Assembly (NCBI GenBank): GCA_947176505.1 | Contig: CAMWQW010000009.1 | Location: 84,821 to 148,820 of the forward strand | Direction of reading: 5' to 3' | DNA length: 64,000 bases | DNA from: an uncultured Lachnospiraceae bacterium | GTDB taxonomy: Bacteria; Bacillota; Clostridia; Lachnospirales; Lachnospiraceae | Part shown: in pieces, positions 1 to 64,000 of the stretch | How the letters are laid out: the number at the start of each line of letters is the position of its first letter | Numbering within the stretch: the first letter of the stretch is position 1 | Notes under the pieces: generated by a model | The model's database searches: none | What the model saw: only the letters and a program-made list of their open reading frames with translations | Told to the model about the DNA's origin: nothing | Made by a program: the position numbers and the translations under genes

Positions 1-579
1 GTTTTCAAATACAATCCCGTTTTCCTTCAAAATGAAATAGGTCTGCATGGCAAGGATGTAATCCTCTTGGCACATAAGGTAAAGGTCATTGGCTGTCATA
101 TGTTTAAAGTCAGCTAAGCAGGACATGTTGTTTTGGAACAGCATGGGGTAAATTTTTGAGGGAAACTGGTATTTATCAAAATATTCTTTGATTGACAGCA
201 TTGATCGTATTTCAATATTGTACTCTTGACAAATTTGTTCCAATTCTAAGATGGTTTTTTCCCCTAAATTCCGAAAATGCAGAATATCTTCTTTAGAATA
301 GGAAGAAAGCTGCGAAAGATACATAACACCATTTCGTATGAGGGCGTTCTGCAATCGTTTCGACATAGGTACATCATAGATTGATATTTCGTTATTTGGT
401 GGCAGCAGATAACCTAAAGCGTTTAATTCATCAATTAGTGGTTCAATATTATAGTTTTTGGGGAACTTATTTATCAGAGTAATATAGTTTTGTCCTGCTA
501 GTTCCGAAACCATTGTCAAGCCTATGCTTTTTAAGGCAGATTTGGAGGCGGCAGAAATGTCTAAGTCTTGAATTTTCAT
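1..579 (-). CDS. RNA polymerase alpha C-terminal-domain-like protein, 3'-truncated by the window edge
   Basis: An open frame of 193 codons starts at an ATG at 579 (MKIQDLDIS...) and runs off the left edge. A GAGGAG ribosome site lies about 14 bases upstream, a rather long spacing. Around residues 93-138 the run MSKRLQNALIRNGV, then LSQL, then FRNLGEKTILELEQ matches the helix-hairpin-helix pattern of the polymerase alpha-CTD (two helices, then RNLGxKSxxE). An N-terminal part resembling a second, weaker copy (SALKSIGLTMVSEL) suggests a repeat protein. Similar alpha-CTD-only proteins occur in Clostridia and their mobile elements without a known role. A 15-bp perfect inverted repeat sits just upstream. 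Confidence 0.6.
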   Translation of the reverse strand, partial: MKIQDLDISAASKSALKSIGLTMVSELAGQNYITLINKFPKNYNIEPLIDELNALGYLLPPNNEISIYDVPMSKRLQNALIRNGVMYLSQLSSYSKEDILHFRNLGEKTILELEQICQEYNIEIRSMLSIKEYFDKYQFPSKIYPMLFQNNMSCLADFKHMTANDLYLMCQEDYILAMQTYFILKENGIVFEN

Positions 580-602
580 ATCTATGTCATTGCTCCTCGT
601 AT

Positions 603-642
603 AATAAGTTTGTAAGCAAGAAAAACAGCTTACAAACTTATT
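603..642. repeat. Perfect 15-bp inverted repeat with 10-bp spacer
   Basis: AATAAGTTTGTAAGC at 603-617 is the exact reverse complement of 628-642. On the plus strand it is followed by a T-run (CTTTTTTGG), which fits an intrinsic terminator; no plus-strand gene precedes it in the window. On the minus strand it lies between the alpha-CTD-like gene and its upstream region, where it could be an operator. The IS110 element begins close to its right arm. Confidence 0.7.
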
Positions 643-649
643 CTTTTTT

Positions 650-1024
650 GGTTAGACAGAAGGATAATTCTAAACATCCTTTCCGAAGATTCTTCTTCAA
701 TCATGCTGGTTCATCCATTCTCTGTCTATTGGTTAATAAGTTACTTTATAGTCATGGCCCCAGATGTTACAATAAGGTTCATAAGAACTGTAGCTATGGT
801 CACTGCTCTGTTGCTCCAGCAAAGCTTATGCTATTGCCAAGAAAGCCTGCAGCCCTAACGCTATGCCTAGACTTATTACACAAATGCTGCATTCCGGTAT
901 CTAGCCACCAGCAGGGTATTTCTTGCCGGATAATGCTGATAACGCGAGGTTTAGGGCGGCATAGTGATCTGGGACAAGCCATGATTACATTCTTGATTCC
1001 TGCTATGAAAGGTGGTGATGATCC
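650..1024 (+). ncRNA. Candidate bridge-RNA region of the IS110 element
   Basis: IS110-group elements are known to express a structured bridge RNA from the non-coding end next to the transposase; its two loops pair with target and donor DNA. Here about 375 bases with no convincing gene lie directly 5' of the transposase, the expected position. The segment has several short complementary stretches, but I could not fold it and cannot place the loops. The call rests on position and family knowledge, not on a recognised structure. Confidence 0.4.
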
Positions 1025-2305
1025 GTGAAAGAACATATTGATTACCTCTCAACGCTTTTTGTTGGGATTGACATTGCATCCCGTATCCATGTCATTTCTG
1101 CACTGGATTTCCATCAGGAGTTCTTCATCAAAATGAAACAGGCTCCCAATTCCCAGGAAGGTGCAGAGCTTCTGGAAAGCATGATCGTTGATGTCCTAAA
1201 GGCAAACCATCAGTTCAAATACGTTGTGATCGGCATGGAATCCACTGGCTTCTATGGAGTCCATCTGGCAAACTTTTTATCTGCCAGTGAGCTGTTGGCC
1301 CCATTCTCTGTCCGGGTTTACTGTCTCAATCCAAAGGAAGTCAGGAACTATAAGAAATCCTTTAACGACATCGGAAAGAATGATGGCATTGATTCCTTTG
1401 TCATCGCTGATTTTGCCCGTGTAGGACGCATCAGCATCAAGCCCTGGCGCGGTTCCCAATACCTTGCCCTGCAGCGGCTGACCAGGCACCGTATGCATAT
1501 CACCGAATGTATTGCAAGGGAGAAGACTTACATGTTGAACAACATCTTCCTGAAATTCAGTGAGTATGCACTGCTCCGGAATGGGGAGCACCCATTTTCA
1601 AACAAATATGGCGCCACAGCCGAAGCGATCCTTACGGAGTACACAACCAATGACGATATTGTAACTTCTTCCATTGAAGACCTTGTTGCATTCATCAACT
1701 CCAAAAGCCGGGGCCGCATTGCCGGCCCGGAGGAAACTGCAAAAATAGTACAGGCTGCGGCACGCAATTCATACAGGCTTGATAAATGCCTTTATGAACC
1801 CCTTACGATCTCAATCGCTTCCTCTTTCAACTGTATCAGTTCTTTTGAAAAGGAACTAAAAGCGATCGATAAGGCAATCCTTCAAACAGTCCAGGGGTTA
1901 AACCCTGAGGAATATACAGTGCTCAATTCCATACCTGGAATCGGCAAGGTTTATTCTGCCGGCATCCTTGCTGAACTCGGTTCCATCAAGGCTTTCCAGA
2001 ATGCAAACGCCCTTGCCAAGTACTGCGGCATCGTTTGGAACGATAACGATTCTGGCGATTTTGAAGCCGAGGATAAACGGATGAGTAAGGCCGGTAACCG
2101 TTACCTGCGCTATTACATCATAGAGGCTGCCGGAAGTGTTATTAACCACTGCCCGGAGTATAAAGTCTTCTATGATAAGAAATATGCTGAGACAAGAACC
2201 CATCAGCATAAACGAGCACTCGCGTTGACTTCCCGTAAATTTATACGTCTGCTCTTTGGTCTGCTGGACAAGGGCCAACTCTACTCTCCGGAAAAGAGTA
2301 GGTAA
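1025..2305 (+). CDS. IS110-family transposase (DEDD recombinase)
   Basis: This 426-residue protein has the two domains of IS110 transposases. The N-terminal RuvC-like DEDD domain shows the first acidic residue in FVGIDIAS (about residue 15), VIGMESTGFYG (about 70) and KNDGIDSFVIADFAR (about 118-132). The C-terminal Tnp_20 domain shows LNSIPGIGKVYSAGILAELG (about 300) and then KAGNRYLRYYIIEAA (about 357). It catalyses excision and insertion, in characterised relatives guided by a bridge RNA. The start is GTG, chosen because AGGTGG lies 8 bases upstream and the DEDD domain begins soon after. Length is normal and the frame is intact, so the element may be active. Confidence 0.93.
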   Translation: MKEHIDYLSTLFVGIDIASRIHVISALDFHQEFFIKMKQAPNSQEGAELLESMIVDVLKANHQFKYVVIGMESTGFYGVHLANFLSASELLAPFSVRVYCLNPKEVRNYKKSFNDIGKNDGIDSFVIADFARVGRISIKPWRGSQYLALQRLTRHRMHITECIAREKTYMLNNIFLKFSEYALLRNGEHPFSNKYGATAEAILTEYTTNDDIVTSSIEDLVAFINSKSRGRIAGPEETAKIVQAAARNSYRLDKCLYEPLTISIASSFNCISSFEKELKAIDKAILQTVQGLNPEEYTVLNSIPGIGKVYSAGILAELGSIKAFQNANALAKYCGIVWNDNDSGDFEAEDKRMSKAGNRYLRYYIIEAAGSVINHCPEYKVFYDKKYAETRTHQHKRALALTSRKFIRLLFGLLDKGQLYSPEKSR

Positions 2306-2560
2306 TCCATAGCGCCTCTCGAACTTGCGTTCTTTTGGGGGCCGTAGGTCTATTAAGGTTACCCTTTTCTCTGAAAAACTTTTTCATTTTCCTCTTGACA
2401 TATCACCAAATTGCTTTATTCTTAGAGGTTGAAATGGAAACAAACCTAGTATAACACTTTTTCTAAAAAAAACAAACCAGAAATGGACTAAAACAGGTTC
2501 TGATTTTAGAAACGATAGATATAATAATTTGAAAAGCCAATACATAAATGGTTATTGAGT

Positions 2561-2626
2561 CATTTTCTGCAATATAATGCCATTTTCTGCAAAGATACTT
2601 GGAAATATCTTTTTTTGTGGTATTAT
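2561..2626 (+). promoter_or_regulatory. Agr-1 type LytTR promoter, site 1 of 10
   Basis: Two TTTTCTGCAA repeats at 2563-2572 and 2583-2592 (20 bp apart) are followed by a TATTAT -10 at 2621-2626, which starts 29 bp after the end of the second repeat. The reverse complement (TTGCAGAAAA) resembles binding half-sites of AgrA/ComE-class LytTR regulators. It drives the matrixin and lipoprotein genes. Confidence 0.8.
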
Positions 2627-2682
2627 ATGTTATGTAAACCACGCCGTGGTATGCCAAAATAATATTGAGAGGAGAATTTCAT

Positions 2683-3321
2683 ATGAAAATCAAAAGAGTA
2701 TGGATTAGAGCAGTAGGAATGTTGTTAATGTGTGGGTTGTTGATGTCAAATAACTTAACAGCATATGCGTATGTAACAGGAGGATACACTCTTAATGGCG
2801 GAGTTGGTAATTATGGATATACAAATCGCTATTATTATGTGGATAGCTCATGTACATCAACTATGACCTCTGATATAGCAACTGCTTGGAGTGAATGGAT
2901 TCACACAACGTCATCAATGGGTATAACTACACCTATTTCGGTTTTAAAGACAACGACGCAAAAAGATAGTGTATTTGATTTTTATTATAAAAGTCAATAT
3001 GAAGTGGAAGATGGTGTGTTTGGAGTAACACTATTTTGGAGTCGTCAGACACAAGTTTCGACAACCGGATATATGCCTACAAGTTCTAACTGGGGATGGA
3101 CACAAATTATATTAAATAGTCCTAATTATTTGACTTTATCCAGAAATGATAATGGATTAAATCGGCAAAAAGGTGTTTGTGCGCACGAAATTGGTCATGC
3201 GATGGGACTATTTCATGTGGATACAAATCCGAGGACATTAATGTATCCATATGGTGATACAATACAAGTTGATAAATGTACAAGTGATGAATTAAATGGA
3301 ATCAACTCATTATATAAATAA
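2683..3321 (+). CDS. Secreted matrixin-like zinc metalloprotease
   Basis: This 212-residue protein has a signal peptide (positive N-terminus, hydrophobic MLLMCGLLM, cleavage near AYA). The mature part carries the metzincin zinc motif HEIGHAMGLFH (HExxHxxGxxH, about residues 167-177) followed by a Met-turn (TLMYP), as in peptidase family M10A. It should be an exported zinc endopeptidase. The start is ATG 2683, with GGAG about 8 bases upstream; a TTG at 2665 is in frame but lacks a site. It is the first gene after circuit-1 site 1, so it is probably made at high cell density, like agr-controlled exoproteases elsewhere. The lipoprotein 17 bases downstream is probably co-transcribed. Substrate unknown. 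Confidence 0.85.
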   Translation: MKIKRVWIRAVGMLLMCGLLMSNNLTAYAYVTGGYTLNGGVGNYGYTNRYYYVDSSCTSTMTSDIATAWSEWIHTTSSMGITTPISVLKTTTQKDSVFDFYYKSQYEVEDGVFGVTLFWSRQTQVSTTGYMPTSSNWGWTQIILNSPNYLTLSRNDNGLNRQKGVCAHEIGHAMGLFHVDTNPRTLMYPYGDTIQVDKCTSDELNGINSLYK

Positions 3322-3338
3322 CAGGGAGGTATAAAAGG

Positions 3339-4148
3339 ATGAAAAAATTGTTACTAAGTATTTTGGTTGTTTTTATGCTCGGCAGTTTTACAGCGTGTGG
3401 AGAGCAAACTAATGAATCAATAATATCTTCTCATAATGCTTCTTTTGAATCTGAAACGACTGTAAATGATGATGTTGCTAATGAAAGTATGGTGCCGGAA
3501 TTGAAAGATAATACTGTTCAATTCAATAATTCCTTTGTTATTGAGGGAAAGACGATTATACAAGATATGGCAGCAGCAGCGGATTTTGCAGTAATATATC
3601 CCGATTTGGAATCAGTATATAATGGAGCGACAAATGTTGTAGTTGGAGAAGTCACTAATATTCAGTATACAGATGATGAGGCTATACCAAGAACTATATA
3701 TTCATTTGCCGTTGCAGAAACTTTAAAAGGGGATATTGAAGAAAATAGCTTAATAAGTATCAGCGAATCAAATGGTTATGTGAGAATGAGTACATTTATT
3801 GAAACTTATGGTACGGCTCATTTTGAGGATATTACAGATGAAGAAATATCAAATGGGATTATATTGCAATCATTGGGTGGTGCTCCGTTGCCGGAAGTTG
3901 GAGAACAATATATAGTTTTTCTAGGGGAACAAAAGCAGGAAGGCAGAATATGTGGAGCATATGCTGTAATGGGTAATTTTATGGGAAGATATGTTTTGGA
4001 TCAAGACACTAATTTGTATTCAAGATTTTGCCCGAATGAAGATCCAGAATTATATACCATTTATGATTCTGTTACAAGGGCTATTGTAAAGGAGGAACCA
4101 ATGTCACTATCTGAAATCAAAGAAGAGATTTCAAGTTTTGCGGAATGA
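3339..4148 (+). CDS. Putative lipoprotein
   Basis: This 269-residue protein has a lipoprotein signal: basic start MKKLL, a hydrophobic stretch, and the lipobox-like GSFTAC, so the Cys at about residue 20 should be lipidated and anchored outside the membrane. A low-complexity Ser/Glu/Asn-rich linker follows (to about residue 60), then a compact domain with no motif I recognise. GGGAGG stands 9 bases before the ATG. It is the second gene of the circuit-1 site-1 operon, behind the secreted protease. A role in protecting the producer or tethering the enzyme is conceivable but is only a guess from context. A strong terminator follows at 4222-4267. Confidence 0.75.
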   Translation: MKKLLLSILVVFMLGSFTACGEQTNESIISSHNASFESETTVNDDVANESMVPELKDNTVQFNNSFVIEGKTIIQDMAAAADFAVIYPDLESVYNGATNVVVGEVTNIQYTDDEAIPRTIYSFAVAETLKGDIEENSLISISESNGYVRMSTFIETYGTAHFEDITDEEISNGIILQSLGGAPLPEVGEQYIVFLGEQKQEGRICGAYAVMGNFMGRYVLDQDTNLYSRFCPNEDPELYTIYDSVTRAIVKEEPMSLSEIKEEISSFAE

Positions 4149-4221
4149 GATGCTGAATGTGCAATAGATATATTTAAGGCAATTAAAGAAGTTCAGTTAT
4201 AAATGGATAACATATTTAATA

Positions 4222-4267
4222 AAATCCTCTTGAACTATACATACGTTTGGTTCGGGAGGATTTTTTA
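4222..4267 (+). terminator. Intrinsic terminator after the protease-lipoprotein operon
   Basis: AAATCCTCTTGAAC pairs with GTTCGGGAGGATTT across a 14-base loop and is followed by a T-run. It separates this operon from the circuit-1 regulatory operon. Confidence 0.8.
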
Positions 4268-4335
4268 TTAGAAAATAGTTATTAGGAAATAGTTATTAGC
4301 AATTGTAAATGGTGGATTTGTATTGTTTCTGTGTC

Positions 4336-4400
4336 AAATTCTGCAAAATATGGTCGTTTTCTGCAATTTAGTTGACTAATGTGCTAAAGAAAAATAAAAT
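4336..4400 (+). promoter_or_regulatory. Agr-1 type LytTR promoter, site 2 of 10
   Basis: Repeats AATTCTGCAA (4337-4346) and TTTTCTGCAA (4357-4366) lie 20 bp apart. A TAAAAT -10 at 4395-4400 starts 29 bp after the second repeat. It precedes the circuit-1 regulator and kinase, implying positive autoregulation as in staphylococcal agr P2. The leader to the regulator start is about 155 bases. Confidence 0.8.
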
Positions 4401-4561
4401 AATTAGGGGAATTGCGGATTTTGGTATGTCGTCTTTCCTTACTATGAATGTAGAGAAAGTGTTAAAGGATTTAGCAAGACGTGTCGAAATACAACATGGT
4501 GGAGTATAAAATATCAGGGACAGACTGTTATCAATTAGCAGGAAAGGAGGAGATAAAGCGG

Positions 4562-5287
4562 ATGTTCAAAATTGCAATATGTGATGATGAAAATCTTTTT
4601 ACAGAAGAATTAAAAGAACTGATCTCCGGCTATATGATGGAAAAAGGTCTTGTTTTTGAGATAGATACATATAGCTCCGGGGAGGCATTGGTAGAATTAG
4701 GGATTGAGGTAGTACAGTATACTGTCGTGTTTTTGGATATTAATATGGATAAAGTTGATGGCATCAAGACGGCTGAAATGATCAGAAAAGTAAGTCGTGA
4801 AGTTTTTATAGTGTTTGTGACAGCATATGTGGATTATTCGTTGGAAGGATACCGATTAGATGTTGTAAGGTATTTACTAAAGGGTAATGCCAACTTTCAG
4901 AGCAAAGTTAATGAATGTATGGATGCCATTATTGATAAAATGAATTATTCTGTGGCAAAAAGGGAATTTGACTTTAAGGAAGGCAGAAAGGAAATATCAC
5001 TGGAAAGATTATTGTATATTGAGAGCAATCTGCATATACTTGAGTTTCATGTTATGGAGGATACGGAAGCAGTTTATACTATGTATGAAATATTAAATGT
5101 GTTGGATGATATGCTTTCGGAGAATGGTTTTATTAGGACACATCAGAGTTATCTTGTAAATGCAAAACATATCAAGAATGTTGTACGCTGTAAAGTGATA
5201 CTGACAAACGGGGTTGAGTTATCCATACCAAAAGCAAGGTACACGGAAGTGAAGAAAAAGTTTATAGCGTGTCGGGGAGAAGTGTAG
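4562..5287 (+). CDS. LytTR-family response regulator, AgrA-like (circuit 1)
   Basis: This 241-residue regulator has an N-terminal receiver domain (acidic pair in ICDDE, phosphoacceptor Asp in VVFLDINM, conserved Thr in FVTAY) and a C-terminal LytTR DNA-binding domain from about residue 140 (ESNLHILEFH, then HQSYLVNAKHI, then IPKARY). LytTR proteins bind as dimers to direct repeats spaced by two helical turns. This fits the ten TTTTCTGCAA pairs in the window, one of which lies before this gene. The start is ATG 4562, with AAAGGAGG upstream and the receiver starting at once (MFKIAICDDE); a GTG at 4481 would add an unlikely extension. Adjacent to its kinase. Confidence 0.92.
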   Translation: MFKIAICDDENLFTEELKELISGYMMEKGLVFEIDTYSSGEALVELGIEVVQYTVVFLDINMDKVDGIKTAEMIRKVSREVFIVFVTAYVDYSLEGYRLDVVRYLLKGNANFQSKVNECMDAIIDKMNYSVAKREFDFKEGRKEISLERLLYIESNLHILEFHVMEDTEAVYTMYEILNVLDDMLSENGFIRTHQSYLVNAKHIKNVVRCKVILTNGVELSIPKARYTEVKKKFIACRGEV

Positions 5288-6586
5288 ATGTTTTATTTAA
5301 TGCGGAGTATATTGTTAATATTTATTGAAATAATGTGCTGTAAGATTTTTTATGAAACTTTTGGGAAAGTGCGGTATAAAGGATGGATTAATGTAATACA
5401 ATTTATATTACTTCTTAGCAGTACATGTTTTTTTGTATATGCTTTATCGGGACATTTCTTAATAAGACAGATTGCTGTTATTTTAATATTTTCGGTCTTT
5501 ATGCTTTGGCATGTTAAAATTAGCCTGAAAAAATCCTTTGTGTTAGCTATTTTATTTGATGCGCTGTTGCTTGCAATGGATTCTCTAGTATTCTTGATTA
5601 TGGGTTGGTTGTCTTTAGACATGAAAATATCAGAGCAGCAACACGCAATGGCTTCTGTATTGGCGTATCTGCTTGTAAAAGTAATACTGTTCTTCCTTAT
5701 TCTTGTTATAAGGAAGCAGTTTGCAAAAAAATCAATGGAAATGATGTTAGATACAGAGTGGTTAAGGTTTCTGTTTTTTCCTGTTTTTACCATAGCAGTT
5801 ATTTCTGTAATGTTATCTGTTTTTGAATATGTACAGACAGTAGAGCAGGCAAATTTGCTTGCAGTCATTGCATTTGGAATAGTGGGAATGAATATTCTTG
5901 TCTTTTATCTGATTAACGATATTATGGAAAGAGAAGTTAAGATGCATGAAAACAAGGTTTTTCAGATTCAGGCAAAAAACCAGTTGGAAATGTACAGGTC
6001 CATCTCTGAAAACTTTGATAACCAAAAAAGAAAGACGCACGAATATAAAAACCAGATTTCATGTATAGAATCCTTACTGGATAAAAAGCAGTATTTAAAA
6101 TTAGAAGAATATGTAAAAAAGATTTATGGTTCACTGAATAATGAGCCGGATGCCATTAACACCAATAATGTAATCGTAAATGCCATACTCAATACAAAGT
6201 ACCAAGAGGCAGAAGCAAAGGGAATTGTTTTTGTATTTAGGGTGAATGATCTTTCAGAGCTGAATATGAAAGATGAGGATGTAGTTACTATCCTTGCCAA
6301 TCTTCTGAACAATGCCATTGAAGCATGTGAGACGTGTGAGAATAAAAAGGTAATTAAGTTTAAGTTCTTTAAAGAGGATGATAATATAATCATTGCGGTT
6401 AAAAACACATTTAATTATGATATTGTATATGAAAATGGAGAAATAAAATCTACAAAAGTATCAAACGTGGATGAACATGGTGTAGGGATTAAGAATGTGT
6501 TAAAAATCATTGAGAAATATGGTGGCTCATATGTCATTGAAGATAAGAATAAAGAATTTTTCTTCTCAATTATTATTCCTGCATGA
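5288..6586 (+). CDS. Sensor histidine kinase, AgrC/GHKL type (circuit 1)
   Basis: This 432-residue membrane kinase has six or seven hydrophobic segments in residues 1-215. A cytoplasmic part follows with a candidate phosphorylated His in KTHEYKNQISC, an N-box (NLLNNAIEACE) and a G-box (GVGIKNVLKIIEKYGG), typical of HPK10/AgrC kinases. It should sense the peptide made by AgrD-1/AgrB-1 and phosphorylate the regulator encoded immediately upstream (ATG directly follows the regulator's stop). Family behaviour is established; ligand specificity is inferred from gene order. Transcription probably ends before site 3, although no strong hairpin is visible in the 6587-6625 gap. Confidence 0.92.
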   Translation: MFYLMRSILLIFIEIMCCKIFYETFGKVRYKGWINVIQFILLLSSTCFFVYALSGHFLIRQIAVILIFSVFMLWHVKISLKKSFVLAILFDALLLAMDSLVFLIMGWLSLDMKISEQQHAMASVLAYLLVKVILFFLILVIRKQFAKKSMEMMLDTEWLRFLFFPVFTIAVISVMLSVFEYVQTVEQANLLAVIAFGIVGMNILVFYLINDIMEREVKMHENKVFQIQAKNQLEMYRSISENFDNQKRKTHEYKNQISCIESLLDKKQYLKLEEYVKKIYGSLNNEPDAINTNNVIVNAILNTKYQEAEAKGIVFVFRVNDLSELNMKDEDVVTILANLLNNAIEACETCENKKVIKFKFFKEDDNIIIAVKNTFNYDIVYENGEIKSTKVSNVDEHGVGIKNVLKIIEKYGGSYVIEDKNKEFFFSIIIPA

Positions 6587-6626
6587 ATGCAATATTAAAT
6601 AGTTATCTCAAAACTATTTTGTGCCG

Positions 6627-6690
6627 TTTTCTGCAAAAAAAGTCTGTTTTCTGCAAATGGGCTTGATTTTTCACATATATAATTCATACT
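6627..6690 (+). promoter_or_regulatory. Agr-1 type LytTR promoter, site 3 of 10
   Basis: Two perfect TTTTCTGCAA repeats at 6627-6636 and 6647-6656 lie 20 bp apart. The hexamer at the standard position (6685-6690) is CATACT, a weaker -10. It drives agrB and agrD of circuit 1, closing the feedback loop. Confidence 0.77.
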
Positions 6691-6711
6691 AAATAACAAA
6701 GGAGGCATGTT

Positions 6712-7296
6712 ATGATAGAGAAGATGGCATTAAAGATCGTCAATCGAATGGAAATAGAGAAGCTAATAAGCAAATCAAGCTGTGAATATTACGAATACGC
6801 TTTAATAGCTATGGTTGAAAATATTGTAACAGTTGTAACTATCTTGCTTTTAGGGGTATTTTTTGAGAAATTCCTACATACTGTTTGTTTTTGGGCGTTC
6901 TTTATTTCATTAAGGAAGCGGACAGGAGGTTTTCATGCGAATAAGTTCTGGCAGTGCTATTTAGGTACAGTCATAACATATATTGCGGTTATACAGGCTA
7001 TACCTATGCTTTGTGGAATTCCGACTGTCATGTATGGAATGCTGTTTCTTGCAATAATTTTAATTTATGTAATGGGAACAATAAACCATCCCAATATGGA
7101 TATGAATAAAAGCGAATTGCAGGAGTCTAAGAAAGCGGCAAGGCTGATTGTTATAATGGAAGTAATGATAATTGCTGTCTTGATCTATTTGAAAGCTGAT
7201 ATTCTATATATTGGCTATATGGCGGTAGCTATCATATTATGTGCATTCTTGATGTGTTTGGCAAAAATTATAAAACAGGAGGTATGTATAAAATGA
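6712..7296 (+). CDS. agrB: AgrB-like signal-peptide-processing membrane protein (circuit 1)
   Basis: This 194-residue polytopic membrane protein of the AgrB family carries the conserved cytoplasmic motif RKRTGGFHANKFWQC with the His and downstream Cys that form the cysteine-protease pair. About five hydrophobic segments follow. AgrB trims the C-terminal tail of AgrD and closes the thiolactone ring. AAAGGAGG precedes the ATG. Its stop overlaps the agrD start region by 4 bases. It is transcribed from site 3, 125 bases after the kinase gene. Unlike staphylococcal agr, regulator and kinase come first and have a separate promoter. Confidence 0.93.
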   Translation: MIEKMALKIVNRMEIEKLISKSSCEYYEYALIAMVENIVTVVTILLLGVFFEKFLHTVCFWAFFISLRKRTGGFHANKFWQCYLGTVITYIAVIQAIPMLCGIPTVMYGMLFLAIILIYVMGTINHPNMDMNKSELQESKKAARLIVIMEVMIIAVLIYLKADILYIGYMAVAIILCAFLMCLAKIIKQEVCIK

Positions 7297-7442
7297 AAGA
7301 AAACAGAAAAATCAAAAAAACTGCACTCAAGGTAGTAGAGAGGATTGTCCGCAATGAAGTTAAAAAAGATATATGGGGAGATCCGCCTCTTTGCATTGGG
7401 ATTGGTCATCAGCCGAAAAGACCGAAGAAGAAAGAGGATTAA
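7293..7442 (+). CDS. agrD: AgrD-like autoinducer precursor, predicted ring CIGIG (circuit 1)
   Basis: This 49-residue peptide directly follows agrB (ATG 7293, 4-base overlap, AGGAGG about 6 bases upstream). It has a basic amphipathic N-terminal half, then DPPLCIGIG, then the tail HQPKRPKKKED. In Clostridium perfringens AgrD the ring CLWFT is followed by HQPEEP. By alignment the processing site lies after the second Gly, giving a five-member thiolactone ring Cys-Ile-Gly-Ile-Gly with an exocyclic tail ending ...PPL. The ring is unusually small and unbulky, since most known rings have aromatic or large hydrophobic residues. Prediction only. Confidence 0.85.
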   Translation: MKENRKIKKTALKVVERIVRNEVKKDIWGDPPLCIGIGHQPKRPKKKED

Positions 7443-7508
7443 GATTTAATAATCAATATGGTGATAGTCATAAATCAAAACTTGTGATAGAGATTAAGTA
7501 CAAGAAAG

Positions 7509-7546
7509 GTCTTTCAGATTGGTATAGTATATCTGAAAGACTTTTT
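7509..7546 (+). terminator. Intrinsic terminator after agrBD-1
   Basis: GTCTTTCAGAT (7509-7519) pairs exactly with ATCTGAAAGAC (7531-7541), followed by TTTTT. It lies just upstream of promoter site 4. Confidence 0.85.
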
Positions 7547-7550
7547 GCCG

Positions 7551-7614
7551 TTTTCTGCAAAAACGGACCACTTTCTGCAAGGGTAATTGACCTTTAACCA
7601 TATTTTGCTATTAT
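7551..7614 (+). promoter_or_regulatory. Agr-1 type LytTR promoter, site 4 of 10
   Basis: Repeats TTTTCTGCAA (7551-7560) and CTTTCTGCAA (7571-7580) lie 20 bp apart, with a TATTAT -10 at 7609-7614. A TTGACC at 7587-7592 may act as -35. It drives the first CcpM-type cluster, after a leader of about 220 bases. Confidence 0.82.
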
Positions 7615-7692
7615 AAATGCAGGAAAGTCTATTAAATGTACATAAGTATATAATCATGCAAATCATGAATATAAATTTTGAAGAGGGAGGTA

Positions 7693-7764
7693 TTGGAAAT
7701 TAATAAGTATTTTTATTTCACGAATAATGCTTGGTGTGCATTTTATAAGTTTCCGAACGGATAA
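7693..7764 (+). CDS. Candidate 23-residue micro-ORF in the leader of cluster 1
   Basis: A TTG at 7693 stands three bases after a strong AGGGAGG site and opens a 23-codon frame ending at TAA 7764. The peptide is aromatic-rich (KYFYFTNN then AWCAFYKFPNG). It lies in the leader between promoter site 4 and the first cluster gene. A strong ribosome site with nothing else to serve is the main evidence. It could be a leader peptide, a secreted small peptide, or chance; the spacing is short and the start is TTG. Confidence 0.3.
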   Translation: MEINKYFYFTNNAWCAFYKFPNG

Positions 7765-7839
7765 TAAAATGATTCGCTTGGACCTTTTCAGGAAAGCGAG
7801 GTAGTTCTGAATGATAGAGGGGCTGCGGAAAGGAGATAT

Positions 7840-8652
7840 ATGAATTTAGGCTTAGATTATTTAACTAATAATTATTACATGAATCAAATAAACCAACAAA
7901 ATAAAGTGGCAGAACAAAGCAAGGATATTGGTTTTAATGGGGTTTTATCTTCAAAAGCAGTGGAGAGTGCTGCAAGAACGGAATGTAGTTTCAAAGATAT
8001 GTGGCAGGCGAGATTTCCGGGAGCCTACTATCATGTGATGGATGCTTATAAAATTTCAACAGGTTCATGGGGAAGATATGATTTCCCGCATGAGCAGTTT
8101 TTTAATGATAATGTGGATGAGTCTGTTTTGGATTGGAAACCAACAGGAGCAGAACCTAAATTGACAGATAAATCAGTGCAATCAAGAATAGATTCAACAC
8201 TTGGAAAAAAAGCAATTGTTGTGCCTCCGGCATTAGAGGAAAAAATGAAGAATGATCCCACATTGGCACAAAAAGTAATGGAAAAAGTGGAAAGATTTAT
8301 AGTGAATGATGAAGCATCATTGCCGCCGGGGAGGATATATTCTTGTGTAGTCATATTAGATGAGAATGGAGAAATTGCACATGCGGCTGGCTCAAGTGGA
8401 GGTGGTAATATAGTCGGTCCAACAGAGGAGGAACAGAGGCAGTTTGAAGCAGAGCAGGCTGAAAAGCGGAAGCGGAGAGCCGAATATATGCGGATATTAG
8501 AGGAAAGTTCTCAAAAACGTGTTGAAATAGAGCAGGAGAATCGTACAGTGCAACTTGAATCAGAATTGCTGAAGGACAATGAACATCATTATCAGCAACA
8601 AAAAGCATATGATAAGGCGATAGAAAGCTATGAGAAAGGTACATTGTTATAG
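7840..8652 (+). CDS. Unknown protein, first gene of peptide cluster 1 (DUF6033-like)
   Basis: This 270-residue soluble protein has no signal peptide or membrane segment. AAAGGAG precedes the ATG. Residues about 115-185 (DPTLAQKVMEKVERF then ILDENGEIAHAAG) match the 226-residue protein at 14938, which opens cluster 2 (DPQTAAKYEKVV then VIDKNGKVSYW). Both end in a charged Glu/Lys/Arg-rich coiled-coil-like tail (here from about residue 195). I believe they belong to the DUF6033-type families of Lachnospiraceae, function unknown. Both stand as first gene after a circuit-1 box, so a role linked to the modified peptide (scaffold, delivery or immunity) is possible, inferred from position only. Confidence 0.7.
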   Translation: MNLGLDYLTNNYYMNQINQQNKVAEQSKDIGFNGVLSSKAVESAARTECSFKDMWQARFPGAYYHVMDAYKISTGSWGRYDFPHEQFFNDNVDESVLDWKPTGAEPKLTDKSVQSRIDSTLGKKAIVVPPALEEKMKNDPTLAQKVMEKVERFIVNDEASLPPGRIYSCVVILDENGEIAHAAGSSGGGNIVGPTEEEQRQFEAEQAEKRKRRAEYMRILEESSQKRVEIEQENRTVQLESELLKDNEHHYQQQKAYDKAIESYEKGTLL

Positions 8653-8666
8653 AAGGGGTGTCGTTT

Positions 8667-8903
8667 TTGGAAAAACAACTTGAAAAGAATATACAGACAC
8701 TTATTGCAGAACATTTCAGTGTAGAGGCGGGTAAGACAGATAATTTATATTTGTTAGGTTTGATGCCAAGAGATATAGTTAAATTGGTGTACTTGATTGA
8801 GAGCAAATTCAATATTCAATTTAGTGAAAGTGAACTGACACAAGTCACTTTTGATAGTATTGCTAATATTGTATCAGCAATCAATCTATGCATGAAAAAA
8901 TGA
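8667..8903 (+). CDS. Acyl-carrier-related protein of the peptide maturation system, no carrier Ser
   Basis: This 78-residue protein has the ACP fold pattern: LLGLMPRDIVKLVYLIESKF, then Ile-rich FSESELTQVTFDSIANIV. The DSL serine that carries phosphopantetheine is replaced, since the equivalent segment reads GLMPRDIV. This matches the family known as peptide maturation system acyl-carrier-related protein (TIGR04069, as I recall), found beside CcpM. It probably acts as a docking or scaffold protein, not a carrier. The start is taken as TTG 8667 (AGAAGGGG 8 bases upstream); a GTG at 8658 is in frame but overlaps that site. A paralogue closes cluster 2 at 18438. Confidence 0.75.
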   Translation: MEKQLEKNIQTLIAEHFSVEAGKTDNLYLLGLMPRDIVKLVYLIESKFNIQFSESELTQVTFDSIANIVSAINLCMKK

Positions 8904-8957
8904 AATTATCCTATGTATAATAGGTTAATTAATATTATGGAAAGGAGAATGCGGGGT

Positions 8958-9149
8958 ATGAAGAATTTGGGTAAAAAAATATCAACAGAAGCAGGAACTT
9001 TAGTTTCTTATGCTTGTAGCTGCTGGTGCTATGCGCCGGATTGCCAATGTTTGAATCCTTCGACTAATCCTACAGGATCAGTGGATTATGCACAGAAGCA
9101 GTCAAACAACATTCAGAACAATTCCAAGACGCTGGTAATCTACATGTAA
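8958..9149 (+). CDS. Cys-rich RiPP precursor, Clo7bot-like (cluster 1)
   Basis: This 63-residue peptide starts with the leader MKNLGKKISTEAGTLVSYA. A dense cysteine block CSCWCYAPDCQC (five Cys in 12 residues) follows, then an Asn/Ser/Gln-rich tail ending VIYM. The GTLxxYACxC arrangement is that of the Clo7bot family of Cys-rich peptides, substrates of the radical SAM maturase CcpM encoded next. Expected modification is thioether (sactionine-type) cross-linking. ATG 8958 is chosen because AAAGGAG lies 10 bases upstream; in-frame ATGs at 8937 and 8949 are too near the site. A very strong terminator follows, which should keep precursor mRNA in excess over maturase mRNA. Confidence 0.85.
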   Translation: MKNLGKKISTEAGTLVSYACSCWCYAPDCQCLNPSTNPTGSVDYAQKQSNNIQNNSKTLVIYM

Positions 9150-9172
9150 GCAGATGGCAGGCTCATGGGTGG

Positions 9173-9210
9173 CAGATAGCTTTCATTTTTATGAAAGCTA
9201 TCTGTTTTTT
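9173..9210 (+). terminator. Strong terminator between precursor 1 and ccpM-1
   Basis: Perfect 14-bp stem (CAGATAGCTTTCAT at 9173-9186 with 9191-9204), a four-base loop, then TTTTTT. No promoter is evident between it and the maturase, so read-through probably sets the precursor-to-enzyme ratio. Confidence 0.9.
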
Positions 9211-9237
9211 GAAAATTATGGAAAGGTTTGATTGAAT

Positions 9238-10653
9238 ATGGATATTCCTTTTGTACATTTTATTGAAACTCACAATGATTTGTATTTATTTGATGTTAAT
9301 ACAAATATGATTAGTAAAGTAAATGAGAGAATCGGCAAATATCTTTCAGGTCATGGGAAAAAAGAGGACTTGAATAATGAAGATTTAATGGTAATTGAAA
9401 ATATGAAAAGTATGGGGATGTTGTGTCCCGATCAGATTGAAAGAATTGAACATCCTATGTCGGACTTTATTGAGGATATACTTGAAAACAGTATGAACAG
9501 GCTAACTATTCAGGTGACACAAAACTGTAATTTTAGATGCGAATACTGCGTGTATTCAGGAAGTTATTACAATAGAGTGCATAATAATAAAAGAATGGGT
9601 TGGGATACTGCAAAAGCAGCATTGGACTTTCTGGAGCAGCATAGTAGAAATTCTTCAGAGATTAATGTTAGCTTTTACGGTGGAGAACCATTGTTGGAAA
9701 TGGATTTGATAAAGAGATGTGTGGACTATTGTCGTATGATTTTTAAGCGGAAGAAAGTTTCGTTCAATTTAACGACAAATGCCTCGCTTTTGTCTGATGA
9801 GGTTATTAAATATTTTGAAAAAGAGAAGTTCTCGGTCATGGTCAGTCTTGATGGTCCGCAGGAGGTTCATGATAAGAACAGAACATTTGCGGATGGAAAA
9901 AGAGGTACATTTAATACTGTAATTGAACGGATTGAGAGGATAAGGGAGATTGCACCGGATTTATTAGCCAATGTTACGTTTAATGCAGTCTTAGATGATG
10001 AAAATGATTTTTCTTTGATCAACCAGTATTTTTCACAAGAGCCTATTATTAAAGACATATTTGTTAGTGCCAATTATGTGAATGAAACAAACAGGAAAGA
10101 TAAAATAGTGCAAACTAATCAGAAAAATTATATAGAGATTAGTAACCAAAGATTTATCGGTTTAATGTATTTGATGAACAGAGTGTCAAGAGATAAAGTG
10201 TCAAAATTAGTAGTACGGGAGCTGTCAGATATAAAGGAGACAATTAGTAAGAGAAAAGTGTCTAAGAATGTAATGCAGCCAATAAATCATCCAGCGGGAC
10301 CTTGTTTACCGGGGGTTCAAAGACCTTTCGTTAATGCATATGGAAAATTATTTCCATGCGAGAGAGTAAATGAAACATGTAAAGATATGTGTATTGGAAA
10401 TATTTATGATGGGTTTGATATTGAAGCCGTAAAGCGTTTCCTTAATGTAGGGCAGGTTACAGAGGAAAATTGTAAACGGTGTTGGGCATTTAATTTCTGT
10501 ACCCAGTGTGGGGTGACATCGGATAATGGTGAGAAAATTGCATCAGAAGCAAGACTGGAAAAATGTGAACGTGTTCGTAATCATGTAGACAATCTGTTAA
10601 AGGATTATATTGTATTAAAAGAGTGCGGATGTGATTTTACGCAATCTATATAA
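9238..10653 (+). CDS. ccpM: Radical SAM/SPASM Cys-rich peptide maturase CcpM (cluster 1)
   Basis: This protein of about 470 residues has an N-terminal peptide-recognition region (residues 1-95). The radical SAM core shows CNFRCEYC (CxxxCxxC binding the SAM-cleaving 4Fe-4S cluster, about residue 102), the GGEP motif (SFYGGEPLLEM) and TTNAS. A C-terminal SPASM domain for auxiliary clusters begins at GPCLPG, with FPCERV and CKRCWAFNFCTQC. It should install thioether cross-links in the precursor encoded upstream. ATG 9238 is preferred, but the in-frame TTG 9232 is better spaced from GAAAGG. A close paralogue lies at 15911 and a more distant one at 26932. Confidence 0.9.
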   Translation: MDIPFVHFIETHNDLYLFDVNTNMISKVNERIGKYLSGHGKKEDLNNEDLMVIENMKSMGMLCPDQIERIEHPMSDFIEDILENSMNRLTIQVTQNCNFRCEYCVYSGSYYNRVHNNKRMGWDTAKAALDFLEQHSRNSSEINVSFYGGEPLLEMDLIKRCVDYCRMIFKRKKVSFNLTTNASLLSDEVIKYFEKEKFSVMVSLDGPQEVHDKNRTFADGKRGTFNTVIERIERIREIAPDLLANVTFNAVLDDENDFSLINQYFSQEPIIKDIFVSANYVNETNRKDKIVQTNQKNYIEISNQRFIGLMYLMNRVSRDKVSKLVVRELSDIKETISKRKVSKNVMQPINHPAGPCLPGVQRPFVNAYGKLFPCERVNETCKDMCIGNIYDGFDIEAVKRFLNVGQVTEENCKRCWAFNFCTQCGVTSDNGEKIASEARLEKCERVRNHVDNLLKDYIVLKECGCDFTQSI

Positions 10654-10669
10654 TTTGGAGGGACTGAAA

Positions 10670-11644
10670 ATGAAAGAGAAAGCTATTTTATTTCCATGTG
10701 ACAGGGAGTTTTTGACACTTGCAGAGTATATTGAATTTGATAGATATGAGATAAGTGGGTTTTGTGTATTGGAAGATTCCAATGTTATTGAAAATGAAGT
10801 AGAAAATATTCCAGTTTTTGACATAGCAGATATTGACTACGGGTTATTTGATGATATTATTCTTATTGATAAAGCATACCATTCACATGCTTTTATAGAA
10901 GATAGTATTAGGCATGGAAAAAAGGTTATTGATGTTGCTGAAATTCAAAAAATCGGAAATGATAAATTTAATGACATATCAGAAGAACAAACCATAAATG
11001 TTCCAGTGGTTTTTGTAGCAGGCATTACTCATTATACAGAAAAATTTCATGTACAGCTTGTATTAAGAAAACACTTGTTGGATTATGGATATAAAGTTAG
11101 CCAGATCGGAAGCAAACAGTATAGTGAATTATTTGGCTTCCATTCTTTTCCATCATTTATGATTGAGCCTATGGATAATACAGAAAGGATACTCTTGTTT
11201 AGAAAATATGTAAAATATATTGAGCAGGAGGAACAGCCTGACATAGTTGTTATTGGCATTCCTGGAGGTATAATGGCAGTAAATAAAAAACATCACTTTG
11301 ACTTTGGATTGACAGCATACATGGTTTCACAAGCGGTAGAGCCTGATTATACCATTATGAGTATGCTTTATGGCAAAAATTATACAAAGGATCAGCTAGA
11401 GGAAATAAATCAGACTTGTAGGTATAAATTCAATTTTGAGATTAATAGCTTTCATTTATCAAATGCCTTACTTGATCCGGCAAGTTTAAAGCATGAAAAT
11501 CTGACTTTTATTAAAATGGGAAATAAGAAATACTTTAATAAAGTGGAGAGATTATATGATTTTTTAAATCCTGAAGATATGGATAAGGCATTTGAAGGTA
11601 TGATTACAGAATTGACATCGTATAATGTCAATCAGATTTTTTGA
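10670..11644 (+). CDS. Peptide maturation system protein, TIGR04066 type (cluster 1)
   Basis: This 324-residue soluble protein follows ccpM with a 16-base gap and a TTGGAGGG site. It belongs to the family that accompanies CcpM in Clostridia (TIGR04066), biochemical role unknown. The N-terminal part (1-105) looks like a small Rossmann-type domain (KAILFPCDREFLTLAEY). A second domain starts at PVVFVAGITHYTEKFHVQL and continues GYKVSQIGSKQYSELFG and IVVIGIPGGIM. This order of strands and helix resembles a P-loop NTPase in which the GKT loop has been lost (THYTEKF). The second domain is also recognisable in the C-terminal half of the next protein, the subtilase. Confidence 0.8.
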   Translation: MKEKAILFPCDREFLTLAEYIEFDRYEISGFCVLEDSNVIENEVENIPVFDIADIDYGLFDDIILIDKAYHSHAFIEDSIRHGKKVIDVAEIQKIGNDKFNDISEEQTINVPVVFVAGITHYTEKFHVQLVLRKHLLDYGYKVSQIGSKQYSELFGFHSFPSFMIEPMDNTERILLFRKYVKYIEQEEQPDIVVIGIPGGIMAVNKKHHFDFGLTAYMVSQAVEPDYTIMSMLYGKNYTKDQLEEINQTCRYKFNFEINSFHLSNALLDPASLKHENLTFIKMGNKKYFNKVERLYDFLNPEDMDKAFEGMITELTSYNVNQIF

Positions 11645-11652
11645 GGTATGGT

Positions 11653-13083
11653 ATGGATAAAGGTGTCAAAGTTGCAATTATAGATAATGGCATTAATGAG
11701 CTTCTTTTGGCAAAAGGGTTAGAAAAATCTGTAGCTGTTGAAAAAGGTATTTGCGTAGCTGATACAAAAAACATAGATCAGCAACAGTTCCAACATGGGA
11801 CAAACTGTGCAATGATAATTGAGAAGTATTGTCCAGATTGTGATTTGATTAGTATAAGAATTTTAGATGAAAATGGAAAAGGTGGAGTTGCAAGTTTTCA
11901 ACCAGCGTTGGATTGGTGTTATAAAAATCATATAAGGCTGATTAATCTAAGTTTAGGAACAGTAGACTTTCGGGATTGTGAAAAATTAAGATGCCTGATT
12001 AACGAATATGTTGCAAAGGGAATGATTATAATAGCGGCAACAGCTAATTCGGGCTTTGTTTCATATCCTGCCAGTTTTATGAATGTGATTGGTGTAGCAA
12101 CTACAGACAGTCCATTAGACTATTGTAAAGATTATATGCAAATGGGTATAGATACTGTTGTACCGTCTGTACATGCAATTAAAATATATGATATGGAAAT
12201 GAACACATCATTGAGTAACAGTTATGCAGCTCCATATATAAGCGCATTGATTGCTAATAAGTTAAAGGTAGATAGTACGTTAGATATAAAGAAGTTAAAG
12301 TTATATGCAAGTGAGCAAAGCCATTTGCAAATGGTAAAGGGGATATATGAGCCGGATTGGGTTTATAGGGCATATGTGTCGGGCAGAGGGACTACAAGCA
12401 GGGTAGAGTATTATTTTGAAACGGTTATAGGGACGTATGATGAAATACAGGGGAAAATAGACACTGTAATAGCCTATTCTATGGCAGAATTGGAAAATTT
12501 GGATATAAGCAATAAGCATTTAATATATCTTGGAAACGAGGATATTCATAATATAGATGTTCAGGGATTCATTTGGAGCAAGGAAACAAGACAACGACAG
12601 ATTAAACATAATTATTATCAGGGACATGGTCTTGAAATTCCGGTAGTGATACTGGCAGTAGAAGATGCCATAGATAAGTTCTATGTACTCACGGAATTAA
12701 AGAGGGCATTTGCCATTGATGGTTATAATGCATATACGATAGGAATGGAGCCGGAGTGTGTATTATATGCATTAGAATATATGCCGGAGCCTGTATCAGA
12801 TATTGGTGCTTGGAAAAATTTTATAGAAAGCCAGACTTTTTATAAACAGAGTGATTTGGTCATATGGTGTATACCAGTGGAAGATCAAGATAAATATATG
12901 AAAGTATATCCTGATTGTGACGTGCAGATCGTTCTTTACAATGAGGGAGATAATAATATAGTGGAGTTCTCCTTTGAGGGAGAAAAGGTGGAGAAAAAAA
13001 TATCAGAACCGATTGACAGGAAAGATGTTGAGGAAATATATCATATTATAGAAACGAAACTGACGGAGGATGAAGATGGATAA
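11653..13083 (+). CDS. Subtilisin-like (S8) peptidase with TIGR04066-like C-terminal domain
   Basis: This 476-residue protein has an N-terminal S8 domain with an intact triad: Asp in VAIIDNGIN, His in FQHGTNCAM, Ser in SNSYAAPYIS, and the oxyanion Asn in TANSGFVSYPAS. There is no signal peptide or propeptide, so it should work in the cytoplasm, probably removing the leader from the modified precursor. The C-terminal half is not subtilase. VVILAVEDAIDKFYVLTELK then GYNAYTIGMEPECVLYAL aligns by eye with the core of the TIGR04066-type protein encoded just upstream. ATG 11653 is preferred (GAGG 6 bases upstream). The 3' end overlaps the ABC gene by 8 bases. Confidence 0.85.
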   Translation: MDKGVKVAIIDNGINELLLAKGLEKSVAVEKGICVADTKNIDQQQFQHGTNCAMIIEKYCPDCDLISIRILDENGKGGVASFQPALDWCYKNHIRLINLSLGTVDFRDCEKLRCLINEYVAKGMIIIAATANSGFVSYPASFMNVIGVATTDSPLDYCKDYMQMGIDTVVPSVHAIKIYDMEMNTSLSNSYAAPYISALIANKLKVDSTLDIKKLKLYASEQSHLQMVKGIYEPDWVYRAYVSGRGTTSRVEYYFETVIGTYDEIQGKIDTVIAYSMAELENLDISNKHLIYLGNEDIHNIDVQGFIWSKETRQRQIKHNYYQGHGLEIPVVILAVEDAIDKFYVLTELKRAFAIDGYNAYTIGMEPECVLYALEYMPEPVSDIGAWKNFIESQTFYKQSDLVIWCIPVEDQDKYMKVYPDCDVQIVLYNEGDNNIVEFSFEGEKVEKKISEPIDRKDVEEIYHIIETKLTEDEDG

Positions 13084-14782
13084 TAAAGAGGCTGTAAAGA
13101 GATTACTTCTGTTGTTGAACAGATACAGAAAAACAATCATTGTGATTGTCTGCTGTCTGTTTATTTCTACGGGATTGAATCTTTGTGTGCCGCTGATCAG
13201 TCAACGGATCATGGATGATGGTTTTATTGGTGGTAATAAGAAATTGCTAATCAAGCTGGTTTTGGCATCTATGGTAATTTATACTATAAATTCCCTTATA
13301 GATATAATTAAGGAAAAAAAACGTGTAGATATTTCGGCAAAGATACAGTATTTTCTTTCGGAACAGTCTTTTTCACATCTTATGAAGCTACGGGTTAATT
13401 ATTTCAATAATACCAATTATGCGGAGACTCTGAACAATATTAACACGGATATTAACCAGATGACATCTATTGCTGACAGCAGCGTTTTTTTTGTGATTAC
13501 GCAAGCGTTTAGCATGACAGGCGGCATTATTGGGTTATTTATCATAGATTTCAGAATGACAATACTGGTGCTTTTATTTATACCGATCAAGTGTATTGTG
13601 ATGAAATATTTTGCAAAGAAACAAAAGCAGATTATGGATGAGTTCATAATAAGAAATCAAAAATATGCGAAATGGTTTGGAGATACTGTCGGAGGGGTAC
13701 GGGAAGTTAAACTATTTAATATCTTTGATAAAAAACATGAGGAATTTACACATAATCAGAATGAAATTATAGAAAAGCAAAAGCAGATGAATATGTTAAG
13801 CCAATGGAATATTATCGTAGACAGTGTTATGGTACAGTTCCTTTCCACATTGTTATATATATTGGGTGCAAATTTGGTATTTGACTTAAAACTTTCGGTA
13901 GGTAGTGTGTTTGCTTTCATTACATATAGCGCTTATGTAACAGGACCGATTTCTGCAATCCTTAATATAGGATACCTTTTATCAGGGATTATTCCGTCAA
14001 CTAAAAGATATTATGCGTTTATGGATTTAGAGGAAGAGTCGGATAGCGGAAAGACCTTAGATATGCGTTTTAATGATTTGAAATTGGAGCAGGTTTCTTT
14101 TGCATATGAAAAAGATAAATGTATTTTAAAGGGTATAGACATTTTGTTTGCAAAAGGCAGTAAGACCGCTATGATCGGGCGTAATGGTTCGGGAAAGACA
14201 ACAATCATCAATCTTCTTACCAGAATGTATGAGCCGACAAGTGGAAAGATATTGTTAGGGGCAGAGAATGTTTCAGAACTGCCATTGTCAGCATACAGAA
14301 ATATGGTATCTGTGGTAAGCCAGCAGATATACCTTTTTAATGATACGATAAGAAATAATATCTGTTTGTATAAACAGGTGGACGATGCAAGGATAGAAGT
14401 TGCTTGTATGGATAGTGGACTTGAAGATTTTATAAAAGAGGTTTCTTTGGATTATGTGGTAGGACAGAACGGGGCAATGCTTTCTGGTGGGCAGAAACAG
14501 AAGATAGCTCTTGCAAGGGCATTGATACATGACAAGCCGATTGTAATATTTGATGAAGCTACTTCAAACACGGATGCTTATTCAGAACAGCAGATCAATG
14601 GACTGCTGAATACGAAGCTAAAAGACAAAACAGTGATAGTGATAACACATAAGAAAGAGATATTGAGTAAAGTAGATCAGATTGTCGTGCTGAAGGAGGG
14701 AGTGATTGATGATACTGGGATATATGATGAGTTGATAGGTAAAAGTGATGAATTAAATATTATGATGGATAAAATAGATTGA
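13076..14782 (+). CDS. ABC exporter (TMD-NBD half-transporter) of cluster 1
   Basis: This 568-residue half-transporter has six hydrophobic helices in residues 1-300. The ATPase domain follows with Walker A GRNGSGKTT, signature LSGGQKQK, Walker B IVIFDEATS and the H-loop His in VITHKKE. There is no C39 peptidase domain at the N-terminus, so leader removal must be done elsewhere, presumably by the S8 peptidase. It should export the mature peptide as a homodimer. ATG 13076 is favoured over 13070 because CGGAGG would otherwise touch the start. A strong terminator and then promoter site 5 follow, marking the end of cluster 1. Confidence 0.9.
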   Translation: MDNKEAVKRLLLLLNRYRKTIIVIVCCLFISTGLNLCVPLISQRIMDDGFIGGNKKLLIKLVLASMVIYTINSLIDIIKEKKRVDISAKIQYFLSEQSFSHLMKLRVNYFNNTNYAETLNNINTDINQMTSIADSSVFFVITQAFSMTGGIIGLFIIDFRMTILVLLFIPIKCIVMKYFAKKQKQIMDEFIIRNQKYAKWFGDTVGGVREVKLFNIFDKKHEEFTHNQNEIIEKQKQMNMLSQWNIIVDSVMVQFLSTLLYILGANLVFDLKLSVGSVFAFITYSAYVTGPISAILNIGYLLSGIIPSTKRYYAFMDLEEESDSGKTLDMRFNDLKLEQVSFAYEKDKCILKGIDILFAKGSKTAMIGRNGSGKTTIINLLTRMYEPTSGKILLGAENVSELPLSAYRNMVSVVSQQIYLFNDTIRNNICLYKQVDDARIEVACMDSGLEDFIKEVSLDYVVGQNGAMLSGGQKQKIALARALIHDKPIVIFDEATSNTDAYSEQQINGLLNTKLKDKTVIVITHKKEILSKVDQIVVLKEGVIDDTGIYDELIGKSDELNIMMDKID

Positions 14783-14789
14783 GTATAAG

Positions 14790-14833
14790 AAAATCTTTTC
14801 AGAGTAGCAAGGCTTGTCTGAAAAGATTTTTTT
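14790..14833 (+). terminator. Intrinsic terminator ending cluster 1
   Basis: AAAATCTTTTCAGA (14790-14803) pairs perfectly with TCTGAAAAGATTTT (14817-14830) and runs into further T residues. It lies immediately before promoter site 5. Confidence 0.9.
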
Positions 14834-14839
14834 GTGCCG

Positions 14840-14903
14840 TTTTCTGCTAAAACGGTTCATTTTCTGCAAGGGTAATTGAATTTAAAGAGAAATTTGTTAT
14901 TAT
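14840..14903 (+). promoter_or_regulatory. Agr-1 type LytTR promoter, site 5 of 10
   Basis: Repeats TTTTCTGCTA (14840-14849) and TTTTCTGCAA (14860-14869) lie 20 bp apart, with a TATTAT -10 at 14898-14903, 29 bp after the second repeat. It drives peptide cluster 2. Confidence 0.82.
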
Positions 14904-14937
14904 AAAATCAAGTAATTTTATCAAGGAGGATGATACT

Positions 14938-15618
14938 ATGGCAATAGCAGGAGTAAGTGATTATACAAATACATATGCGGCAAACAGAACAAGTTACAGT
15001 ACAAAAGGAAGTAGCGGGTTGAGCGGGACGGCTCAAAGCTATCTGAGTGACTTGAAACAGAAATATTCGGATGTAAATATTACGGTAGCAGATTTTAATA
15101 GCGAAAAACAGTCAGATGCCTATATGTTAGGTAGCCGTGGTTATAATAATGTGGCTATTTCAGCTAGTGTTGTGGAGAGGATGGCAACTGATCCGCAGAC
15201 AGCGGCGAAGTATGAGAAAGTAGTTTCAGGTATGAGTGGAAATGCAGAGCGGATAGAAAAGTTTGCACAAGAAAATAATGATGAAATTCTTGGGGCTGGG
15301 GTTGTCATTGACAAGAATGGAAAAGTGTCATATTGGATGGTCGGCAGGAGTAAGGACACAATGGAAAATCCCGGCACTGTATATAAAGAAAAGGTGCAAA
15401 AGCAATTAGAAGAGAAACGAGCAAAAAAGAAAGAAGAAGAGAAGCTGAAAGAGAAAAGAATAATTAAGGCAGAAACAGCGGAAAAGTTATTGGAAAAGAG
15501 AAAAGCTGCCAAAGCCACGGAAGTTGTTTCTGCAGGGGATGTATCCAGTTTCGGAGCAGATGGGCATGTCAGAAAAGTTACAGAAGAAAAAAGGGTACAG
15601 ATGGATATCACTGTTTAA
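14938..15618 (+). CDS. Unknown protein, first gene of peptide cluster 2 (DUF6033-like)
   Basis: This 226-residue protein has an N-terminal Ser/Thr/Tyr/Asn-rich stretch (residues 1-40), a central domain shared with the protein at 7840 (DPQTAAKYEKVV, then GAGVVIDKNGKVSYW) and a long Glu/Lys coiled-coil-like tail (about 150-200). No signal peptide or membrane segment is seen. AAGGAGG precedes the ATG. It sits where the paralogue sits in cluster 1, directly after a circuit-1 promoter and before the Cys-rich precursor. Function is unknown; conservation of position suggests it belongs to the peptide system. Confidence 0.7.
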   Translation: MAIAGVSDYTNTYAANRTSYSTKGSSGLSGTAQSYLSDLKQKYSDVNITVADFNSEKQSDAYMLGSRGYNNVAISASVVERMATDPQTAAKYEKVVSGMSGNAERIEKFAQENNDEILGAGVVIDKNGKVSYWMVGRSKDTMENPGTVYKEKVQKQLEEKRAKKKEEEKLKEKRIIKAETAEKLLEKRKAAKATEVVSAGDVSSFGADGHVRKVTEEKRVQMDITV

Positions 15619-15672
15619 TTTGATATGTTATTTTTTAATGACATAAAAATTGTAGAGTAGGAGGTGAGATAC

Positions 15673-15840
15673 ATGAAGAAATTGGGAAAGAAAAGAACAG
15701 GTAACACTAATACTGTTCAGGCGTATGCATGTGGAGGCGCATTTTGTGTATGCAAGGCATGTGCGGCTGCTTCCGTTGATTCAATGCTCTATAATGGAAC
15801 TAAGAGCCAGAACGATGGAACATTAATGATGATTGGCTGA
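15673..15840 (+). CDS. Cys-rich RiPP precursor, Clo7bot-like (cluster 2)
   Basis: This 55-residue peptide starts at ATG 15673 behind a strong AGGAGGTG site. The leader is MKKLGKKRTGNTNTVQAYA. A short core with four cysteines (CGGAFCVCKAC) and a tail ending LMMIG follow. The leader start MKxLGKK is shared with precursor 1, but the Cys spacing (CxxxxCxCxxC) differs, so the two products should have different ring patterns. It lies just upstream of a second CcpM. A weaker hairpin follows at 15866-15889. Peptides this short are easily missed by gene finders. Confidence 0.82.
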   Translation: MKKLGKKRTGNTNTVQAYACGGAFCVCKACAAASVDSMLYNGTKSQNDGTLMMIG

Positions 15841-15865
15841 TTGTATGTCAGGAAGTAAGTGTACG

Positions 15866-15889
15866 AGGGGCTGCTGAATAAGCAGTCCT
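15866..15889 (+). terminator. Hairpin between precursor 2 and ccpM-2
   Basis: AGGGGCTGCT pairs with AGCAGTCCT around a short loop, with a weak T-run (TTTG). It occupies the same place as the much stronger terminator of cluster 1 and is probably a partial terminator. Confidence 0.5.
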
Positions 15890-15910
15890 TTGTAACATAT
15901 GGGAGGAATA

Positions 15911-17341
15911 ATGGAAAGTACAACAAAGAAATTAAACTGCCATTTGTTTAGAGCTTGTGGAAAATATTATGTATATGATGTTCCAAAGAATGTCATATTG
16001 AAAGTGAATAGAGATACCTATAATGAAATTAAAGAGTTAAGTATAGGGGAACAGAGCGATTATAAAGGGGACAATAATACAATTAAGGAATTGTTGAGTG
16101 AAGGTTATTTGAGTTCACAATACATTGAAATAATAGAGCATCCCATGACAAGGAATATAGAGAGTGCATTAGATAACAGCTTACATATGCTTACACTGCA
16201 AGTAACGCAAAATTGTAATTTGCGTTGTAAATATTGTGTATACTCTGGAAGCTATATTAACCGAAAGCATAATAATAAGAGAATGTCTTTTGAAACAGCA
16301 AAAAAAGCAATTGATTATTATATTTTACATAGTTCACAAATGCCGAAATTGCGATTTGGTTTTTATGGTGGTGAGCCAACTTTGGAGATGGAACTAATCC
16401 GTAAATGTGTTTCATATATCAACGGATGTTCATTGGGAAAGCCAGTTGAATATAATTTAACAACAAATGCAACTATTCTTAATAGGGATATTATTCAATT
16501 TTTTATTGATAATCATTTCTATTTAACGATAAGTTTGGACGGATCTAAAGAAATACAAGATAAAAACAGAGTCTATGCAGAATCAGGAAAGGGAACTTTT
16601 GACAAGGTTATTGAAAACATTGGCTGGTTAAGAAAAGAGTATCCAGATTTTTTGCAGCGGGTTCATTTTAATATGGTTATGGACCCGGTAGATGGATATA
16701 GTATTTCCAATGAATTTTTTATGAAAGATGAAAGGGTAAAGGGTATTGAGGTAAATGCTTCGCAAAAAAATGATGTTAATTATACAGAAGAAATAGCAAA
16801 AACGCCAGAGTATTATATGAATCGTTCTTATGAGCAATTTAAGGCGATTTTTGATTATTACAGAAATATTGAAGAAGTTTCACCATTGGTAAATGGTTAT
16901 TTGGGTGGAATAAAGAATAATATTGCAGATATGTTAAAGGGAGACGAGTCTGGCTATAAAATTGGACATCCGGGCGGTCCCTGTGTTCCGGGATTACAAA
17001 GGTTATTTGTAAACGCTGACGGAAACTTTTATCCATGCGAAAGAACGAATGAAGATTCAGCGATGATGATTATTGGTAATGTAGAACATGGAATAGATAT
17101 AGATAAGGCAAAAACATTGTTAAACGTTGGAAAGATTTCAGAGAGTGTGTGCAAAAGGTGTTGGGCATTCCGATTTTGCACTTCATGTGCGGTTTATGCA
17201 GAAGATAAGGATAAATTATCAGTAGAGAAAAGGCTGTCTCGTTGTGATTCAATTAGGAGGGCTGTAGAAACAAATTTTAGGGAATATTGCATATTGAAAG
17301 ATATGAAAATGGATTTTGAAGAATTGGAGGAAACAGACTAA
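15911..17341 (+). CDS. ccpM: Radical SAM/SPASM Cys-rich peptide maturase CcpM (cluster 2)
   Basis: This 476-residue paralogue of the enzyme at 9238 has the same domain order. The SAM cluster motif is CNLRCKYC (about residue 103), the GGEP motif is in FGFYGGEPTLEM, then TTNAT. The SPASM region shows GPCVPG, YPCERT and CKRCWAFRFCTSC. It should cross-link the precursor encoded 70 bases upstream. ATG 15911 follows GGGAGG by four bases. The stop overlaps the next ATG (TAATG), so the two proteins are translationally coupled. Divergence from the cluster-1 copy suggests an old duplication or separate acquisition, not recent copying. Confidence 0.9.
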   Translation: MESTTKKLNCHLFRACGKYYVYDVPKNVILKVNRDTYNEIKELSIGEQSDYKGDNNTIKELLSEGYLSSQYIEIIEHPMTRNIESALDNSLHMLTLQVTQNCNLRCKYCVYSGSYINRKHNNKRMSFETAKKAIDYYILHSSQMPKLRFGFYGGEPTLEMELIRKCVSYINGCSLGKPVEYNLTTNATILNRDIIQFFIDNHFYLTISLDGSKEIQDKNRVYAESGKGTFDKVIENIGWLRKEYPDFLQRVHFNMVMDPVDGYSISNEFFMKDERVKGIEVNASQKNDVNYTEEIAKTPEYYMNRSYEQFKAIFDYYRNIEEVSPLVNGYLGGIKNNIADMLKGDESGYKIGHPGGPCVPGLQRLFVNADGNFYPCERTNEDSAMMIIGNVEHGIDIDKAKTLLNVGKISESVCKRCWAFRFCTSCAVYAEDKDKLSVEKRLSRCDSIRRAVETNFREYCILKDMKMDFEELEETD

Positions 17342-18426
17342 TGAAAAAGGTATTGCTTTTTCCATATAATTATAATTGCTGTGAAATTTTAAGATATAGG
17401 GATATGCTTATAGACTATGAAATAATAGGAGTCTTAGCACCGTCTGGTTGGGGAGTAAATGGGAAAGACGCAGGAATAGTGGATGGTGGAAAGGATATAG
17501 GAGTTAATATTCTTGAAACCATAGATTACGAACAGGAATTTCAAGGAGTTTTGATAGTTGCCGATTGCACTAATGCAGAAATAGAACAGGCAGTGTTAAT
17601 TTATGCAGAAGATGCGATTAATCATGATAAAGAAATTATTTTTGCAACCGAAGTTAGTGATAAGGTAAAGGAACTGTGTTCTAACAAGTCGGAGCAGATA
17701 ACTTATTTAATTGATAAACAGCCAATTATTAAGCACAGATGGAAGCTGTTGCAAATAAATACGCCTATTGTGGTAATTGCTGGTTTAAATGAGCTTACCC
17801 ACAAATTTAAGATACAATTAGAAGTGAATCAATACTTTAGGAAGCAGGGTTATACGGTAAGTCATATAGGATCAAAGCAATATGGGGAACTTTTTGGCAT
17901 TCACTCTTTTCCTGATTTTATGTATTCTGATTTGAATGAAACAGAAAAAATATATTGTTTTAATAAATTTATAAAGGATATAGAAAAGCAGGAACAGCCG
18001 GATATAATAATTGTTGGTGTACCGGGAGGGATAATGCCTTATAATGAGAAGTTTCCGGGGTATTTTGGAATTACCATGTTTGAAGCAATGCAGGCAATAA
18101 GACCAGATGTATTAGTTATGAGTTGCTTATATGAAAATTATAATGCGGAATATTTTAAAAACTTAGCAACGGGCATTCGCTATAAGTATGGTATAGATGT
18201 AGATGCGTTCAATATATCGACTTTTCAAGTTGATACCAATGAATCGGAACAGAGCAGGTTTCTACAATATTACAAGGTTACTTATAATGAGGTGGCTAAA
18301 CTTATTAATTCTTGTGTTGAAAGTGAAATACCAATTTTTAATATAATGAATGGAACTGACGGACAGAAGATTGCGGAACTGGTTCTTGATAAATTACAAG
18401 AATACAGTGAGGCGGAGTTGGTGTAG
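17341..18426 (+). CDS. Peptide maturation system protein, TIGR04066 type (cluster 2)
   Basis: This 361-residue paralogue of the protein at 10670 starts similarly (KKVLLFPYNYNCCEILRY against KAILFPCDREFLTLAEY). The most conserved block is TPIVVIAGLNELTHKFKIQL, then VSHIGSKQYGELFGIHSFPDF and IIIVGVPGGIMPYNEKF. As in cluster 1 the loop that would be a Walker A reads ELTHKF, without GKT. Function is unknown; strict pairing with CcpM in both clusters supports a shared step. The gene is translationally coupled to ccpM-2. Unlike cluster 1 it is not followed by a subtilase or exporter, so cluster 2 may borrow those of cluster 1. Confidence 0.8.
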   Translation: MKKVLLFPYNYNCCEILRYRDMLIDYEIIGVLAPSGWGVNGKDAGIVDGGKDIGVNILETIDYEQEFQGVLIVADCTNAEIEQAVLIYAEDAINHDKEIIFATEVSDKVKELCSNKSEQITYLIDKQPIIKHRWKLLQINTPIVVIAGLNELTHKFKIQLEVNQYFRKQGYTVSHIGSKQYGELFGIHSFPDFMYSDLNETEKIYCFNKFIKDIEKQEQPDIIIVGVPGGIMPYNEKFPGYFGITMFEAMQAIRPDVLVMSCLYENYNAEYFKNLATGIRYKYGIDVDAFNISTFQVDTNESEQSRFLQYYKVTYNEVAKLINSCVESEIPIFNIMNGTDGQKIAELVLDKLQEYSEAELV

Positions 18427-18437
18427 GGAGTGGTAAT

Positions 18438-18695
18438 ATGCAGAATTATATTGAGGAAAAGGTGTTTAATATATTTAGAGAATATCTATTCCGTGATCTG
18501 ACTAAATGCGAAAATCCTCTATCAGAGAGCATATTTGGAGAAAAAATCGCATTACTTCCAGCAGAGGCATATTTTTTCTTGCTTAAAATAGAAGAAGAAT
18601 TTTCAATTAAATTTTCAAATGATGTTGTGATTGAAAGAAGATTTAATTACTTAGGGGATATTGTGGAAGAGATAGGTAAACGTTTGGATAAATAA
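18438..18695 (+). CDS. Acyl-carrier-related protein, no carrier Ser (cluster 2)
   Basis: This 85-residue protein has an ACP-like C-terminal half (LLPAEAYFFLLKIEEEFSIK, then RRFNYLGDIVEEI). The position of the phosphopantetheine serine reads LLPAEAYF, so there is no attachment site. It is the counterpart of the protein at 8667, but lies last in its cluster instead of before the precursor. A GGGAGTGG site and ATG 18438 are close to the previous stop. It is the last gene of cluster 2. A docking role is inferred from the loss of the serine in both copies. Confidence 0.7.
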   Translation: MQNYIEEKVFNIFREYLFRDLTKCENPLSESIFGEKIALLPAEAYFFLLKIEEEFSIKFSNDVVIERRFNYLGDIVEEIGKRLDK

Positions 18696-18855
18696 TTTGG
18701 GGTAGGGATAAGAGTAGAATATAACTAATAGGCATGTGCTAAAGCATACCCGTAATAAAGAACTAATAAGCTAAATTAGATATAAACGAAGTGATAGTTA
18801 TTGTTGACAGTTTTGTAAACAGCTAATCAAAAAAAGTCTTATAAGAGGATTGTAT

Positions 18856-19302
18856 ATGAAAAAGGTGTTATCAATTATTTTGTGTATAGGTTTGTGCATA
18901 ATTAATGTTATGCCCGTATTGGCAGAAGAAGTATCTAAAGAGCCTTATGTGACAGTAGAGGAGTATAACATGTCAATATATTCGTCAAATTATTTTGTTG
19001 GTCCAACGATACGGCTAAATTCAACATTTGGCTCCGAATCTGGACATCAAAATATTTCAACAGGTTCTGCGAGTGGCAATATTTCTTCTATTATTTTAAA
19101 TGTCCGTGCAGGAGGTGATCCATTTAAATTATATCTGCAAGCTCCTGACGGAACTCTGTTTTGGAGTGTTATTGATACAACTGGTGTTATAGGCGTAGAT
19201 AACTTTAATGGTAAAAATTTGTCTGGAACTTGGGTTGTATGGATAGAAACATTAGGAATTGCATCAACAGCATCAATATCAGTGAGAATAAATTATAGTT
19301 AA
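18856..19302 (+). CDS. Secreted beta-sandwich protein, P-domain-like
   Basis: This 148-residue protein has a signal peptide (MKKVLSIILCIGLCIIN, cleavage near VLAEE) and a mature domain of about 115 residues. ISSIILNVRAGG, then LQAPDGTLFWSV, then FNGKNLSGTWVVWIETLG resembles the C-terminal P-domain of proprotein convertases and many bacterial exoenzymes (FNG...GTWxLxI). It stands alone, with no protease attached. A paralogue is at 42934 under circuit-1 control. No circuit-1 box precedes this copy; the 160-base upstream gap holds no element I recognise. Function unknown. Confidence 0.7.
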   Translation: MKKVLSIILCIGLCIINVMPVLAEEVSKEPYVTVEEYNMSIYSSNYFVGPTIRLNSTFGSESGHQNISTGSASGNISSIILNVRAGGDPFKLYLQAPDGTLFWSVIDTTGVIGVDNFNGKNLSGTWVVWIETLGIASTASISVRINYS

Positions 19303-19349
19303 TAGAGCAGAACAAGTATATTAGCAAGTTGTTATCGAAAAAAATACAG

Positions 19350-19395
19350 ATACGCATGATGAATATTAATTCTATTTTGTCATGTGTATTTTTTT
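19350..19395 (+). terminator. Intrinsic terminator
   Basis: ATACGCATGA pairs with TCATGTGTAT and is followed by TTTTTTCC. A second small hairpin (TTCCCTGC with GCAGTAGGGAA, 19412-19436) follows. Both lie between the secreted protein gene and the leader of the XRE regulator. Confidence 0.7.
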
Positions 19396-19541
19396 CCTTA
19401 CCTTTTGTTAGTTCCCTGCGGTTTTGCAGTAGGGAAAGTTATATTGGATGATAAATTTTTTACATAGATTTGTATTTAAGGGATATATGCGATGGGTGAT
19501 CCAGTATAATATATTCCTAAAAAGTGAATACGGCAGCTTAC

Positions 19542-19589
19542 GAGTACACAAATCGACATGGCAGGTCGGTGCGGTGTACTCTTTTTTTT
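19542..19589 (+). promoter_or_regulatory. Terminator-like hairpin in the leader of an XRE regulator gene
   Basis: GAGTACAC (19542-19549) pairs with GTGTACTC (19574-19581) and eight T residues follow. An inner CGAC/GTCG stem lies in the loop. The hairpin is about 110 bases before the regulator start. The paralogous regulator at 26396 has an equivalent hairpin plus T-run about 100 bases before its start, and both are followed by CTGTCGAAA. The pattern suggests transcription attenuation. Confidence 0.5.
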
Positions 19590-19702
19590 GCTACTGTCGA
19601 AAATTGCTGATTTATCAAGACATATACATACGAAAGTCGAAAAGGGGACCACCTGCAGATTCTTCATTTCACAAATAAATTAAAAGAATGGAGAATCAGA
19701 AA

Positions 19703-20035
19703 ATGAATGATATAAAATATATTATTGCCGATAATGTGAAATTATACCGTAAAAAACAAAATTTAACACAATTTGAACTAGCAGAGAAAGCGGAGCTTTC
19801 AGTTGATTCTATAAAGCGGATCGAAAATGGGAGCAGAACAATGTCGTTAGAAAACTTTATGAGAATTGCAGATGCATTGGCTGTTCCTCTCTTATATCTC
19901 TTATATGAAAATCTAAATGAAATTCCCATAACAGAACGTATTCTAAATGTCTTAAACAATAAAAGTGGAAAACAGCAGGAATATTTAGTACATATGCTTG
20001 AAGAAATGTCATTTGGTTTGGACAAGCTCTTATAG
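19703..20035 (+). CDS. XRE-family transcriptional regulator (paralogue A)
   Basis: This 110-residue protein has an N-terminal helix-turn-helix (LYRKKQNLTQFELAEKAELS, then SIKRIENGSRTMSLENF) and a C-terminal helical part of about 45 residues. The start is ATG 19703, with GGAGA 8 bases upstream. This makes it the same length as the paralogue at 26396, which it resembles throughout (DIxYIIADNVKLYRKK... to ...MDKL). It is followed by a terminator whose stem is also conserved behind the paralogue. Target unknown; autorepression or control of the adjacent sigma factor gene is plausible. Confidence 0.85.
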   Translation: MNDIKYIIADNVKLYRKKQNLTQFELAEKAELSVDSIKRIENGSRTMSLENFMRIADALAVPLLYLLYENLNEIPITERILNVLNNKSGKQQEYLVHMLEEMSFGLDKLL

Positions 20036-20052
20036 CAAATGTAGGAAAAACG

Positions 20053-20087
20053 AAAAAGGTGTATAGGGGGTTCTATGCGCCTTTTTT
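20053..20087 (+). terminator. Terminator after XRE paralogue A
   Basis: AAAAAGGTGTATAG pairs with CTATGCGCCTTTTTT, with wobble pairs. The centre (GTATAGGG then CTAT) is also found behind paralogue B at 26737-26759. Confidence 0.75.
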
Positions 20088-20212
20088 GCAAGACATATTG
20101 TAGTATGAAATTTTAAACAGTAATAAAAATATTTTTGTTTTTCCTAAAAGTGAAACCAAATTCTTACAAGTATCGTATTGATGAAAAATTTGAGCAGATA
20201 GGATTTGGAGGA

Positions 20213-20773
20213 ATGGACGAAAAGAGCATACTAAGGAAACTTCGGAACAGAGATGAAAAAGCATTTGAGGAAATAATTGATTTGTATAGTGCTTATATCA
20301 CTGCCATTGTCAGGAACCTATTAAGCTCAAAAGGAACAAAAGAAGATGTAGAGGAGGTGGTTGCAGACACATTTATTGCATTGTGGAATACGGCTGAAAG
20401 AATCAACTATGAAGAATACAGCAGCATCAAAGCATACATAGCAGTCATTGCAAGGAATAAAGCCAAAGACTGGCTAAGAGCCGCCAAAGTGCAGAATTTA
20501 CGGTTAATGGATGATATTCTGATAATTGACAACAGCATAGAACAGATTATCGTCCAAAGAGAGCAGCAGAGAATTATAGCAAAAATTTTGAAACAATTAA
20601 AGCTGTCAGACTGGAAGATTTTTGTAGCTTACTATTACCAGTACAAAAAAGTGGATGAGATTGCGCAGGAGCTTCATATGAATCCCCAAACAGTAAAAAC
20701 CAGACTGCGGCGAGGAAGAGAGGTGCTTAAAAAATTTCTGATTAAAGAGGGATATGGAAGTAATGCAGATTAG
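20213..20773 (+). CDS. ECF-type RNA polymerase sigma factor
   Basis: This 186-residue sigma-70 family protein has region 2 (EAFEEIIDLYSAYITAIVRN, then DVEEVVADTFIALWNTA, then AYIAVIARNKAKDWLR) and region 4 (LKLSDWKIFVAYYYQYKKVD, then IAQELHMNPQTVKTRLRRGR). It is of the clostridial ECF type usually paired with a DUF4179-type anti-sigma. The start is ATG 20213 with GGAGGA almost touching it. The 3' end overlaps the next frame, whose first residues look like the start of such an anti-sigma factor. The sigma may thus have lost its normal partner. Confidence 0.88.
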   Translation: MDEKSILRKLRNRDEKAFEEIIDLYSAYITAIVRNLLSSKGTKEDVEEVVADTFIALWNTAERINYEEYSSIKAYIAVIARNKAKDWLRAAKVQNLRLMDDILIIDNSIEQIIVQREQQRIIAKILKQLKLSDWKIFVAYYYQYKKVDEIAQELHMNPQTVKTRLRRGREVLKKFLIKEGYGSNAD

Positions 20774-21929
20774 AATAAGTGATATGCTTGATAATGCTTC
20801 AGAGTTAATCGAAGAAAGCAGTGAAGCCGGATATTCGGTCAATAGTGACAGGATAAAGAAGATTGTGTTTTCAGAGATTGGCTGTATGCTTATTTTGACC
20901 AAAAGTAATAAAGACAGATGTAAGAAAGATAAGGAGAACAACATGAGAAAAAAGGTATTAAGAATTATGAAATGGATATTCCTGATTTTATTGGGAGTTG
21001 CTGCAGCATTGATGGTTTGGAACTTTTTCTGCAAGAAAGCAGAGCAGTCTAAAATCGAAGCTGCATATGGAAAAGCTATTGAAGTGGATGGGCATAGTAT
21101 GGTGGTAGATGTAAAAGGAGAAGATAATGAAACCACAATCATATTATTGCCCGGTTGGGGATCTGCTTCACCAATCCTAGAATTTCTTCCATTGGCGGAA
21201 GAACTGTCAGAGGATTTCCGGGTTATTACCATAGAACCGTTTGGATATGGGCTTTCGGATAGAGTTGGAACAGAACGGGAAATTGGTGTTGTTGTGGAAG
21301 AACTGCATGAATGTACCCAAAAGTTAGGCTGTGATCAGTATTATTTGATGCCGCACTCGCTTTCTGGTTTGTATTCATTATACTGGGCAAATGCTTATCC
21401 GCAGGAAGTAAAGGGATTTATAGGAATTGATCCGTCTGTTCCCAAACAGTCTGATGAAGAACCACTCCCTATTAGCATGGTAACGCTGAACAAGCTCGTG
21501 GCGTATTTTCAAAAAGCAACGAATATATTGGGAATTACCCGGCTATGCTCCATAGCACGTCCGGAAAATGCAATTTATGCAGATACTACCTATCCATATT
21601 CTGAAAGAGAATTAGAAGTATTCCGTATTTTATCTATGGATTTCGCATATGGCAAAGATATTATGAATGAAATAAAACATATGGAAGATAATCTGGAGTC
21701 TGTAAGGAATATGAAGTTTCCTGAAAATATCCCGGTATTGCAATTTGTTTCAGGAGATAATTGTGAGCTGTTGGAATCATGGGAGACGCTGCATAAAGAA
21801 GTCATTACAGAAACAGATAAGAGTGAATTGCTGCGGCTGGATGGCGGGCATTATCTGCATTTTGAGAGAAAGCCGGATGTTGTTGAAAAAGTAAAGGAAT
21901 GGATACAGAAAGTAGAGGAAGGCTTTTAG
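20754..21929 (+). CDS. Alpha/beta hydrolase, apparently fused to an anti-sigma N-terminus
   Basis: An uninterrupted 391-codon frame overlaps the sigma gene end. Residues 1-45 (MQIRISDMLDNASELIEE...) look like the N-terminus of an ECF anti-sigma factor. At residue 64 (ATG 20943, AAGGAG about 7 bases upstream) a second credible start begins MRKKVLRIMKWIFLILLG, a membrane anchor. A hydrolase with LLPGWGS, LMPHSLSGLYSLYW (nucleophile Ser in HSLSG) and a late His in DGGHYLHF follows. Either the anti-sigma gene was cut and joined in frame to a hydrolase gene, or translation really starts at 20943. The hydrolase is extracellular or membrane-facing; substrate unknown. Confidence 0.7.
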   Translation: MEVMQIRISDMLDNASELIEESSEAGYSVNSDRIKKIVFSEIGCMLILTKSNKDRCKKDKENNMRKKVLRIMKWIFLILLGVAAALMVWNFFCKKAEQSKIEAAYGKAIEVDGHSMVVDVKGEDNETTIILLPGWGSASPILEFLPLAEELSEDFRVITIEPFGYGLSDRVGTEREIGVVVEELHECTQKLGCDQYYLMPHSLSGLYSLYWANAYPQEVKGFIGIDPSVPKQSDEEPLPISMVTLNKLVAYFQKATNILGITRLCSIARPENAIYADTTYPYSERELEVFRILSMDFAYGKDIMNEIKHMEDNLESVRNMKFPENIPVLQFVSGDNCELLESWETLHKEVITETDKSELLRLDGGHYLHFERKPDVVEKVKEWIQKVEEGF

Positions 21930-21942
21930 TCCTTTTGCTCCG

Positions 21943-22006
21943 TTTTCTGCAATATAAAGCCATTTTCTGCAAAGGTAATGCGATTGAAATATTTTTTTGT
22001 TATTAT
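21943..22006 (+). promoter_or_regulatory. Agr-1 type LytTR promoter, site 6 of 10
   Basis: Two TTTTCTGCAA repeats at 21943-21952 and 21963-21972 lie 20 bp apart, with a TATTAT -10 at 22001-22006 starting 29 bp after the second repeat. It precedes the small gene at 22150 after a leader of about 140 bases. Confidence 0.82.
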
Positions 22007-22149
22007 AAAATGAGTACAAAAGATATTTTATGCATATAGGTTTACACAGTGGTTAAACTGTTTATATAAATTCAGCATGATTTTGAGACTTTTATTTATG
22101 GGAAATGTGACTTATACACATTGCGGCAATAAACTAAGGAGAGTGTGAA

Positions 22150-22518
22150 ATGGATAAATATAAAGAGTTAATAAGTATTTTTTCGGAGGTTCTCGAAAAA
22201 TCTAAGGATTACCATATTGCGTATATATATCAAGTGGGTTATGTGTCTTTAATCGGTTTATTAAACAAAGAGGAAGAACAGAACTTGTCAATGATAGTTG
22301 ATGAAATATTTTCTTCGCCGGAGTGCATGGCTGAAAGTTTGCTGCGTAATTGGCGCTGGCAGTGGTTTTATGAAAATAAAGATCTATTGCCACGGAAGGA
22401 TTATGATGATATTTGCCAACTTGATTATGAAGTGCCAGATTGTTTGAAAGAGCAGTATAAGCAGGTCATGTTAAGCTGGCAGGATAAAATACAGGCTGTC
22501 TTGCAAGAAGAAAGTTAA
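22150..22518 (+). CDS. Small unknown protein under circuit-1 control
   Basis: This 122-residue acidic soluble protein has no signal peptide or recognised domain. It is mainly helical, with several Trp (NWRWQWFYENKD). AAGGAG precedes the ATG. It is the only gene after promoter site 6 and meets the circuit-2 agrB gene tail to tail (4-base overlap). The single-gene transcription unit in a quorum regulon, placed against the other agr locus, raises the possibility of cross-talk between circuits. That is speculation from position. Confidence 0.6.
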   Translation: MDKYKELISIFSEVLEKSKDYHIAYIYQVGYVSLIGLLNKEEEQNLSMIVDEIFSSPECMAESLLRNWRWQWFYENKDLLPRKDYDDICQLDYEVPDCLKEQYKQVMLSWQDKIQAVLQEES

Positions 22519-23084
22519 GGCTGCCTGTATATCAATCGTCCGATCAGGGAAGTAGAGAATATAAAAGTAAATACGATTGCTTGAAGAAACATATATCTTG
22601 TGTTTTGAGTGAAAACGAAGAACAAAGCCAATAAAAAGCTGATAAGCATAGTAAAATGGGTTCTTTTAATGAAAGTGCGGTTATCCTGGGCATCTACTTC
22701 CCGATTTGGATGGTCAACAGGTCCTATGATCAGAATTAGAATGGCAGCAAATATGTATAGCGCAAAAGCAATAAGAAGTGGCATTGTTAAATATTTTACT
22801 GCCAACAGGGTAGAGGTGAGTATGAGACAGGAGCCTATAAAACAGGCAAAATATGTTTTCATATGTACACCGCCGCCAAATGAGCGCATAGGGATAAAAA
22901 GCAGGAAAAAGAAGATACATTCCGGCAGCATACCAAGAAACAGGGCGATTATGATGCTGCATATGGTACTCACGGATAGCTCTAAAAAGCACTGAAAACC
23001 ATATTGGTAAATCTCGATCAAATCCTCAGTAATAATTCCTTTCTCAAGTATATAATGCGCTAATTTTGTTGCTAAATGTTCCAT
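22515..23084 (-). CDS. agrB: AgrB-like signal-peptide-processing membrane protein (circuit 2)
   Basis: This 189-residue polytopic protein of the AgrB family has the motif PMRSFGGGVHMKTYFAC with the catalytic His and Cys, several long hydrophobic helices, and the conserved GPVDHPNR. It differs widely from AgrB-1 (motif RKRTGGFHANKFWQC), so it should process a different peptide. It is the last gene of a minus-strand operon (XRE regulator, LytTR regulator, kinase, agrB). No agrD follows it; the likely substrate gene lies on the opposite strand at the other end of the operon (25790-25936). Confidence 0.92.
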   Translation of the reverse strand: MEHLATKLAHYILEKGIITEDLIEIYQYGFQCFLELSVSTICSIIIALFLGMLPECIFFFLLFIPMRSFGGGVHMKTYFACFIGSCLILTSTLLAVKYLTMPLLIAFALYIFAAILILIIGPVDHPNREVDAQDNRTFIKRTHFTMLISFLLALFFVFTQNTRYMFLQAIVFTFIFSTSLIGRLIYRQP

Positions 23085-23123
23085 GACAACTCCTTTTTTA
23101 GATGTTGAAAAGCAATAATATTT

Positions 23124-24434
23124 TTATCTGTTACTCTCGGAATAAGAACCATACATAACAACTATCACCTGAAATACATTGTTATTATCTGTTATTTCCA
23201 TTTGCCCCTGATAATTTTTGATAGCATGGCTTATTGATGAAAGTCCAAGACCATGATATATAGTATTGCTTTTGGTAGTGAAGTAGTGACCGATATTATC
23301 CTTTTTACGCTTTGTCTTGTAATTGTTTCTTATGATTAGCTGAAAAACTTCCTTTGTATAAGAAATATCAAGGTATATAAATTTCTTCTCATCTTTTATA
23401 TCCCGGCAGGCGTCCAATGCGTTTTCCATTAAGTTCCCTAAAATTATAGCTAAATGTCCGCTCTCAAACGGAAGGGATGCGGGGATAAGAACATTGATAT
23501 TAAACTGAATATTATTATTTTGCGCTAAGGTATATGCGTGGTTTATTAAGGAATCTACGACTATATTACCACTGCGGGAAACTTCTGCCATACGATCTTC
23601 AACACCTACATCTAACAGTTGTAATATGTATTTCTCCGCTTCGTTTATCTGTTTTGCTTGAACCATTCCGAGCAGTCCTGAAAGATGCTTTTTCAAATCA
23701 TGCCGGATTCTACGAATTTCGAGATAGAGACTTTCACGTTCTTCTGCCTGCTGACGGCAAAGATCAAGTTGCTGTGCATACAGGCGGTTTTGTTCCCGCA
23801 GTTCGGCATCCCGGCTTATCCAATCGTAGACCTCAAAGATAACATAGTTTACAACGAGAAGCAAAAAGCTGGCAGTGGCAGAAAATATAGCATATTCGCT
23901 ATGAATATCTGCAATTAGAAAGATATGGTGCATGATATAAATGCTGCTAAATGGTATCAGAAGAATAATCAAAAAATAATGCAGTGGAATTTCAGAGTAA
24001 TGATTATCTTTGATACAGTGGCTTATAACAACTGATAAAAGCAGCATACACATTTTGGAGATGAAGCTCCCGGCATCTTGAAGCGTTCCTGCGTTAAAAC
24101 CGACAGTTCTTAATATCATCATAATGATAACTTCCACCAGCATCCATACAGTACATATCAATATGGAGAATATACACCGCTGCGTCAAGTTTCTCTTACG
24201 GGTAGAAGAAGCAATCAAAAATATCAGCAGAACATTTCCAAGCAATAGCAGATGGGGTGGGAAAGCAATGCCAATATTGTTTATAGAGAGAAATACATAA
24301 TATATGCCCCATTCTATGTAACTTTCTAAATGCTGTTTCCCTTGTCCCCAAAATATTTTCATGTATTTTTGTATAATGAGAAGATGGAGCAGTGGCAAAA
24401 GTAGCTCTTGTATTAGTGTTAAATATTCTGTCAT
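23124..24434 (-). CDS. Sensor histidine kinase, AgrC/GHKL type (circuit 2)
   Basis: This 436-residue kinase has about six membrane segments in residues 1-200 and a short coiled coil. The H-box RRIRHDLKKHLSGLLG holds the phosphorylated His, followed by the N-box GNLMENALDACRD and G-box HGLGLSSISHAIKNYQG. The start is ATG 24434, which overlaps the upstream regulator's stop (ATGA); the longer in-frame start at 24470 would lie inside the regulator gene. It should sense the circuit-2 peptide and phosphorylate the regulator encoded just before it. Confidence 0.92.
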   Translation of the reverse strand: MTEYLTLIQELLLPLLHLLIIQKYMKIFWGQGKQHLESYIEWGIYYVFLSINNIGIAFPPHLLLLGNVLLIFLIASSTRKRNLTQRCIFSILICTVWMLVEVIIMMILRTVGFNAGTLQDAGSFISKMCMLLLSVVISHCIKDNHYSEIPLHYFLIILLIPFSSIYIMHHIFLIADIHSEYAIFSATASFLLLVVNYVIFEVYDWISRDAELREQNRLYAQQLDLCRQQAEERESLYLEIRRIRHDLKKHLSGLLGMVQAKQINEAEKYILQLLDVGVEDRMAEVSRSGNIVVDSLINHAYTLAQNNNIQFNINVLIPASLPFESGHLAIILGNLMENALDACRDIKDEKKFIYLDISYTKEVFQLIIRNNYKTKRKKDNIGHYFTTKSNTIYHGLGLSSISHAIKNYQGQMEITDNNNVFQVIVVMYGSYSESNR

Positions 24435-25174
24435 TCTTCTATGACCGCCTTTCCACCCGCAATTTTGCAAAGCTGTTGGCGCACTTCTTTTTGGCGATCT
24501 TCACTGATTTTCAATTCTACTTCTTTTCCAATATAGCTGATGGTAATATTAAAAAAGTTCATCTTTTTTATGTAGTCGTAATTTACTAAAAAGGACTGGT
24601 GAATACGCAGAAAATATTGCCTGCTTGCTGCCAGCTCTTTTTCAACATTGTTGAGTTTTCCATAAAAGTATTCATTAGATCCATCTTTGAGATGAACATA
24701 AACAATTCTGTTATTGCTTTCAAAATAAACAATGTCTTTTACAGACACTTTCCGAATTTCTTTGTTGAACGTAAACTGATAGAATACCTCTGTTTCATTG
24801 ATGCGTTTACAGGATTCTTTAAAGTAGCGGGAGAACTGGGCATGATTTAAAGGTTTTGAAAGAAAGCGGAATGGTTCCACTTCAAATAATTCCTTTAAGT
24901 ATTTATCATAGCCTGATACATAAATTAACAATACAGTCCTGTCTATTTTACGAATGCGACGAGCAGCAGTTATTCCGTCAACCTGTTCCATTTCTATGTC
25001 AATAAATATAAGTTCGTAGTGATCGCCGTTCTGAATACTTTTCAGTAGATTTTTTCCGTCAGAGAATACTTCTGTATCTACACGGATTCCTAACTGTTGG
25101 CTTTCCTGAAGCACCAAAGTTTCAAGTTCTCCGGTAAACTGTGAATCATCATCACATATTGCTATTCTTAGCAT
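24431..25174 (-). CDS. LytTR-family response regulator (circuit 2)
   Basis: This 247-residue protein has a receiver domain (AICDDD, phosphoacceptor in LIFIDIEME, conserved Ser in YVSGYD, Lys in FLSKPL) and a LytTR domain from about residue 135 (VYFESNNRIVYVHLKD, then HQSFLVNYDYI). It overlaps the preceding XRE gene by 23 bases and the kinase by 4. The best candidate targets are the two TTACAT-type direct-repeat promoters at 25694 and 26830, whose sequence is unlike the circuit-1 box. Assignment is by proximity. Confidence 0.92.
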   Translation of the reverse strand: MLRIAICDDDSQFTGELETLVLQESQQLGIRVDTEVFSDGKNLLKSIQNGDHYELIFIDIEMEQVDGITAARRIRKIDRTVLLIYVSGYDKYLKELFEVEPFRFLSKPLNHAQFSRYFKESCKRINETEVFYQFTFNKEIRKVSVKDIVYFESNNRIVYVHLKDGSNEYFYGKLNNVEKELAASRQYFLRIHQSFLVNYDYIKKMNFFNITISYIGKEVELKISEDRQKEVRQQLCKIAGGKAVIEE

Positions 25175-25550
25175 TCTTATCCACTTCCTTTGCAGATACT
25201 TCCTCGCTCTCTTTTTGCGCCTGTTCTAAGCGCTCAAGTACGCAGCGAAGTGTCTTTTGGTTAATTTCGGACAACTTCTGATAGCGTAGAACAATATCAT
25301 AGCATTTATCCATTTCCTGATTCATGCGGTATTGTCCGTTATAATCACGTTTGGTATCAGAAATTCCAAGTATGTAGTCGGTAGTAACATTAAAGTGGTC
25401 TGCAAGTTTTATCAGCGATTCAGAAGGAATGTCATAAGCGTGGGTTTCCATTCTGCTTACCGCTTGCTGAGTAGTACAGATTATTTCAGCAAGAGCCTCT
25501 TGTGACATGTTTAAACTCTTTCTTAGTTCACGAATACGATTTTCTGCCAT
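25152..25550 (-). CDS. XRE-family regulator heading the circuit-2 operon
   Basis: This 132-residue protein has an N-terminal helix-turn-helix (IRELRKSLNMSQEALAEIIC, then TTQQAVSRME) with the LADHFNVTTDYILG continuation typical of the Cro/C1 type. A helical, Glu/Lys-rich C-terminal part of about 60 residues follows, probably for dimerisation. ATG 25550 is chosen because AGGAAG precedes it at good spacing. It overlaps the LytTR regulator gene and is presumably co-transcribed. It may repress this operon or the divergent agrD-2; the 240-base intergenic region between them would hold its operator. Confidence 0.85.
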   Translation of the reverse strand: MAENRIRELRKSLNMSQEALAEIICTTQQAVSRMETHAYDIPSESLIKLADHFNVTTDYILGISDTKRDYNGQYRMNQEMDKCYDIVLRYQKLSEINQKTLRCVLERLEQAQKESEEVSAKEVDKNAKNSNM

Positions 25551-25688
25551 ATATATAACTTCCTTTCTGATAATATTTTTACACAAAGAGTAGAAATATG
25601 CTAACAACTATAAAATGTAAATGAAATACTCGTATATCGGTAAAGCAAATATAAGGATTGAATATTAGTTTGAGTACGATTACAAAGG

Positions 25689-25753
25689 AAAAATTACATG
25701 CTGTGTCGGAATTTCAACATATAAAATGAAAAATGTACAAAATAAGGTATTAT
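25689..25753 (+). promoter_or_regulatory. Agr-2 type LytTR promoter before agrD-2
   Basis: Direct repeats TTACAT (25694-25699, within GGAAAAATTACATG) and CAACAT (25715-25720) lie 21 bp apart. A TATTAT -10 at 25748-25753 starts 28 bp after the second repeat. The same arrangement, including the identical 14-base GGAAAAATTACATG, precedes the radical SAM gene at 26932. Confidence 0.65.
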
Positions 25754-25789
25754 ACTATCATTGAATTATAAAAATTGGAGGTGCATGAT

Positions 25790-25936
25790 ATGTTAGGTAA
25801 TAATAAGAAAAATTTTACAGCAGCAATTTTGGAAAAGGTGGCACGCAGTTCTGTAAAAGTAGCAGCGGACAGTAGATGTATGTATTGTCTGCACCAGCCT
25901 AAGCAGCCGACAGGAATTAAGAAATTTTCCAGATAA
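25790..25936 (+). CDS. agrD: AgrD-like autoinducer precursor, predicted ring CMYCL (circuit 2)
   Basis: This 48-residue peptide has ATG 25790 behind TTGGAGGTG. It has an amphipathic N-terminal part (NFTAAILEKVARSSVKVAA), then DSRCMYCL, then the tail HQPKQPTGIKKFSR. The HQPKxP tail matches AgrD-1 (HQPKRP) and C. perfringens AgrD (HQPEEP). By alignment the ring would be Cys-Met-Tyr-Cys-Leu, with an unusual second Cys inside it. It lies divergent from the circuit-2 operon, about 2.7 kb from its agrB, and is followed by a perfect terminator. It is short and easily overlooked. Confidence 0.85.
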   Translation: MLGNNKKNFTAAILEKVARSSVKVAADSRCMYCLHQPKQPTGIKKFSR

Positions 25937-25956
25937 GTAAGCTGGCATACGGAAGA

Positions 25957-26001
25957 AAATACTGCCATATATGTGAGAACTCATATGTATGGCAGTATTT
26001 T
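25957..26001 (+). terminator. Terminator after agrD-2
   Basis: AAAATACTGCCAT (25957-25969) pairs with ATGGCAGTATTTT (25989-26001), with further pairing of the inner ATAT bases. It ends the one-gene agrD-2 transcript. Confidence 0.85.
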
Positions 26002-26099
26002 GGGAAAAAGGTAGTTTCTTTTTATCATTTCAGTTTTGTCAACTCATTTCCACTGTATTGAACTAAAAAAATATACAGTAAGTAATCTGTACGGAAGAA

Positions 26100-26154
26100 T
26101 ATGAAAACACACGAATGACATTCGATATTTGAAATTCATGCGTGTGTTTTCATA
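26100..26154. repeat. Near-perfect 19-bp inverted repeat
   Basis: TATGAAAACACACGAATGA (26100-26118) is complementary to 26136-26154 with one mismatch, and the spacer is about 17 bases. No T-run follows, so it is not a standard terminator. It lies in the 460-base gap between agrD-2 and XRE paralogue B, which otherwise holds only the agrD terminator and the regulator's leader hairpin. Confidence 0.6.
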
Positions 26155-26249
26155 CGCAAATTTAGGACAGGGGCATACTGAATATTTTAATATTAATAGC
26201 ATATGGGAAAGGAAGATTTCTCGATTTAACAAAAAAGCACAGAGGAGAA

Positions 26250-26297
26250 AGAATACATATGGAAGGGCATGTCCTGACATAATGTATTCTTTTTTTT
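26250..26297 (+). promoter_or_regulatory. Terminator-like hairpin in the leader of XRE paralogue B
   Basis: AGAATACAT (26250-26258) pairs with ATGTATTCT (26282-26290) and a T-run follows. It corresponds to the hairpin at 19542 in the leader of paralogue A; both are followed by CTGTCGAAA and end with the same TTCTTCATTTCA then AATGGAGAA stretch before the start codon. A seven-codon ORF (ATG 26259, GAGGAG upstream) begins at the edge of the stem, which may be relevant to attenuation. Confidence 0.5.
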
Positions 26298-26395
26298 ATG
26301 CCTGTCGAAATATACAATTTCATGTCTGGGTTTGTATCCGTAGTCCTCCATGTAGTTCTTCATTTCAAAAATAAATAAGAATGGAGAACAAATAA

Positions 26396-26728
26396 ATGAA
26401 GGATATAAGATATATTATTGCGGACAACGTGAAACTATACCGGAAAAAAGAAAATTTAACACAAGCAGAGCTTGCGGAACGGGCGGAGCTTTCACTGGAT
26501 TCCATAAAACGGATTGAGGGTGGAAAAAGAACAATGTCATTAGAGAACTTTATAAGGCTTTCGGATGCACTCCGTGTACCGTTATCATTTTTTTTGTATG
26601 ATCAGGCAGATATATTGTCAGAAACAGAGCGGATACGCTGTATATTAGATGGCAAAAATGAGAAGCAAAAGGAATATCTATTACATATACTACAAGAAAT
26701 GGCAAAAGAAATGGACAAGCTATCTTAA
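26396..26728 (+). CDS. XRE-family transcriptional regulator (paralogue B)
   Basis: This 110-residue protein has the helix-turn-helix LTQAELAERAELSLDSIKRI, then GGKRTMSLENFIRLSDAL, and a C-terminal helical half (KNEKQKEYLLHILQEMAKEM). It is the same length as paralogue A at 19703 and similar throughout, with similar leader and trailing hairpins, so the whole transcription unit was duplicated. It lies between agrD-2 and the third peptide cluster. TGGAGAAC precedes the ATG. Confidence 0.85.
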   Translation: MKDIRYIIADNVKLYRKKENLTQAELAERAELSLDSIKRIEGGKRTMSLENFIRLSDALRVPLSFFLYDQADILSETERIRCILDGKNEKQKEYLLHILQEMAKEMDKLS

Positions 26729-26736
26729 AGACGTTC

Positions 26737-26759
26737 GGCGTATAGGGTTTCTATACGCC
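26737..26759 (+). repeat. Hairpin behind XRE paralogue B
   Basis: GGCGTATAG pairs perfectly with CTATACGCC over a five-base loop. No T-run is present, unlike the matching hairpin after paralogue A (20053-20087). Confidence 0.6.
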
Positions 26760-26824
26760 CGCCTTATATAGTGAATAGTATTAAAGTAGGAAATTATAGT
26801 AACTCAACATTATGAGGAAAAGGG

Positions 26825-26889
26825 AAAAATTACATGTTAATTCGTAAAAATTACATTAAGACATTTTTCTGGTTTTTTTGATATATTAT
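26825..26889 (+). promoter_or_regulatory. Agr-2 type LytTR promoter before peptide cluster 3
   Basis: Two AAAAATTACAT repeats, with TTACAT at 26830-26835 and 26851-26856, lie exactly 21 bp apart. A TATTAT -10 at 26884-26889 starts 28 bp after the second. It aligns base for base in spacing with the promoter of agrD-2, so cluster 3 is probably controlled by circuit 2. Confidence 0.7.
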
Positions 26890-26931
26890 CTATCTATAAA
26901 CATTTACACGGAAAAAGATTGGAGTGAAAAA

Positions 26932-28494
26932 ATGAATAAAGATGCTGCGATACAATTTTTAGAAAAAATTAGTGGGGATAAGAATTATTCACGCTTTGGT
27001 AGATGCTTCAAAACAAAAGCCAAGAACTATTTTTATGATACAGGCACAGGAAAAGTATGTGAGTGTGAGGCGAATGAGTATAAGTTATTAGAAACTTTAA
27101 TCAATAAAAATGATTACTCCACTGTAGTCAGGATGCTTGATAACCCGGAATATCTTGATGCGATGAAAAATATTAGGGAATTATATGAAAGTGAAAATAT
27201 GTTTCAGGATCGTGGAATTTCATTTTTTGAGTTTCCTAATGAGAAGGATATTGATGATGGTACAGAAAAGGGTGTCCGGCAAATTATTTTGGAAGTTACG
27301 GAACAGTGCAATTTGAGATGCAAATATTGCATATATAATGAAGCGTTTGAAAGAAATAGAAATTTTTCTGCAAAAAACATGGAATGGAATGTAGCAAAAA
27401 GAGCATTAGATTTTGCAGCATTACATAGTCAGGAAAAATTAACCATAGGCTTCTATGGAGGAGAACCGCTTTTGAGATTTCCTTTAGTGAAACAATGTGT
27501 TGATTATGCAAGAAAAATAATGTCTGACAAAGAAATAATATATTCGTTTACAACCAATTTAACGCTTGTCACAGATGAGATTGCAAATTATTTGGCGGCT
27601 CTTGAAGATTGCAGTTTGCTGGTTAGCTTAGATGGTCCTATGGAGGTACATGATAAGTTTAGGATAAATACTAATGGTGTAGGGAGCTTTGAAGCAGCAA
27701 TGGCAGGCTTAAAAAAATTAGTAAAGGCATTTGGCAACAGGGCTGAAAAATGTATTTCTATTAATACGGTAGTATGTCCTCCATATAGTATCGAAAAAGT
27801 AAATGAGATCAGCAATTTCTTTGATTCCCTTGAATGGTTGCCTTCAAAAACTGTTCGCAGACTATCTTATGTTAGTCCGGATAGCTTAAATGAAAAAGAT
27901 TTAGAGGGATATAAGGAAATTAAGGAGATGACAGATGAAGAATTTTATAAACAGCCTGACGAGGTAATAGATCCCATCGGGGAGTGGGCTTTTGCAAAGA
28001 TTAATCAGTCAAAATTGACAAGAGAAAATAGCGGCATATTTGGTGACTTTATTCAGAATGACTTTTTGCGCATTCATAAACGCTGGCTTACAAAGGAACC
28101 ATTAGATTTTATGCCTATGCATGGCTGCTGTATTCCGGGAATGAGACGGCTTTATTGTACAACAGAAGGAAATTTTAAAGCTTGTGAAAGAATAGGAAAC
28201 TCTCCATCTATTGGAAATGTTTATGATGGTATATCAAAACATGATATTTATGAAAAGTATGTAAAGGAATATGGAGAAAAGGTTGCGCCATTATGCGCAG
28301 AATGTTGGGCTAAAAATATCTGTTCATTGTGTTATATTACCTGTTTTAATGAAAATGGGGTTGATATGAAACGAAAGGAGATAAGTTGCATGTCGTCAAG
28401 AAACACTTGTGAGCGGAGACTTGTACATTACCATGAATCCCTTGAACGTGATCCTGATAGCTTGGATTTTTTGAATGAAGTAAAAATGCAATAA
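26932..28494 (+). CDS. Radical SAM/SPASM peptide maturase (cluster 3)
   Basis: This 520-residue enzyme has an N-terminal region of about 120 residues. The SAM cluster motif CNLRCKYC lies in LEVTEQCNLRCKYCIYNE (about residue 140), followed by GFYGGEPLL and TTNLT. The SPASM part begins at GCCIPGMRRLYC and includes FKACERI and CAECWAKNICSLCYITC. It is related to the two CcpM proteins (same VTxxCNxRCxYC and PGxxR signatures) but about 45 residues longer and clearly divergent. It should modify the Cys-rich precursor encoded 53 bases downstream; here the order is enzyme first. ATG 26932 has TGGAG about 7 bases upstream. Driven by an agr-2 type promoter. Confidence 0.9.
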   Translation: MNKDAAIQFLEKISGDKNYSRFGRCFKTKAKNYFYDTGTGKVCECEANEYKLLETLINKNDYSTVVRMLDNPEYLDAMKNIRELYESENMFQDRGISFFEFPNEKDIDDGTEKGVRQIILEVTEQCNLRCKYCIYNEAFERNRNFSAKNMEWNVAKRALDFAALHSQEKLTIGFYGGEPLLRFPLVKQCVDYARKIMSDKEIIYSFTTNLTLVTDEIANYLAALEDCSLLVSLDGPMEVHDKFRINTNGVGSFEAAMAGLKKLVKAFGNRAEKCISINTVVCPPYSIEKVNEISNFFDSLEWLPSKTVRRLSYVSPDSLNEKDLEGYKEIKEMTDEEFYKQPDEVIDPIGEWAFAKINQSKLTRENSGIFGDFIQNDFLRIHKRWLTKEPLDFMPMHGCCIPGMRRLYCTTEGNFKACERIGNSPSIGNVYDGISKHDIYEKYVKEYGEKVAPLCAECWAKNICSLCYITCFNENGVDMKRKEISCMSSRNTCERRLVHYHESLERDPDSLDFLNEVKMQ

Positions 28495-28547
28495 GATATC
28501 AACTCTTTTGAGTTTTGATAAATATTTATGGAAAGGAGGACAATCCT

Positions 28548-28736
28548 ATGAAATTGGTTAATCCGGTTGGGAGAGAGGCAACAACTCTTGGTACAGAAGC
28601 GAATTACGAAACAAGGAGCGGATGTACATGCAGCTTATGGTTGATGAGTAGCTATTATACCGATTCTGGTTGCGGTTGCTTCTGCATAGGCAATGATGAT
28701 CAGCTGTTCAAATATTCTGACAATGCGAAGAATTAA
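28548..28736 (+). CDS. Cys-rich RiPP precursor (cluster 3)
   Basis: This 62-residue peptide has ATG 28548 behind a strong AAAGGAGG. The leader is MKLVNPVGREATTLGTEANY. A core with two cysteine groups follows, CTC and, about 15 residues later, CGCFC, separated by a Ser/Tyr-rich loop (SLWLMSSYYTDSG); the tail is GNDDQLFKYSDNAKN. The two-cluster layout recalls ruminococcin C-like sactipeptides, in which each Cys of a CxC is bridged to an alpha-carbon, but five Cys are present here. Likely substrate of the preceding radical SAM enzyme. A terminator follows at once. Confidence 0.85.
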   Translation: MKLVNPVGREATTLGTEANYETRSGCTCSLWLMSSYYTDSGCGCFCIGNDDQLFKYSDNAKN

Positions 28737-28759
28737 GAGCTGATGCTGGCACAAGTGGA

Positions 28760-28795
28760 GTATCTCTGGGGTTTTCCCAGAGATACTTTATTATT
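28760..28795 (+). terminator. Terminator between precursor 3 and the exporter
   Basis: GTATCTCTGGG pairs perfectly with CCCAGAGATAC over GTTTT, followed by TTTATTATT. It probably allows partial read-through into the exporter and peptidase genes, as no separate promoter is obvious. Confidence 0.85.
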
Positions 28796-28842
28796 AGATG
28801 TATTCTTTTGGATATATGCTTAAATTATTAGGAGAAATGATA

Positions 28843-30639
28843 ATGTTTAATAAGGTAAAAACATTTTGCATAGAAGTAAAAGATATATTGAAACTTTTGA
28901 TAATGAGTTCCAAAACTAATACACTTTTTTTGATTATTACGAATATCATTAGTGGTTTGATGATCCCGCTAGGAATTATGGTATGGAAATATTTTATTGA
29001 CAGTGTAGTAGCATCAATAACAACTAAAGTTATTTTAACCCCTGTTTTGATTCTTATTATTCATTATGCTGTAGAGGGAATAAATAATTTTATTATGCAC
29101 ATAGAAGAATATTTTGAGCAGATGGAATTTGATTATGTAAATAAATATGTAACATCTCTTACAATAAATAAAACAGCTAAACTTGAAATGAGATATTTTG
29201 ATAAAAAAGAAAATTATGATATGATCCAAAAAGTTAATATGGAGTCTACTCAACGATTAATAAACATTTTAAATATGACAATGATTTTTATCCGTAATGT
29301 GGTTACGTTAGCAGGAATTATTGGGGTTCTTTTTCTTTTAAACGGATGGATTATATTATTTTGTATTATTGTAAGCATTCCGGCTGCTGTCGTAAGTTTT
29401 AAGATGTCTGGTAAGCAGTATAAAATATTCAATGGACGAATTGAAGATTTAAGGAAAATTGCAGAGGTAAAAAATATACTTATTAATTACGAGAACATAA
29501 AAGAACTTAAAATTTATAGATTAGGCAAATTCTTAGAAGAATATACTCTTAAACTGAACAATAAGTTTATAGGACAAAATAAAAGTGTTAGAAAAAAATT
29601 TGTTAAGGATATAAGTTTATCAGAAACGCTTCAATTGACAATTTTATATCTTTTAAAGTTGTATGTAGTTTTTAAAGTTATATATAGTAATATGTCTATT
29701 GGGGATTTGACATTGTTTGTTAGTGCCATAGATAATTTCTATAATTGTATTTCGTCGATGTTTAGAGCTATTATAAAATTATATGAAAATGGATTATACA
29801 TAAAAGATCTGAATTATTTCTTGAGTATTCCAATTCAAGATGACGATACAGGATTAGTTTTTAATAAAAATTATGTTAAAATAGAATTTAATCATGTGTA
29901 TTTTAGATATAGTGATTCAGAAGAGTATGTCCTGGAGGATATATCTTTTTGTATTGAAAATAAAAAATCTTACGCTTTTGTGGGGATAAATGGTGCCGGA
30001 AAAACTACAATGGTTAAATTACTTCTTCGGTTATATGAGCCGACAAAGGGGAATATTACTATTGATGGAGTAGATATTAAAGATATATCTATAGCTGATT
30101 ATTGGGAAAATATAGGTGTTGTATTTCAGGAATTTATCCAATATCCATTTGATGTTAAACATAATATTGGATTTGGATGTGTGGAAAAAATGTCTGATAC
30201 TGAGCTTATAAAAAATGCAGCAAAAAAAAGTGGAGCATATGATTTTATTGAAAAATTAAAATATGGATTTGATACGAATTTAAAAAAAGGGTGGGATGAA
30301 TCAATACAACTATCACTTGGTCAATGGCAGAAAATAGCAATTAGTCGTGCATTTATGCAGGAGTTTCCAATACTTATTTTAGATGAACCGACAGCATCTG
30401 TAGATGCGAAAACAGAATACGAGTTGTATAATAAATTGAAAACACTTATTACAAACAGAACTTGTATACTTATATCACATAGATTTTCAACTGTTAAGTT
30501 AGTTGATACAATCTTTGTAATTGAAAATCATAAACTTGTAGAAAAAGGTTCACATCAAGAACTATTAGGAAAGAAAGGAGTATATGCTACTTTATATAAT
30601 ATGCAGGCTGAAGCATATGAGGATGATTGTGAAGGATAG
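28843..30639 (+). CDS. ABC exporter (half-transporter) of cluster 3
   Basis: This 598-residue half-transporter has six membrane helices in residues 1-300 and an ATPase domain with Walker A GINGAGKTT. The signature reads LSLGQWQK instead of LSGGQ, with Walker B LILDEPTAS and H-loop ISHRFS. There is no peptidase domain. Its sequence is far from the cluster-1 exporter, so it was acquired separately. It should export the cluster-3 peptide; leader removal probably falls to the M16 peptidase whose gene overlaps its end. ATG 28843 is preferred (GGAG 8 bases before); ATG 28837 is also possible. Confidence 0.88.
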   Translation: MFNKVKTFCIEVKDILKLLIMSSKTNTLFLIITNIISGLMIPLGIMVWKYFIDSVVASITTKVILTPVLILIIHYAVEGINNFIMHIEEYFEQMEFDYVNKYVTSLTINKTAKLEMRYFDKKENYDMIQKVNMESTQRLINILNMTMIFIRNVVTLAGIIGVLFLLNGWIILFCIIVSIPAAVVSFKMSGKQYKIFNGRIEDLRKIAEVKNILINYENIKELKIYRLGKFLEEYTLKLNNKFIGQNKSVRKKFVKDISLSETLQLTILYLLKLYVVFKVIYSNMSIGDLTLFVSAIDNFYNCISSMFRAIIKLYENGLYIKDLNYFLSIPIQDDDTGLVFNKNYVKIEFNHVYFRYSDSEEYVLEDISFCIENKKSYAFVGINGAGKTTMVKLLLRLYEPTKGNITIDGVDIKDISIADYWENIGVVFQEFIQYPFDVKHNIGFGCVEKMSDTELIKNAAKKSGAYDFIEKLKYGFDTNLKKGWDESIQLSLGQWQKIAISRAFMQEFPILILDEPTASVDAKTEYELYNKLKTLITNRTCILISHRFSTVKLVDTIFVIENHKLVEKGSHQELLGKKGVYATLYNMQAEAYEDDCEG

Positions 30640-31807
30640 AATAAATAGAGAGGTAATAAATAATTTAAGTTGTTATTGTAGAGAAATCAATATGCCAAAT
30701 TTTCAAATAGCATTAGTTATCAAGTCTGGTTCTATGAGTGAAGAGGTGGGACAGTCTGGTATTGCACATTGCTTAGAACATATGAATTTGTTATGGGATA
30801 AACATGAACAAGATGAGTATTTTTATGGTCACGGTTATACAAATTACTTTGAAACGGTTTATATTTTAAATTGTAGAATATGCGATTATGAAAGGGCAAT
30901 ACAGATAATAGATAACATTATTTCAGGAGTATATATTAATCAAGCTTCATTGGACGAGGCTAAAACTGATGTTATTAAAGAAATAAATGAAACTCATAAT
31001 AATGATTTTGAAATTTATAAATATTTGTTTGATAATGAACTTTTAATGCAAAAAGTACCTGTTGGCAAAGCAGCAGATGTATGTGGATTATCTTTAGAGA
31101 AAATTCGTAGATTTTATTTGGAAAATTATGTAAGCAATAACATGGTAATTTGCATTGTGTCACCATTACAAATAGCAAAATATGCAAAAACGCTAAAGAA
31201 GTACTTTAAATCAGCTTTAAATAAAGAGTTAATTGCTCTAAATAAAAATTGCCTCCAAACAAATAAATGTATATTGATTTTGGAGAAGCACAATACGGGA
31301 TATGAGATATTATTATATAAGCACATTAATCTTGACAAATGGCTGCCGGATGAATTTAGAACAGGTTATGATTTTTTCCTAGACATACAAAGAAAGAAGT
31401 TGTTTGATTATCTTTCATTGGATTATGAGATAATGGGAATTACCTGTTCCCTTAAAAAATTTTTTCAAGAGAATAGAATATTAAAAATTCGCATTGTACT
31501 AAAGGATGAGTGTACAAATATTTTAGATATAGTGCCAAAAGTTTTATATTCAGAGGTTGAGACGTGCCAGATTAACAGCATAAAATCTCAATATGGAGAA
31601 TATATAAAAAATAAAAAAATATTTTTAAAACATGAAGATTTCTTAAAAGAATGTATAGATGAAGTATTAGGTGTAGAAAAGGTTACATCTATTGATGCTG
31701 AAAGACAAATTTTAAACGATTTACTGGATTTATCTGAACAAGAAATAAAAGATTACTTACAAAAAATGTTTTCAAATATAAGCATCGTTAGGATTAGCAA
31801 TTTGTAA
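30623..31807 (+). CDS. M16-family zinc peptidase of cluster 3
   Basis: This 394-residue protein has the inverted zinc motif HCLEH (HxxEH, about residue 46, in GIAHCLEHMNL) and a candidate third ligand in DEAKTDVIKEINE about 75 residues later, as in pitrilysin-family M16 enzymes. It has a single-unit size similar to half of the usual 800-900 residues, so it may act as a homodimer. There is no signal peptide, so it should act in the cytoplasm. It is encoded in a 17-base overlap with the exporter, which points to leader cleavage or clearance of unmodified peptide. The start at 30623 is uncertain, since the site is weak. Confidence 0.82.
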   Translation: MIVKDRINREVINNLSCYCREINMPNFQIALVIKSGSMSEEVGQSGIAHCLEHMNLLWDKHEQDEYFYGHGYTNYFETVYILNCRICDYERAIQIIDNIISGVYINQASLDEAKTDVIKEINETHNNDFEIYKYLFDNELLMQKVPVGKAADVCGLSLEKIRRFYLENYVSNNMVICIVSPLQIAKYAKTLKKYFKSALNKELIALNKNCLQTNKCILILEKHNTGYEILLYKHINLDKWLPDEFRTGYDFFLDIQRKKLFDYLSLDYEIMGITCSLKKFFQENRILKIRIVLKDECTNILDIVPKVLYSEVETCQINSIKSQYGEYIKNKKIFLKHEDFLKECIDEVLGVEKVTSIDAERQILNDLLDLSEQEIKDYLQKMFSNISIVRISNL

Positions 31808-31888
31808 ATTAAGTATTTCCTTCTTTTTTTCTCCGCAGCTTACTGTGGAGAAATTTACTTTATTCTATAAAAATCCAGTAATTTGTAT

Positions 31889-31917
31889 TTGCCTATTTTA
31901 AACGAATTGGTTACAAT
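31889..31917 (+). promoter_or_regulatory. Candidate constitutive promoter of circuit 3
   Basis: TTGCCT (31889-31894) and TACAAT (31912-31917) are separated by 17 bases, about 40 bases before the regulator start. No direct repeats of the LytTR type are seen here. Confidence 0.5.
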
Positions 31918-31956
31918 AAAGGGAAGCATTTGATATAGAAGAGGTGGTGATAGAAA

Positions 31957-32673
31957 ATGATACGTGTTGCTGTCTGTGACGATGAGATCGGGACTTGTTC
32001 TGATATAGAAAAAATGATTTTGGATTTTGCGAAAAGCCATGCATTGCAGATTGAGACGGAGGTATTTTATTCTGGCGAAACACTATATTGTTCGATTCAA
32101 GATAATTGTATATTTGATATCGTGTTTCTTGATATTCAACTGTTTCAGCTAGATGGAGTTCAGGTAGGAAAACAAATTAGGGAACAATTAGGAAATGAAA
32201 ATATTAGCATAGTATATATTTCATCTAAAGATACTTATGCGATGAGTTTATTTCAGGTAAGACCTTTGGATTTTCTCATTAAACCTATTACAGAGGAAAA
32301 GATTGTTGCAACGTTGGAAAAATTTATGCGATTGAATGAAACAAAGAAAAATACTTTTTATTTCAATATAGGAAAATCTATTTATAAATTGTATTTAGAT
32401 GAAATTCGTTATTTTGCCTGTAATGGGAAGAAAATTGAAATATATACAGGAAATGGGATGACAGAATTTTATGGGAACATGCATGAGGTAACAGAACAAA
32501 CCATAGGAAAGGGATTTTGGGTCATTCATAAATCTTTTGTCGTGAATGCTATGTATGTTGCGGCTTACCACTATGATTCTGTTCAAATGATTGATGGTAT
32601 GGTGTTGCCAATCAGTCAAAAGTATAGGAAAGCTATGAAAAATTGTTTGACTGAGTTGTATAGGAAGGGGTGA
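31957..32673 (+). CDS. LytTR-family response regulator (circuit 3)
   Basis: This 238-residue protein has a receiver domain (VCDDE, phosphoacceptor in VFLDIQLF, conserved Ser in YISSKD, Lys in FLIKPI) and a LytTR domain from about residue 140 (RYFACNGKKIEIYTG, then VIHKSFVVNAMYV, then LPISQKY). GAGGTGGTG precedes the ATG. The kinase gene overlaps its stop. It has no agrB or agrD beside it. The gene set downstream (acyltransferase, BceAB-type transporter) suggests it governs a response to external peptides or envelope stress, possibly through the repeat pair at 33831-33860. Confidence 0.92.
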   Translation: MIRVAVCDDEIGTCSDIEKMILDFAKSHALQIETEVFYSGETLYCSIQDNCIFDIVFLDIQLFQLDGVQVGKQIREQLGNENISIVYISSKDTYAMSLFQVRPLDFLIKPITEEKIVATLEKFMRLNETKKNTFYFNIGKSIYKLYLDEIRYFACNGKKIEIYTGNGMTEFYGNMHEVTEQTIGKGFWVIHKSFVVNAMYVAAYHYDSVQMIDGMVLPISQKYRKAMKNCLTELYRKG

Positions 32674-33767
32674 ATTTGTTGACACTTTTATATATGATTA
32701 TCTTGATTTTTGATGCTATACATATTTTTATACTAATGCGGTTTTGCCATAATTACATTGGCGTGTATCGTGTCAGCAGAAAGATTTTCGGCATTGTATT
32801 TGCTGTATATTGGGTATTGAGTAGTTACATAAGGTTTTTGCCGGTTTCAAAAAAATTTTCAGCTACTAATTCAACCCTGATAATTGCAGAGTTTATATTC
32901 TTGTTTGCTGTTTCCTTTTTGTATCAAGGGAAAATGATTCGTCGATTTATTATTACGTCTATTCTACCAATCCTATTTTGGGGTGGGGAACGTACAATCA
33001 CATTAGTTCTTTTTCATACAACACAAATTAGGAATGAACAATATTTAATAAGCACCATAATTACAACAATCCTTTTTGGTGTGTTGGAGATTGTTTTAGA
33101 AAGGGTAAAAATATCAAGGCAAGAGCAGGAGCAGGAATTATTAAAACAAGAAATTTGTATTTATGAAAATCAATTTGAAATTATTCATCAATCACAAAAA
33201 AATATTTGTTCTTTAAAGCATGATTTAAAGCACCATATTAAGATGTTGGCTGATCTGATATCCAATGATAAGAAAGAAGCTGCGTTGGAATACCTTTCTG
33301 ATATGGGTGCTTTTATGGAAAACAGCGAGGAATATATTTGTTCTGGAAATGAAAGGATTGACAGTATACTGAATTATATGATAGCGAAATCCAAAGCAGA
33401 AAAAATCAATACAGACTGGAAAATTTTAATTCCGGAATATTTAGATATTTCAACATTTGATATTAATGTTATATTGAGCAATCTTTTTGATAATGCCCTA
33501 AATGCCCTTTCTAAAGTTGAAGAACCTCATTTGTATATCTTGATGAAGTATGATCGTGGTGTTCTTTGTATTAGCGTACAGAATAATTGTGTAGATGCAC
33601 AGCTAGTTGATAGAAAAAACTATTTAACAATTGATATTAATAATGGGCACGGATATGGTTTGAAAAATATACAGCGAATTGTGGATAAATATAATGGAAA
33701 TTTGTCTACTGAATATAAAGATGGAATTTTTACTTCAAGCGTTCTTCTATTTATAGCTAATTCATAA
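32670..33767 (+). CDS. Sensor histidine kinase, GHKL type (circuit 3)
   Basis: This 365-residue kinase has about five membrane helices in residues 1-150, a coiled-coil linker (RQEQEQELLKQEICIYENQ), the H-box SLKHDLKHHIKMLADLI, N-box SNLFDNALNALSK and G-box GHGYGLKNIQRIVDKYNG. The membrane part is shorter than in the two AgrC-like kinases. The GTG at 32670 overlaps the regulator's stop (GTGA); TTG 32676 or 32679 would be better spaced from AGGAAGGGG, so the start is uncertain by up to three codons. A perfect terminator follows. Confidence 0.9.
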   Translation: MNLLTLLYMIILIFDAIHIFILMRFCHNYIGVYRVSRKIFGIVFAVYWVLSSYIRFLPVSKKFSATNSTLIIAEFIFLFAVSFLYQGKMIRRFIITSILPILFWGGERTITLVLFHTTQIRNEQYLISTIITTILFGVLEIVLERVKISRQEQEQELLKQEICIYENQFEIIHQSQKNICSLKHDLKHHIKMLADLISNDKKEAALEYLSDMGAFMENSEEYICSGNERIDSILNYMIAKSKAEKINTDWKILIPEYLDISTFDINVILSNLFDNALNALSKVEEPHLYILMKYDRGVLCISVQNNCVDAQLVDRKNYLTIDINNGHGYGLKNIQRIVDKYNGNLSTEYKDGIFTSSVLLFIANS

Positions 33768-33791
33768 CTAATTTGTTATTTTACAAAGAAT

Positions 33792-33837
33792 GAAATCTAT
33801 CATTCCCCTCTAGGAAATGATAGATTTCTTATTTTTT
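33792..33837 (+). terminator. Terminator after circuit 3
   Basis: GAAATCTATCATT (33792-33804) pairs perfectly with AATGATAGATTTC (33816-33828), followed by TTATTTTTT. Its T-run overlaps the first of two ATTTTTTCC repeats. Confidence 0.88.
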
Positions 33838-33895
33838 CCTTGCAAACCTTTATTTTTTCCAATGACAGATTATTGGCGCTTTGACTTGTTATATT
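33831..33895 (+). promoter_or_regulatory. Candidate LytTR-3 promoter before the acyltransferase-transporter operon
   Basis: ATTTTTTCC occurs at 33831-33839 and 33852-33860, exactly 21 bp apart. A TATATT hexamer starts at 33890, about 30 bp after the second copy, or 28 if the box extends two bases. This copies the geometry of the agr-1 and agr-2 promoters with another sequence. The first repeat overlaps the terminator T-run, so chance is not excluded. Confidence 0.45.
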
Positions 33896-33925
33896 ATTGT
33901 TATAACTAAACAAGGAGGGATGCTT

Positions 33926-34672
33926 ATGCAAGAACAAAAAATGAGATATTTCCTAATTGATGGAATTAGAGGGTTTGCTATTGTAAATATGGTGGTATTC
34001 CATTTTTTGTATGATGTATTTATTGTTTATGGTAAAAATCCAATGTGGTATGGGATGACTGCTGTTCATTTCTGGCAGCAAGCTATTTGTTGTACGTTTA
34101 TCTTTATTTCAGGTTTTGTTTGGTCATGGGGAATAGAAAGAAATATACGGAGAGGGGTATGTTTTAATGTATATGGATTAATTATTTCACTTGTTACACT
34201 GATTTTTATTCCATCAGAGACAATATGGTTTGGAATATTGAGTTTTATGGGATGTGCAATTTTACTTATGTTTCCGCTTCATAAAATATTTAAACATATT
34301 CCGCCTATGCTGGGATTAATAGCTAGCTTTTTACTATTTATCTTGTGCAAACACATACAGTATGGATATATTGGAATTGGAAATCTGTTTCATATACAAC
34401 TTCCTGAAATATTTTATTCTATAAAAATGCTAACACCATTTGGATTCCCATTTCCCGGTTTTCAGTCAAGCGATTACTTTCCGCTTTTTCCGTGGATGTT
34501 TTTATATTTGTGTGGTTTTTTTGGAAGCAAGATTTTTATGGGACATTTTTCGTGGCAAAATTTAGCATGTCATAAGATTCCAATACTATCAATGATTGGC
34601 TGCAGAACTATTTGGATTTATCTGATACATCAGCCAATAAGTATGTTGATATGTATTCTATTATTTAATTAA
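33926..34672 (+). CDS. Membrane acyltransferase-like protein (DUF1624 / heparan-acetyltransferase type)
   Basis: This 248-residue protein has about seven hydrophobic helices. It opens LIDGIRGFAIVNMVVFHFLYD, the RG(F/L)xxxxMxxFHxxxD pattern of the DUF1624 family related to heparan-alpha-glucosaminide acetyltransferase, and later has PLFPWMFLYLCGFF and the final LIHQP. Such proteins move acyl groups across the membrane onto glycans or polymers. ATG 33926 is chosen (AGGAGG 7 bases upstream; ATG 33920 is too close). First gene of an operon with a BceAB-type transporter, so envelope modification against antimicrobial peptides is a reasonable guess. Confidence 0.75.
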   Translation: MQEQKMRYFLIDGIRGFAIVNMVVFHFLYDVFIVYGKNPMWYGMTAVHFWQQAICCTFIFISGFVWSWGIERNIRRGVCFNVYGLIISLVTLIFIPSETIWFGILSFMGCAILLMFPLHKIFKHIPPMLGLIASFLLFILCKHIQYGYIGIGNLFHIQLPEIFYSIKMLTPFGFPFPGFQSSDYFPLFPWMFLYLCGFFGSKIFMGHFSWQNLACHKIPILSMIGCRTIWIYLIHQPISMLICILLFN

Positions 34673-34684
34673 AGGAGAATGATT

Positions 34685-35446
34685 ATGAACACAATTCTGA
34701 AGGTTGTTGATGTTGAAAAATACTATGGTACTAAATCTAATTTAAAAAAAGCACTTGACCACATACAGTTTAATGTAGATGCAGGAGAGTTTGTAAGCAT
34801 TATGGGTCCATCAGGTTCTGGTAAAACTACATTGCTGAATTGCATTTCGACAATTGATATGGTAAGTGATGGACACATTTATTTGAATGAACGAGATTTG
34901 GCTACGCTTTTACCCAAAGAAATGGCAAGTTTCCGACGTAAGAATCTAGGATTCATTTTTCAGGATTTCAATTTGTTAGATACCCTTAGCATTGAAGAAA
35001 ACATTGCTCTACCTCTTGCTATTAAAAACACTCCGGCAAAAGAAACACATCGTATAGTTACAAGTTTGATGCAACGTCTTGGAATTGATGATATAGCTAC
35101 CAAGTTTCCTTCTCAGGTATCAGGAGGTCAAAAACAACGTTGTGCTTGTGCAAGAGCCTTTGTAAACAGACCCAAATTGATTCTGGCTGATGAGCCAACA
35201 GGGGCATTGGATTCTGTATCAGCCAAACAGTTATTGGAGTTATTGACAGAATTAAATGCACAAGAGAAAGCCACTATATTAATGGTAACACATGATCCGT
35301 TTTCTGCCAGTTATGGAAATCGTGTTCTTTTTCTAAAAGACGGACACTTCAATAAAGAACTTCAAAAAAAGCAGATGAGTAGGAATGAATTTTATCATTC
35401 AATTTTATTAGAAGTGTCAACATTCGGAGGTGAGGAGCCATGTTAA
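34685..35446 (+). CDS. ABC transporter ATPase, BceA type
   Basis: This 253-residue ATPase has Walker A GPSGSGKTT, Q-loop GFIFQDFNLLDTLS, signature VSGGQKQR, Walker B LILADEPTGALD and H-loop VTHDPF. The QDFNLLDTL and DEPTGALDS motifs mark the MacB/LolD/BceA group. It should power the permease encoded in a 7-base overlap downstream. BceAB systems detect and remove cell-wall-active peptides and lantibiotics. ATG 34685 has AAAGGAG 7 bases before it. Here it may give immunity to the island's own peptides or to foreign ones. Confidence 0.92.
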   Translation: MNTILKVVDVEKYYGTKSNLKKALDHIQFNVDAGEFVSIMGPSGSGKTTLLNCISTIDMVSDGHIYLNERDLATLLPKEMASFRRKNLGFIFQDFNLLDTLSIEENIALPLAIKNTPAKETHRIVTSLMQRLGIDDIATKFPSQVSGGQKQRCACARAFVNRPKLILADEPTGALDSVSAKQLLELLTELNAQEKATILMVTHDPFSASYGNRVLFLKDGHFNKELQKKQMSRNEFYHSILLEVSTFGGEEPC

Positions 35447-37398
35447 GAAAACTATCTCAAAGAAATGCAAAAAGACAGATGCTGGATTATATAATTTATA
35501 TTATTACAATGATAATTACAGTTGCATTATTGCTGTCGTTTAATATGGTTATATTTTCAGAGGAGGTTGCTGTTATTGTAAAAGAAAAATCTATTTTGCC
35601 TTTTTTGATCTTGATGGTTAGTATCTTGGTGGTACTTATTATGAGTTTTCTGGTAAAATACATTGTAATGTTTATTTTAAAAAGAAGAAGTAGAGAATTT
35701 GGCTTGTATATGTTGTTAGGCATTGAAAATGAGGATATAGCAAAGTTATTTATAAGAGAAAATCAGTCAATTTATGGGGGTGTACTGATAGTTGGATTAT
35801 TTTTGGGAATATTGTTCTATCAGATAATCAAAGCTGTAATATGTCGGATGTATGCAGTTCCATTTCAATTTTCATTTTATGTTTCGACAAAGGCACTTGT
35901 CTTAACTTTGATATATATGTGTGTAATTTTGTTTTGGGTTTCTAAAAGGACAAAGAAGGTAATTCGGCAACTTAATGTACGTGAATTACTTTATTTAGAT
36001 AAGTCTCATTCTGCTGTAAAAAGCAAAATACGAAGTAATTTATTTATGACTATTTTTCCGATGATACAAGGTGTTGTTGGTATTGCAATTATTATACTTT
36101 CTGCTTTTAAAAACTTACCAGAGGTTGTAAATACGTTTGCTTTGGTGTTGCTTATAATTGCTACCTATGGTTTCTTTGCATTTATGCTTCAGTATTTCCT
36201 TTCACGCTTGAAAGATGTCAAATGGAAATATAGCAATAATCGGATTTTTGTTTATCGGCAGTTGACTGAGAAAATGCGTTGTATGCTTTTTCTTATGGTG
36301 GGTGTTTCTGTTTTAATTACGCTTGCCTTGTTTTTTATCAATTGGGGAATCTATTTTTCTAATAAAGTTGATAAGCGTGTTGAAGCAGTTGCATTCGATA
36401 TTGCTCTTTTTGAAGATGATGAGTATGCAGATTTCTCACAATATATATCTTATCTCTCAAAAAAAAATAAGTTAGATAACAGTTATGAATACAGTTTATA
36501 TACAGATTTTAACAACAGCTTTTATCAGGAAACTCAAAAAGCGGTTCACGGAAAATTTGGTTTTACTATTTCAAGAACTAATACAGATACCTATATGAGT
36601 ATAAATGATTATATGAATTTGCGTGATATGCTTGGATTGCCCGCTATTACATTTGAAGATAATACTTACATTTTACACTGTACTTCTGAAAATGTTGTCC
36701 CCCTTAAATTGTATGTAGAAAAAAATCCGCTTTTGTTATTAGGGAATACGCAGTATCAGTTTGGCGGTATATACTGTGAAGATCTTTTACAGCAGGAATT
36801 ATATGGAAATGGAAATGGTGTCTTAGTTATAGTTCCTGATAACGCAATAGATACCTTGAATTTTCAGATTCAGGTGTTGGGGATCAACACAAATTCATCT
36901 CTATCTCTATCAGAAATTAGCGATTTGACAGCATTTAATGCAGATGTTAAGATAATTTCAAAAACAGGGATACGGAATCAATCAGCATCTATGGCAGTTT
37001 ATACGGTTCTGCCATTATTCTATATTGCTTTTGTATTTTGTGCCATAGCTTGCACAATTCTTTCGGTGCAAATTTTGAGCGATGCTAAGAAAGAATTTAG
37101 AGATTATCAAACTTTGAATTATTTAGGAATTGAAAGAAAGCAGCAAAAAAGACTTTTAAGAAATCAGATACTATTGTTGTATTTTTTACCTGCAATTCCT
37201 GCAATTTTCATAAATATATTTGCATTTCCGATGATGACAGGAAGTGTTATTAGAGATGCAAGTGGGGCATTACAAATGTTTTTTATAGTGTCAGGAATTA
37301 AACAAGAAATAGTTACCATCAGTTTGTTTTTGTCATTCTTTGTTGTATATTATATCGGTACATTGTTTATATACAAAAAAATTATATTTAAAAAATAG
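35440..37398 (+). CDS. ABC transporter permease, BceB/FtsX type
   Basis: This 652-residue permease has ten or so hydrophobic helices arranged 1 + 3 + 2 + 4. A large extracellular domain lies between about residues 310 and 515 (start VDKRVEAVAFDIALFEDDEY), the hallmark of BceB-type peptide detoxification permeases. FtsX segments are seen at about 55-185 (FILKRRSREFGLYMLLGIEN) and at the C-terminus (DAKKEFRDYQTLNYLGIERK). It overlaps the ATPase gene. In known systems the extracellular loop and a kinase form a flux sensor; circuit 3 upstream, though LytTR/GHKL not OmpR/BceS, may play this part. Confidence 0.9.
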   Translation: MLRKLSQRNAKRQMLDYIIYIITMIITVALLLSFNMVIFSEEVAVIVKEKSILPFLILMVSILVVLIMSFLVKYIVMFILKRRSREFGLYMLLGIENEDIAKLFIRENQSIYGGVLIVGLFLGILFYQIIKAVICRMYAVPFQFSFYVSTKALVLTLIYMCVILFWVSKRTKKVIRQLNVRELLYLDKSHSAVKSKIRSNLFMTIFPMIQGVVGIAIIILSAFKNLPEVVNTFALVLLIIATYGFFAFMLQYFLSRLKDVKWKYSNNRIFVYRQLTEKMRCMLFLMVGVSVLITLALFFINWGIYFSNKVDKRVEAVAFDIALFEDDEYADFSQYISYLSKKNKLDNSYEYSLYTDFNNSFYQETQKAVHGKFGFTISRTNTDTYMSINDYMNLRDMLGLPAITFEDNTYILHCTSENVVPLKLYVEKNPLLLLGNTQYQFGGIYCEDLLQQELYGNGNGVLVIVPDNAIDTLNFQIQVLGINTNSSLSLSEISDLTAFNADVKIISKTGIRNQSASMAVYTVLPLFYIAFVFCAIACTILSVQILSDAKKEFRDYQTLNYLGIERKQQKRLLRNQILLLYFLPAIPAIFINIFAFPMMTGSVIRDASGALQMFFIVSGIKQEIVTISLFLSFFVVYYIGTLFIYKKIIFKK

Positions 37399-37408
37399 CA
37401 ATTATAAG

Positions 37409-37449
37409 CACAGTCTGAAATCAAATATCAATTCAGACTGTGCTTTTTG
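37409..37449. terminator. Terminator between convergent operons
   Basis: GCACAGTCTGAA (37409-37420) pairs perfectly with TTCAGACTGTGC (37432-37443), followed by TTTTT. It ends the BceAB operon; the gene at 37536 arrives from the other side. Confidence 0.85.
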
Positions 37450-37535
37450 ATTGTTCTTTAGGTGTACATATTAAATAGATTAGCGGATAAGAATAGTTTA
37501 GGCTACCTTTGATAAAGTGCTTTATTTTTTCTTTT

Positions 37536-38048
37536 CTAACACTGACCTTTAAGGACGATTGTATTCTTTGCTAAAATATGGCTTTCCATTTTATCATACA
37601 ATTCATTTAATGAAAATCCGGCTGTTAAAGATAGTGACGGACAATCCAAAGCATAAATATCAAGAGTGTATTTGTGATCTTTATCCGGTGGAGTTGGACC
37701 TACATATCCGTATATAATTTGGGGATCAGTTTCACCAACAAAATCAGATGCAAAACTATTTTTTCCCTGAATTATATTTAAAGTATTATCTACGCTTATG
37801 TTTTCAGGAAGCTCACTTATTTCGCCGGATATGTCACATGCAATCCAATGAATCCACGGAAATCCGCACACGCCTACAGCATCAAAATCAATCAGTGTTA
37901 GGGCAAACGATTTTGTTCCGCTTGGAACTTCCTCAAAAGTAATCGGAAATGATACTTTGGGGTTGCTCTTATACTGATATTCTTCCGCAGCATACTTTGA
38001 ATACTTTTTCAATAGGTATCCGTTTTCTGTTTCAACTTTGTTTTTCAT
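37536..38048 (-). CDS. PEBP-family (YbhB/YbcL-like) protein
   Basis: This 170-residue protein of the phosphatidylethanolamine-binding/Raf-kinase-inhibitor-like family shows FALTLIDFDAVGVCGFPWIH (the D-x-D-x-P-like ligand region, altered) and YGYVGPTPPDKDHKYTLDIYALD (the GPxPPxGxHrY motif). Bacterial YbhB/YbcL proteins are small soluble proteins of unclear function. Start ATG 38048 (AAAGGAG about 9 bases upstream). Last gene of a minus-strand operon with an MFS transporter, YrdC-type protein and HMGL-type enzyme. Cys replaces the usual residue after the first Asp region, so ligand binding may differ. Confidence 0.85.
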   Translation of the reverse strand: MKNKVETENGYLLKKYSKYAAEEYQYKSNPKVSFPITFEEVPSGTKSFALTLIDFDAVGVCGFPWIHWIACDISGEISELPENISVDNTLNIIQGKNSFASDFVGETDPQIIYGYVGPTPPDKDHKYTLDIYALDCPSLSLTAGFSLNELYDKMESHILAKNTIVLKGQC

Positions 38049-39171
38049 ATTCATTGCTCCTTTTCATAAAATAATAATGTAATAAGATATAAATTATAAA
38101 TACAACTGCTAAAAGCAGGTGCATATATACAAAACCATAGAAATAATATAATACTCCGCCCAGTATAAGCAGTGTAATGTTTATAATGGAGTAGATACCT
38201 TCCATTATATTTGACACCAAAGCGACATTTGAACCAGTATCACGCAATCCGTTCAGGCATATAGGGCGTGTAGCTCCAGAAGTCAATCCTAACAATATGG
38301 TTGCAGCAACTATCATTATAAGATTGTTTGAGAAATACATGATAAGTGATAGCAATAAGCAAATATTCATGATTCGTACTGCATACTCCTTTTTTAATCT
38401 TCCGGCTATGAAGTTTGAAGATATATTTCCCAAAAAGGTATAGCTGGTTAGTATGGTGATAAAGCCGTATACTGGAATGTTCATATCAATAAATAAATGA
38501 TACGGCAGAAAACCAGTAAAAAATGTTAAAATAATACCTCTGGTAAGGCAATAAGTGCAAACAAGGCTTTTCTCTTGATAGGTAAGTTTTGCATTTGTTC
38601 TATTTTTGCTGACTGTTTCCATTTTTCCCGGTTCATTAGGCAATGTCATACATACAATACCAGTGACAATATCTGCAAGTGCGCTTGCTATAAAAGGCAG
38701 TCGGATGTCTATGTCAAAAAGAACACTCCCAAAAAGTCCAGCAACAAGTAATGCGACAAACATTAAACTATTACTGCGAGATTGAAATTTTCCACCATCA
38801 TCAATATGATGATTAATGATCCGAGTGTCACAGCCTGCGGCAATTCCATAGCCAAATCCGAGAAATATTTGTGCTAAGCAGATTCCAGCGATATTCTGTG
38901 TTAATACCACAAGTATTAAGCCTATGAATTTAAAGACTTCGCTTATAAGCAAAACATATTTGCATGAAAAGTGATAGGTTGGTTTTAAGCTAGTTGGAGA
39001 CTTTGTATATGCAAAAACTGCTAATCCATACACTGCCATAATTACTTCAATGGTAATGAGGTTGAAACCAATCTTAGACAAATAAATTACCATAAACGGT
39101 AAATGAAAATATGCTCTTGAGAAAATACGATACAGTGAAATTTGTGCCTTAATGTGCTTATTCAACTTCAT
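38032..39171 (-). CDS. Major facilitator superfamily transporter
   Basis: This 379-residue protein has about twelve hydrophobic helices and MFS-like loops (ISEVFKFIGLILVVLTQNIA; GFGYGIAAGCDTRIINHHID; GLTSGATRPICLNGL). GCDTRI is also seen in the drug-export branch related to MFS proteins next to biosynthetic genes. AAGGAGGG precedes ATG 39171; both ends overlap neighbours (13 bases with the YrdC gene, 17 with the PEBP gene), so it is translationally coupled. It presumably exports or imports the product handled by the two enzymes upstream; the compound is unknown. Confidence 0.85.
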   Translation of the reverse strand: MKLNKHIKAQISLYRIFSRAYFHLPFMVIYLSKIGFNLITIEVIMAVYGLAVFAYTKSPTSLKPTYHFSCKYVLLISEVFKFIGLILVVLTQNIAGICLAQIFLGFGYGIAAGCDTRIINHHIDDGGKFQSRSNSLMFVALLVAGLFGSVLFDIDIRLPFIASALADIVTGIVCMTLPNEPGKMETVSKNRTNAKLTYQEKSLVCTYCLTRGIILTFFTGFLPYHLFIDMNIPVYGFITILTSYTFLGNISSNFIAGRLKKEYAVRIMNICLLLSLIMYFSNNLIMIVAATILLGLTSGATRPICLNGLRDTGSNVALVSNIMEGIYSIINITLLILGGVLYYFYGFVYMHLLLAVVFIIYILLHYYFMKRSNEYEKQS

Positions 39172-39808
39172 ATCCCTCCTTACATAACGTATTTACTAAT
39201 GCTGTCCTGTCAATATCCCCTTCTCTACAGATTTTAATGCCCTTCTCTTTAAGAAGTACGATGGTACTTGATTTTGATGTCTTGATCGGCTGTTCTGATT
39301 CAATAAAATATTTTACACAATTTCCCAGTTGTGATACTGCAATTTCTTTTGTTACTAACATATCATCAACTGTTCCAGATATGTTTGCTGAAGTTATTGC
39401 GATAGGGTTTCCGTCTAAATACTCCATAAATTTCCGCCATGTAGGATTTGAGATGCAGCCTAACGCAATGGAATTGACACCATTAAGCATATAGTCATAT
39501 TTGGTATCTTTTTTATCAATAATAATATTAAATGGTCCCGGCAAAAAGTGTGAAACCAATAATTCCATGAGCTGATTGTTTTTACAGATTCCGTATTTTT
39601 TCCAATCTGCTGGATCAAGGAAAAATAATGATAATGGTTTATCCTTTGGTCTTTGCTTATATGTAAAGATTTTATCAATGGCTTTCTCCGAAGTTGGGAA
39701 ACATGCAAGATTGTAATTGGTGTCTGTTGGTATGACAATAGGATTGTCGGTTTTCATATGAGCTAAAATATCTGTGATGTCATTTTCTAATTTTGTAACT
39801 ATTTTCAT
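39158..39808 (-). CDS. YrdC/Sua5-domain protein (threonylcarbamoyl-AMP synthase-like)
   Basis: This 216-residue single-domain YrdC protein has PIVIPTDTNYNLACFP (usual PTDTVYGL), TYKQRPKDKPLSLFF (KxRpxxxPL), FLPGPFNII and PIAITSANISGT (SANxSG). The housekeeping enzyme makes threonylcarbamoyl-AMP for tRNA modification. The changed PTDTNYNLAC motif and the setting (operon with an acyl-CoA-condensing enzyme and a transporter) suggest a specialised paralogue that may activate bicarbonate and an amino acid for a small molecule. That last point is inference. The protein lacks the Sua5 C-terminal domain. Confidence 0.85.
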   Translation of the reverse strand: MKIVTKLENDITDILAHMKTDNPIVIPTDTNYNLACFPTSEKAIDKIFTYKQRPKDKPLSLFFLDPADWKKYGICKNNQLMELLVSHFLPGPFNIIIDKKDTKYDYMLNGVNSIALGCISNPTWRKFMEYLDGNPIAITSANISGTVDDMLVTKEIAVSQLGNCVKYFIESEQPIKTSKSSTIVLLKEKGIKICREGDIDRTALVNTLCKEGYEVE

Positions 39809-39830
39809 GATGAAATTCCTTTCCTGTATA

Positions 39831-40970
39831 TTAGGTTGTCTGTAAAAGGTGAATGAATTTGTACAGGTCGCAGGCTTCTTCCAATGTTATATGGTTGATG
39901 ATCTTAGCTGCTTTTCTGTAAAAATTTACTATATCTTTTGTGTCATCTAAATTTCCAAATTCTTTTGATACTTTGTTGGATAATATCTTAGAACTTGATA
40001 TGCCGCTTATATTGTGGTCTAATGGTTTAATCTGCGTTCCAAATTCTTCTGGTTGAACAAATTGGTACATGTTACAATCTTTCATCATACCGTCCTGATG
40101 TATTCCGGACTCGTGGATGAAAACATTATCGCCAATGATTGGTTTCGTTGCAGTGATCGGAAATTCCAGAATTTCCGATATTTTGTTAGCTAACAAAATA
40201 ATTTCTTTAAAATTAATATTGGATTCAATTCCGTATTTTTTATACAGAATATAGCTGACTTCTTCTATAGACGTATTCCCAGCTCTTTCACCAATTCCAA
40301 GAAATGTAGTTTCGACTTGCTCTGCTCCGTTTAACACTCCGGCAATGGAATTAGCTGTAGCTAACCCTAAATCATTATGACAATGTACGCTTATTCCAAA
40401 ATTGTACCCGTTTAACTTTATCTCTCGGATATAAGCCCCAAATTCTTCTGGAACCATGCAACCAACCGTATCTGCAATTGTTACTAAATGCACAGGGTAT
40501 TTATTACATAACTGTAAAACCTCCATGAAATAAAGTTTATTTGCCCGTGTTGCATCTTCAAAACATATATCTGTTCTGATATTTAGCTGTTGTAAATAAT
40601 TCAGACACTTTTCCAGTTTCGATTTCATGCTTTCACGAGTAAGTCCCAATTTTTTCTCAATGTGCAGATCAGATATGGGAACTAACAACTTGATTGTTAA
40701 TTGATTTACCTTTTTCTTTAGCCTTGCTGTAATATCAATATCCTGTTTTACAAGTCTTGTCAGCACAACTACTTCCTGATGTTTACTTAACTTTTTTGCT
40801 TCTTCGCAAATCATCATGTAATCATCTTCTGATGCGCACATACCAATTTCAACTGAATCAACATTTGATTGTCCTATGAGTTCAAAAATGCTAAGTTTGG
40901 TTCGGAAGTTTTTATTTACATTGTGTTGCTGCATTCCGTCTCGAACTGTGTTGTCCTGAAATTTTACCAT
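39831..40970 (-). CDS. HMGL-like / isopropylmalate-homocitrate-synthase-family enzyme
   Basis: This 379-residue TIM-barrel enzyme of the DRE-TIM metallolyase family shows DNTVRDGMQQ (usual D-x-T-x-RDG-x-Q, metal Asp and catalytic Arg), VHCHNDLGLATANS (HxH metal ligands), GIGERAGNTSIEEV and FIHESGIHQDG. The length equals NifV/LeuA without the allosteric C-terminal domain. It should condense acetyl-CoA or another acyl-CoA with a 2-oxo acid. Specificity (isopropylmalate, homocitrate, citramalate or other) cannot be read from the sequence. First gene of the operon, divergent from a LysR regulator, with GGAGG before the ATG. Confidence 0.88.
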   Translation of the reverse strand: MVKFQDNTVRDGMQQHNVNKNFRTKLSIFELIGQSNVDSVEIGMCASEDDYMMICEEAKKLSKHQEVVVLTRLVKQDIDITARLKKKVNQLTIKLLVPISDLHIEKKLGLTRESMKSKLEKCLNYLQQLNIRTDICFEDATRANKLYFMEVLQLCNKYPVHLVTIADTVGCMVPEEFGAYIREIKLNGYNFGISVHCHNDLGLATANSIAGVLNGAEQVETTFLGIGERAGNTSIEEVSYILYKKYGIESNINFKEIILLANKISEILEFPITATKPIIGDNVFIHESGIHQDGMMKDCNMYQFVQPEEFGTQIKPLDHNISGISSSKILSNKVSKEFGNLDDTKDIVNFYRKAAKIINHITLEEACDLYKFIHLLQTT

Positions 40971-41038
40971 TACAGTGTCCTCCTCTCTTTTGTCTGGTAT
41001 ATAATATTACATATTCTGACAAAAGAAAATTTCAAATA

Positions 41039-41057
41039 TCTTAACGTATTGTTAAGA
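41039..41057. promoter_or_regulatory. Candidate LysR operator
   Basis: Perfect inverted repeat TCTTAAC-GTATT-GTTAAGA lies between the divergent HMGL-type gene and the LysR gene. Arm and spacer length suit the T-N11-A recognition of LysR proteins. It may serve both directions. Confidence 0.6.
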
Positions 41058-41178
41058 AAAAGTTGATATTACGATTAGGTATAAGAAAATTTAATATTAT
41101 TTCTGCAATAGAAATTTATTGTTTATTGTGGTATAATACGTCGATATGCTAAGGAAAATTAAAAAAAGGAGGTTATAT

Positions 41179-42063
41179 ATGAATCTTGAATGGTATTATA
41201 CTTTTCTGGTTGTTGCCAAATATCAAAACTATCGAAAGGCTGCTGATGAATTATTTATAACCCAAACATCAGTATACAATCATGTTAAAAACCTTGAAGC
41301 GCTTTTGGATGTTGAACTGGTTGAAACATCTGGTCGTAATATAACATTAACAGAAGCAGGACAATTCTTTTGTAAGATTGCCAGAGAAACCATAACTACG
41401 TATGAAAACGGACTTTATGCTATCAAAAATATGAAATCCAGCTACAAAACCACATTGAAGGTTGTTGTTACCACATATATTGATAATTATTTGATCCCCA
41501 AATTTTTGCCTATTTTTTTTCAGAAGGAGCCTAATATAAATATTTCTACAACGGTATCAGAGGATAATATACCGCAGGCAATAATGGAAGGACAGTATGA
41601 TATTGGAATAGACAGGAAAGAACCTTTTGTTAAAAAGGTTCAATACAAAAATGTATGTGAGGGAAAAATACAACTTGCTGTGCCAAATATAAGTGAGAAC
41701 AGTAATTTGTCATCAGAAATAGAGTATTTTCGGAAATATAGAATATTGACGAATAATCACCCTACATATTGGGAGGATTTAGAAAAGTCTATTATTAAGC
41801 TATATCCTGATGCAAATTTTGTGAGCATAGCTTCTGTACGCTCTACGGAGGATTTAATAAAAGCAGATCAGGGAGTATCATATTTGCCTGTTTATATTGT
41901 AAAGGGATTGAAACAATCCCAAATTAAATTAGTAGAACCTAAAGATATAACACCCCCAATTTCTTTTACCTATTTGATTTGGAAAAAGGAATCTGCTGCA
42001 ATTAACACTTTTAATGAGCTTTTTGAGGAATTTGTTCGGCAAGAACGTGAAAAAGTAGGTTAG
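41179..42063 (+). CDS. LysR-family transcriptional regulator
   Basis: This 294-residue protein has an N-terminal winged helix-turn-helix (LEWYYTFLVVAKYQNYRKAA, then FITQTSVYNHVKNLEALLDV, ELVE) and a C-terminal substrate-binding domain (LKVVVTTYIDNYLIPKFLP onward). ATG 41179 with AAAGGAGG six bases before; an in-frame upstream ATG at 41146 lacks a site. Divergent from the HMGL-YrdC-MFS-PEBP operon with a palindrome between, the classic LysR layout, so it most likely controls that operon in response to a pathway metabolite. A bidirectional terminator follows. Confidence 0.92.
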   Translation: MNLEWYYTFLVVAKYQNYRKAADELFITQTSVYNHVKNLEALLDVELVETSGRNITLTEAGQFFCKIARETITTYENGLYAIKNMKSSYKTTLKVVVTTYIDNYLIPKFLPIFFQKEPNINISTTVSEDNIPQAIMEGQYDIGIDRKEPFVKKVQYKNVCEGKIQLAVPNISENSNLSSEIEYFRKYRILTNNHPTYWEDLEKSIIKLYPDANFVSIASVRSTEDLIKADQGVSYLPVYIVKGLKQSQIKLVEPKDITPPISFTYLIWKKESAAINTFNELFEEFVRQEREKVG

Positions 42064-42116
42064 TATAATAGAACACTACTCGAATAATAAAGGATATGAA
42101 TAGTAGAATGGTGTAT

Positions 42117-42158
42117 AAAAACAGTCTGAAACAGTGTTAGTGATTTCAGACTGTTTTT
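42117..42158. terminator. Bidirectional terminator between convergent genes
   Basis: AAAAACAGTCTGAAA (42117-42131) pairs with TTTCAGACTGTTTTT (42144-42158). A-run and T-run flank the stem, so it works in both directions, between the LysR gene and the XRE-type gene. Confidence 0.85.
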
Positions 42159-42159
42159 A

Positions 42160-42387
42160 TTACTGAATATCTGGGGGAATGTATTCTAATAAATCTGCAA
42201 TGGAGCAATTTAGTGTCCGGCATATTCGTACAAGTACTTCCGTATCTAGTCGGGTAATGGTATTATTCATATATCCATTTAGCTGAGAACGTTGAATTTC
42301 TGCCTTTTGACAAAATTTGTTTTTACTTAAACCAGATGCTTTAAGCAGTTCATCTAAGTGGATTTTAATACTTCCATTTGGATTCAA
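42160..42387 (-). CDS. Small XRE-type DNA-binding protein
   Basis: This 75-residue protein is little more than a helix-turn-helix (HLDELLKASGLSKNKFCQKA, then IQRSQLNGYMNNTITRLD, then RICRTLNCSIADLLEYI), like the YozG/Xre_26 type. The start is taken as TTG 42387 because a perfect AAAGGAGGTG lies 8 bases upstream. In-frame ATG codons further up (42417, 42432) lack sites and would read through this one. Its promoter region faces the Spo0A-C-like gene at 42527, so divergent regulation is possible. Confidence 0.8.
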   Translation of the reverse strand: MNPNGSIKIHLDELLKASGLSKNKFCQKAEIQRSQLNGYMNNTITRLDTEVLVRICRTLNCSIADLLEYIPPDIQ

Positions 42388-42526
42388 TTTTGCACCTCCT
42401 TTGTCGAATAGCGTCATAATATGTAGACACAAAATATTTGACTAATTAAGTATACATTAGTTAAAATTAACATATCAGTTATAGGAACTTACGGATAAGA
42501 AGTTATAGTACCGAAAGGAGAAAGAA

Positions 42527-42760
42527 ATGAGTGAGAGAGCTGCCAAAGAAGCCATTAAGAAGATTGCTAAAAGAGAGGGAAAAAGTGAAAGGGAAATAAG
42601 GGAGGAAATGGAGAAGGCTATTTTGATCGGGTTCTTGAATAAGGAAACAAAGTATAAGTGGGAAAGTCTATTTGGACTAGGGAAATTGCCAAGCCCAGAA
42701 GAATTTATTATGAAGATGACTCAAATAGTAGCAAAACAAGAAAAAGTTTACTTAAAATAA
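42527..42760 (+). CDS. Small protein of the Spo0A-C-terminal-like family
   Basis: This 77-residue basic and acidic helical protein (RAAKEAIKKIAKREGKSERE, then IREEMEKAILIGFLN, then LPSPEEFIMKMTQIV) matches small clostridial proteins usually labelled sporulation initiation factor Spo0A C-terminal domain. Such proteins are common in Lachnospiraceae elements and have no demonstrated role. AAAGGAGAAAG precedes the ATG. A decayed copy with the same upstream 70 bases lies at 44239-44446, so this unit has been duplicated. Confidence 0.75.
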   Translation: MSERAAKEAIKKIAKREGKSEREIREEMEKAILIGFLNKETKYKWESLFGLGKLPSPEEFIMKMTQIVAKQEKVYLK

Positions 42761-42818
42761 AACTATGTTCTAATAGTAAATAAATATTTAATATATATTA
42801 GATAAGGGGAATTAGTCA

Positions 42819-42881
42819 TTTTCTGCATAATAGAGACGTTTTCTGCAAGAGGGGTTGTTTTTACAACGATAAATTGATAAA
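42819..42881 (+). promoter_or_regulatory. Agr-1 type LytTR promoter, site 7 of 10
   Basis: Repeats TTTTCTGCAT (42819-42828) and TTTTCTGCAA (42839-42848) lie 20 bp apart. The best -10 is GATAAA at 42876, 28 bp after the second repeat, the only site deviating by one base. It drives the secreted protein gene at 42934. Confidence 0.72.
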
Positions 42882-42933
42882 TTATAAAAAATACAGCCGC
42901 CTTGTTTCCATTGTAGAAAGAGAGGTAATACCT

Positions 42934-43395
42934 ATGAAGAAATTCTTTTCAATGCTCATGTGTTTTGCGCTTTGTGCAATGCTGATTACACCGATGTCAG
43001 TATCTGCGGCTGAATTAGATTCAGTGTCAAATGATGTTACAGTTGAAAGCGCAACATATGCATCTAGCTATTTTTCGGGACAGACAGGGAGAATGAACTC
43101 GCTGAATGGTATGGAGTCTGCGGCTTTTAATATCTCATCTGGCTCCATAAATAGTGAAGCAAAAGTAACAAAGGTAACATTAAACGTAACAGTAAGCAAC
43201 GGAAGTTCAGGGTTTTATATTATCGTTGAAGATCCTTATGGGAATTATGCGGAAAAATATGTTTCCAGAAGTGGCGAAATTACATTTACTGAATTTAATG
43301 GACTGTACGCAAAGGGAACATGGAAAGTATCAATTCAGACAGTTGGAACGGTTTCCACGGCAACTGCTCGAATGAGGGTTGATTATACATACTAA
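42934..43395 (+). CDS. Secreted P-domain-like protein under circuit-1 control
   Basis: This 153-residue protein has a signal peptide (MKKFFSMLMCFALCAMLITP, cleavage near VSAAE). The mature beta-rich domain shows ITFTEFNGLYAKGTWKVSIQ, the FNG...GTWxxxI signature shared with the protein at 18856 and with proprotein-convertase P-domains. The two paralogues also share NISxGS and the Leu-Asn-Val strand. It carries no catalytic domain and could be a secreted binding or structural protein. ATG 42934 follows AGAGAGG. A terminator at 43417 follows, so it is a one-gene unit. Confidence 0.78.
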   Translation: MKKFFSMLMCFALCAMLITPMSVSAAELDSVSNDVTVESATYASSYFSGQTGRMNSLNGMESAAFNISSGSINSEAKVTKVTLNVTVSNGSSGFYIIVEDPYGNYAEKYVSRSGEITFTEFNGLYAKGTWKVSIQTVGTVSTATARMRVDYTY

Positions 43396-43416
43396 AAACA
43401 ATGAGGTGGCTGTATG

Positions 43417-43453
43417 AAGGGGGAGGATAAATATGAATCCTCCCTCCTTTTTG
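43417..43453. terminator. Terminator between convergent genes
   Basis: GGGAGGAT (43421-43428) pairs with ATCCTCCC (43437-43444), with extra outer pairs and TCCTTTTTG after. It lies between the secreted protein gene and the minus-strand gene at 43471. Confidence 0.78.
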
Positions 43454-43470
43454 TTCTTAGCCCTTTTTCT

Positions 43471-44025
43471 TTAAACGGTCATATTTAATTCTTTGTTACC
43501 GCTTATTGTACTGATGCTGTTTTGCAACAAAGTATCATCAGCGAAGATTTCATCAAGTATTTCATGTGGAATAGGCTGCCCGGATGTCCATGAGGGTATT
43601 CTTTCTTTAACTGATTGATTTACTCTATGGGCGAGTTCAAGATGTAATTGGCTTACTGTCCATGTGGCGGAAGAACGATCTTTCGCATTTAAAGTTTTTA
43701 CATAGGAATGTATTTTGTCATAATATGCATTATGTTCTGAAACGCTGTCACCAGACATTCCGCCATACTTATAGAACTCTTTTTTTACGCCCTCGTAAAC
43801 GTGTTGTTTCATTTCATCAGATACATTGATGATCTTTTTCCAATCACTCCTGCCTGTAATGCGCATCCCCTCCACACCGTAGGAATTTTTGCGGCGTCCT
43901 GAGAGTAAATCCGATATAGCTTTTGCGTTTGGATTACTGCTTTGAGTTCCATTTGTTGCCAGAAAGGTATTTTTACCTGTTTGCGAGAATAACTGTGAGA
44001 AAATATTACTTGTACCTATATACAT
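43471..44025 (-). CDS. Unknown protein, agr-1 regulon
   Basis: This 184-residue soluble protein has a start chosen at ATG 44025 (AAAGGAGG upstream). A Ser/Asn/Thr-rich N-terminal 45 residues (MYIGTSNIFSQLFSQTGKNT) resembles in style the N-termini of the proteins at 7840 and 14938. A helical domain with several Tyr and His (VYEGVKKEFYKYGG) follows. No known domain is recognised. It is transcribed alone on the minus strand from circuit-1 site 8, with a very short leader. Possibly a further member of the cluster-opening protein group; the sequence link is weak. Confidence 0.6.
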   Translation of the reverse strand: MYIGTSNIFSQLFSQTGKNTFLATNGTQSSNPNAKAISDLLSGRRKNSYGVEGMRITGRSDWKKIINVSDEMKQHVYEGVKKEFYKYGGMSGDSVSEHNAYYDKIHSYVKTLNAKDRSSATWTVSQLHLELAHRVNQSVKERIPSWTSGQPIPHEILDEIFADDTLLQNSISTISGNKELNMTV

Positions 44026-44050
44026 TTTTATTACCTCCTTTCTTGCAGTC

Positions 44051-44114
44051 ATTATATCATTTTAAGAGATCTTATCAATATCTCATGCAGAAAATGGCTA
44101 CTTTATACAGAAAA
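44051..44114 (-). promoter_or_regulatory. Agr-1 type LytTR promoter, site 8 of 10 (minus strand)
   Basis: Read on the minus strand, TTTTCTGTAT (44114-44105) and TTTTCTGCAT (44094-44085) lie 20 bp apart. A consensus TATAAT at 44056-44051 starts 29 bp after the second repeat. It is the only site of the ten on the minus strand and shows the geometry is orientation-specific to its gene. Confidence 0.82.
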
Positions 44115-44238
44115 TGACCTTGCAATGTTCAAATTTAATCTTTTCGGGTTTATTAGAACAGGTATATATTAGTTAAAATTAATAGTTAGTTATAAAAATT
44201 ATGGATAAGAAGTTATACTACTGAAAAGGAAAAGGCGA

Positions 44239-44446
44239 ATGGATAAGAGATGCTAAAGATGTAATTAAGAAAATTGCTAAAAGAGAAAGAAAAAGTGTAA
44301 TCAGAGAGGAAATGGAGAAAGCTATTATGATTGGTTTTTTGAACAAGGAAACAACGCATAAGTGGGATAGCCTGTTTGGATCAGGGCGGTTGCCAAGCCC
44401 GGAAGAATTTATTGCAGTATTATCAATGGAGGTTGCAAAGAGATAG
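44239..44446 (+). pseudogene. Decayed copy of the Spo0A-C-like gene
   Basis: The sequence matches 42527-42760 over its length (RDAKDVIKKIAKRERKS... to ...LPSPEEFIAVLSMEVAKR), but a one-base deletion just before the start puts ATG 44239 out of frame: it reads five codons and stops. An internal deletion of a few codons (SEREIREE to SVIREE) is also present. The preceding 70 bases (TTAGTTAAAATTAA... GGATAAGAAGTTATA) are duplicated too. No alternative start is evident. Confidence 0.8.
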
Positions 44447-44480
44447 GTAGAAAATAATAATGGCATAGTAATTTAAAGAG

Positions 44481-44519
44481 AACAGTTTTACCATTAAATG
44501 TGGTAAAGCTGTTTTATTT
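44481..44519 (+). terminator. Terminator before promoter site 9
   Basis: AACAGTTTTACCA pairs with TGGTAAAGCTGTT (one wobble pair), followed by TTATTT. It lies immediately before the site 9 repeats. Confidence 0.75.
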
Positions 44520-44522
44520 CCG

Positions 44523-44586
44523 TTTTCTGCTTAAAAAGACTATTTTCTGCAAGGGGTATTGATTCTGCTTTATAAGATGTTATATT
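44523..44586 (+). promoter_or_regulatory. Agr-1 type LytTR promoter, site 9 of 10
   Basis: Repeats TTTTCTGCTT (44523-44532) and TTTTCTGCAA (44543-44552) lie 20 bp apart, with a TATATT -10 at 44581-44586. It drives the radical SAM/MBL pair after a leader of about 135 bases. Confidence 0.82.
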
Positions 44587-44728
44587 GGAAAATATGGATA
44601 TTCTGGAATCTAAAAATGGTAGAAATGCTGGTATATTAGTTTTGGAAATAGCAAGACATTTGGTTTAGGTTTTGGGAATGTACTATTGTATAAAAATATA
44701 CAGATAATACGAAAGGGGTAAATTTATT

Positions 44729-46294
44729 ATGATTACTTATTCAAAGAAACAAGAGTATTTAAAAAGGCTGATGGATTTGGAGATTCCAGAGATTTATCAG
44801 ACATTTCCTGAAGATTTTCATGTTGATGTAAATGGTTGGTCATTTATAGATTATGAGGAAACAAAGTACATAGAGGTACAACTAACAGACAGTGAGGTGG
44901 CGGAACTAAAAGAACATGGTTTGTTAGATAAAGTTTGCCATATTTCCGGCAATATTTACAAGGTAAAGCGTTTAAGGACATTGGATATTGAATTGGCATC
45001 AGATAGTGCGATTGATGCGATGAATACGTTGAAAAAACGTTTTGAACAAGGTGAGTTTAAAGGACAGAATGATGTAATTGATATGGATGCACTTAAAAGA
45101 GAGTTTGCCGGAATGTACAGGACTACTTGTACGCAGCGTTGCCCACACTGCTTTAATCAGGAAGATGATTTTTATGTAAGAAAAATTCTTGACGGGCACA
45201 AGCTGTTAAAATGGTCTGATATGAAACAGATTTTGTCAGAGGCTAAAAAAATAGGATTGGAGTCTGTCAAGTTTCTTGGAATTGGCGAGATTTTTAAGAT
45301 TCCAGATTTGTTCAATATCTTAGATGATCTGCGGCAAATGGATATTAAAATAGGTATTTTCACGAAAGGTACAGCATTAGGAGACGATAAGATCGCCAAA
45401 GATTGCGGATATGAAGGCGTTGAAACAGCAGAAGAATTAGTTCGCAGGTTATCCGAATATGACAATGTAAGCATATTATTAGGCGGAAATTCATTTGTGC
45501 CAGAAATTCAGGATCGTATGGTAGGATGCGGCAAGGATGGAGGAGTGACAAGCTATACAGAGAAAAGAGATTGCGCATTAAAACTACTTGTAAAATATGG
45601 TTTCAATGATCCTGCAAAGGGAAAAAGATTGGCGCTTGTGGCTGCTCCGGTTACACCAGAGGTTAGTGATGAAACGGTGGTTATGTATGAGTGGGCTATG
45701 CATAGGAATATAACTGTAATCACTATTCCTACTATGGTTAGTGGAAAAGGAACAGATGAGTTAGAATGGCTTTTGGGACAATTTGAAGCAAACAAAGAAT
45801 TGATTTCTCGCTATGATGAGAGTAATATCATGACAAGGGAAGAAAGATATGTTAGATGGTTGGCTGATTTTTATTCAGATATTTATATGTCAGCTATTAA
45901 CATGGGAATAACTGATTTAGATAAACTAAAGAAGGAAGGAATTTCTGGTTATGCAGGGGCAGCAAAATGTCAGCAGATGCACAACGGTATGTATATAAGA
46001 CTACCGGGAACTGTTCAGGAGTGTCCGGGGCGTTGTGTTGGTGCTGAAATAGCAGATGATATTCGGGACATGTGCCTGTTGGCTACTTGGATTGGCAGCA
46101 AAAATTATGACAGGAAAGATGATTGCAGGGCGTTGTGTGCGGTTAAGATGAAAAATCTCACAGGTACGGACGTGAAGGTGTGCGATTGCTGTACTGTATA
46201 TGACAATGTTGGTTCAATGCCACTGGAATTAGAAAGAGATACTCTTATAGCTTTAGAGCAGAAAATGTCAAGAGGAGCCGAAGAAAATGTATGA
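44729..46294 (+). CDS. Radical SAM enzyme with Cys-rich C-terminus, agr-1 regulon
   Basis: This 521-residue enzyme has an N-terminal domain of about 130 residues. The radical SAM motif is CTQRCPHC (CxxxCxxC, about residue 134), followed by LGIGEIFKI in place of the usual GGEP. The C-terminal region is rich in Cys (CQQMH; QECPGRCVG; DDCRALC; KVCDCCTVYD), suggesting SPASM/twitch-like auxiliary clusters. It is not closely related to the three peptide maturases here. It forms a two-gene operon with an MBL-fold protein (8-base overlap). No Cys-rich precursor lies next to it. The substrate could be a peptide or a small molecule. Confidence 0.85.
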   Translation: MITYSKKQEYLKRLMDLEIPEIYQTFPEDFHVDVNGWSFIDYEETKYIEVQLTDSEVAELKEHGLLDKVCHISGNIYKVKRLRTLDIELASDSAIDAMNTLKKRFEQGEFKGQNDVIDMDALKREFAGMYRTTCTQRCPHCFNQEDDFYVRKILDGHKLLKWSDMKQILSEAKKIGLESVKFLGIGEIFKIPDLFNILDDLRQMDIKIGIFTKGTALGDDKIAKDCGYEGVETAEELVRRLSEYDNVSILLGGNSFVPEIQDRMVGCGKDGGVTSYTEKRDCALKLLVKYGFNDPAKGKRLALVAAPVTPEVSDETVVMYEWAMHRNITVITIPTMVSGKGTDELEWLLGQFEANKELISRYDESNIMTREERYVRWLADFYSDIYMSAINMGITDLDKLKKEGISGYAGAAKCQQMHNGMYIRLPGTVQECPGRCVGAEIADDIRDMCLLATWIGSKNYDRKDDCRALCAVKMKNLTGTDVKVCDCCTVYDNVGSMPLELERDTLIALEQKMSRGAEENV

Positions 46295-47165
46295 GTTAAT
46301 AAAAGTAGGGGATCAAAGTTATTATATTGAATCACCTGCAAGAATAGGTGTCTATGTAGAAAATGAAACAGAGGCATATCTGATTGACAGCGGCAACGAT
46401 AAGGACGCTGGAAGAAAAGTCAAACAGATTTTAGAAACAAATGGCTGGACTTTGAAAGCCATTATTAACACACACTCCAATGCAGATCATATTGGTGGAA
46501 ATCAGTATTTGCAAAAGCAGACAGGATGTAAAGTATTTAGCAGAGGCATAGAGGCAGCTTTTACACAATATCCTGTTTTAGAACCTGCCTTTTTGTTTGG
46601 AGGATTTCCTCTTAAAGAATTGCAGCATAAATTTCTTATGGCGAAGCCGAGCGAAGTTACAGAAATTTGTGATGCGGCTTTTCCAAAAAGTTTGTCTGTG
46701 ATTGATTTGCCGGGACATTTTTTTGATATGATTGGGATTAAGACTCCGGACGGGGTAGCCTTTATAGCAGATTGTTTAAATAGTAAGGAAACATTGGATA
46801 AATACAAGTTTACGTTCATATATGATGTGGAGGCATATCTGCATACTTTGGAACAGGTAGGGAAGATGCAGGCAAAGATGTTCGTTCCGGCTCATGCAAA
46901 GCCAACAGAGGATATAAAGCAGTTGGTGGAGTATAATATATCCAAAATTTATGAAAATGCGGAATTTCTTATTGCCCTGTGTGAAGAACCAATGAATTTT
47001 GAAACAATATTACAGCAGGTTTTCACTCAGTACAATCTTGTGATGAACTATGAACAGTATGCGCTATTGGGAAGTACAATAAAATCATATCTTTCATGGT
47101 TAAAAAATTCTGAAAAGTTGGTAACGGAGTTTTCGGATAACATGTTACTATGGGAAAAAGCGTGA
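46287..47165 (+). CDS. Metallo-beta-lactamase-fold hydrolase paired with the radical SAM enzyme
   Basis: This 292-residue MBL-fold protein has the metal motif THSNADHIGGN (HxxxDH type, about residue 59; the usual first H-x-H reads H-S-N), then LPGHFFDMIGI, FIADCLN and VPAHAKPT giving further metal ligands. The C-terminal 80 residues are helical, as in the glyoxalase-II-like group. The gene overlaps the radical SAM gene by 8 bases, so the two act together. PqqE/PqqB is a known radical SAM/MBL pairing, but nothing shows this is a PQQ-like pathway. A long hairpin follows. Confidence 0.85.
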   Translation: MYELIKVGDQSYYIESPARIGVYVENETEAYLIDSGNDKDAGRKVKQILETNGWTLKAIINTHSNADHIGGNQYLQKQTGCKVFSRGIEAAFTQYPVLEPAFLFGGFPLKELQHKFLMAKPSEVTEICDAAFPKSLSVIDLPGHFFDMIGIKTPDGVAFIADCLNSKETLDKYKFTFIYDVEAYLHTLEQVGKMQAKMFVPAHAKPTEDIKQLVEYNISKIYENAEFLIALCEEPMNFETILQQVFTQYNLVMNYEQYALLGSTIKSYLSWLKNSEKLVTEFSDNMLLWEKA

Positions 47166-47207
47166 TGGGCATAAAGAATAATTGAAAATTAGATAAAAAC
47201 ATCGGGT

Positions 47208-47257
47208 ATATTAAAAGACCAAACAGTGGATGGATTCTTAGTTTGGTCTTTTAATAT
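47208..47257 (+). terminator. Long perfect hairpin after the radical SAM/MBL operon
   Basis: ATATTAAAAGACCAAAC (47208-47224) pairs perfectly with 47241-47257. The stem contains the T-rich arm; no separate T-run follows. Confidence 0.7.
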
Positions 47258-47327
47258 GGGAAATAGTTTACAATATAACAGTCTATATTTTCGTAATATG
47301 TCGTATCGAGCATTGTTTAACTTTCCA

Positions 47328-47391
47328 TTTTCTGCAATAAAAGGTCGCTTTCTGCAAGGGTTATTGTGCAAAAAATATTGTTTGCTATAAT
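47328..47391 (+). promoter_or_regulatory. Agr-1 type LytTR promoter, site 10 of 10
   Basis: Repeats TTTTCTGCAA (47328-47337) and CTTTCTGCAA (47348-47357) lie 20 bp apart. A consensus TATAAT -10 at 47386-47391 starts 29 bp after the second repeat. The first frame behind it is a 26-codon micro-ORF with a strong ribosome site. Confidence 0.83.
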
Positions 47392-47410
47392 TGACTCAAG
47401 GAGGTTAAAT

Positions 47411-47491
47411 ATGGTGCTGAATGGATTTAATAATTGGTTATCAAAAATAAAACATTTATTGACATTCAAATATGAAAGCCGTAGTATTTGA
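47411..47491 (+). CDS. Candidate 26-residue amphipathic peptide, agr-1 controlled
   Basis: ATG 47411 stands about five bases after a perfect AAGGAGGT and opens 26 codons. The peptide begins MVLNGFNNWLSKIKHLL and continues TFKYESRSI. Hydrophobic residues at 2, 3, 6, 9, 10, 13, 16, 17 fall on one face of a helix, with Lys and Asn on the other, and there is no signal peptide. Staphylococcal delta-haemolysin is also a 26-residue amphipathic agr-controlled peptide. The resemblance is in size, amphipathicity and control, not in sequence. It sits 20 bases after the -10 and ends shortly before the secreted protein gene. Confidence 0.55.
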   Translation: MVLNGFNNWLSKIKHLLTFKYESRSI

Positions 47492-47528
47492 AACAAAACA
47501 TAATTTTCTGTTAAAGGAGGAAATCGAA

Positions 47529-47960
47529 ATGAAATTATTTAAAAAATTTGCAACGGCATTTTTAGCTATTGCTTTAATGGTATCATTATTGGTGCCTGTT
47601 CAGGCATTTGCAAGTGAACCTGAAGTTCAGGAGCAGCAGCTTGAAGATGAGGCTCGTATAGCAGGAGGAGCCTTTAATTTCAAGGGAAGTACAAAGACCA
47701 AAGTCGTTTTGCATGGAACGGGTTTTGACACAGGTGATGTTTCAACTGTAAATGGTTCAGTTAAGATAACTGTGGGCAACATATCAAAATCTTATTCATT
47801 TGAGGGGACAGTACCCGGTCTGTATAATAAAGATTTTGGTAGCTGGTATTTGCCGGGCTGGAAAACTGCTACATTAGAGTATTACTACATCAATTATTCG
47901 GACGGTAGCAAGAGTGATAAAATTGTACCGGAAGGTATTACTATTAACAATGATTTTTAG
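47529..47960 (+). CDS. Secreted small protein, agr-1 regulon
   Basis: This 143-residue protein has a signal peptide (MKLFKKFATAFLAIALMVSL, cleavage near AFASE), a short acidic segment (EVQEQQLEDEA), then a beta-rich domain of about 100 residues (STKTKVVLHGTGF, GSVKITVGN, ATLEYYYINYSDGSK). No known domain is recognised. ATG 47529 follows AAAGGAGG by about 7 bases. It is transcribed from site 10 after the micro-ORF and with the gene at 47973. A role outside the cell is likely; its nature is unknown. Confidence 0.75.
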   Translation: MKLFKKFATAFLAIALMVSLLVPVQAFASEPEVQEQQLEDEARIAGGAFNFKGSTKTKVVLHGTGFDTGDVSTVNGSVKITVGNISKSYSFEGTVPGLYNKDFGSWYLPGWKTATLEYYYINYSDGSKSDKIVPEGITINNDF

Positions 47961-47972
47961 GGAGTGTTAAAT

Positions 47973-48425
47973 GTGATTGATAGAGATAATATCTTATATA
48001 ATACATTCACATGCATGGGATTCTCTGAGGAACTTCAGAAGTCAATGAATGAGCTTATCAAATATGTAGTTGATACATATATTGGTTATGCAGTAAAAGG
48101 CGATGAGTTGGATAGCAGCAATCTAAAAGAGGATAATGCAGATGATATTGCCAAGAAGTATTTTTGTTACGCTCTTGAGTTGATGTTCAGCGGAGTTTTC
48201 CCAGATACATACCAAATTTTGATGCAAAGTTATTATGAATCTAAAATGGCTTCGTTAGCTGGTGCTGACAATTTAGACGCTATCAGGATACAGATGCTAT
48301 TTGTTTTATATGGTTCTAAGTTATTGCATACAGGCGATAGAGAGATGTTCTTAGAAGTTGCTAATCAGTTTGCATCGAACAAGCTCTTTGATGTGAATTA
48401 CTACAAGAATATTTTGCTTAATTGA
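47973..48425 (+). CDS. Unknown helical protein, agr-1 regulon
   Basis: This 150-residue acidic, mainly helical cytoplasmic protein (DRDNILYNTFTCMGFSEELQ; YVVDTYIGYAVKGDELD; KKYFCYALELMFSGVFPDTY) has no recognised domain. The start is taken as GTG 47973 (GGGAG 9 bases before); an in-frame GTG at 47964 lies on that site. It is the last gene of the site-10 operon, 12 bases after the secreted protein. Immunity to the secreted product is a possible role by position only. A terminator follows. Confidence 0.65.
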   Translation: MIDRDNILYNTFTCMGFSEELQKSMNELIKYVVDTYIGYAVKGDELDSSNLKEDNADDIAKKYFCYALELMFSGVFPDTYQILMQSYYESKMASLAGADNLDAIRIQMLFVLYGSKLLHTGDREMFLEVANQFASNKLFDVNYYKNILLN

Positions 48426-48447
48426 TTGAACGTACTCAAGCAGAAAG

Positions 48448-48488
48448 AGATCAGACAACAGATTATATCTGGAGTCTGGTCTTTTTTC
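48448..48488 (+). terminator. Terminator ending the site-10 operon
   Basis: AGATCAGAC pairs with GTCTGGTCT (one wobble), followed by TTTTTTCTTTTTT. It marks the end of the AT-rich cargo. Confidence 0.78.
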
Positions 48489-48499
48489 TTTTTTATCTG

Positions 48500-48958
48500 A
48501 TAGTCAAGGTGGGTTATATCAGCTATAAATAGCGGATACTGGCACTCTGAAAACCACTCCCTTTCAGTTATGATAGTTGCAGGCTTGAGAAAGCCAAAAC
48601 AATTCAATAGGACACGCATACACCTGATTTTATTTTCGCCTTTTTATCCGTCTATTCTTATGCAGGGATAAAGGGGTGGCAGAATCCCGTTTCGTGCGAA
48701 GATGTACCTGCAAGGATTTTATTGTTGCCCGTGAAGGTATGAAGCAGAGGATTGTGCCTACTGGCATGGCAGTCAGAGGTAATGAGGTAAAACGGCACCG
48801 GAATTTCAGCGAAAGCATTTTTCGGGAGTGGCTGCCTGCGGATTCCGTCTGGTTGGGCATGATGGAGGCGCAGTGTGGGATGAGAGCCGTCCCAGTGTAT
48901 GTTACCCGGTTCGGGGACAAGCGAGAGCCAGTCTGATATTTTCAGATTGAACAGAGGG
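48500..48958 (+). other. Intergenic stretch at the cargo/mobility-module boundary, doubtful ORF inside
   Basis: Base composition changes here from AT-rich cargo to more GC-rich DNA. A plus-strand frame at 48676-48936 (86 codons, MAESRFVRRCTCKDF...) has no good ribosome site and no family I recognise; a longer minus-strand frame overlaps it. GATGAGAGCCGTCCCAGTG and GACAAGCGAGAGCC look like structured or element-specific non-coding sequence. I support no gene here. Confidence 0.4.
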
Positions 48959-48982
48959 GTAATGTGGCGGAAACGCCACGTT
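48959..48982. repeat. Hairpin with GAAA tetraloop
   Basis: TAATGTGGCG (48959-48968... one G-T pair) and CGCCACGTTA close a GAAA loop, giving a ten-pair stem of the GNRA type. It directly abuts the large inverted repeat at 48981-49053, so the two may form one structured RNA or DNA. Confidence 0.65.
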
Positions 48983-49053
48983 ATCCTCTGATACAGGCAA
49001 GCCTTGCAGTTATCAGATAACAGCAGACAAGGCTTGCCTGTATGAGAGGATAA
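48981..49053. repeat. Long inverted repeat with nested palindrome
   Basis: A 26-base arm (48981-49006, starting TTATCCTCT and ending GCAAGCCTTG) is complementary to 49028-49053 with one mismatch. The 21-base spacer itself contains GTTATC-A-GATAAC. No T-run follows. It lies about 60 bases before the resolvase-fold gene, at the left edge of the mobility module. Possible roles are a recombination, replication or transfer site, or a structured leader. Confidence 0.75.
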
Positions 49054-49116
49054 TGCCGGCAAAAACTTCTCTTTTGTTTCAGTCAATGAAAATAGAAGAA
49101 AGAACAGGTGATTATC

Positions 49117-49548
49117 ATGTGCAGTAATGTGAAAAGTTTTGAGGTCGGCTTGCTTGTGCATCCGGCAGTCATGTTTATGAACTCCAACAAGTCAGAAAGC
49201 AATATCCGCCAGATCATTCAGCAGAACCGTCAGAAGTGCAGCTTGGCAGGGATAGCATTGATGAATGAAACTATCGTCAACAAGGGACCGAACAGGGATA
49301 TTGACAGGGATGCGGTGAATATGCTGATTACCCGTCTGATTACCGGGCAGTATGATACGGTTGTCGTGGAGAACATGGCTGATATAACAGCGGACGAGTC
49401 TGATCTGGAAGAATTTATGTATGACGCTGCCAACATTGGTGTCGGTTTTTTTGAGCTTTCTACCATGCAGTATCATATTTATGATGTAACAAAGAGTCCT
49501 GCCGATAAGGAAAGACCAATATGGGGCGGGGGCAAGCGCTGCTTATGA
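49117..49548 (+). CDS. Resolvase-fold protein without evident catalytic motif
   Basis: This 143-residue protein has the outline of the N-terminal domain of serine recombinases: a basic region, QYDTVVVENMADITADESDL, then EEFMYDAANIGVGFFELSTM (compare VVxxLsRlsRdxxxL... GVxfxSL). It lacks the usual YxRxS start motif, so it is probably not an active recombinase. Such proteins accompany serine-recombinase elements in Lachnospiraceae. ATG 49117 with AGGTG six bases before. Its stop overlaps the next start (ATGA), coupling it to the MazF-like gene. Confidence 0.65.
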   Translation: MCSNVKSFEVGLLVHPAVMFMNSNKSESNIRQIIQQNRQKCSLAGIALMNETIVNKGPNRDIDRDAVNMLITRLITGQYDTVVVENMADITADESDLEEFMYDAANIGVGFFELSTMQYHIYDVTKSPADKERPIWGGGKRCL

Positions 49549-49910
49549 AGATAAGGAGAGGAGATATACTGTATGCGGATTTGGGCGTACAGTATCAGGG
49601 AAGTATGCAGGGCGGTATGCGCCCTGTGGTCGTAGTCAGCAACAACAGGGCAAACAGGCACAGTCCCGTCATAACGGTAGTTCCGCTGTCTACTAAGATT
49701 TACAAGAAACGGAACCTGCCCACCCATGTATTCATATCGTCATATAAGACGGAGGGACTGGATCAGCACAGCGTCGCATTATGCGAACAGGTAACAGCAC
49801 TGAACTTTGACCGTATCATAGAACACATGGGAAAGGTTGATGAAGAAACGCTTGACAGGATTACGGAGGGTGTACAGGTTCAGGTGGGAGTGTTTGACAG
49901 ATATAATTAA
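49545..49910 (+). CDS. MazF/PemK-like toxin (growth inhibitor) of the element
   Basis: This 121-residue protein opens MKIRRGDILYADLG, has the GGMRPVVVVSN motif (Arg of the active site) and ITVVPLSTKIYKKRNLPTHV, typical of MazF endoribonucleases. The C-terminal helix ends in QVQVGVFDRYN. No MazE-type antitoxin lies beside it; the upstream partner (4-base overlap) is a resolvase-fold protein. It might be a stability module whose antitoxin is elsewhere, or a regulator derived from MazF. A start codon upstream at 49521 is possible but would overlap the preceding frame more. Confidence 0.85.
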   Translation: MKIRRGDILYADLGVQYQGSMQGGMRPVVVVSNNRANRHSPVITVVPLSTKIYKKRNLPTHVFISSYKTEGLDQHSVALCEQVTALNFDRIIEHMGKVDEETLDRITEGVQVQVGVFDRYN

Positions 49911-49938
49911 GGAAAAGACATAACAGTATATTTTCGGG

Positions 49939-49962
49939 AGCCGGACAAGCGTCCGGCTTTTT
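49939..49962 (+). terminator. Terminator after the MazF-like gene
   Basis: AGCCGGAC pairs perfectly with GTCCGGCT over AAGC, followed by TTTT. Confidence 0.85.
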
Positions 49963-50027
49963 ACATAGCTGCGGGCAATAGCAGGCAGCATGTTCTTTGT
50001 GTATTAAGGATAAAGGAGTATGTAAAG

Positions 50028-50423
50028 ATGGGCTTTACAAAATTGGAACTGATTCAGTTCTTTGACGGGCTGATGGAATTAGTCAGTGAGGAAAACAAGG
50101 GAAAAGCCAAAGTACAGATAAGAAAATTCTTTCTTGGCTTTGAAGCAGGCTACCAGTATGAGGATGCAGTAACGCAGAGAGGTGTGCCATATCTGCCGCC
50201 TTACTATATATCCGCAATGCCGCAATCCACACAGGAAGAAATCAGGGAAAAGCTGACTGCGGAGCTGACAGGACAGGGAGAATACACTCCTGAAAGGATA
50301 GAACAGCTTATGTGTTCCAGAATCTATGACTTGGGAGATTTGATAGACATTAAGGATTATATGAAATGGGTAAGCGAAGAAATATGCAGGAATTTCCAAA
50401 AGAAACTGGAAGCAAGCAGATGA
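50028..50423 (+). CDS. Hypothetical protein of the mobility module
   Basis: This 131-residue soluble helical protein (LELIQFFDGLMELVSEENKG; PYLPPYYISAMPQSTQEEIR; IKDYMKWVSEEICRNFQKKL) has no recognised domain. AAAGGAG precedes the ATG. It lies between the MazF-like gene and the recombinases, with the small protein at 50522 next. A GCCGGAT/AATCCGGC hairpin follows at about 50452-50469. A structural or regulatory part in excision is possible but not shown. Confidence 0.6.
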   Translation: MGFTKLELIQFFDGLMELVSEENKGKAKVQIRKFFLGFEAGYQYEDAVTQRGVPYLPPYYISAMPQSTQEEIREKLTAELTGQGEYTPERIEQLMCSRIYDLGDLIDIKDYMKWVSEEICRNFQKKLEASR

Positions 50424-50521
50424 TAAGAAACTCTGAAAGACCTTTCTAAGCCGGATCTGCAATCCGGCATACATAGCTGTCAGTAATATCCGGCAGCGTT
50501 TTATAGTTGGGAGGTAGTGGA

Positions 50522-50767
50522 ATGACGGCAGAGGAATACAGGAAAATGCTTGATACAGATTTTGCAGATGTGGAGCTGGAAGAACTGGCGGATATAAGCA
50601 AGGTTCAGATTGACAGGGAGCTGCCACTGGAAGAAAGAAAAAAGCAGTATCTTAAAAAAGTCGGCAATCCCTATCTGGTGCGTGTCGGCAATATGAAAGT
50701 CAAGGTGCGGTTTACGGGCGGTATATCCTTTAATGAAGCATTTGAAAATATGCTTTTGTCAGTTTAA
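50522..50767 (+). CDS. Small conserved element protein, DUF6870-like
   Basis: This 81-residue protein (MTAEEYRKMLDTDFADVELE; VRVGNMKVKVRFTGGISFNE) matches small proteins I know as DUF6870, carried next to serine recombinases in Lachnospiraceae elements. ATG 50522 has GGGAGG seven bases upstream. The charged helical first half and beta second half could suit a recombination directionality factor, but this is only a position-based guess. About 140 bases separate it from the recombinase operon. Confidence 0.65.
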   Translation: MTAEEYRKMLDTDFADVELEELADISKVQIDRELPLEERKKQYLKKVGNPYLVRVGNMKVKVRFTGGISFNEAFENMLLSV

Positions 50768-50802
50768 AAATATTTTTCAGAATCTGGTGGAAAAAATCCG
50801 CA

Positions 50803-50865
50803 GGGTGTGCTAGAATAGCGTTAGGACTAAATTTCATTATTTCTAACTTGGGACTAAACAGGCAC
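50803..50865 (+). promoter_or_regulatory. Candidate promoter and repeat before the recombinase operon
   Basis: TGTGCTAGAAT (about 50806-50816) is an extended -10. Further on GGACTAAA occurs twice, in TTAGGACTAAATTT and TTGGGACTAAACAGG, about 30 bp apart. The repeats may be regulator or recombinase binding sites. Confidence 0.35.
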
Positions 50866-50910
50866 TCCCTTTCGGGTTTTCTGACTTAGAAAATCAAAAG
50901 GAGTGGTAAC

Positions 50911-52602
50911 ATGAGTAACAAGATTAAGAAAATCTACCATGCAGCCATCTACGTTAGATTATCTAAGGAAGATGGCGATGTTTCCAATGCTGTGAAAGCA
51001 GAGAGCAACAGCATTTCAAATCAGAAAAATCTTATCCGGGATTTCCTGAAAGACAAAGAAGATATTGAAGTAGTATCGGAACGGGTTGACGACGGCTATT
51101 CAGGCTCTAATTTTGAGCGTCCAGCTTTTAAGCTGATGCTTGAGGATATTAAAAAGGGCATTGTTGATTGTGTCATTGTAAAAGACCTTTCACGTTTCGG
51201 GCGTGAGTACATTGAGTCCGGCAGGTACATTGAGCGGCTGTTCCCCGCACTGGGGGTTCGTTTTATCGCTATCAATGACAACTATGACAGTCTGAATGGG
51301 AAAGATCAGGCGGACGAGATTATTATCCCTTTTAAAAACCTAATCAACGATGCGTATTGCCGGGATATTTCCGTAAAGATACGGAGCCATTTGGAAGTAA
51401 AGAGGAAAAACGGGGAGTTTATCGGTTCCTTTGCCCCTTATGGGTATCAGAAAAATGAAAATGACAGGAACAGTTTAGTCATTGATCCGATTGCGGCGGG
51501 CATTGTAAAAGATATTTTCAGAATGAAGCTGCACGGACTCAGTCAGGATGCCATTGCAAACAGGCTGAATGATGCAGGTATTCTTTCCCCTATGGAATAT
51601 AAAAACGCAACAGGCAGTAATTACCAGACCAGTTTCAAGACCAGCGACAAGGCAGTATGGAGTTCCGTAACAGTCAGACGGATTTTAGAGAATGAACTTT
51701 ATATCGGAAATCTTGTGCAGGGCAGGCAGACAACGCCAAACCACAAGGTAAAAAAGACTGTCTTAAAGCCGGAGAAGGACTGGGTAAGGATAGAAAAGAA
51801 CCATGATGCTATCATTTCAGACAGGGATTTTGCCATTGTACAGCGGCTTCTTGGCATGGATACACGGATTTCCCCAAAACAGTCAGAAGTATATCCGCTG
51901 GCAGGGCTGATTGTCTGTGCTGACTGTGGTGCGGCTATGGTAAGGCAGAATGCCTATGCCGGAGGGAAGAAATACCAGTATTATGTGTGTTCACGCAATA
52001 AGGAAACAAAAGAGTGCAGCAACCACCGGATTGCAGTGGACAGGCTGGAAAAAACGGTTTTACAGTTCCTGCAGGTTCAGATCAGCAACATTCTTAATCT
52101 GAAACAGGTCATGGAAAAGGTTTCTACAATCCCTTTTCAGGAACTGGATATTAAGGAACTGGAAAAGCGTATTGAACAGAAAGAAACAGAGGTTGAGCGC
52201 TGCAAGGAACTCCGCAATATGCTCTATGAGGATATGAAAGACGGTATCGTATCCAAAGAAGATTACATGGAGCTGCATGAGGCATATACACAGAAACGGA
52301 ACAGTGCAGAGGAATCCGTAAGGAAGATGAAGCAGGAAATCAAGGATATACTTGCTTCAAATACAGATAAATACAAATGGCTTGATTATTTTGCAGAACA
52401 TCAGAACATCGACAGGCTGACAAGAAACGTGGCTGTGGAGCTGATCGACAGGGTACGGGTAATAGACAAGAACAGTATCGAAGTGGTTTTCAGCTTTGAG
52501 GACTGCTATAAAGAAATCCTCAACAATCTGCAACATGCAGGCTGCAAGGTTGTCTGTGATGAACATGGCAGGGTTCGGTTTGAGTGGAAGGAGGCGGTGT
52601 AG
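50911..52602 (+). CDS. Large serine recombinase 1
   Basis: This 563-residue protein has a catalytic resolvase domain with nucleophile Ser in YVRLSKEDGD (about residue 17) and VKDLSRFGREYIESGRYIER. The recombinase domain follows (FAPYGYQ, VIDPIAAGIVKDIFRM), then a zinc ribbon with CADCGAAM and VCSRNKETKECSNH, a coiled coil (about 410-490) and a C-terminal tail. It should catalyse integration/excision between att sites. ATG 50911 follows GGAGTGG. It is the first of three adjacent recombinases, one base apart from the next. Confidence 0.93.
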   Translation: MSNKIKKIYHAAIYVRLSKEDGDVSNAVKAESNSISNQKNLIRDFLKDKEDIEVVSERVDDGYSGSNFERPAFKLMLEDIKKGIVDCVIVKDLSRFGREYIESGRYIERLFPALGVRFIAINDNYDSLNGKDQADEIIIPFKNLINDAYCRDISVKIRSHLEVKRKNGEFIGSFAPYGYQKNENDRNSLVIDPIAAGIVKDIFRMKLHGLSQDAIANRLNDAGILSPMEYKNATGSNYQTSFKTSDKAVWSSVTVRRILENELYIGNLVQGRQTTPNHKVKKTVLKPEKDWVRIEKNHDAIISDRDFAIVQRLLGMDTRISPKQSEVYPLAGLIVCADCGAAMVRQNAYAGGKKYQYYVCSRNKETKECSNHRIAVDRLEKTVLQFLQVQISNILNLKQVMEKVSTIPFQELDIKELEKRIEQKETEVERCKELRNMLYEDMKDGIVSKEDYMELHEAYTQKRNSAEESVRKMKQEIKDILASNTDKYKWLDYFAEHQNIDRLTRNVAVELIDRVRVIDKNSIEVVFSFEDCYKEILNNLQHAGCKVVCDEHGRVRFEWKEAV

Positions 52603-52603
52603 C

Positions 52604-54295
52604 ATGGCTAGGAAGTCAAAAAAGATTAACTTTGTCAATGTCAATGATTTAGGACAGCAGACCGTGGCGGCTTCTGTCCCGGTAAAATCAGCCTGCTACA
52701 AAGTCGGCTTATATGCAAGGCTTTCGGAGGAAACAGAAGCCAACAGGGAGCGGGCAACGATTGAAACACAGATGGAATTGTTGCGAAAGTTTGTGGCAGA
52801 GAATGACGATATGGTTATCTTCAAAGAGTATGCCGACATTTCCTATTCCGGCACGAATTTTGAAAGACCGGGCTTTGAGGAAATGATAAAGGATATGCGG
52901 AACGGCTTGCTCAACTGCGTTGTTGTAAAAGATTTATCAAGGCTCGGCAGGAATTATGTTGAGACGGGCAATTACATTGAAAGGGTGTTCCCGTTCTTTG
53001 ATGTGAGGTTCATAGCAGTCACTGACGGTTATGATTCCAATAAGTCCGGCGAAGAACTGCTGATGCCGCTGAAAAACATGGTAAATGAGATGTATGTGAA
53101 AGACTTATCTGACAAAATGAAGTCGGCATACAAGGCAAAATGGAGCAACGGGGAATTTTGTGCAGGCAAAGTACCTTATGGATATTTAAAGGAAAGCAAA
53201 CGTCTGATACCTGATCCTGAAACGAGGGATATTGTTGTGAGGATATACCAGATGTTCCTTGCCGAAAGTTCCCTAAAAGAGATTAGCAGAACATTGTCAA
53301 AGGAAGTGCTGAATCCTTCGTCCTATAAGAAAGTAAAAAAAGGGGGACAGATTGGCAAAGAGGATGTGACAGATTGGAGAAGTGCTACGGTCAGACATAT
53401 TCTTACCAGTGAAGTTTATGCGGGGGATTATGTTCATAACAAGCAGAAACGCTCAAAGCTGGAAAATGTTGGAAAGGTGAAACAGCCAGCGGATCAATGG
53501 GTAATTATCCGAGATACACATGAACCGCTTATCAGCAGGGAGGATTTTAACAGAGTACAGGAAATGCTTGATAAAAACGTAAGGAACTTTCATGATACAC
53601 ATGGCGGGAATGGTTTTAACCATGCACAGTTCAATCTGTTGGGAAAAAGAATTGTATGTGCGGACTGTGGAAAAGTCATGGGTTTTCGTACAGAGAACAA
53701 GAACCACACAAACAGGACGTACAGGTGCAAGACGTATCTTGATACAGCAAGGAATGAATGTACCAGCCACAAAATATCAGCGGATGCGGTCAACAATGCT
53801 GTATTCAATGAAATCCGTGAACACATGAGAGCCTGCATTGATGCAGAGGAAACAGTAAGGCGGATGAATGCCAAAACGGAAAACCTGAAAAAGTACGATA
53901 TTTACGGAAAAGAAGCAGACAGGATAAGAAAAGAACTGCAAAAGACAACAGAGGTCAAGGCAGGTATCTTTGAAGATTACAGGGATAAGCTCATTGACGA
54001 GGAACAATATGTGCAGATCAGTGAACAATATGCTGCAAAAATCAAAGAGTTGTCCGCAAGGCTTGAGGAAATGTTAAAAGCACAGGCGGTATTTGCCAGT
54101 GACTACCACATTGACGAGGACTGGAAAGCGGTAATTGATAAGTACCTTAATAAGCGCAAGCTAACAAAAGAAATGGTTGAAGCGTTTGTGGATAAGGTTG
54201 TGATACACGATAATTTAAGGATAGAGGTACACTTGATATATGAGGATGTATTAAATGACCTGCAAAGCCTGAGTGCGGAAAGGGAGGCGGTTTAA
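52604..54295 (+). CDS. Large serine recombinase 2
   Basis: This 563-residue protein has a 25-residue N-terminal extension, then nucleophile Ser in YARLSEETEANRERATIETQ and VKDLSRLGRNYVETGNYIER. The recombinase domain shows VPYGYLKES, the zinc ribbon CADCGKVM and YRCKTYLDTARNECTSH, and a coiled coil follows (about 440-510). Start ATG 52604 with GGAGGCGG upstream, one base after recombinase 1 ends, so the three genes are coupled. It differs clearly from 1 and 3 in sequence. Confidence 0.93.
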   Translation: MARKSKKINFVNVNDLGQQTVAASVPVKSACYKVGLYARLSEETEANRERATIETQMELLRKFVAENDDMVIFKEYADISYSGTNFERPGFEEMIKDMRNGLLNCVVVKDLSRLGRNYVETGNYIERVFPFFDVRFIAVTDGYDSNKSGEELLMPLKNMVNEMYVKDLSDKMKSAYKAKWSNGEFCAGKVPYGYLKESKRLIPDPETRDIVVRIYQMFLAESSLKEISRTLSKEVLNPSSYKKVKKGGQIGKEDVTDWRSATVRHILTSEVYAGDYVHNKQKRSKLENVGKVKQPADQWVIIRDTHEPLISREDFNRVQEMLDKNVRNFHDTHGGNGFNHAQFNLLGKRIVCADCGKVMGFRTENKNHTNRTYRCKTYLDTARNECTSHKISADAVNNAVFNEIREHMRACIDAEETVRRMNAKTENLKKYDIYGKEADRIRKELQKTTEVKAGIFEDYRDKLIDEEQYVQISEQYAAKIKELSARLEEMLKAQAVFASDYHIDEDWKAVIDKYLNKRKLTKEMVEAFVDKVVIHDNLRIEVHLIYEDVLNDLQSLSAEREAV

Positions 54296-55870
54296 ATGGA
54301 TACGGTTATGATTGGCATGTATCTCCGCCTTTCCAATGAGGACACAAACAAAGAGAAGAACGAAGAAAGCAACAGCATTTCGGCGCAAAGGGTACTCCTT
54401 ACAAATCATATAGAGGAACTTATGCAGGGGCAGTCATACAGTATCACAGAATTTTGTGATGATGGATTTTCTGGCACTAATTTCAACAGACCGGGAGTGC
54501 AGGCACTGATTGAAGCTGCAAAAAGCGGAAATATTAATATGATCATTGTCAAGGACTTCTCCCGTTTTGGCAGGGATTATCTTGAGGTAGGGCGGTATCT
54601 GGAATATATCTTCCCTATCTTACAGATACGGTTTGTGTCTGTGAATGATAATTATGACAGCAGTGATAAATTCGGGACAACGGGCGGTATGAGCGTTGCA
54701 TTGAAGAACCTCGTCTATGGAATGTACAGTGCGGATTTGTCAAAGAAAGTTCGCTCGGCAAGGGATATAAGGGCAAGGAACGGTGAGTTCATCGGACAGT
54801 ATGCGCCATACGGGTACAGGAAGAACCCGGAAGATAAGCATGAACTTCTAATTGATGAAAACGTAGCTTGGGTGGTCCGAAAAATCTTTCAAATGGCTGC
54901 TGATGGAATAAATCATGCGGAAATCGCAAGACAGCTCAACGAGTCAGAGATACCGACGAGGTATCTGTACCACAAACTAAAAGGAGACAATTTTCCTGAT
55001 AAACAGCCGCAAGTAAAGATAAAGAAGTGGGATAACAGTGCTGTAAGGGACATTATTACAAATGAAACGTATCTTGGCACAATGTTCTGGAACAGGGCAA
55101 AATGTGGAATGGATACCGACAAGAAAAGGGTAGAGCAGCCGAGGGAAACATGGATTGTTGTAGAGAACCAGCACGAAGCCCTTGTGTCTAAAGAGCTTTT
55201 TGATAAGGCAAATGCAAATATCGTTGGTCTTAATGTGAACAGGAGAGTGGTGGGGAAGAAAAATCTTTTCTTTATCTGTGGGTATTGTGGAAAAACTTTG
55301 AAACACAGGAGCAGGACAAACGATAAATATTTTTGCAGAACTGGTTCACAACAATTTGAGAATGACTGTCAAAGGGTAAACGTCAGGATAAAAGAGCTTG
55401 AAGATGCTGTTTTGTGTCAGGTAAGGGGAATGGCTGTTATGTTGATAGAAGCAAGGAATATCCGCAAAAAGGTTCAGAAGAATGACCGGAAAACAGTTTT
55501 AGAGACAACGGTTGCTGACAGTACAAGGGAAATGGCACGATGGAAGGACACAAAGCTTCGTCTGTATGAACAGTATAAAGCCGGAACAATCACCAGAGAG
55601 GATTATGTTGCCCGGATTGAAAAGGGCAAGGTAAGAATGGAAGAACTGGAACAGATCAAGAGTGAAGCACAAGCAGAACTGAACAGTATGCAGACAGTAT
55701 CAAAGCCAGAGGAAATCCCTGACGCAGAACTGACAGAGCTTTCCGTGCTGGAGTCCTTTGATAAGGAAAGGTTAAAAGCGTTGATTGATAAGGTTGTTGT
55801 CTATGGGGCAGATGCCATAGAGATTGTATGGAAAGTCGGCAATCCGTTTGAAACTGAAATTATCACATGA
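54296..55870 (+). CDS. Large serine recombinase 3
   Basis: This 524-residue protein has nucleophile Ser in YLRLSNEDTNKEKNEESNSI and VKDFSRFGRDYLEVGRYLEY, then APYGYRKNPEDKHELLIDEN, and a zinc ribbon with CGYCGKTL and FCRTGSQQFENDCQ (last ligand region shortened). The coiled coil is at about 400-480. Its ATG directly follows the stop of recombinase 2. The last gene of the element; a stem-loop and then chromosomal sequence follow. Triple serine recombinase modules are known in Lachnospiraceae elements, though the division of labour is not. Confidence 0.92.
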   Translation: MDTVMIGMYLRLSNEDTNKEKNEESNSISAQRVLLTNHIEELMQGQSYSITEFCDDGFSGTNFNRPGVQALIEAAKSGNINMIIVKDFSRFGRDYLEVGRYLEYIFPILQIRFVSVNDNYDSSDKFGTTGGMSVALKNLVYGMYSADLSKKVRSARDIRARNGEFIGQYAPYGYRKNPEDKHELLIDENVAWVVRKIFQMAADGINHAEIARQLNESEIPTRYLYHKLKGDNFPDKQPQVKIKKWDNSAVRDIITNETYLGTMFWNRAKCGMDTDKKRVEQPRETWIVVENQHEALVSKELFDKANANIVGLNVNRRVVGKKNLFFICGYCGKTLKHRSRTNDKYFCRTGSQQFENDCQRVNVRIKELEDAVLCQVRGMAVMLIEARNIRKKVQKNDRKTVLETTVADSTREMARWKDTKLRLYEQYKAGTITREDYVARIEKGKVRMEELEQIKSEAQAELNSMQTVSKPEEIPDAELTELSVLESFDKERLKALIDKVVVYGADAIEIVWKVGNPFETEIIT

Positions 55871-55908
55871 ATACCTGTTCCAATTTACGAAAAGTAATGG
55901 TAAAATAT

Positions 55909-55937
55909 GAGCCATAGGCAGGCATTGTCTGTGGCTC
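55909..55937 (+). terminator. Stem-loop at the right end of the element
   Basis: GAGCCATA (55909-55916) pairs with TGTGGCTC (55930-55937). A short A-rich stretch and then ATTTTTTTTATT follow. It probably ends the recombinase operon, immediately before the chromosomal junction. Confidence 0.6.
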
Positions 55938-55968
55938 GCTAAAAAATGAAATTTTTTTTATTCCTTAC

Positions 55969-56784
55969 TTGACACAAGCAGATTTCTATCTTTTCCACAA
56001 TGTATGTGAGATGAACATTGATGCATACCTTGATCCGAAGTACGGTATTTATGATTACTTAGTGAAGCAGAAGGAAAACGGAAGAATCAGGCATCTCGGA
56101 TTTTCGGCACATGGCAGTTATGAGATTATGAAAAGATTTCTGGAAGCATATGGTGAGAAGATGGAGTTTTGCCAGATTCAGCTGAATTGGCTGGACTGGT
56201 CTTTCCAAGATGCCAAATCCAAGGTAGAATTGTTAAAGGAATATAATCTCCCGGTCTGGGTGATGGAGCCTCTTCGCGGGGGCAAGCTGGCATCGCTGGC
56301 ACCGGAGCATGAAGAGAAACTAAACATGCTTCGTCCCGATGAGGATGTTCCGGCATGGGCGTTCCGGTTTTTACAGAGTATAGACGGTGTGACGATGGTT
56401 CTGTCCGGCATGTCCAATATGGAGCAGCTTCAGAAAAATATCAAGACATTTGAAACAGAAAGCAAGTTGATAGAAGAGGAGATGACAGTGCTGCTTGGTA
56501 TTGCAGAAGATATGCTGAAACAGAAGAGGCTGCCGTGTACGGCATGCCGCTACTGCACGAGTCATTGTCCGAAAGGGATTGATATCCCGTCGTTACTTGA
56601 ATTGTATAATGAACATAATTTTACGGGCGGAGGATTTATTGCGCCTATGGCGCTGATGGCGGTGCCGCAGGAGAAGCAGCCGTCGGCATGTGTTGGGTGC
56701 AGAAGCTGTGAGGCGGTATGTCCACAGCAGATTAAGATTTCTGAGGCGATGGCTGACTTTACGTCTAAATTACAGCAGGCATAG
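55969..56784 (+). pseudogene. Aldo/keto reductase with C-terminal ferredoxin domain, 5' part missing
   Basis: The frame begins inside an AKR barrel at QADFYLFHNVCEMNIDAYLD and continues with IRHLGFSAHG, FCQIQLNWLDW and VWVMEPLRGGKLASL. A C-terminal 4Fe-4S domain follows with CTACRYCTSHCPKGI and CVGCRSCEAVCPQQI. Complete members have about 100 more N-terminal residues, including the catalytic Asp/Tyr region; these are absent and the in-frame sequence upstream is element DNA. The TTG at 55969 has no ribosome site. The element therefore interrupts this gene; the missing half should lie at the left end beyond the window and would rejoin on excision. Confidence 0.85.
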
Positions 56785-56865
56785 AAGAGCAATAGAAACC
56801 ACATTATCATTAATCTGGTAAGAATAATGCGATACAATCAAAAAGCGAAGGAAAGGATTATAAAT

Positions 56866-57483
56866 ATGAAAGTATTGATGATTAACGGCAGTCCGAAGGT
56901 AAACGGAAATACGTACACGGCGCTTCATGAGATGCAGCAGATTTTTGAGAAAGAAGGAATAGAGACAGAGATTCTTCATGTGGGCAATAAGGATATACGC
57001 GGTTGCATTGCCTGCGGTACATGTGCCGACAAAGGCAAATGTGTATTTGATGACATTGTCAACGAGACCGCGGCAAAGTTCGAAGCATGTGACGGTCTGG
57101 TGATCGGCAGTCCTGTGTATTATGCATCAGCCAATGCGACATTGGTTGCGTTTTTGACAAGACTTTTCTACAGCACGCATTTTGACAAGACAATGAAGGT
57201 CGGAGCGAGTGTTGTTGCAGCGCGAAGAGGAGGTTTGTCTGCGACCTTTGATGAACTGAATAAGTTCTTTACTATCTGCGGTATGCCGGTAGCATCCGGA
57301 CAGTATTGGAACAGTGTGCACGGAAGAACGCCCGGAGAGGCTTTGCAGGACGCGGAAGGATTGCAGGGTATGCGCACCCTTGCGAGAAATATGACCTTCC
57401 TGATGAGGAGCATTGCTCTAGGGAAAAAGGAGTACGGGCTTCCGGAGAAGGAACCGTTTGAGAGAACGAACTTTATACGGTAA
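56866..57483 (+). CDS. NADPH-dependent FMN reductase / flavodoxin-like oxidoreductase
   Basis: This 205-residue flavoprotein has the phosphate loop VLMINGSPKVNGNTYTAL at the N-terminus, a Cys motif GCIACGTCADKGKC (about residues 47-60) and the flavin-loop GSPVYYASANATLVAFLTRL, as in iron-sulfur-flavoprotein-like reductases. ATG 56866 has AAGGA upstream. It lies behind the interrupted Fe-S aldo/keto reductase, and both belong to a redox gene group common in gut clostridia. Probably reduces FMN or quinone-type compounds with NAD(P)H. Confidence 0.88.
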   Translation: MKVLMINGSPKVNGNTYTALHEMQQIFEKEGIETEILHVGNKDIRGCIACGTCADKGKCVFDDIVNETAAKFEACDGLVIGSPVYYASANATLVAFLTRLFYSTHFDKTMKVGASVVAARRGGLSATFDELNKFFTICGMPVASGQYWNSVHGRTPGEALQDAEGLQGMRTLARNMTFLMRSIALGKKEYGLPEKEPFERTNFIR

Positions 57484-57643
57484 GGAAGAGGTATTTGTGC
57501 ATTTTTAATATACAGTACCGTATAAATTTTGTGTAAAAATCCCTTTGAAATTATGTTGTAAAATATGTACCATATATATGAACGTGTGGCATAACTGCGT
57601 AAATCCGGTTACCTGCCATGCGTTCTTTTTATTTTGAATTTGC

Positions 57644-57677
57644 AAAGCGAATCTCACAAACGAGATATGCTCGCTTT
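57644..57677 (+). promoter_or_regulatory. Structured leader before the MATE gene
   Basis: AAAGCGA/TCGCTTT and inside it ATCTC/GAGAT form a two-part stem ending a few bases before the GGAGG site of the MATE gene. It could limit ribosome access. The rest of the 210-base gap (57484-57643) shows a weak hairpin and no other feature. Confidence 0.5.
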
Positions 57678-57694
57678 ATGGAGGAAGAACAGAT

Positions 57695-59146
57695 ATGGAA
57701 GCAAAAAACAATTCTTTTTTAATGGAAGAACCGATAGGGAGACTGATGGGCAAATATGCTGTTCCATGCATTATTTCGCTTCTTGTAGGTGCCTTGTACA
57801 ATATAGTTGACCAGATATTTATAGCCAATGCTTCTTATCTTGGATCGTATGGAAACGCTGCAAACACGGTGGTATTTCCTCTGACCGTGATTGCCTTGGC
57901 AATAGCTGTTATGGTTGGGGACGGGTGTTGTGCGTTTGTAAGCTTAAGTCTTGGTAAAGATAAACCTTGTGATGCAGCAAAAAGTACGGGGAATTCCATA
58001 CTGCTTACAGTATTGTTCAGTCTGGCATTATGTGTGATCTACCTTGCATTCAGCGATAAGATTATTGCTATGTTTGGCGGAACGGTAAACGAGGAGACAT
58101 TTCGCCACTCCAAGGAGTATTTCTTCTGGATTTCGCTCGGTATTCCTTTTTATATGTTCGGGCAGGCTATGAATCCGGTGATTCGTGCCGACGGAAGTCC
58201 CAAGTATGCCATGGCGTCAACACTTGCGGGAGCAGTAGTTAACATTATACTCGATCCGATTTTTATTTTTGTATTCCGCTGGGGAATGATGGGAGCGGCG
58301 GTCGCGACGGTAATGGGACAGATTGTGACAGCGGTTTTTGCGGTTTGGTATCTGACCCATACGAAGATCATTAAGTTAAGCGGAAGCGACTTTAAGCTTG
58401 AGGGTGAGATTGTAAAAAGGACGCTGGGACTTGGCATCTGCAGTTTCTTATCACAGATATCGCTTGTTGCGGCGATGGCAGCTATCAATAACATGATAAG
58501 GCAGTATAGCGCGTTGGACGCTGTATTTGGGCAGGCACAGTACGCTCAGATTCCTATGGCGGTTGTGGGTATCGTTATGAAGTTTTTCCAGATTGTGATT
58601 TCTATTGTGGTAGGTATGGCGGCAGGGTGTATTCCGATTGTCGGCTTTAATATGGGTGCGGGATTAAGCAGGAGGGTAAAGGAGATATTTACGAAATTGC
58701 TGTCGGCAGAGGCTGTTGTCGGTGTTTTGGCGCTCATTATCGTAGAGTTTTTCCCTAGTGGATTGATCGGTATTTTCGGGGCTGCCAATGAAAGTGTCTA
58801 TTACACAGAATTTGCAATCCGGGCATTTCGCATTTACCTTTGTATGGTAGTCTTTGCCTGTGTGAATAAGGCGGCGTTTATTTTTCTACAGGCAATGGGC
58901 AAAGCAGTGGCATCAACAATGCTTTCTATGGTTAGGGAGATTGTATTCGGTGTAGGGTTTGCGCTCCTTTTGCCGAGATTCTACGGATTGGATGGTGTCC
59001 TATACTCTATGCCGGTATCTGATATACTGACGTTTATCGTCTCTGTCATTATTATTGTGATGACTTATAAGCAATTAAGTGGTGTTGAGAAAACCAATGT
59101 TGGGAATCAAGAACGAAAGATGAAACAGATAGGACAGAAAGGCTGA
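57695..59146 (+). CDS. MATE-family multidrug efflux transporter
   Basis: This 483-residue membrane protein has about twelve helices in two related halves: PIGRLMGKYAVPCIISLLVG, then VDQIFIANASYLG, VGDGCCAFVSLSLGKD and IGAANES-like repeats in the second half (IGIFGAANESVYYTEFAIRA). It belongs to the NorM/DinF-type MATE group that exports cationic drugs by ion exchange. GGAGG precedes the ATG. The heterodimeric ABC exporter genes follow 5 bases later, so the three pumps form one operon on the chromosome next to the element. Confidence 0.93.
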   Translation: MEAKNNSFLMEEPIGRLMGKYAVPCIISLLVGALYNIVDQIFIANASYLGSYGNAANTVVFPLTVIALAIAVMVGDGCCAFVSLSLGKDKPCDAAKSTGNSILLTVLFSLALCVIYLAFSDKIIAMFGGTVNEETFRHSKEYFFWISLGIPFYMFGQAMNPVIRADGSPKYAMASTLAGAVVNIILDPIFIFVFRWGMMGAAVATVMGQIVTAVFAVWYLTHTKIIKLSGSDFKLEGEIVKRTLGLGICSFLSQISLVAAMAAINNMIRQYSALDAVFGQAQYAQIPMAVVGIVMKFFQIVISIVVGMAAGCIPIVGFNMGAGLSRRVKEIFTKLLSAEAVVGVLALIIVEFFPSGLIGIFGAANESVYYTEFAIRAFRIYLCMVVFACVNKAAFIFLQAMGKAVASTMLSMVREIVFGVGFALLLPRFYGLDGVLYSMPVSDILTFIVSVIIIVMTYKQLSGVEKTNVGNQERKMKQIGQKG

Positions 59147-59151
59147 CATTT

Positions 59152-60879
59152 ATGTGGAAGTATATTAGACAATATTTGATATTTGCTATTCTTGCCGCGT
59201 CATTTATGATTGGTGAGGTCATGATGGATTTGGTCCAGCCGGGATTGATGCGTCAGATTGTTGATGACGGAGTGCTCGGATTAGACAATGGCGGTATCGG
59301 GAATTTGGAATTGGTCTGGCAGTTGGGGATTCAGATGATTCTGCTTGTTCTATTCGGCGGTTTCTGCGGCTCGATGAACAATGCATTCGTACACATGACG
59401 GGACAGAATATCGGAAATGAGATGCGCAAAGATTGTTTTTGTAATATTATGACATTTTCGTTCCCGCAGATTGACAAATTTGGAACCGGTTCACTTGTGA
59501 CGAGGGTGACCAACGATATTACGCAGGTACAGAATTTTGTATCGCAGTTTGTTCGCGGCATGATCCGAACATCTCTTTTAACGTTTGGAAGCATGTATTT
59601 TATGTTCCGCTTGAACAAAACTTTCGGCTTGACAGTACTATGTGCATTTCCGTTTGTTTTAGGATGTATCATATTTTGCCTGTGGAAGGCGAATCCGCTG
59701 TTTTCCGGTTTACAGGCGCAGCTTGATGCGGTTAACGGCATTATGCAGGAGGATATTTCGGGAATCCGTATCATTAAAGCATGTGTACGGGAAATCTATG
59801 AAAAACTTCGTTTTGGAAAAGCAAATGATGAATTGATCAAAACGCAGCTTCGCGTGTTGGTCATTTTTGCGTTTATGAATCCTGTCATCAATGCGCTGAT
59901 GTATTTGACGGTAGCGGTGATCCTGCTGATAGGTTCCTATGATGTGGGAAGCGGTACGACAACTCCCGGCGCCGTGATGGCAGCAATTACTTATACAACA
60001 CAGCTTCTTAACGGAGTCTTAATGCTTGTGATGCTATTCCAGAATATCTCAAGAGGGTATGCCTCGTGGAAGCGCTTAAGAGAGGTGCTTCAAAGCGAGC
60101 CGGAACTGAAAGCCGGAGCATTTGATGGGGAGACTGACTGTCACGGAATGATTGAATTTAAGGATGTTTCCTTTACATATCCTAGTTCCGGTCAGGCGGT
60201 TCTTGAACATATTGACTTAACGGTATATCCGGGTGAGACGGTGGCTGTTATGGGGTCTACCGGATGTGGTAAAAGCTCCCTTATTCATTTGATTCCTCGT
60301 TTTTATGATGTATCTTCCGGCACCGTTCTGGTTGACGGTGTAGATGTGAAGGAATATAAACAGAAAGCCTTACGGGAAAAGATTGCCGTTGTATTACAAA
60401 AGAGCGAGTTGTTTGGAGCAACGATCGGAGAGAACATTTCGTGGGGAAAACCGAATGCCAAAGCTGATGAGATTAAGGCAGCGGCGGTGGCAGCGCAGGC
60501 GGATGATTTTATTCTAGCTTCCTGTGACGGGTACGATACGCTTGTTGCCGAGCGCGGCATGAGTCTGTCCGGAGGACAGAAGCAGAGAATTTCGATTGCG
60601 AGAGCAGTTTTAAAAGGCGCCGGGATTTTGATTTTTGATGATTCCACCAGCGCACTGGATTTGAAAACAGAGGCGAATCTGTATGATACATTACAGCAAT
60701 CCTACCCAAACAGTACGAAGATAATTGTCGCACAGCGCATCGCATCGGTACGCAGAGCAGACAGAATTGTTGTTATGGATCATGGAAGGGTGGCTGCTGT
60801 AGGAACACATGAAAAGCTTCTGGAAAACTGTCCGATTTATCAAGATATTTACTATTCCCAGATTGGAGAGGAGGGGTAA
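59152..60879 (+). CDS. ABC exporter subunit with degenerate Walker B (heterodimer partner A)
   Basis: This 575-residue half-transporter has six helices (residues 1-310). The ATPase domain shows Walker A GSTGCGKSS, an intact signature LSGGQKQR and Walker B ILIFDDSTS, where the catalytic Glu is replaced by Asp; the H-loop His is replaced too (VAQRIAS). This is the degenerate-site pattern of heterodimeric exporters such as LmrCD and TM287/288. The partner gene begins two bases after its stop. It probably exports drugs or lipids. Confidence 0.92.
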   Translation: MWKYIRQYLIFAILAASFMIGEVMMDLVQPGLMRQIVDDGVLGLDNGGIGNLELVWQLGIQMILLVLFGGFCGSMNNAFVHMTGQNIGNEMRKDCFCNIMTFSFPQIDKFGTGSLVTRVTNDITQVQNFVSQFVRGMIRTSLLTFGSMYFMFRLNKTFGLTVLCAFPFVLGCIIFCLWKANPLFSGLQAQLDAVNGIMQEDISGIRIIKACVREIYEKLRFGKANDELIKTQLRVLVIFAFMNPVINALMYLTVAVILLIGSYDVGSGTTTPGAVMAAITYTTQLLNGVLMLVMLFQNISRGYASWKRLREVLQSEPELKAGAFDGETDCHGMIEFKDVSFTYPSSGQAVLEHIDLTVYPGETVAVMGSTGCGKSSLIHLIPRFYDVSSGTVLVDGVDVKEYKQKALREKIAVVLQKSELFGATIGENISWGKPNAKADEIKAAAVAAQADDFILASCDGYDTLVAERGMSLSGGQKQRISIARAVLKGAGILIFDDSTSALDLKTEANLYDTLQQSYPNSTKIIVAQRIASVRRADRIVVMDHGRVAAVGTHEKLLENCPIYQDIYYSQIGEEG

Positions 60880-60881
60880 GC

Positions 60882-62702
60882 ATGTCTGAACGGAAAGAAC
60901 ATAAAATTGAAGAGCGAAATATACCGGGAATGATGAACAGGGGACAAAGATTTGCACAGGTGCAGTATGCTCAGAACGCAGGTGCAGCGCTGCGACGTAT
61001 TGCGGTATATTTTGCAAAAGAAAAAGTGATGGTATCCGCGATGCTGGTCGTGGTAATTTGCGGGACACTGTGCGGAGTATATGCGCCAAGTCTGCAAAGT
61101 AATGCAATTGACATTATAGCAAAGAATAGGAGTGGAAATCTTGTAAAAACACTCATGCTGATGGCGGCTGTCTATTTGCTATACAGCGGAGGTCAATTAT
61201 TGCAGGGACTGGTTAGCGCCGAGTTGAGCCAGCGAATCGTCAAACAGATGCGGGAGGAGCTTTTCGGCAAGCTGATGGATTTGCCGATACGGTATCTGGA
61301 TACACATTCCCATGGTGATGTGATGAGCCGTATGACCAATGATATTGAGAATATTTCGACTACGGTATCGCAATCACTTCCGTCGTTATTTTCCGGCGTG
61401 CTGACAATCATAGGGACGGTTTCTATTATGTTGTGGTATTGCTGGCAGTTGGCATTGCTGAGTTTTGCAACAGTGTTCTTGACTGTTTTTGCAACGAAGT
61501 TTCTTTCAAAGAAAGTACGTAAATTTTCACGCAGACGGCAGATGCTGCTTGGACAGTTAAACGGCACGGTGGAAGAAATGATATCCGGTTACCGCACGGT
61601 AGTTGCATACAATCATCAGGAAGCTACGATAACGGAGTTTTGTAGAACCTCGGATTCTCTCACGAAAGCGGGAATACGGACGGATGTGTTCAGCGGTGTC
61701 ATGGGACCGGTGATGAATTGTATCGGAAATATCGGTTTTGTTATTATTGCGGTTTTCGGAGGATACTTCTCTGTGAACGGCATGATTTCAGTGGGCGTGA
61801 TTTCGGCATTTATTGTTTATGCGAAGCAGTTTAGCCGTCCAATCAATGAGATTGCGCAGGTGTACGGTCAGCTTCAGGCGGCGGTTGCCGGAGCAGAACG
61901 CGTATTTATGGTTCTGGATGAGAGCAATGAAGACAAGACAGGAGAGGACATTAAGAAAACGGAAAGTGCGGAAGTCATTTTCCGAAATGTACAGTTCTCA
62001 TACGAGCCGGGGCGACCGGTTCTTAAAGATTTTACGCTGACCGTTCCGTCCGGTAAAAAAGTGGCGCTTGTGGGGGCGACAGGAAGCGGGAAGACTACGG
62101 TTGTCAATCTTCTTATGCGTTTTTATGATATTGACAATGGCGAGATTCTCATCAATCAGCAGGATATTAAGGATATTTCAAGAGACGATTTGAGAAAAAA
62201 TGTTGCCATTGTTTTGCAGGATACAGTTTTATTCTCGGATACGGTTATGAATAACTTGAAGTACGGAAATCCTGATGCCGGATTTAACGAAATTGAGGAA
62301 GCGGTAAAAATGAGCCGATGTAAAGAAATGATTGAGCTGCTTCCGAAAGGATACGATACGGTACTGAGTGGATCCGGCAGTAATATCAGTCAGGGACAGC
62401 GACAGCTTCTTGCGATTGCCCGTGCCTTTGTGGCTGATCCTCAGATTCTGGTTCTGGATGAAGCGACTTCCAATGTGGATACCCGGACGGAAAAAGCTAT
62501 TCAGGATGCCATGCATCTGGTTATGCAGAATCGCACAAGTATTGTGATTGCACATCGCATCTCAACGATTCGTGATGCGGATATTATTGTTGTGATGGAC
62601 CACGGCAGGATTGTGGAAAGCGGGGACCATGATACATTGCTGTTGCAGAAAGGAAAGTATTACGAATTGTATATGACACAGTATGCGGGAATTTCATGTT
62701 GA
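60882..62702 (+). CDS. ABC exporter subunit with intact Walker B (heterodimer partner B)
   Basis: This 606-residue half-transporter has an N-terminal extension of about 40 residues and six helices. Walker A is GATGSGKTT, the signature is changed to ISQGQRQL, and Walker B LVLDEATSN and H-loop IAHRIST are normal. Its faults complement those of partner A: an intact catalytic Glu here, an intact LSGGQ there. The pair therefore has one competent and one degenerate ATP site. GGAGGGG precedes the ATG. Last gene of the pump operon. Confidence 0.92.
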   Translation: MSERKEHKIEERNIPGMMNRGQRFAQVQYAQNAGAALRRIAVYFAKEKVMVSAMLVVVICGTLCGVYAPSLQSNAIDIIAKNRSGNLVKTLMLMAAVYLLYSGGQLLQGLVSAELSQRIVKQMREELFGKLMDLPIRYLDTHSHGDVMSRMTNDIENISTTVSQSLPSLFSGVLTIIGTVSIMLWYCWQLALLSFATVFLTVFATKFLSKKVRKFSRRRQMLLGQLNGTVEEMISGYRTVVAYNHQEATITEFCRTSDSLTKAGIRTDVFSGVMGPVMNCIGNIGFVIIAVFGGYFSVNGMISVGVISAFIVYAKQFSRPINEIAQVYGQLQAAVAGAERVFMVLDESNEDKTGEDIKKTESAEVIFRNVQFSYEPGRPVLKDFTLTVPSGKKVALVGATGSGKTTVVNLLMRFYDIDNGEILINQQDIKDISRDDLRKNVAIVLQDTVLFSDTVMNNLKYGNPDAGFNEIEEAVKMSRCKEMIELLPKGYDTVLSGSGSNISQGQRQLLAIARAFVADPQILVLDEATSNVDTRTEKAIQDAMHLVMQNRTSIVIAHRISTIRDADIIVVMDHGRIVESGDHDTLLLQKGKYYELYMTQYAGISC

Positions 62703-62734
62703 CGTTTTTTATAATGTTATTTTGTTGAAAGTAA

Positions 62735-63363
62735 TTTGACAAGAGAGCGGTTGTACTTATGCGAAAGAGATGAAAAACGGAGATAGTGTGTGGTTGGACG
62801 AAAAATATGAGAACAGACAGTATCAGTTCGAAGTGGCAGGGGAAGAATTTAGCGGCTATCTGACTGATTCGGAAATTACGCACATTGAGGAGGAAGATAT
62901 TGCCACCGTTATTACCGAGCGTGATATTACCAAAATGTGTGATCAGCTTGATCATTCTATGGGATCTTATATGGAGTATTTTCAGTTTTTGTGTACCCTT
63001 TTATCGGCAGTGCTCATTTATCTTCTCACCAAGATTATTATTGAGAAGAACGAGAATGCTATATCTATGACGAAGATTCTTGGATATGAGAATCGGGAAA
63101 TAGCGGGTCTGTATTTGTTATCAACGACTGTGTTACTGATTGCTGCGGATGCTGTCAGCGTCATCTTGGGGACGTTTATCATGGCGCAGGCATGGAAAAC
63201 AATCATGTTCAGCTACAACGGCTGGTTTACATTTTCTATCAATCCGACAGGGTATATTCAGATGTTTGCATTTGTCCTGATCGGGTATCTGATCGTCATG
63301 ATTTTTGATTTCAGGAGAATCAAGCGGATACCGATGGACGAAGCGCTTAAGAATGTGGAGTAG
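62735..63363 (+). pseudogene. C-terminal remnant of an FtsX-type ABC permease
   Basis: The open frame covers only the last domain of an FtsX/MacB-like permease: a small extracellular piece (NGDSVWLDEKYENRQYQFEV), then helices in FQFLCTLLSAVLIYLLTKII, TKILGYENREIAGLYLL and the terminal helix before RRIKRIPMDEALKNVE. Complete clostridial members have several hundred residues more. The frame continues upstream of the first ATG (62770) to about 62735, where a stop occurs. No ribosome site or membrane start is present, so this is a deletion remnant. Confidence 0.75.
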
Positions 63364-63390
63364 GTTATGCCGGCAAATTAAATGTCTGAT

Positions 63391-64000
63391 TCAAACATGA
63401 TACAACAGTCTTTTAGAAAAGGTGTTGCGATATTCACTGGGCGAAAGCCCGGTGATTTTTTTGTATGCTCTGGAGAAATTATGGCTGTCTGGGAATCCCA
63501 GTTCCTTGGCAATCTCTGTGATAGATTTGTTCGTGTCGGTCAGCATGTAGTTTGCTTGCTCCATCTTTGTCTTCAAGATATATTGCTTTAACGGAATGCC
63601 GCAGATTTGTGCGAATCGGTGAGAGAGATATTTCTCGTTATAGCCGAATGCAGCGGCAATCTCTGATATCTTGATATTCCGCGAAATATTTGTTTTTATA
63701 TAATCCATTATATCGTAGTAGACCTGCTTTTGATTCTCAGAATAGTTTTCTACAGGCGGTACGAGAGAGAGCTGCCCGAAAAGCTCTGTCAGAATACTTG
63801 TAGACATGGCGTCCAAGGCAATTGAAGGATACTTGCTCTTAACGATGTCCTGTAACTGCTTCATCAAAATTACGACCCTCTCAGGCTTCGGGATGCTTCC
63901 CGTCTGGGGAAGTGTAAAATATTGGTCGGGGGGGTAAAACGGTATCGGGGGCAAGGACGTCAGGAAGGGCGCCCTGGTGTGGAGTAAAGTGGAGCCAGTA
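63391..64000 (-). CDS. AraC-family transcriptional regulator, 5' end outside the window
   Basis: The C-terminal part has a typical double helix-turn-helix: NIKISEIAAAFGYNEKYLSH, then FAQICGIPLKQYILKTKMEQ, then SITEIAKELGFPDSHNFSRA and YKKITGLSPSEYR. The frame stays open to the right edge; a TTG at 63954 is an unlikely start, because the upstream codons continue a plausible sensor domain. A seven-C run (seven G on the plus strand) near 63929-63935 is a slippage-prone tract. Its last codons read toward the FtsX remnant, with which it is convergent. Confidence 0.82.
   Translation of the reverse strand, partial: TGSTLLHTRAPFLTSLPPIPFYPPDQYFTLPQTGSIPKPERVVILMKQLQDIVKSKYPSIALDAMSTSILTELFGQLSLVPPVENYSENQKQVYYDIMDYIKTNISRNIKISEIAAAFGYNEKYLSHRFAQICGIPLKQYILKTKMEQANYMLTDTNKSITEIAKELGFPDSHNFSRAYKKITGLSPSEYRNTFSKRLLYHV

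Follow-up and report, generated by a model that had tools for sequence, protein, structure and literature searches.

The window analysed here, a 64,000-nt stretch of an uncultured Lachnospiraceae bacterium (contig CAMWQW010000009.1 of assembly GCA_947176505.1, positions 84,821 to 148,820), carries ten promoter-like sites built on one pair of repeats, and the question is which protein reads them and what signal it conveys. Judged by its genes, the window circuit is equipped with the parts of an Agr-type quorum system, namely an AgrB-family protease, an AgrD-like precursor, a GHKL kinase and a LytTR regulator (hereafter R1). We consider it very likely that these form a self-contained peptide quorum circuit together with its regulon, phosphorylated R1 (R1-P) being the predicted activator of the box promoters.

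All ten sites were found at the coordinates and on the strands previously reported, and each holds two TTTTCTGCAA-like repeats whose starts lie 20 bp apart, leaving 11 bases inside the pair. The sites, with the genes that they precede, are as follows.

2559..2626, plus strand: site 1, box pair and promoter, before a secreted matrixin-like protease and a lipoprotein-like gene
4333..4400, plus strand: site 2, box pair and promoter, before R1 and its kinase; same place in relatives
6623..6690, plus strand: site 3, box pair and promoter, before agrB-agrD; same place in relatives
7547..7614, plus strand: site 4, box pair and promoter, before a DUF6033-like gene and CcpM RiPP cluster a
14836..14903, plus strand: site 5, box pair and promoter, before a DUF6033 gene and CcpM RiPP cluster b
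21939..22006, plus strand: site 6, box pair and promoter, before 22150-22518, convergent with agrB2
42815..42882, plus strand: site 7, box pair with an unclear -10, before the secreted protein 42874-43395
44051..44118, minus strand: site 8, box pair and promoter, before a DUF3879 gene
44519..44586, plus strand: site 9, box pair and promoter, before radical SAM and metallo-beta-lactamase-fold genes
47324..47391, plus strand: site 10, box pair and promoter, before the secreted protein 47472-47960

In nine of the ten sites, as the preliminary description had stated, a -10-like hexamer starts at +29, counted from the second repeat. Its reading of a -10 at 28 in the remaining site (42819) did not hold clearly, this site having TAAATT at 22 and 30 and weaker candidates at 32 and 39. 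Site 6627 has, besides the CATACT at +29, a competing perfect TATAAT at +22. We also noticed a TTG, absent from the earlier account, that starts at +7 in eight sites, at +6 in one (4337) and at +12 in one (21943, which thus lacks it at the usual place); lying about 16 bp before the -10, it is by position the -35 element. This arrangement, in which the direct repeats are separated by some two helical turns and lie just upstream of a -35 (TTG at +6/+7 in 9/10 sites), corresponds to the tandem LytTR layout.

Several controls indicate how rarely such sites arise by chance. Allowing up to three mismatches, the 18-base core matched 50 times in the bacterium's own 4.17-Mb genome versus 7 times for the reversed pattern, and its five exact matches all fall on the window's contig. 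A 34-bp matrix with a threshold of at least 20 bits found 108 sites in own and R1-carrying loci totalling 585 kb, and none in the reversed sequence or in one Markov shuffle; a matrix built from 91 foreign sites only recovered exactly the ten window sites, at 31.7-50.3 bits. Conservation extends to columns that played no part in the selection: across 105 sites these are G at -4, C at -2, C at 18, TTG at 36-38 and a TATAAT-like hexamer at 58-63. Of the 91 foreign sites, 54 have the TTG at 36 and 15 have it at 35; 59 have a -10-like hexamer that begins at 58. Fourteen own pairs have a lag of 20 between repeats, and a further, overlapping one has a lag of 30; in relatives the lag is 20 in 93 of 114 pairs. 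Since 14 of the 114 lie at 21 and 2 at 22, we dropped a period of 20 as an absolute trait. Rfam at its gathering cut-offs gave no matches.

The genes around the sites were assigned as follows.

2665..3321, plus strand: secreted matrixin-like metalloprotease (Pfam PF00413; signal-peptide-like start)
4562..5287, plus strand: R1, AgrA-like response regulator (Response_reg and LytTR, Pfam), proposed from co-occurrence to bind all boxes
5288..6586, plus strand: AgrC-like sensor kinase (GHKL ATPase, Pfam)
6712..7296, plus strand: AgrB peptide protease/exporter (Pfam, E 4.7e-33)
7293..7442, plus strand: AgrD signal precursor, a Cys-started variable ring followed by an HQPKRPK tail (compared by eye; start chosen by eye)
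7840..8652, plus strand: DUF6033-like protein (iterated profile search over the loci; no Pfam match alone)
8913..9149, plus strand: CLI_3235-type RiPP precursor a (NCBIfam TIGR04065, 25.4 against 26 bits, just under the curated cut-off)
9232..14782, plus strand: CcpM radical SAM maturase, TIGR04066 protein, subtilase and ABC exporter
14938..15618, plus strand: DUF6033 protein (Pfam, E 7.4e-40)
15664..15840, plus strand: CLI_3235-type RiPP precursor b (NCBIfam TIGR04065)
15899..18695, plus strand: CcpM maturase b, TIGR04066 protein and a small protein
22150..22518, plus strand: protein of unknown function, overlapping the 3' end of agrB2
22515..25174, minus strand: second agr system (AgrB2, kinase 2, R2), which probably does not bind the boxes
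42874..43395, plus strand: small secreted protein (signal-peptide-like N-terminus)
43471..44052, minus strand: DUF3879 protein (Pfam)
44729..47165, plus strand: radical SAM protein and metallo-beta-lactamase-fold protein (Pfam)
47472..47960, plus strand: small secreted protein (signal-peptide-like N-terminus)
50911..55870, plus strand: three large serine recombinases (Pfam)

In the window and in 20/20 relatives compared, agrB is followed by a small Cys-containing ORF whose ring varies and whose HQPKRPK tail is constant as judged by eye. The small protein within 15899..18695, which has no Pfam match, resembles by eye the acyl-carrier-like one of cluster a.

R1 is the proposed binder because its own operon is boxed and because the boxes co-occur with it. 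A box pair at lag 20-22 is present in 28 of the 30 R1-family loci and in none of 33 distant LytTR loci, counts that are not independent events given the shared descent of the loci. The exceptions are L095 (43% identity), devoid of a pair, and L071, with a pair only at lag 27; a looser core with up to three mismatches matched once each in 4/33 distant loci and once in the reversed control. Core matches occur in 49 of the 397 family genomes, which scoring of the spacer only divided into 12 positive and 37 negative. All 12 positive genomes carry an R1 relative (39-100% identity), whereas relatives occur in five of the negative ones, at only 37-41%. Put differently, the box is found in 11 of the 14 genomes with R1 at 49% identity or more and in one of the 383 others (Fisher P = 5e-18, relatedness ignored). 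The three genomes without a box within one mismatch are G321, G171 and G108; a variant pair is visible by eye beside R1 in G108 (L143, matrix score -0.6), and none was seen in the 3.7 kb scanned for G321 and G171. A test on geometry, without the box letters, gave 62 matches at lag 20 in 22/27 loci versus one in one shuffle. Applied to diverged R1 relatives (38-49%), it retrieved box-like variant pairs at lag 20 in 5/17 loci and none in the other 12. That the boxes diverge in step with R1 is thus a statement that we soften, since the 20-bp lag of the matrix scoring was self-imposed and the lag-free test lends support in 5/17 loci. On these sequence data, R1 is very probably the activator of more than ten promoters, all reached via one shared box pair.

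How far does this regulon extend? The genome scan with a matrix that the preliminary description had proposed returned 14 strong sites, 13 of them on one contig (C9) within ~52 kb, including three just upstream of the window (80010+, 82785+ and 84121-), and one on another contig (C27, 46009+). A further match at C12:92310 scores 28 bits, and no TTG or -10 was seen there on reading. The claim of a whole regulon on a single island is nearly but not provably true, because of the one site on another contig. A quorum regulon with a feedback loop was borne out by sequence, with boxes standing ahead of both agrBD and the regulator-kinase operon, in relatives as well as in the window; the idea that every effector-like unit is boxed was not, the radical-SAM/ABC/M16 cluster at 26878-37398, which has its own LytTR/kinase pair, being devoid of a box. 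A first gene could be found behind 104 of the 108 matrix sites, R1 in 18 cases and AgrB in 12.

Other proteins could in principle read the boxes, since R2 (24431-25174) and R3 (31957-32673), both LytTR regulators, and a sigma-70-like protein (20135-20773), a relative of which occurs in 6/30 R1 loci, are all situated among them. However, R2 at >40% identity accompanies only 3 of the 30 R1 loci (at 87-90%), each locus spanning at most 10 kb on either side, with R2's kinase or AgrB2 lying at the edge of two more; R3 at that level is found in 0/30, and R2 reaches at most 39% in the 11 other box genomes. We rejected R2 and R3 as box binders on this rarity or low identity in R1 loci and box genomes. 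The promoters moreover carry TTG/TATAAT elements as for the housekeeping sigma factor, the R1 operon is itself boxed and boxes co-occur with R1, so that binding by any of these three proteins appears quite improbable. R1 might instead act at the boxes as a repressor or independently of phosphorylation, several sites having a TTG and a near-consensus -10 and hence possible basal activity, but the repeats lie upstream of the -35 as with the activators VirR (PMC2838878) and SilA (PMC2766830), and a box before agrBD fits positive feedback; this makes such a role for R1 unlikely.

It could also be argued that the repeats are a mobile repeat or a recombination site, since island homology ends at boxes in 34 of 185 ends versus 4.5 expected. 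Yet the boxes occupy a fixed position before promoter elements, the TTG and -10 columns are conserved beyond the repeats, a first gene stands behind nearly all sites and box presence is tied to R1; promoter exchange would explain the breaks in homology, and we regard a non-regulatory origin as highly improbable. The reading that we retain is that of R1-P as a quorum-induced activator.

The proposed circuit would work as follows. AgrB would cut and export AgrD, yielding a small cyclic, presumably thiolactone, peptide, which would be sensed by the GHKL kinase, leading to R1 phosphorylation. A tentative guess for the ring in this strain is Cys-Ile-Gly-Ile-Gly. R1-P is predicted to sit as two tandem LytTR domains on the direct repeats GYCRTTTTCTGCAA, which share one face of the helix at a 20-bp interval, ~7 bp upstream of the TTG, and to activate a housekeeping-sigma promoter with its -10 at +29. 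Predicted targets are the regulator-kinase operon and agrBD, which would provide positive feedback, the two CcpM-type RiPP cassettes, the DUF6033 and DUF3879 proteins, secreted proteins and enzymes.

The DNA block seems to move between species of gut Lachnospiraceae. R1 is 86-96% identical at the DNA level in eight carriers whose rpoB is 67-80% identical, and therefore the module moves between lineages, insofar as transfer can be deduced from identity. A ninth carrier with rpoB, L094, gives no transfer signal (69% for the aligned R1 piece, 75% for rpoB), and two genomes of the same genus have no R1 match at E 1e-30. Judged by its genes, contig C9 has traits of an integrative-conjugative element, with recombinases and conjugation machinery linked to the cargo: at 46-66 kb it encodes a coupling protein (interrupted by a group II intron), a TraG-like ATPase and NlpC/P60. 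The module would thus spread among Lachnospiraceae lineages on DNA that may itself be mobile, exchanging cargo. Other species have the same box code beside other cargo genes, and these data suggest that cargo is exchanged at quorum promoters carried on mobile DNA. A plasmid collection held no R1 relative at E 1e-30, and viral contigs held one weak relative (32%). A set labelled phages contained four; the top one (92.5%) lies on a faecal scaffold that lacks annotation, bears six strong boxes and is probably a mislabelled island.

Less expected traits were the frequent stop of the islands' homology at boxes and an alpha-CTD-like protein that accompanies 13 of the 30 R1 loci. This protein is encoded divergently from R1, and a second paralogue itself lies behind a box. 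We rejected an architecture of four tandem alpha-CTDs, for which a segment profile comparison gave a probability of at most 20%, the central domain being the only one supported. We tentatively propose, as a rather doubtful idea, that the standalone protein is the quorum regulator's own transcription partner and may take the place of the polymerase's alpha-CTD at box promoters or compete with it there. If true, a polymerase-level feedback would be added to the quorum switch, and the protein may represent a novel type of partner for quorum transcription.

A portable regulatory code captured by one 34-bp matrix may allow genes under peptide signals to be predicted from sequence in little-studied gut bacteria, the predicted targets including RiPP clusters and functionally uncharacterised DUF6033/DUF3879 proteins. 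Regulators of ~40 to 100% identity and their boxes also offer a natural series for LytTR recognition rules. Among the matches listed for literature on agr, LytTR, the box letters and the DUF and CcpM names, none describes this system; for the box letters, one listed paper contains them, on CRISPR in Bacteroides. Text from PMC11352710 and PMC13289728 has no direct bearing on the box.

By its components, the system is an Agr-type quorum circuit of a known kind (compare VirR and SilA). VirR of Clostridium perfringens is a LytTR-type regulator. Its sites are pairs of imperfect direct repeats that share one face of the DNA and lie immediately upstream of the -35, a placement that is constant across its direct targets (PMC2838878). 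The likeness to VirR concerns site layout, repeat letters aside; in the window system, ~52 kb of one contig encompass the regulator, the signal genes and most of the sites. LytTR Regulatory Systems are autoregulated via paired repeats, as the window system appears to be. Their repeats are mostly separated by 12 bp, with a minority at 11 or 13, and in S. mutans stand 4-11 bp upstream of the -35 (PMC6193735); these systems rely on a membrane inhibitor protein, whereas the window has a kinase and a putative cyclic peptide. The spacing had been called unlike that of known AgrA or ComE boxes: all own strong sites indeed fall one base short of the usual LytTR arrangement (12 bp between 9-bp repeats, period 21), but a period of 20 is within the described range and 14/114 pairs of relatives lie at 21. 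SilA of the streptococcal sil locus is a quorum LytTR regulator with 10-bp direct repeats, an 11-bp spacer and 13 direct targets, mostly bacteriocin-related, with rearrangement suggested at bacteriocin genes (PMC2766830). Its spacer is one base longer than that of the window boxes, and its signal is of the competence-stimulating peptide type (PMC2766830), whereas the window signal would be AgrB-processed. agrA/agrB genes are recorded in 199 rumen genomes (PMC10838665), and in C. acetobutylicum agrBD and agrCA form two operons, Agr controlling a lanthipeptide-synthetase-like effector (PMC10301443). The agr systems of staphylococci and clostridia share AgrB, AgrD, the GHKL kinase and the LytTR regulator with the window, which differs from them in the many cassette operons under one box and, in some loci, in the alpha-CTD-like protein beside R1.

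All ten repeat pairs proposed upstream of promoters in the window were found, at 2563, 4337, 6627, 7551, 14840, 21943, 42819, 44114 (minus strand), 44523 and 47328, with repeat starts 20 bp apart; such a pair is called a box here. The fixed promoter geometry in the preliminary description stood in part: a -10-like hexamer lies at base 29 past the second repeat in nine sites, and the distance of 28 bp for the tenth was not reproduced. Site 42819 shows no clear -10, with TAAATT at 22 and 30. A TTG lies at +7 in eight sites; one further site has it at +6, and 21943 has it at +12. Judged from sequence, the box sites are ordinary -35/-10 promoters with the repeat pair just upstream. Across 105 distinct sites, the full repeat reads GYCRTTTTCTGCAA, with a G at -4 (82%), a C at -2 (94%), a C at 18 (88%), T-T-G at 36-38 (96, 72 and 62%) and a TATAAT-like peak at 58-63, and these conserved columns had no role in site finding. 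In the 91 "foreign" sites, located outside the source genome of the window, the TTG starts at 36 in 54 sites and at 35 in another 15, and 59 sites have a -10-like hexamer at 58.

Features of the window and of R1-related loci (L-numbers)
Window 4562-5287: R1, response regulator with receiver and LytTR domains
Window 22515-25174: second agr system (AgrB2, kinase, regulator R2)
Window 26878-37398: radical SAM, Cys-rich peptide, ABC and M16 peptidase cluster; own LytTR/kinase pair, no box
Window 1-585 (minus): standalone alpha-CTD-like protein
L031:17290-18060 and 18642-19400 (both minus): standalone alpha-CTD-like proteins
L033:9185-9970 and 10246-10998: standalone alpha-CTD-like proteins

The density of boxes was then checked against background, as had been proposed, and clearly exceeded it. 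Allowing up to three mismatches, the 18-base core gave 50 matches in the source genome (4.17 Mb) versus 7 for the reversed pattern; five matches are exact, all on C9, the contig whose positions 84821-148820 form the window. A 34-bp matrix built from the 105 sites found 108 sites of at least 20 bits in 585 kb of source-genome plus R1-carrying loci, versus 0 in the reversed sequence and 0 in one shuffled copy. Since this matrix was partly trained on the sites tested, we repeated the scan with a matrix from the 91 foreign sites only, and exactly the ten window sites were recovered (31.7-50.3 bits). Beyond the window, this matrix located boxes at C9 80010+, 82785+ and 84121- (upstream) and at C27 46009+; one at C12:92310 is doubtful (28 bits, no promoter elements seen). 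The whole source genome was scanned by consensus, and matrix scoring was applied to the surroundings of 30 of the 50 matches. We also searched, using no box letters, for repeats of 13 bp that precede a TTG/-10 pair. In R1 loci, this letter-free test gave 62 hits at a lag (distance between repeat starts) of 20, in 22 of 27 loci, versus 1 after shuffling; at lag 21 there were 8 hits versus 0. In 33 distant LytTR loci, it gave a single hit at lag 20 versus 2 after shuffling, and 5 hits at lag 21 versus 0.

Relatives of R1 were collected at 63 loci from named genomes. The 30 closest (L067-L096) share 43-98% identity, two being partial, and 28 of them carry repeat pairs at lag 20-22, with 0 in the reversed-sequence control; L071 has one pair at lag 27 and L095 none. 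Among 114 pairs, the lag is 20 in 93, 21 in 14 and 22 in 2. The remaining 33 loci, whose identity is at most 32% along most of the protein or which match as short pieces at 43-53%, contain no pair at lag 20-22; a looser consensus matches once in each of four of them and once in the control. In the family, 49 of 397 genomes contain the box core within one mismatch, and the spacer columns alone (58 of the listed places scored, all 49 genomes covered) divide them cleanly into 12 positive and 37 negative. All 12 positive genomes have an R1 relative (39-100% identity), and five of the 37 negative ones have relatives at 37-41%. Where R1 reaches at least 49% identity, 11 of 14 genomes have a box, versus 1 of 383 others (P = 5e-18, not a strict probability since the genomes are related). 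No relative of R2 above 39% was found in the 11 other box genomes.

Near R1 relatives of greater divergence, the top-scoring matrix sites resemble variants of the pair, for example AATTCTGCC or ATTTCTGCT (30 loci scored; the lag is fixed by the matrix itself). The letter-free test over 17 loci with relatives of 38-49% gave 8 hits at lag 20 versus 0.4 per shuffle; five loci (L145, L151, L152, L156 and L158) have box-like variant pairs at this lag, and one hit, L151:517, is not box-like. In one close relative (L073:10001-10723), R1 contains an in-frame stop and the boxes are kept. R1 (92.5%) and six strong boxes also occur on L175 (MT836337.1), an unannotated faecal scaffold named 'Bacteriophage sp.'; this is probably a bacterial island that was wrongly given a phage label.

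As described previously, a box precedes both the regulator-kinase operon and agrBD in the window, and it does so in many relatives. Among the 104 sites followed by a gene (4 of the 108 have none), the first gene is R1 in 18 and AgrB in 12. In AgrD from the window and 20 relatives (two identical), the ring is variable and Cys-started (CIGIG, CSGIF, CMGIG, CLGIY, CAGFF and others) and is followed by HQPKRPK in 21/21 sequences; by sequence, this variation looks like pherotypes. The boxed cargo includes two RiPP clusters with CcpM radical SAM maturases (TIGR04068, 543 and 568 bits for a cut-off of 500), CLI_3235-type precursors, one just below and one above cut-off, TIGR04066 proteins exceeding theirs and an acyl-carrier-like protein under its own. 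Boxes also precede genes for DUF6033 and DUF3879 proteins, a matrixin-like protease and small secreted proteins. By a crude rule, 27 of the 104 first genes show a signal-peptide-like start, a count in which some genes appear once for each of two boxes. The claim that every effector-like unit is boxed did not hold, as the 26878-37398 cluster lacks a box and has its own regulator/kinase pair (R3, 31957-32673); it is probably another regulated RiPP system. In the second agr system, no AgrD candidate was found among small ORFs on that strand (30-62 aa, with Cys and a ribosome-binding site). A boxed gene (22150-22518; region 21943-23084) is convergent with agrB2 and overlaps it, an order repeated in L067, L069, L073, L078 and L082, so that an R1-driven transcript could run antisense into the second agr operon.

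Evidence for mobility comes from comparing R1 with rpoB, obtained from 10 of 11 genomes queried. Eight carriers share 67-80% DNA identity with the source genome in rpoB versus 86-96% in R1; a ninth (L094; rpoB 75%, R1 69% over a short piece) gives no transfer signal. No R1 match was found in two same-genus genomes at E 1e-30. The contig of R1 also encodes a coupling protein broken up by a group II intron, a TraG-like ATPase and an NlpC/P60 protein, and three serine recombinases lie inside the window. At L172:3793-8562, a group II intron splits the conjugation coupling protein gene. When the island was aligned to 30 relatives, 34 of 185 homology ends fell at boxes versus 4.5 expected, a number never reached in 2000 trials with rotated positions (mean 4.3, maximum 29). 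R1's own box accounts for 13 of the 34, which may reflect one insertion in the source genome. At C9:80010, homology to six relatives stops at offsets 37-45, which coincide with the -35 position or fall shortly after it. Cargo seems to be exchanged at promoters.

Two genes near R1 encode proteins of ~250 residues with an RNA polymerase alpha-CTD domain (Pfam). Of 30 PDB matches to their profile up to E 1, 29 are alpha subunits (best 2.4e-6). These proteins occur in 13 of 30 R1 loci versus 0 of 33 distant loci, and at E 1e-25 in six of 397 genomes, four with R1 and box and two with shorter pieces and no R1, so that they are nearly confined to R1 islands; eight of the 12 box genomes lack them. 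One paralogue lies behind a box in the source genome and in five of the 13 loci, and another is divergent from R1 in most of the 13. In the source genome, 3.9 kb containing an IS110 element and the matrixin unit separate the divergent gene from R1. N104-L-G and R75 are invariant in 14 sequences and presumably correspond to DNA-contact residues of E. coli alpha. The boldest reading would give the protein a role at box promoters, either as a decoy or as a co-activator. A conserved GGACTGAAAC-like element, seen by eye between its gene and the R1 box (L067:9633-9780; same place in L069, L070, L078 and L079), is perhaps an operator for it.

The VirR layout is like the present one, with a pair of repeats on the same DNA face immediately upstream of the -35 (PMC2838878). 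SilA is described with 10-bp repeats separated by 11 bp; most of its 13 direct targets are related to bacteriocins, and rearrangement at bacteriocin genes is suggested by the authors (PMC2766830). In LRS, the distance between repeats is mostly 12 bp and less often 11 or 13 bp (PMC6193735), and Agr genes are reported in gut and rumen Firmicutes (PMC10838665). On this comparison, the predicted system works like an Agr/LytTR quorum regulon and, by the features tested, is one. What distinguishes it is the box, with a period of 20 bp in most cases, together with the clustering and spread, the homology breaks at promoters and the alpha-CTD-like companion.
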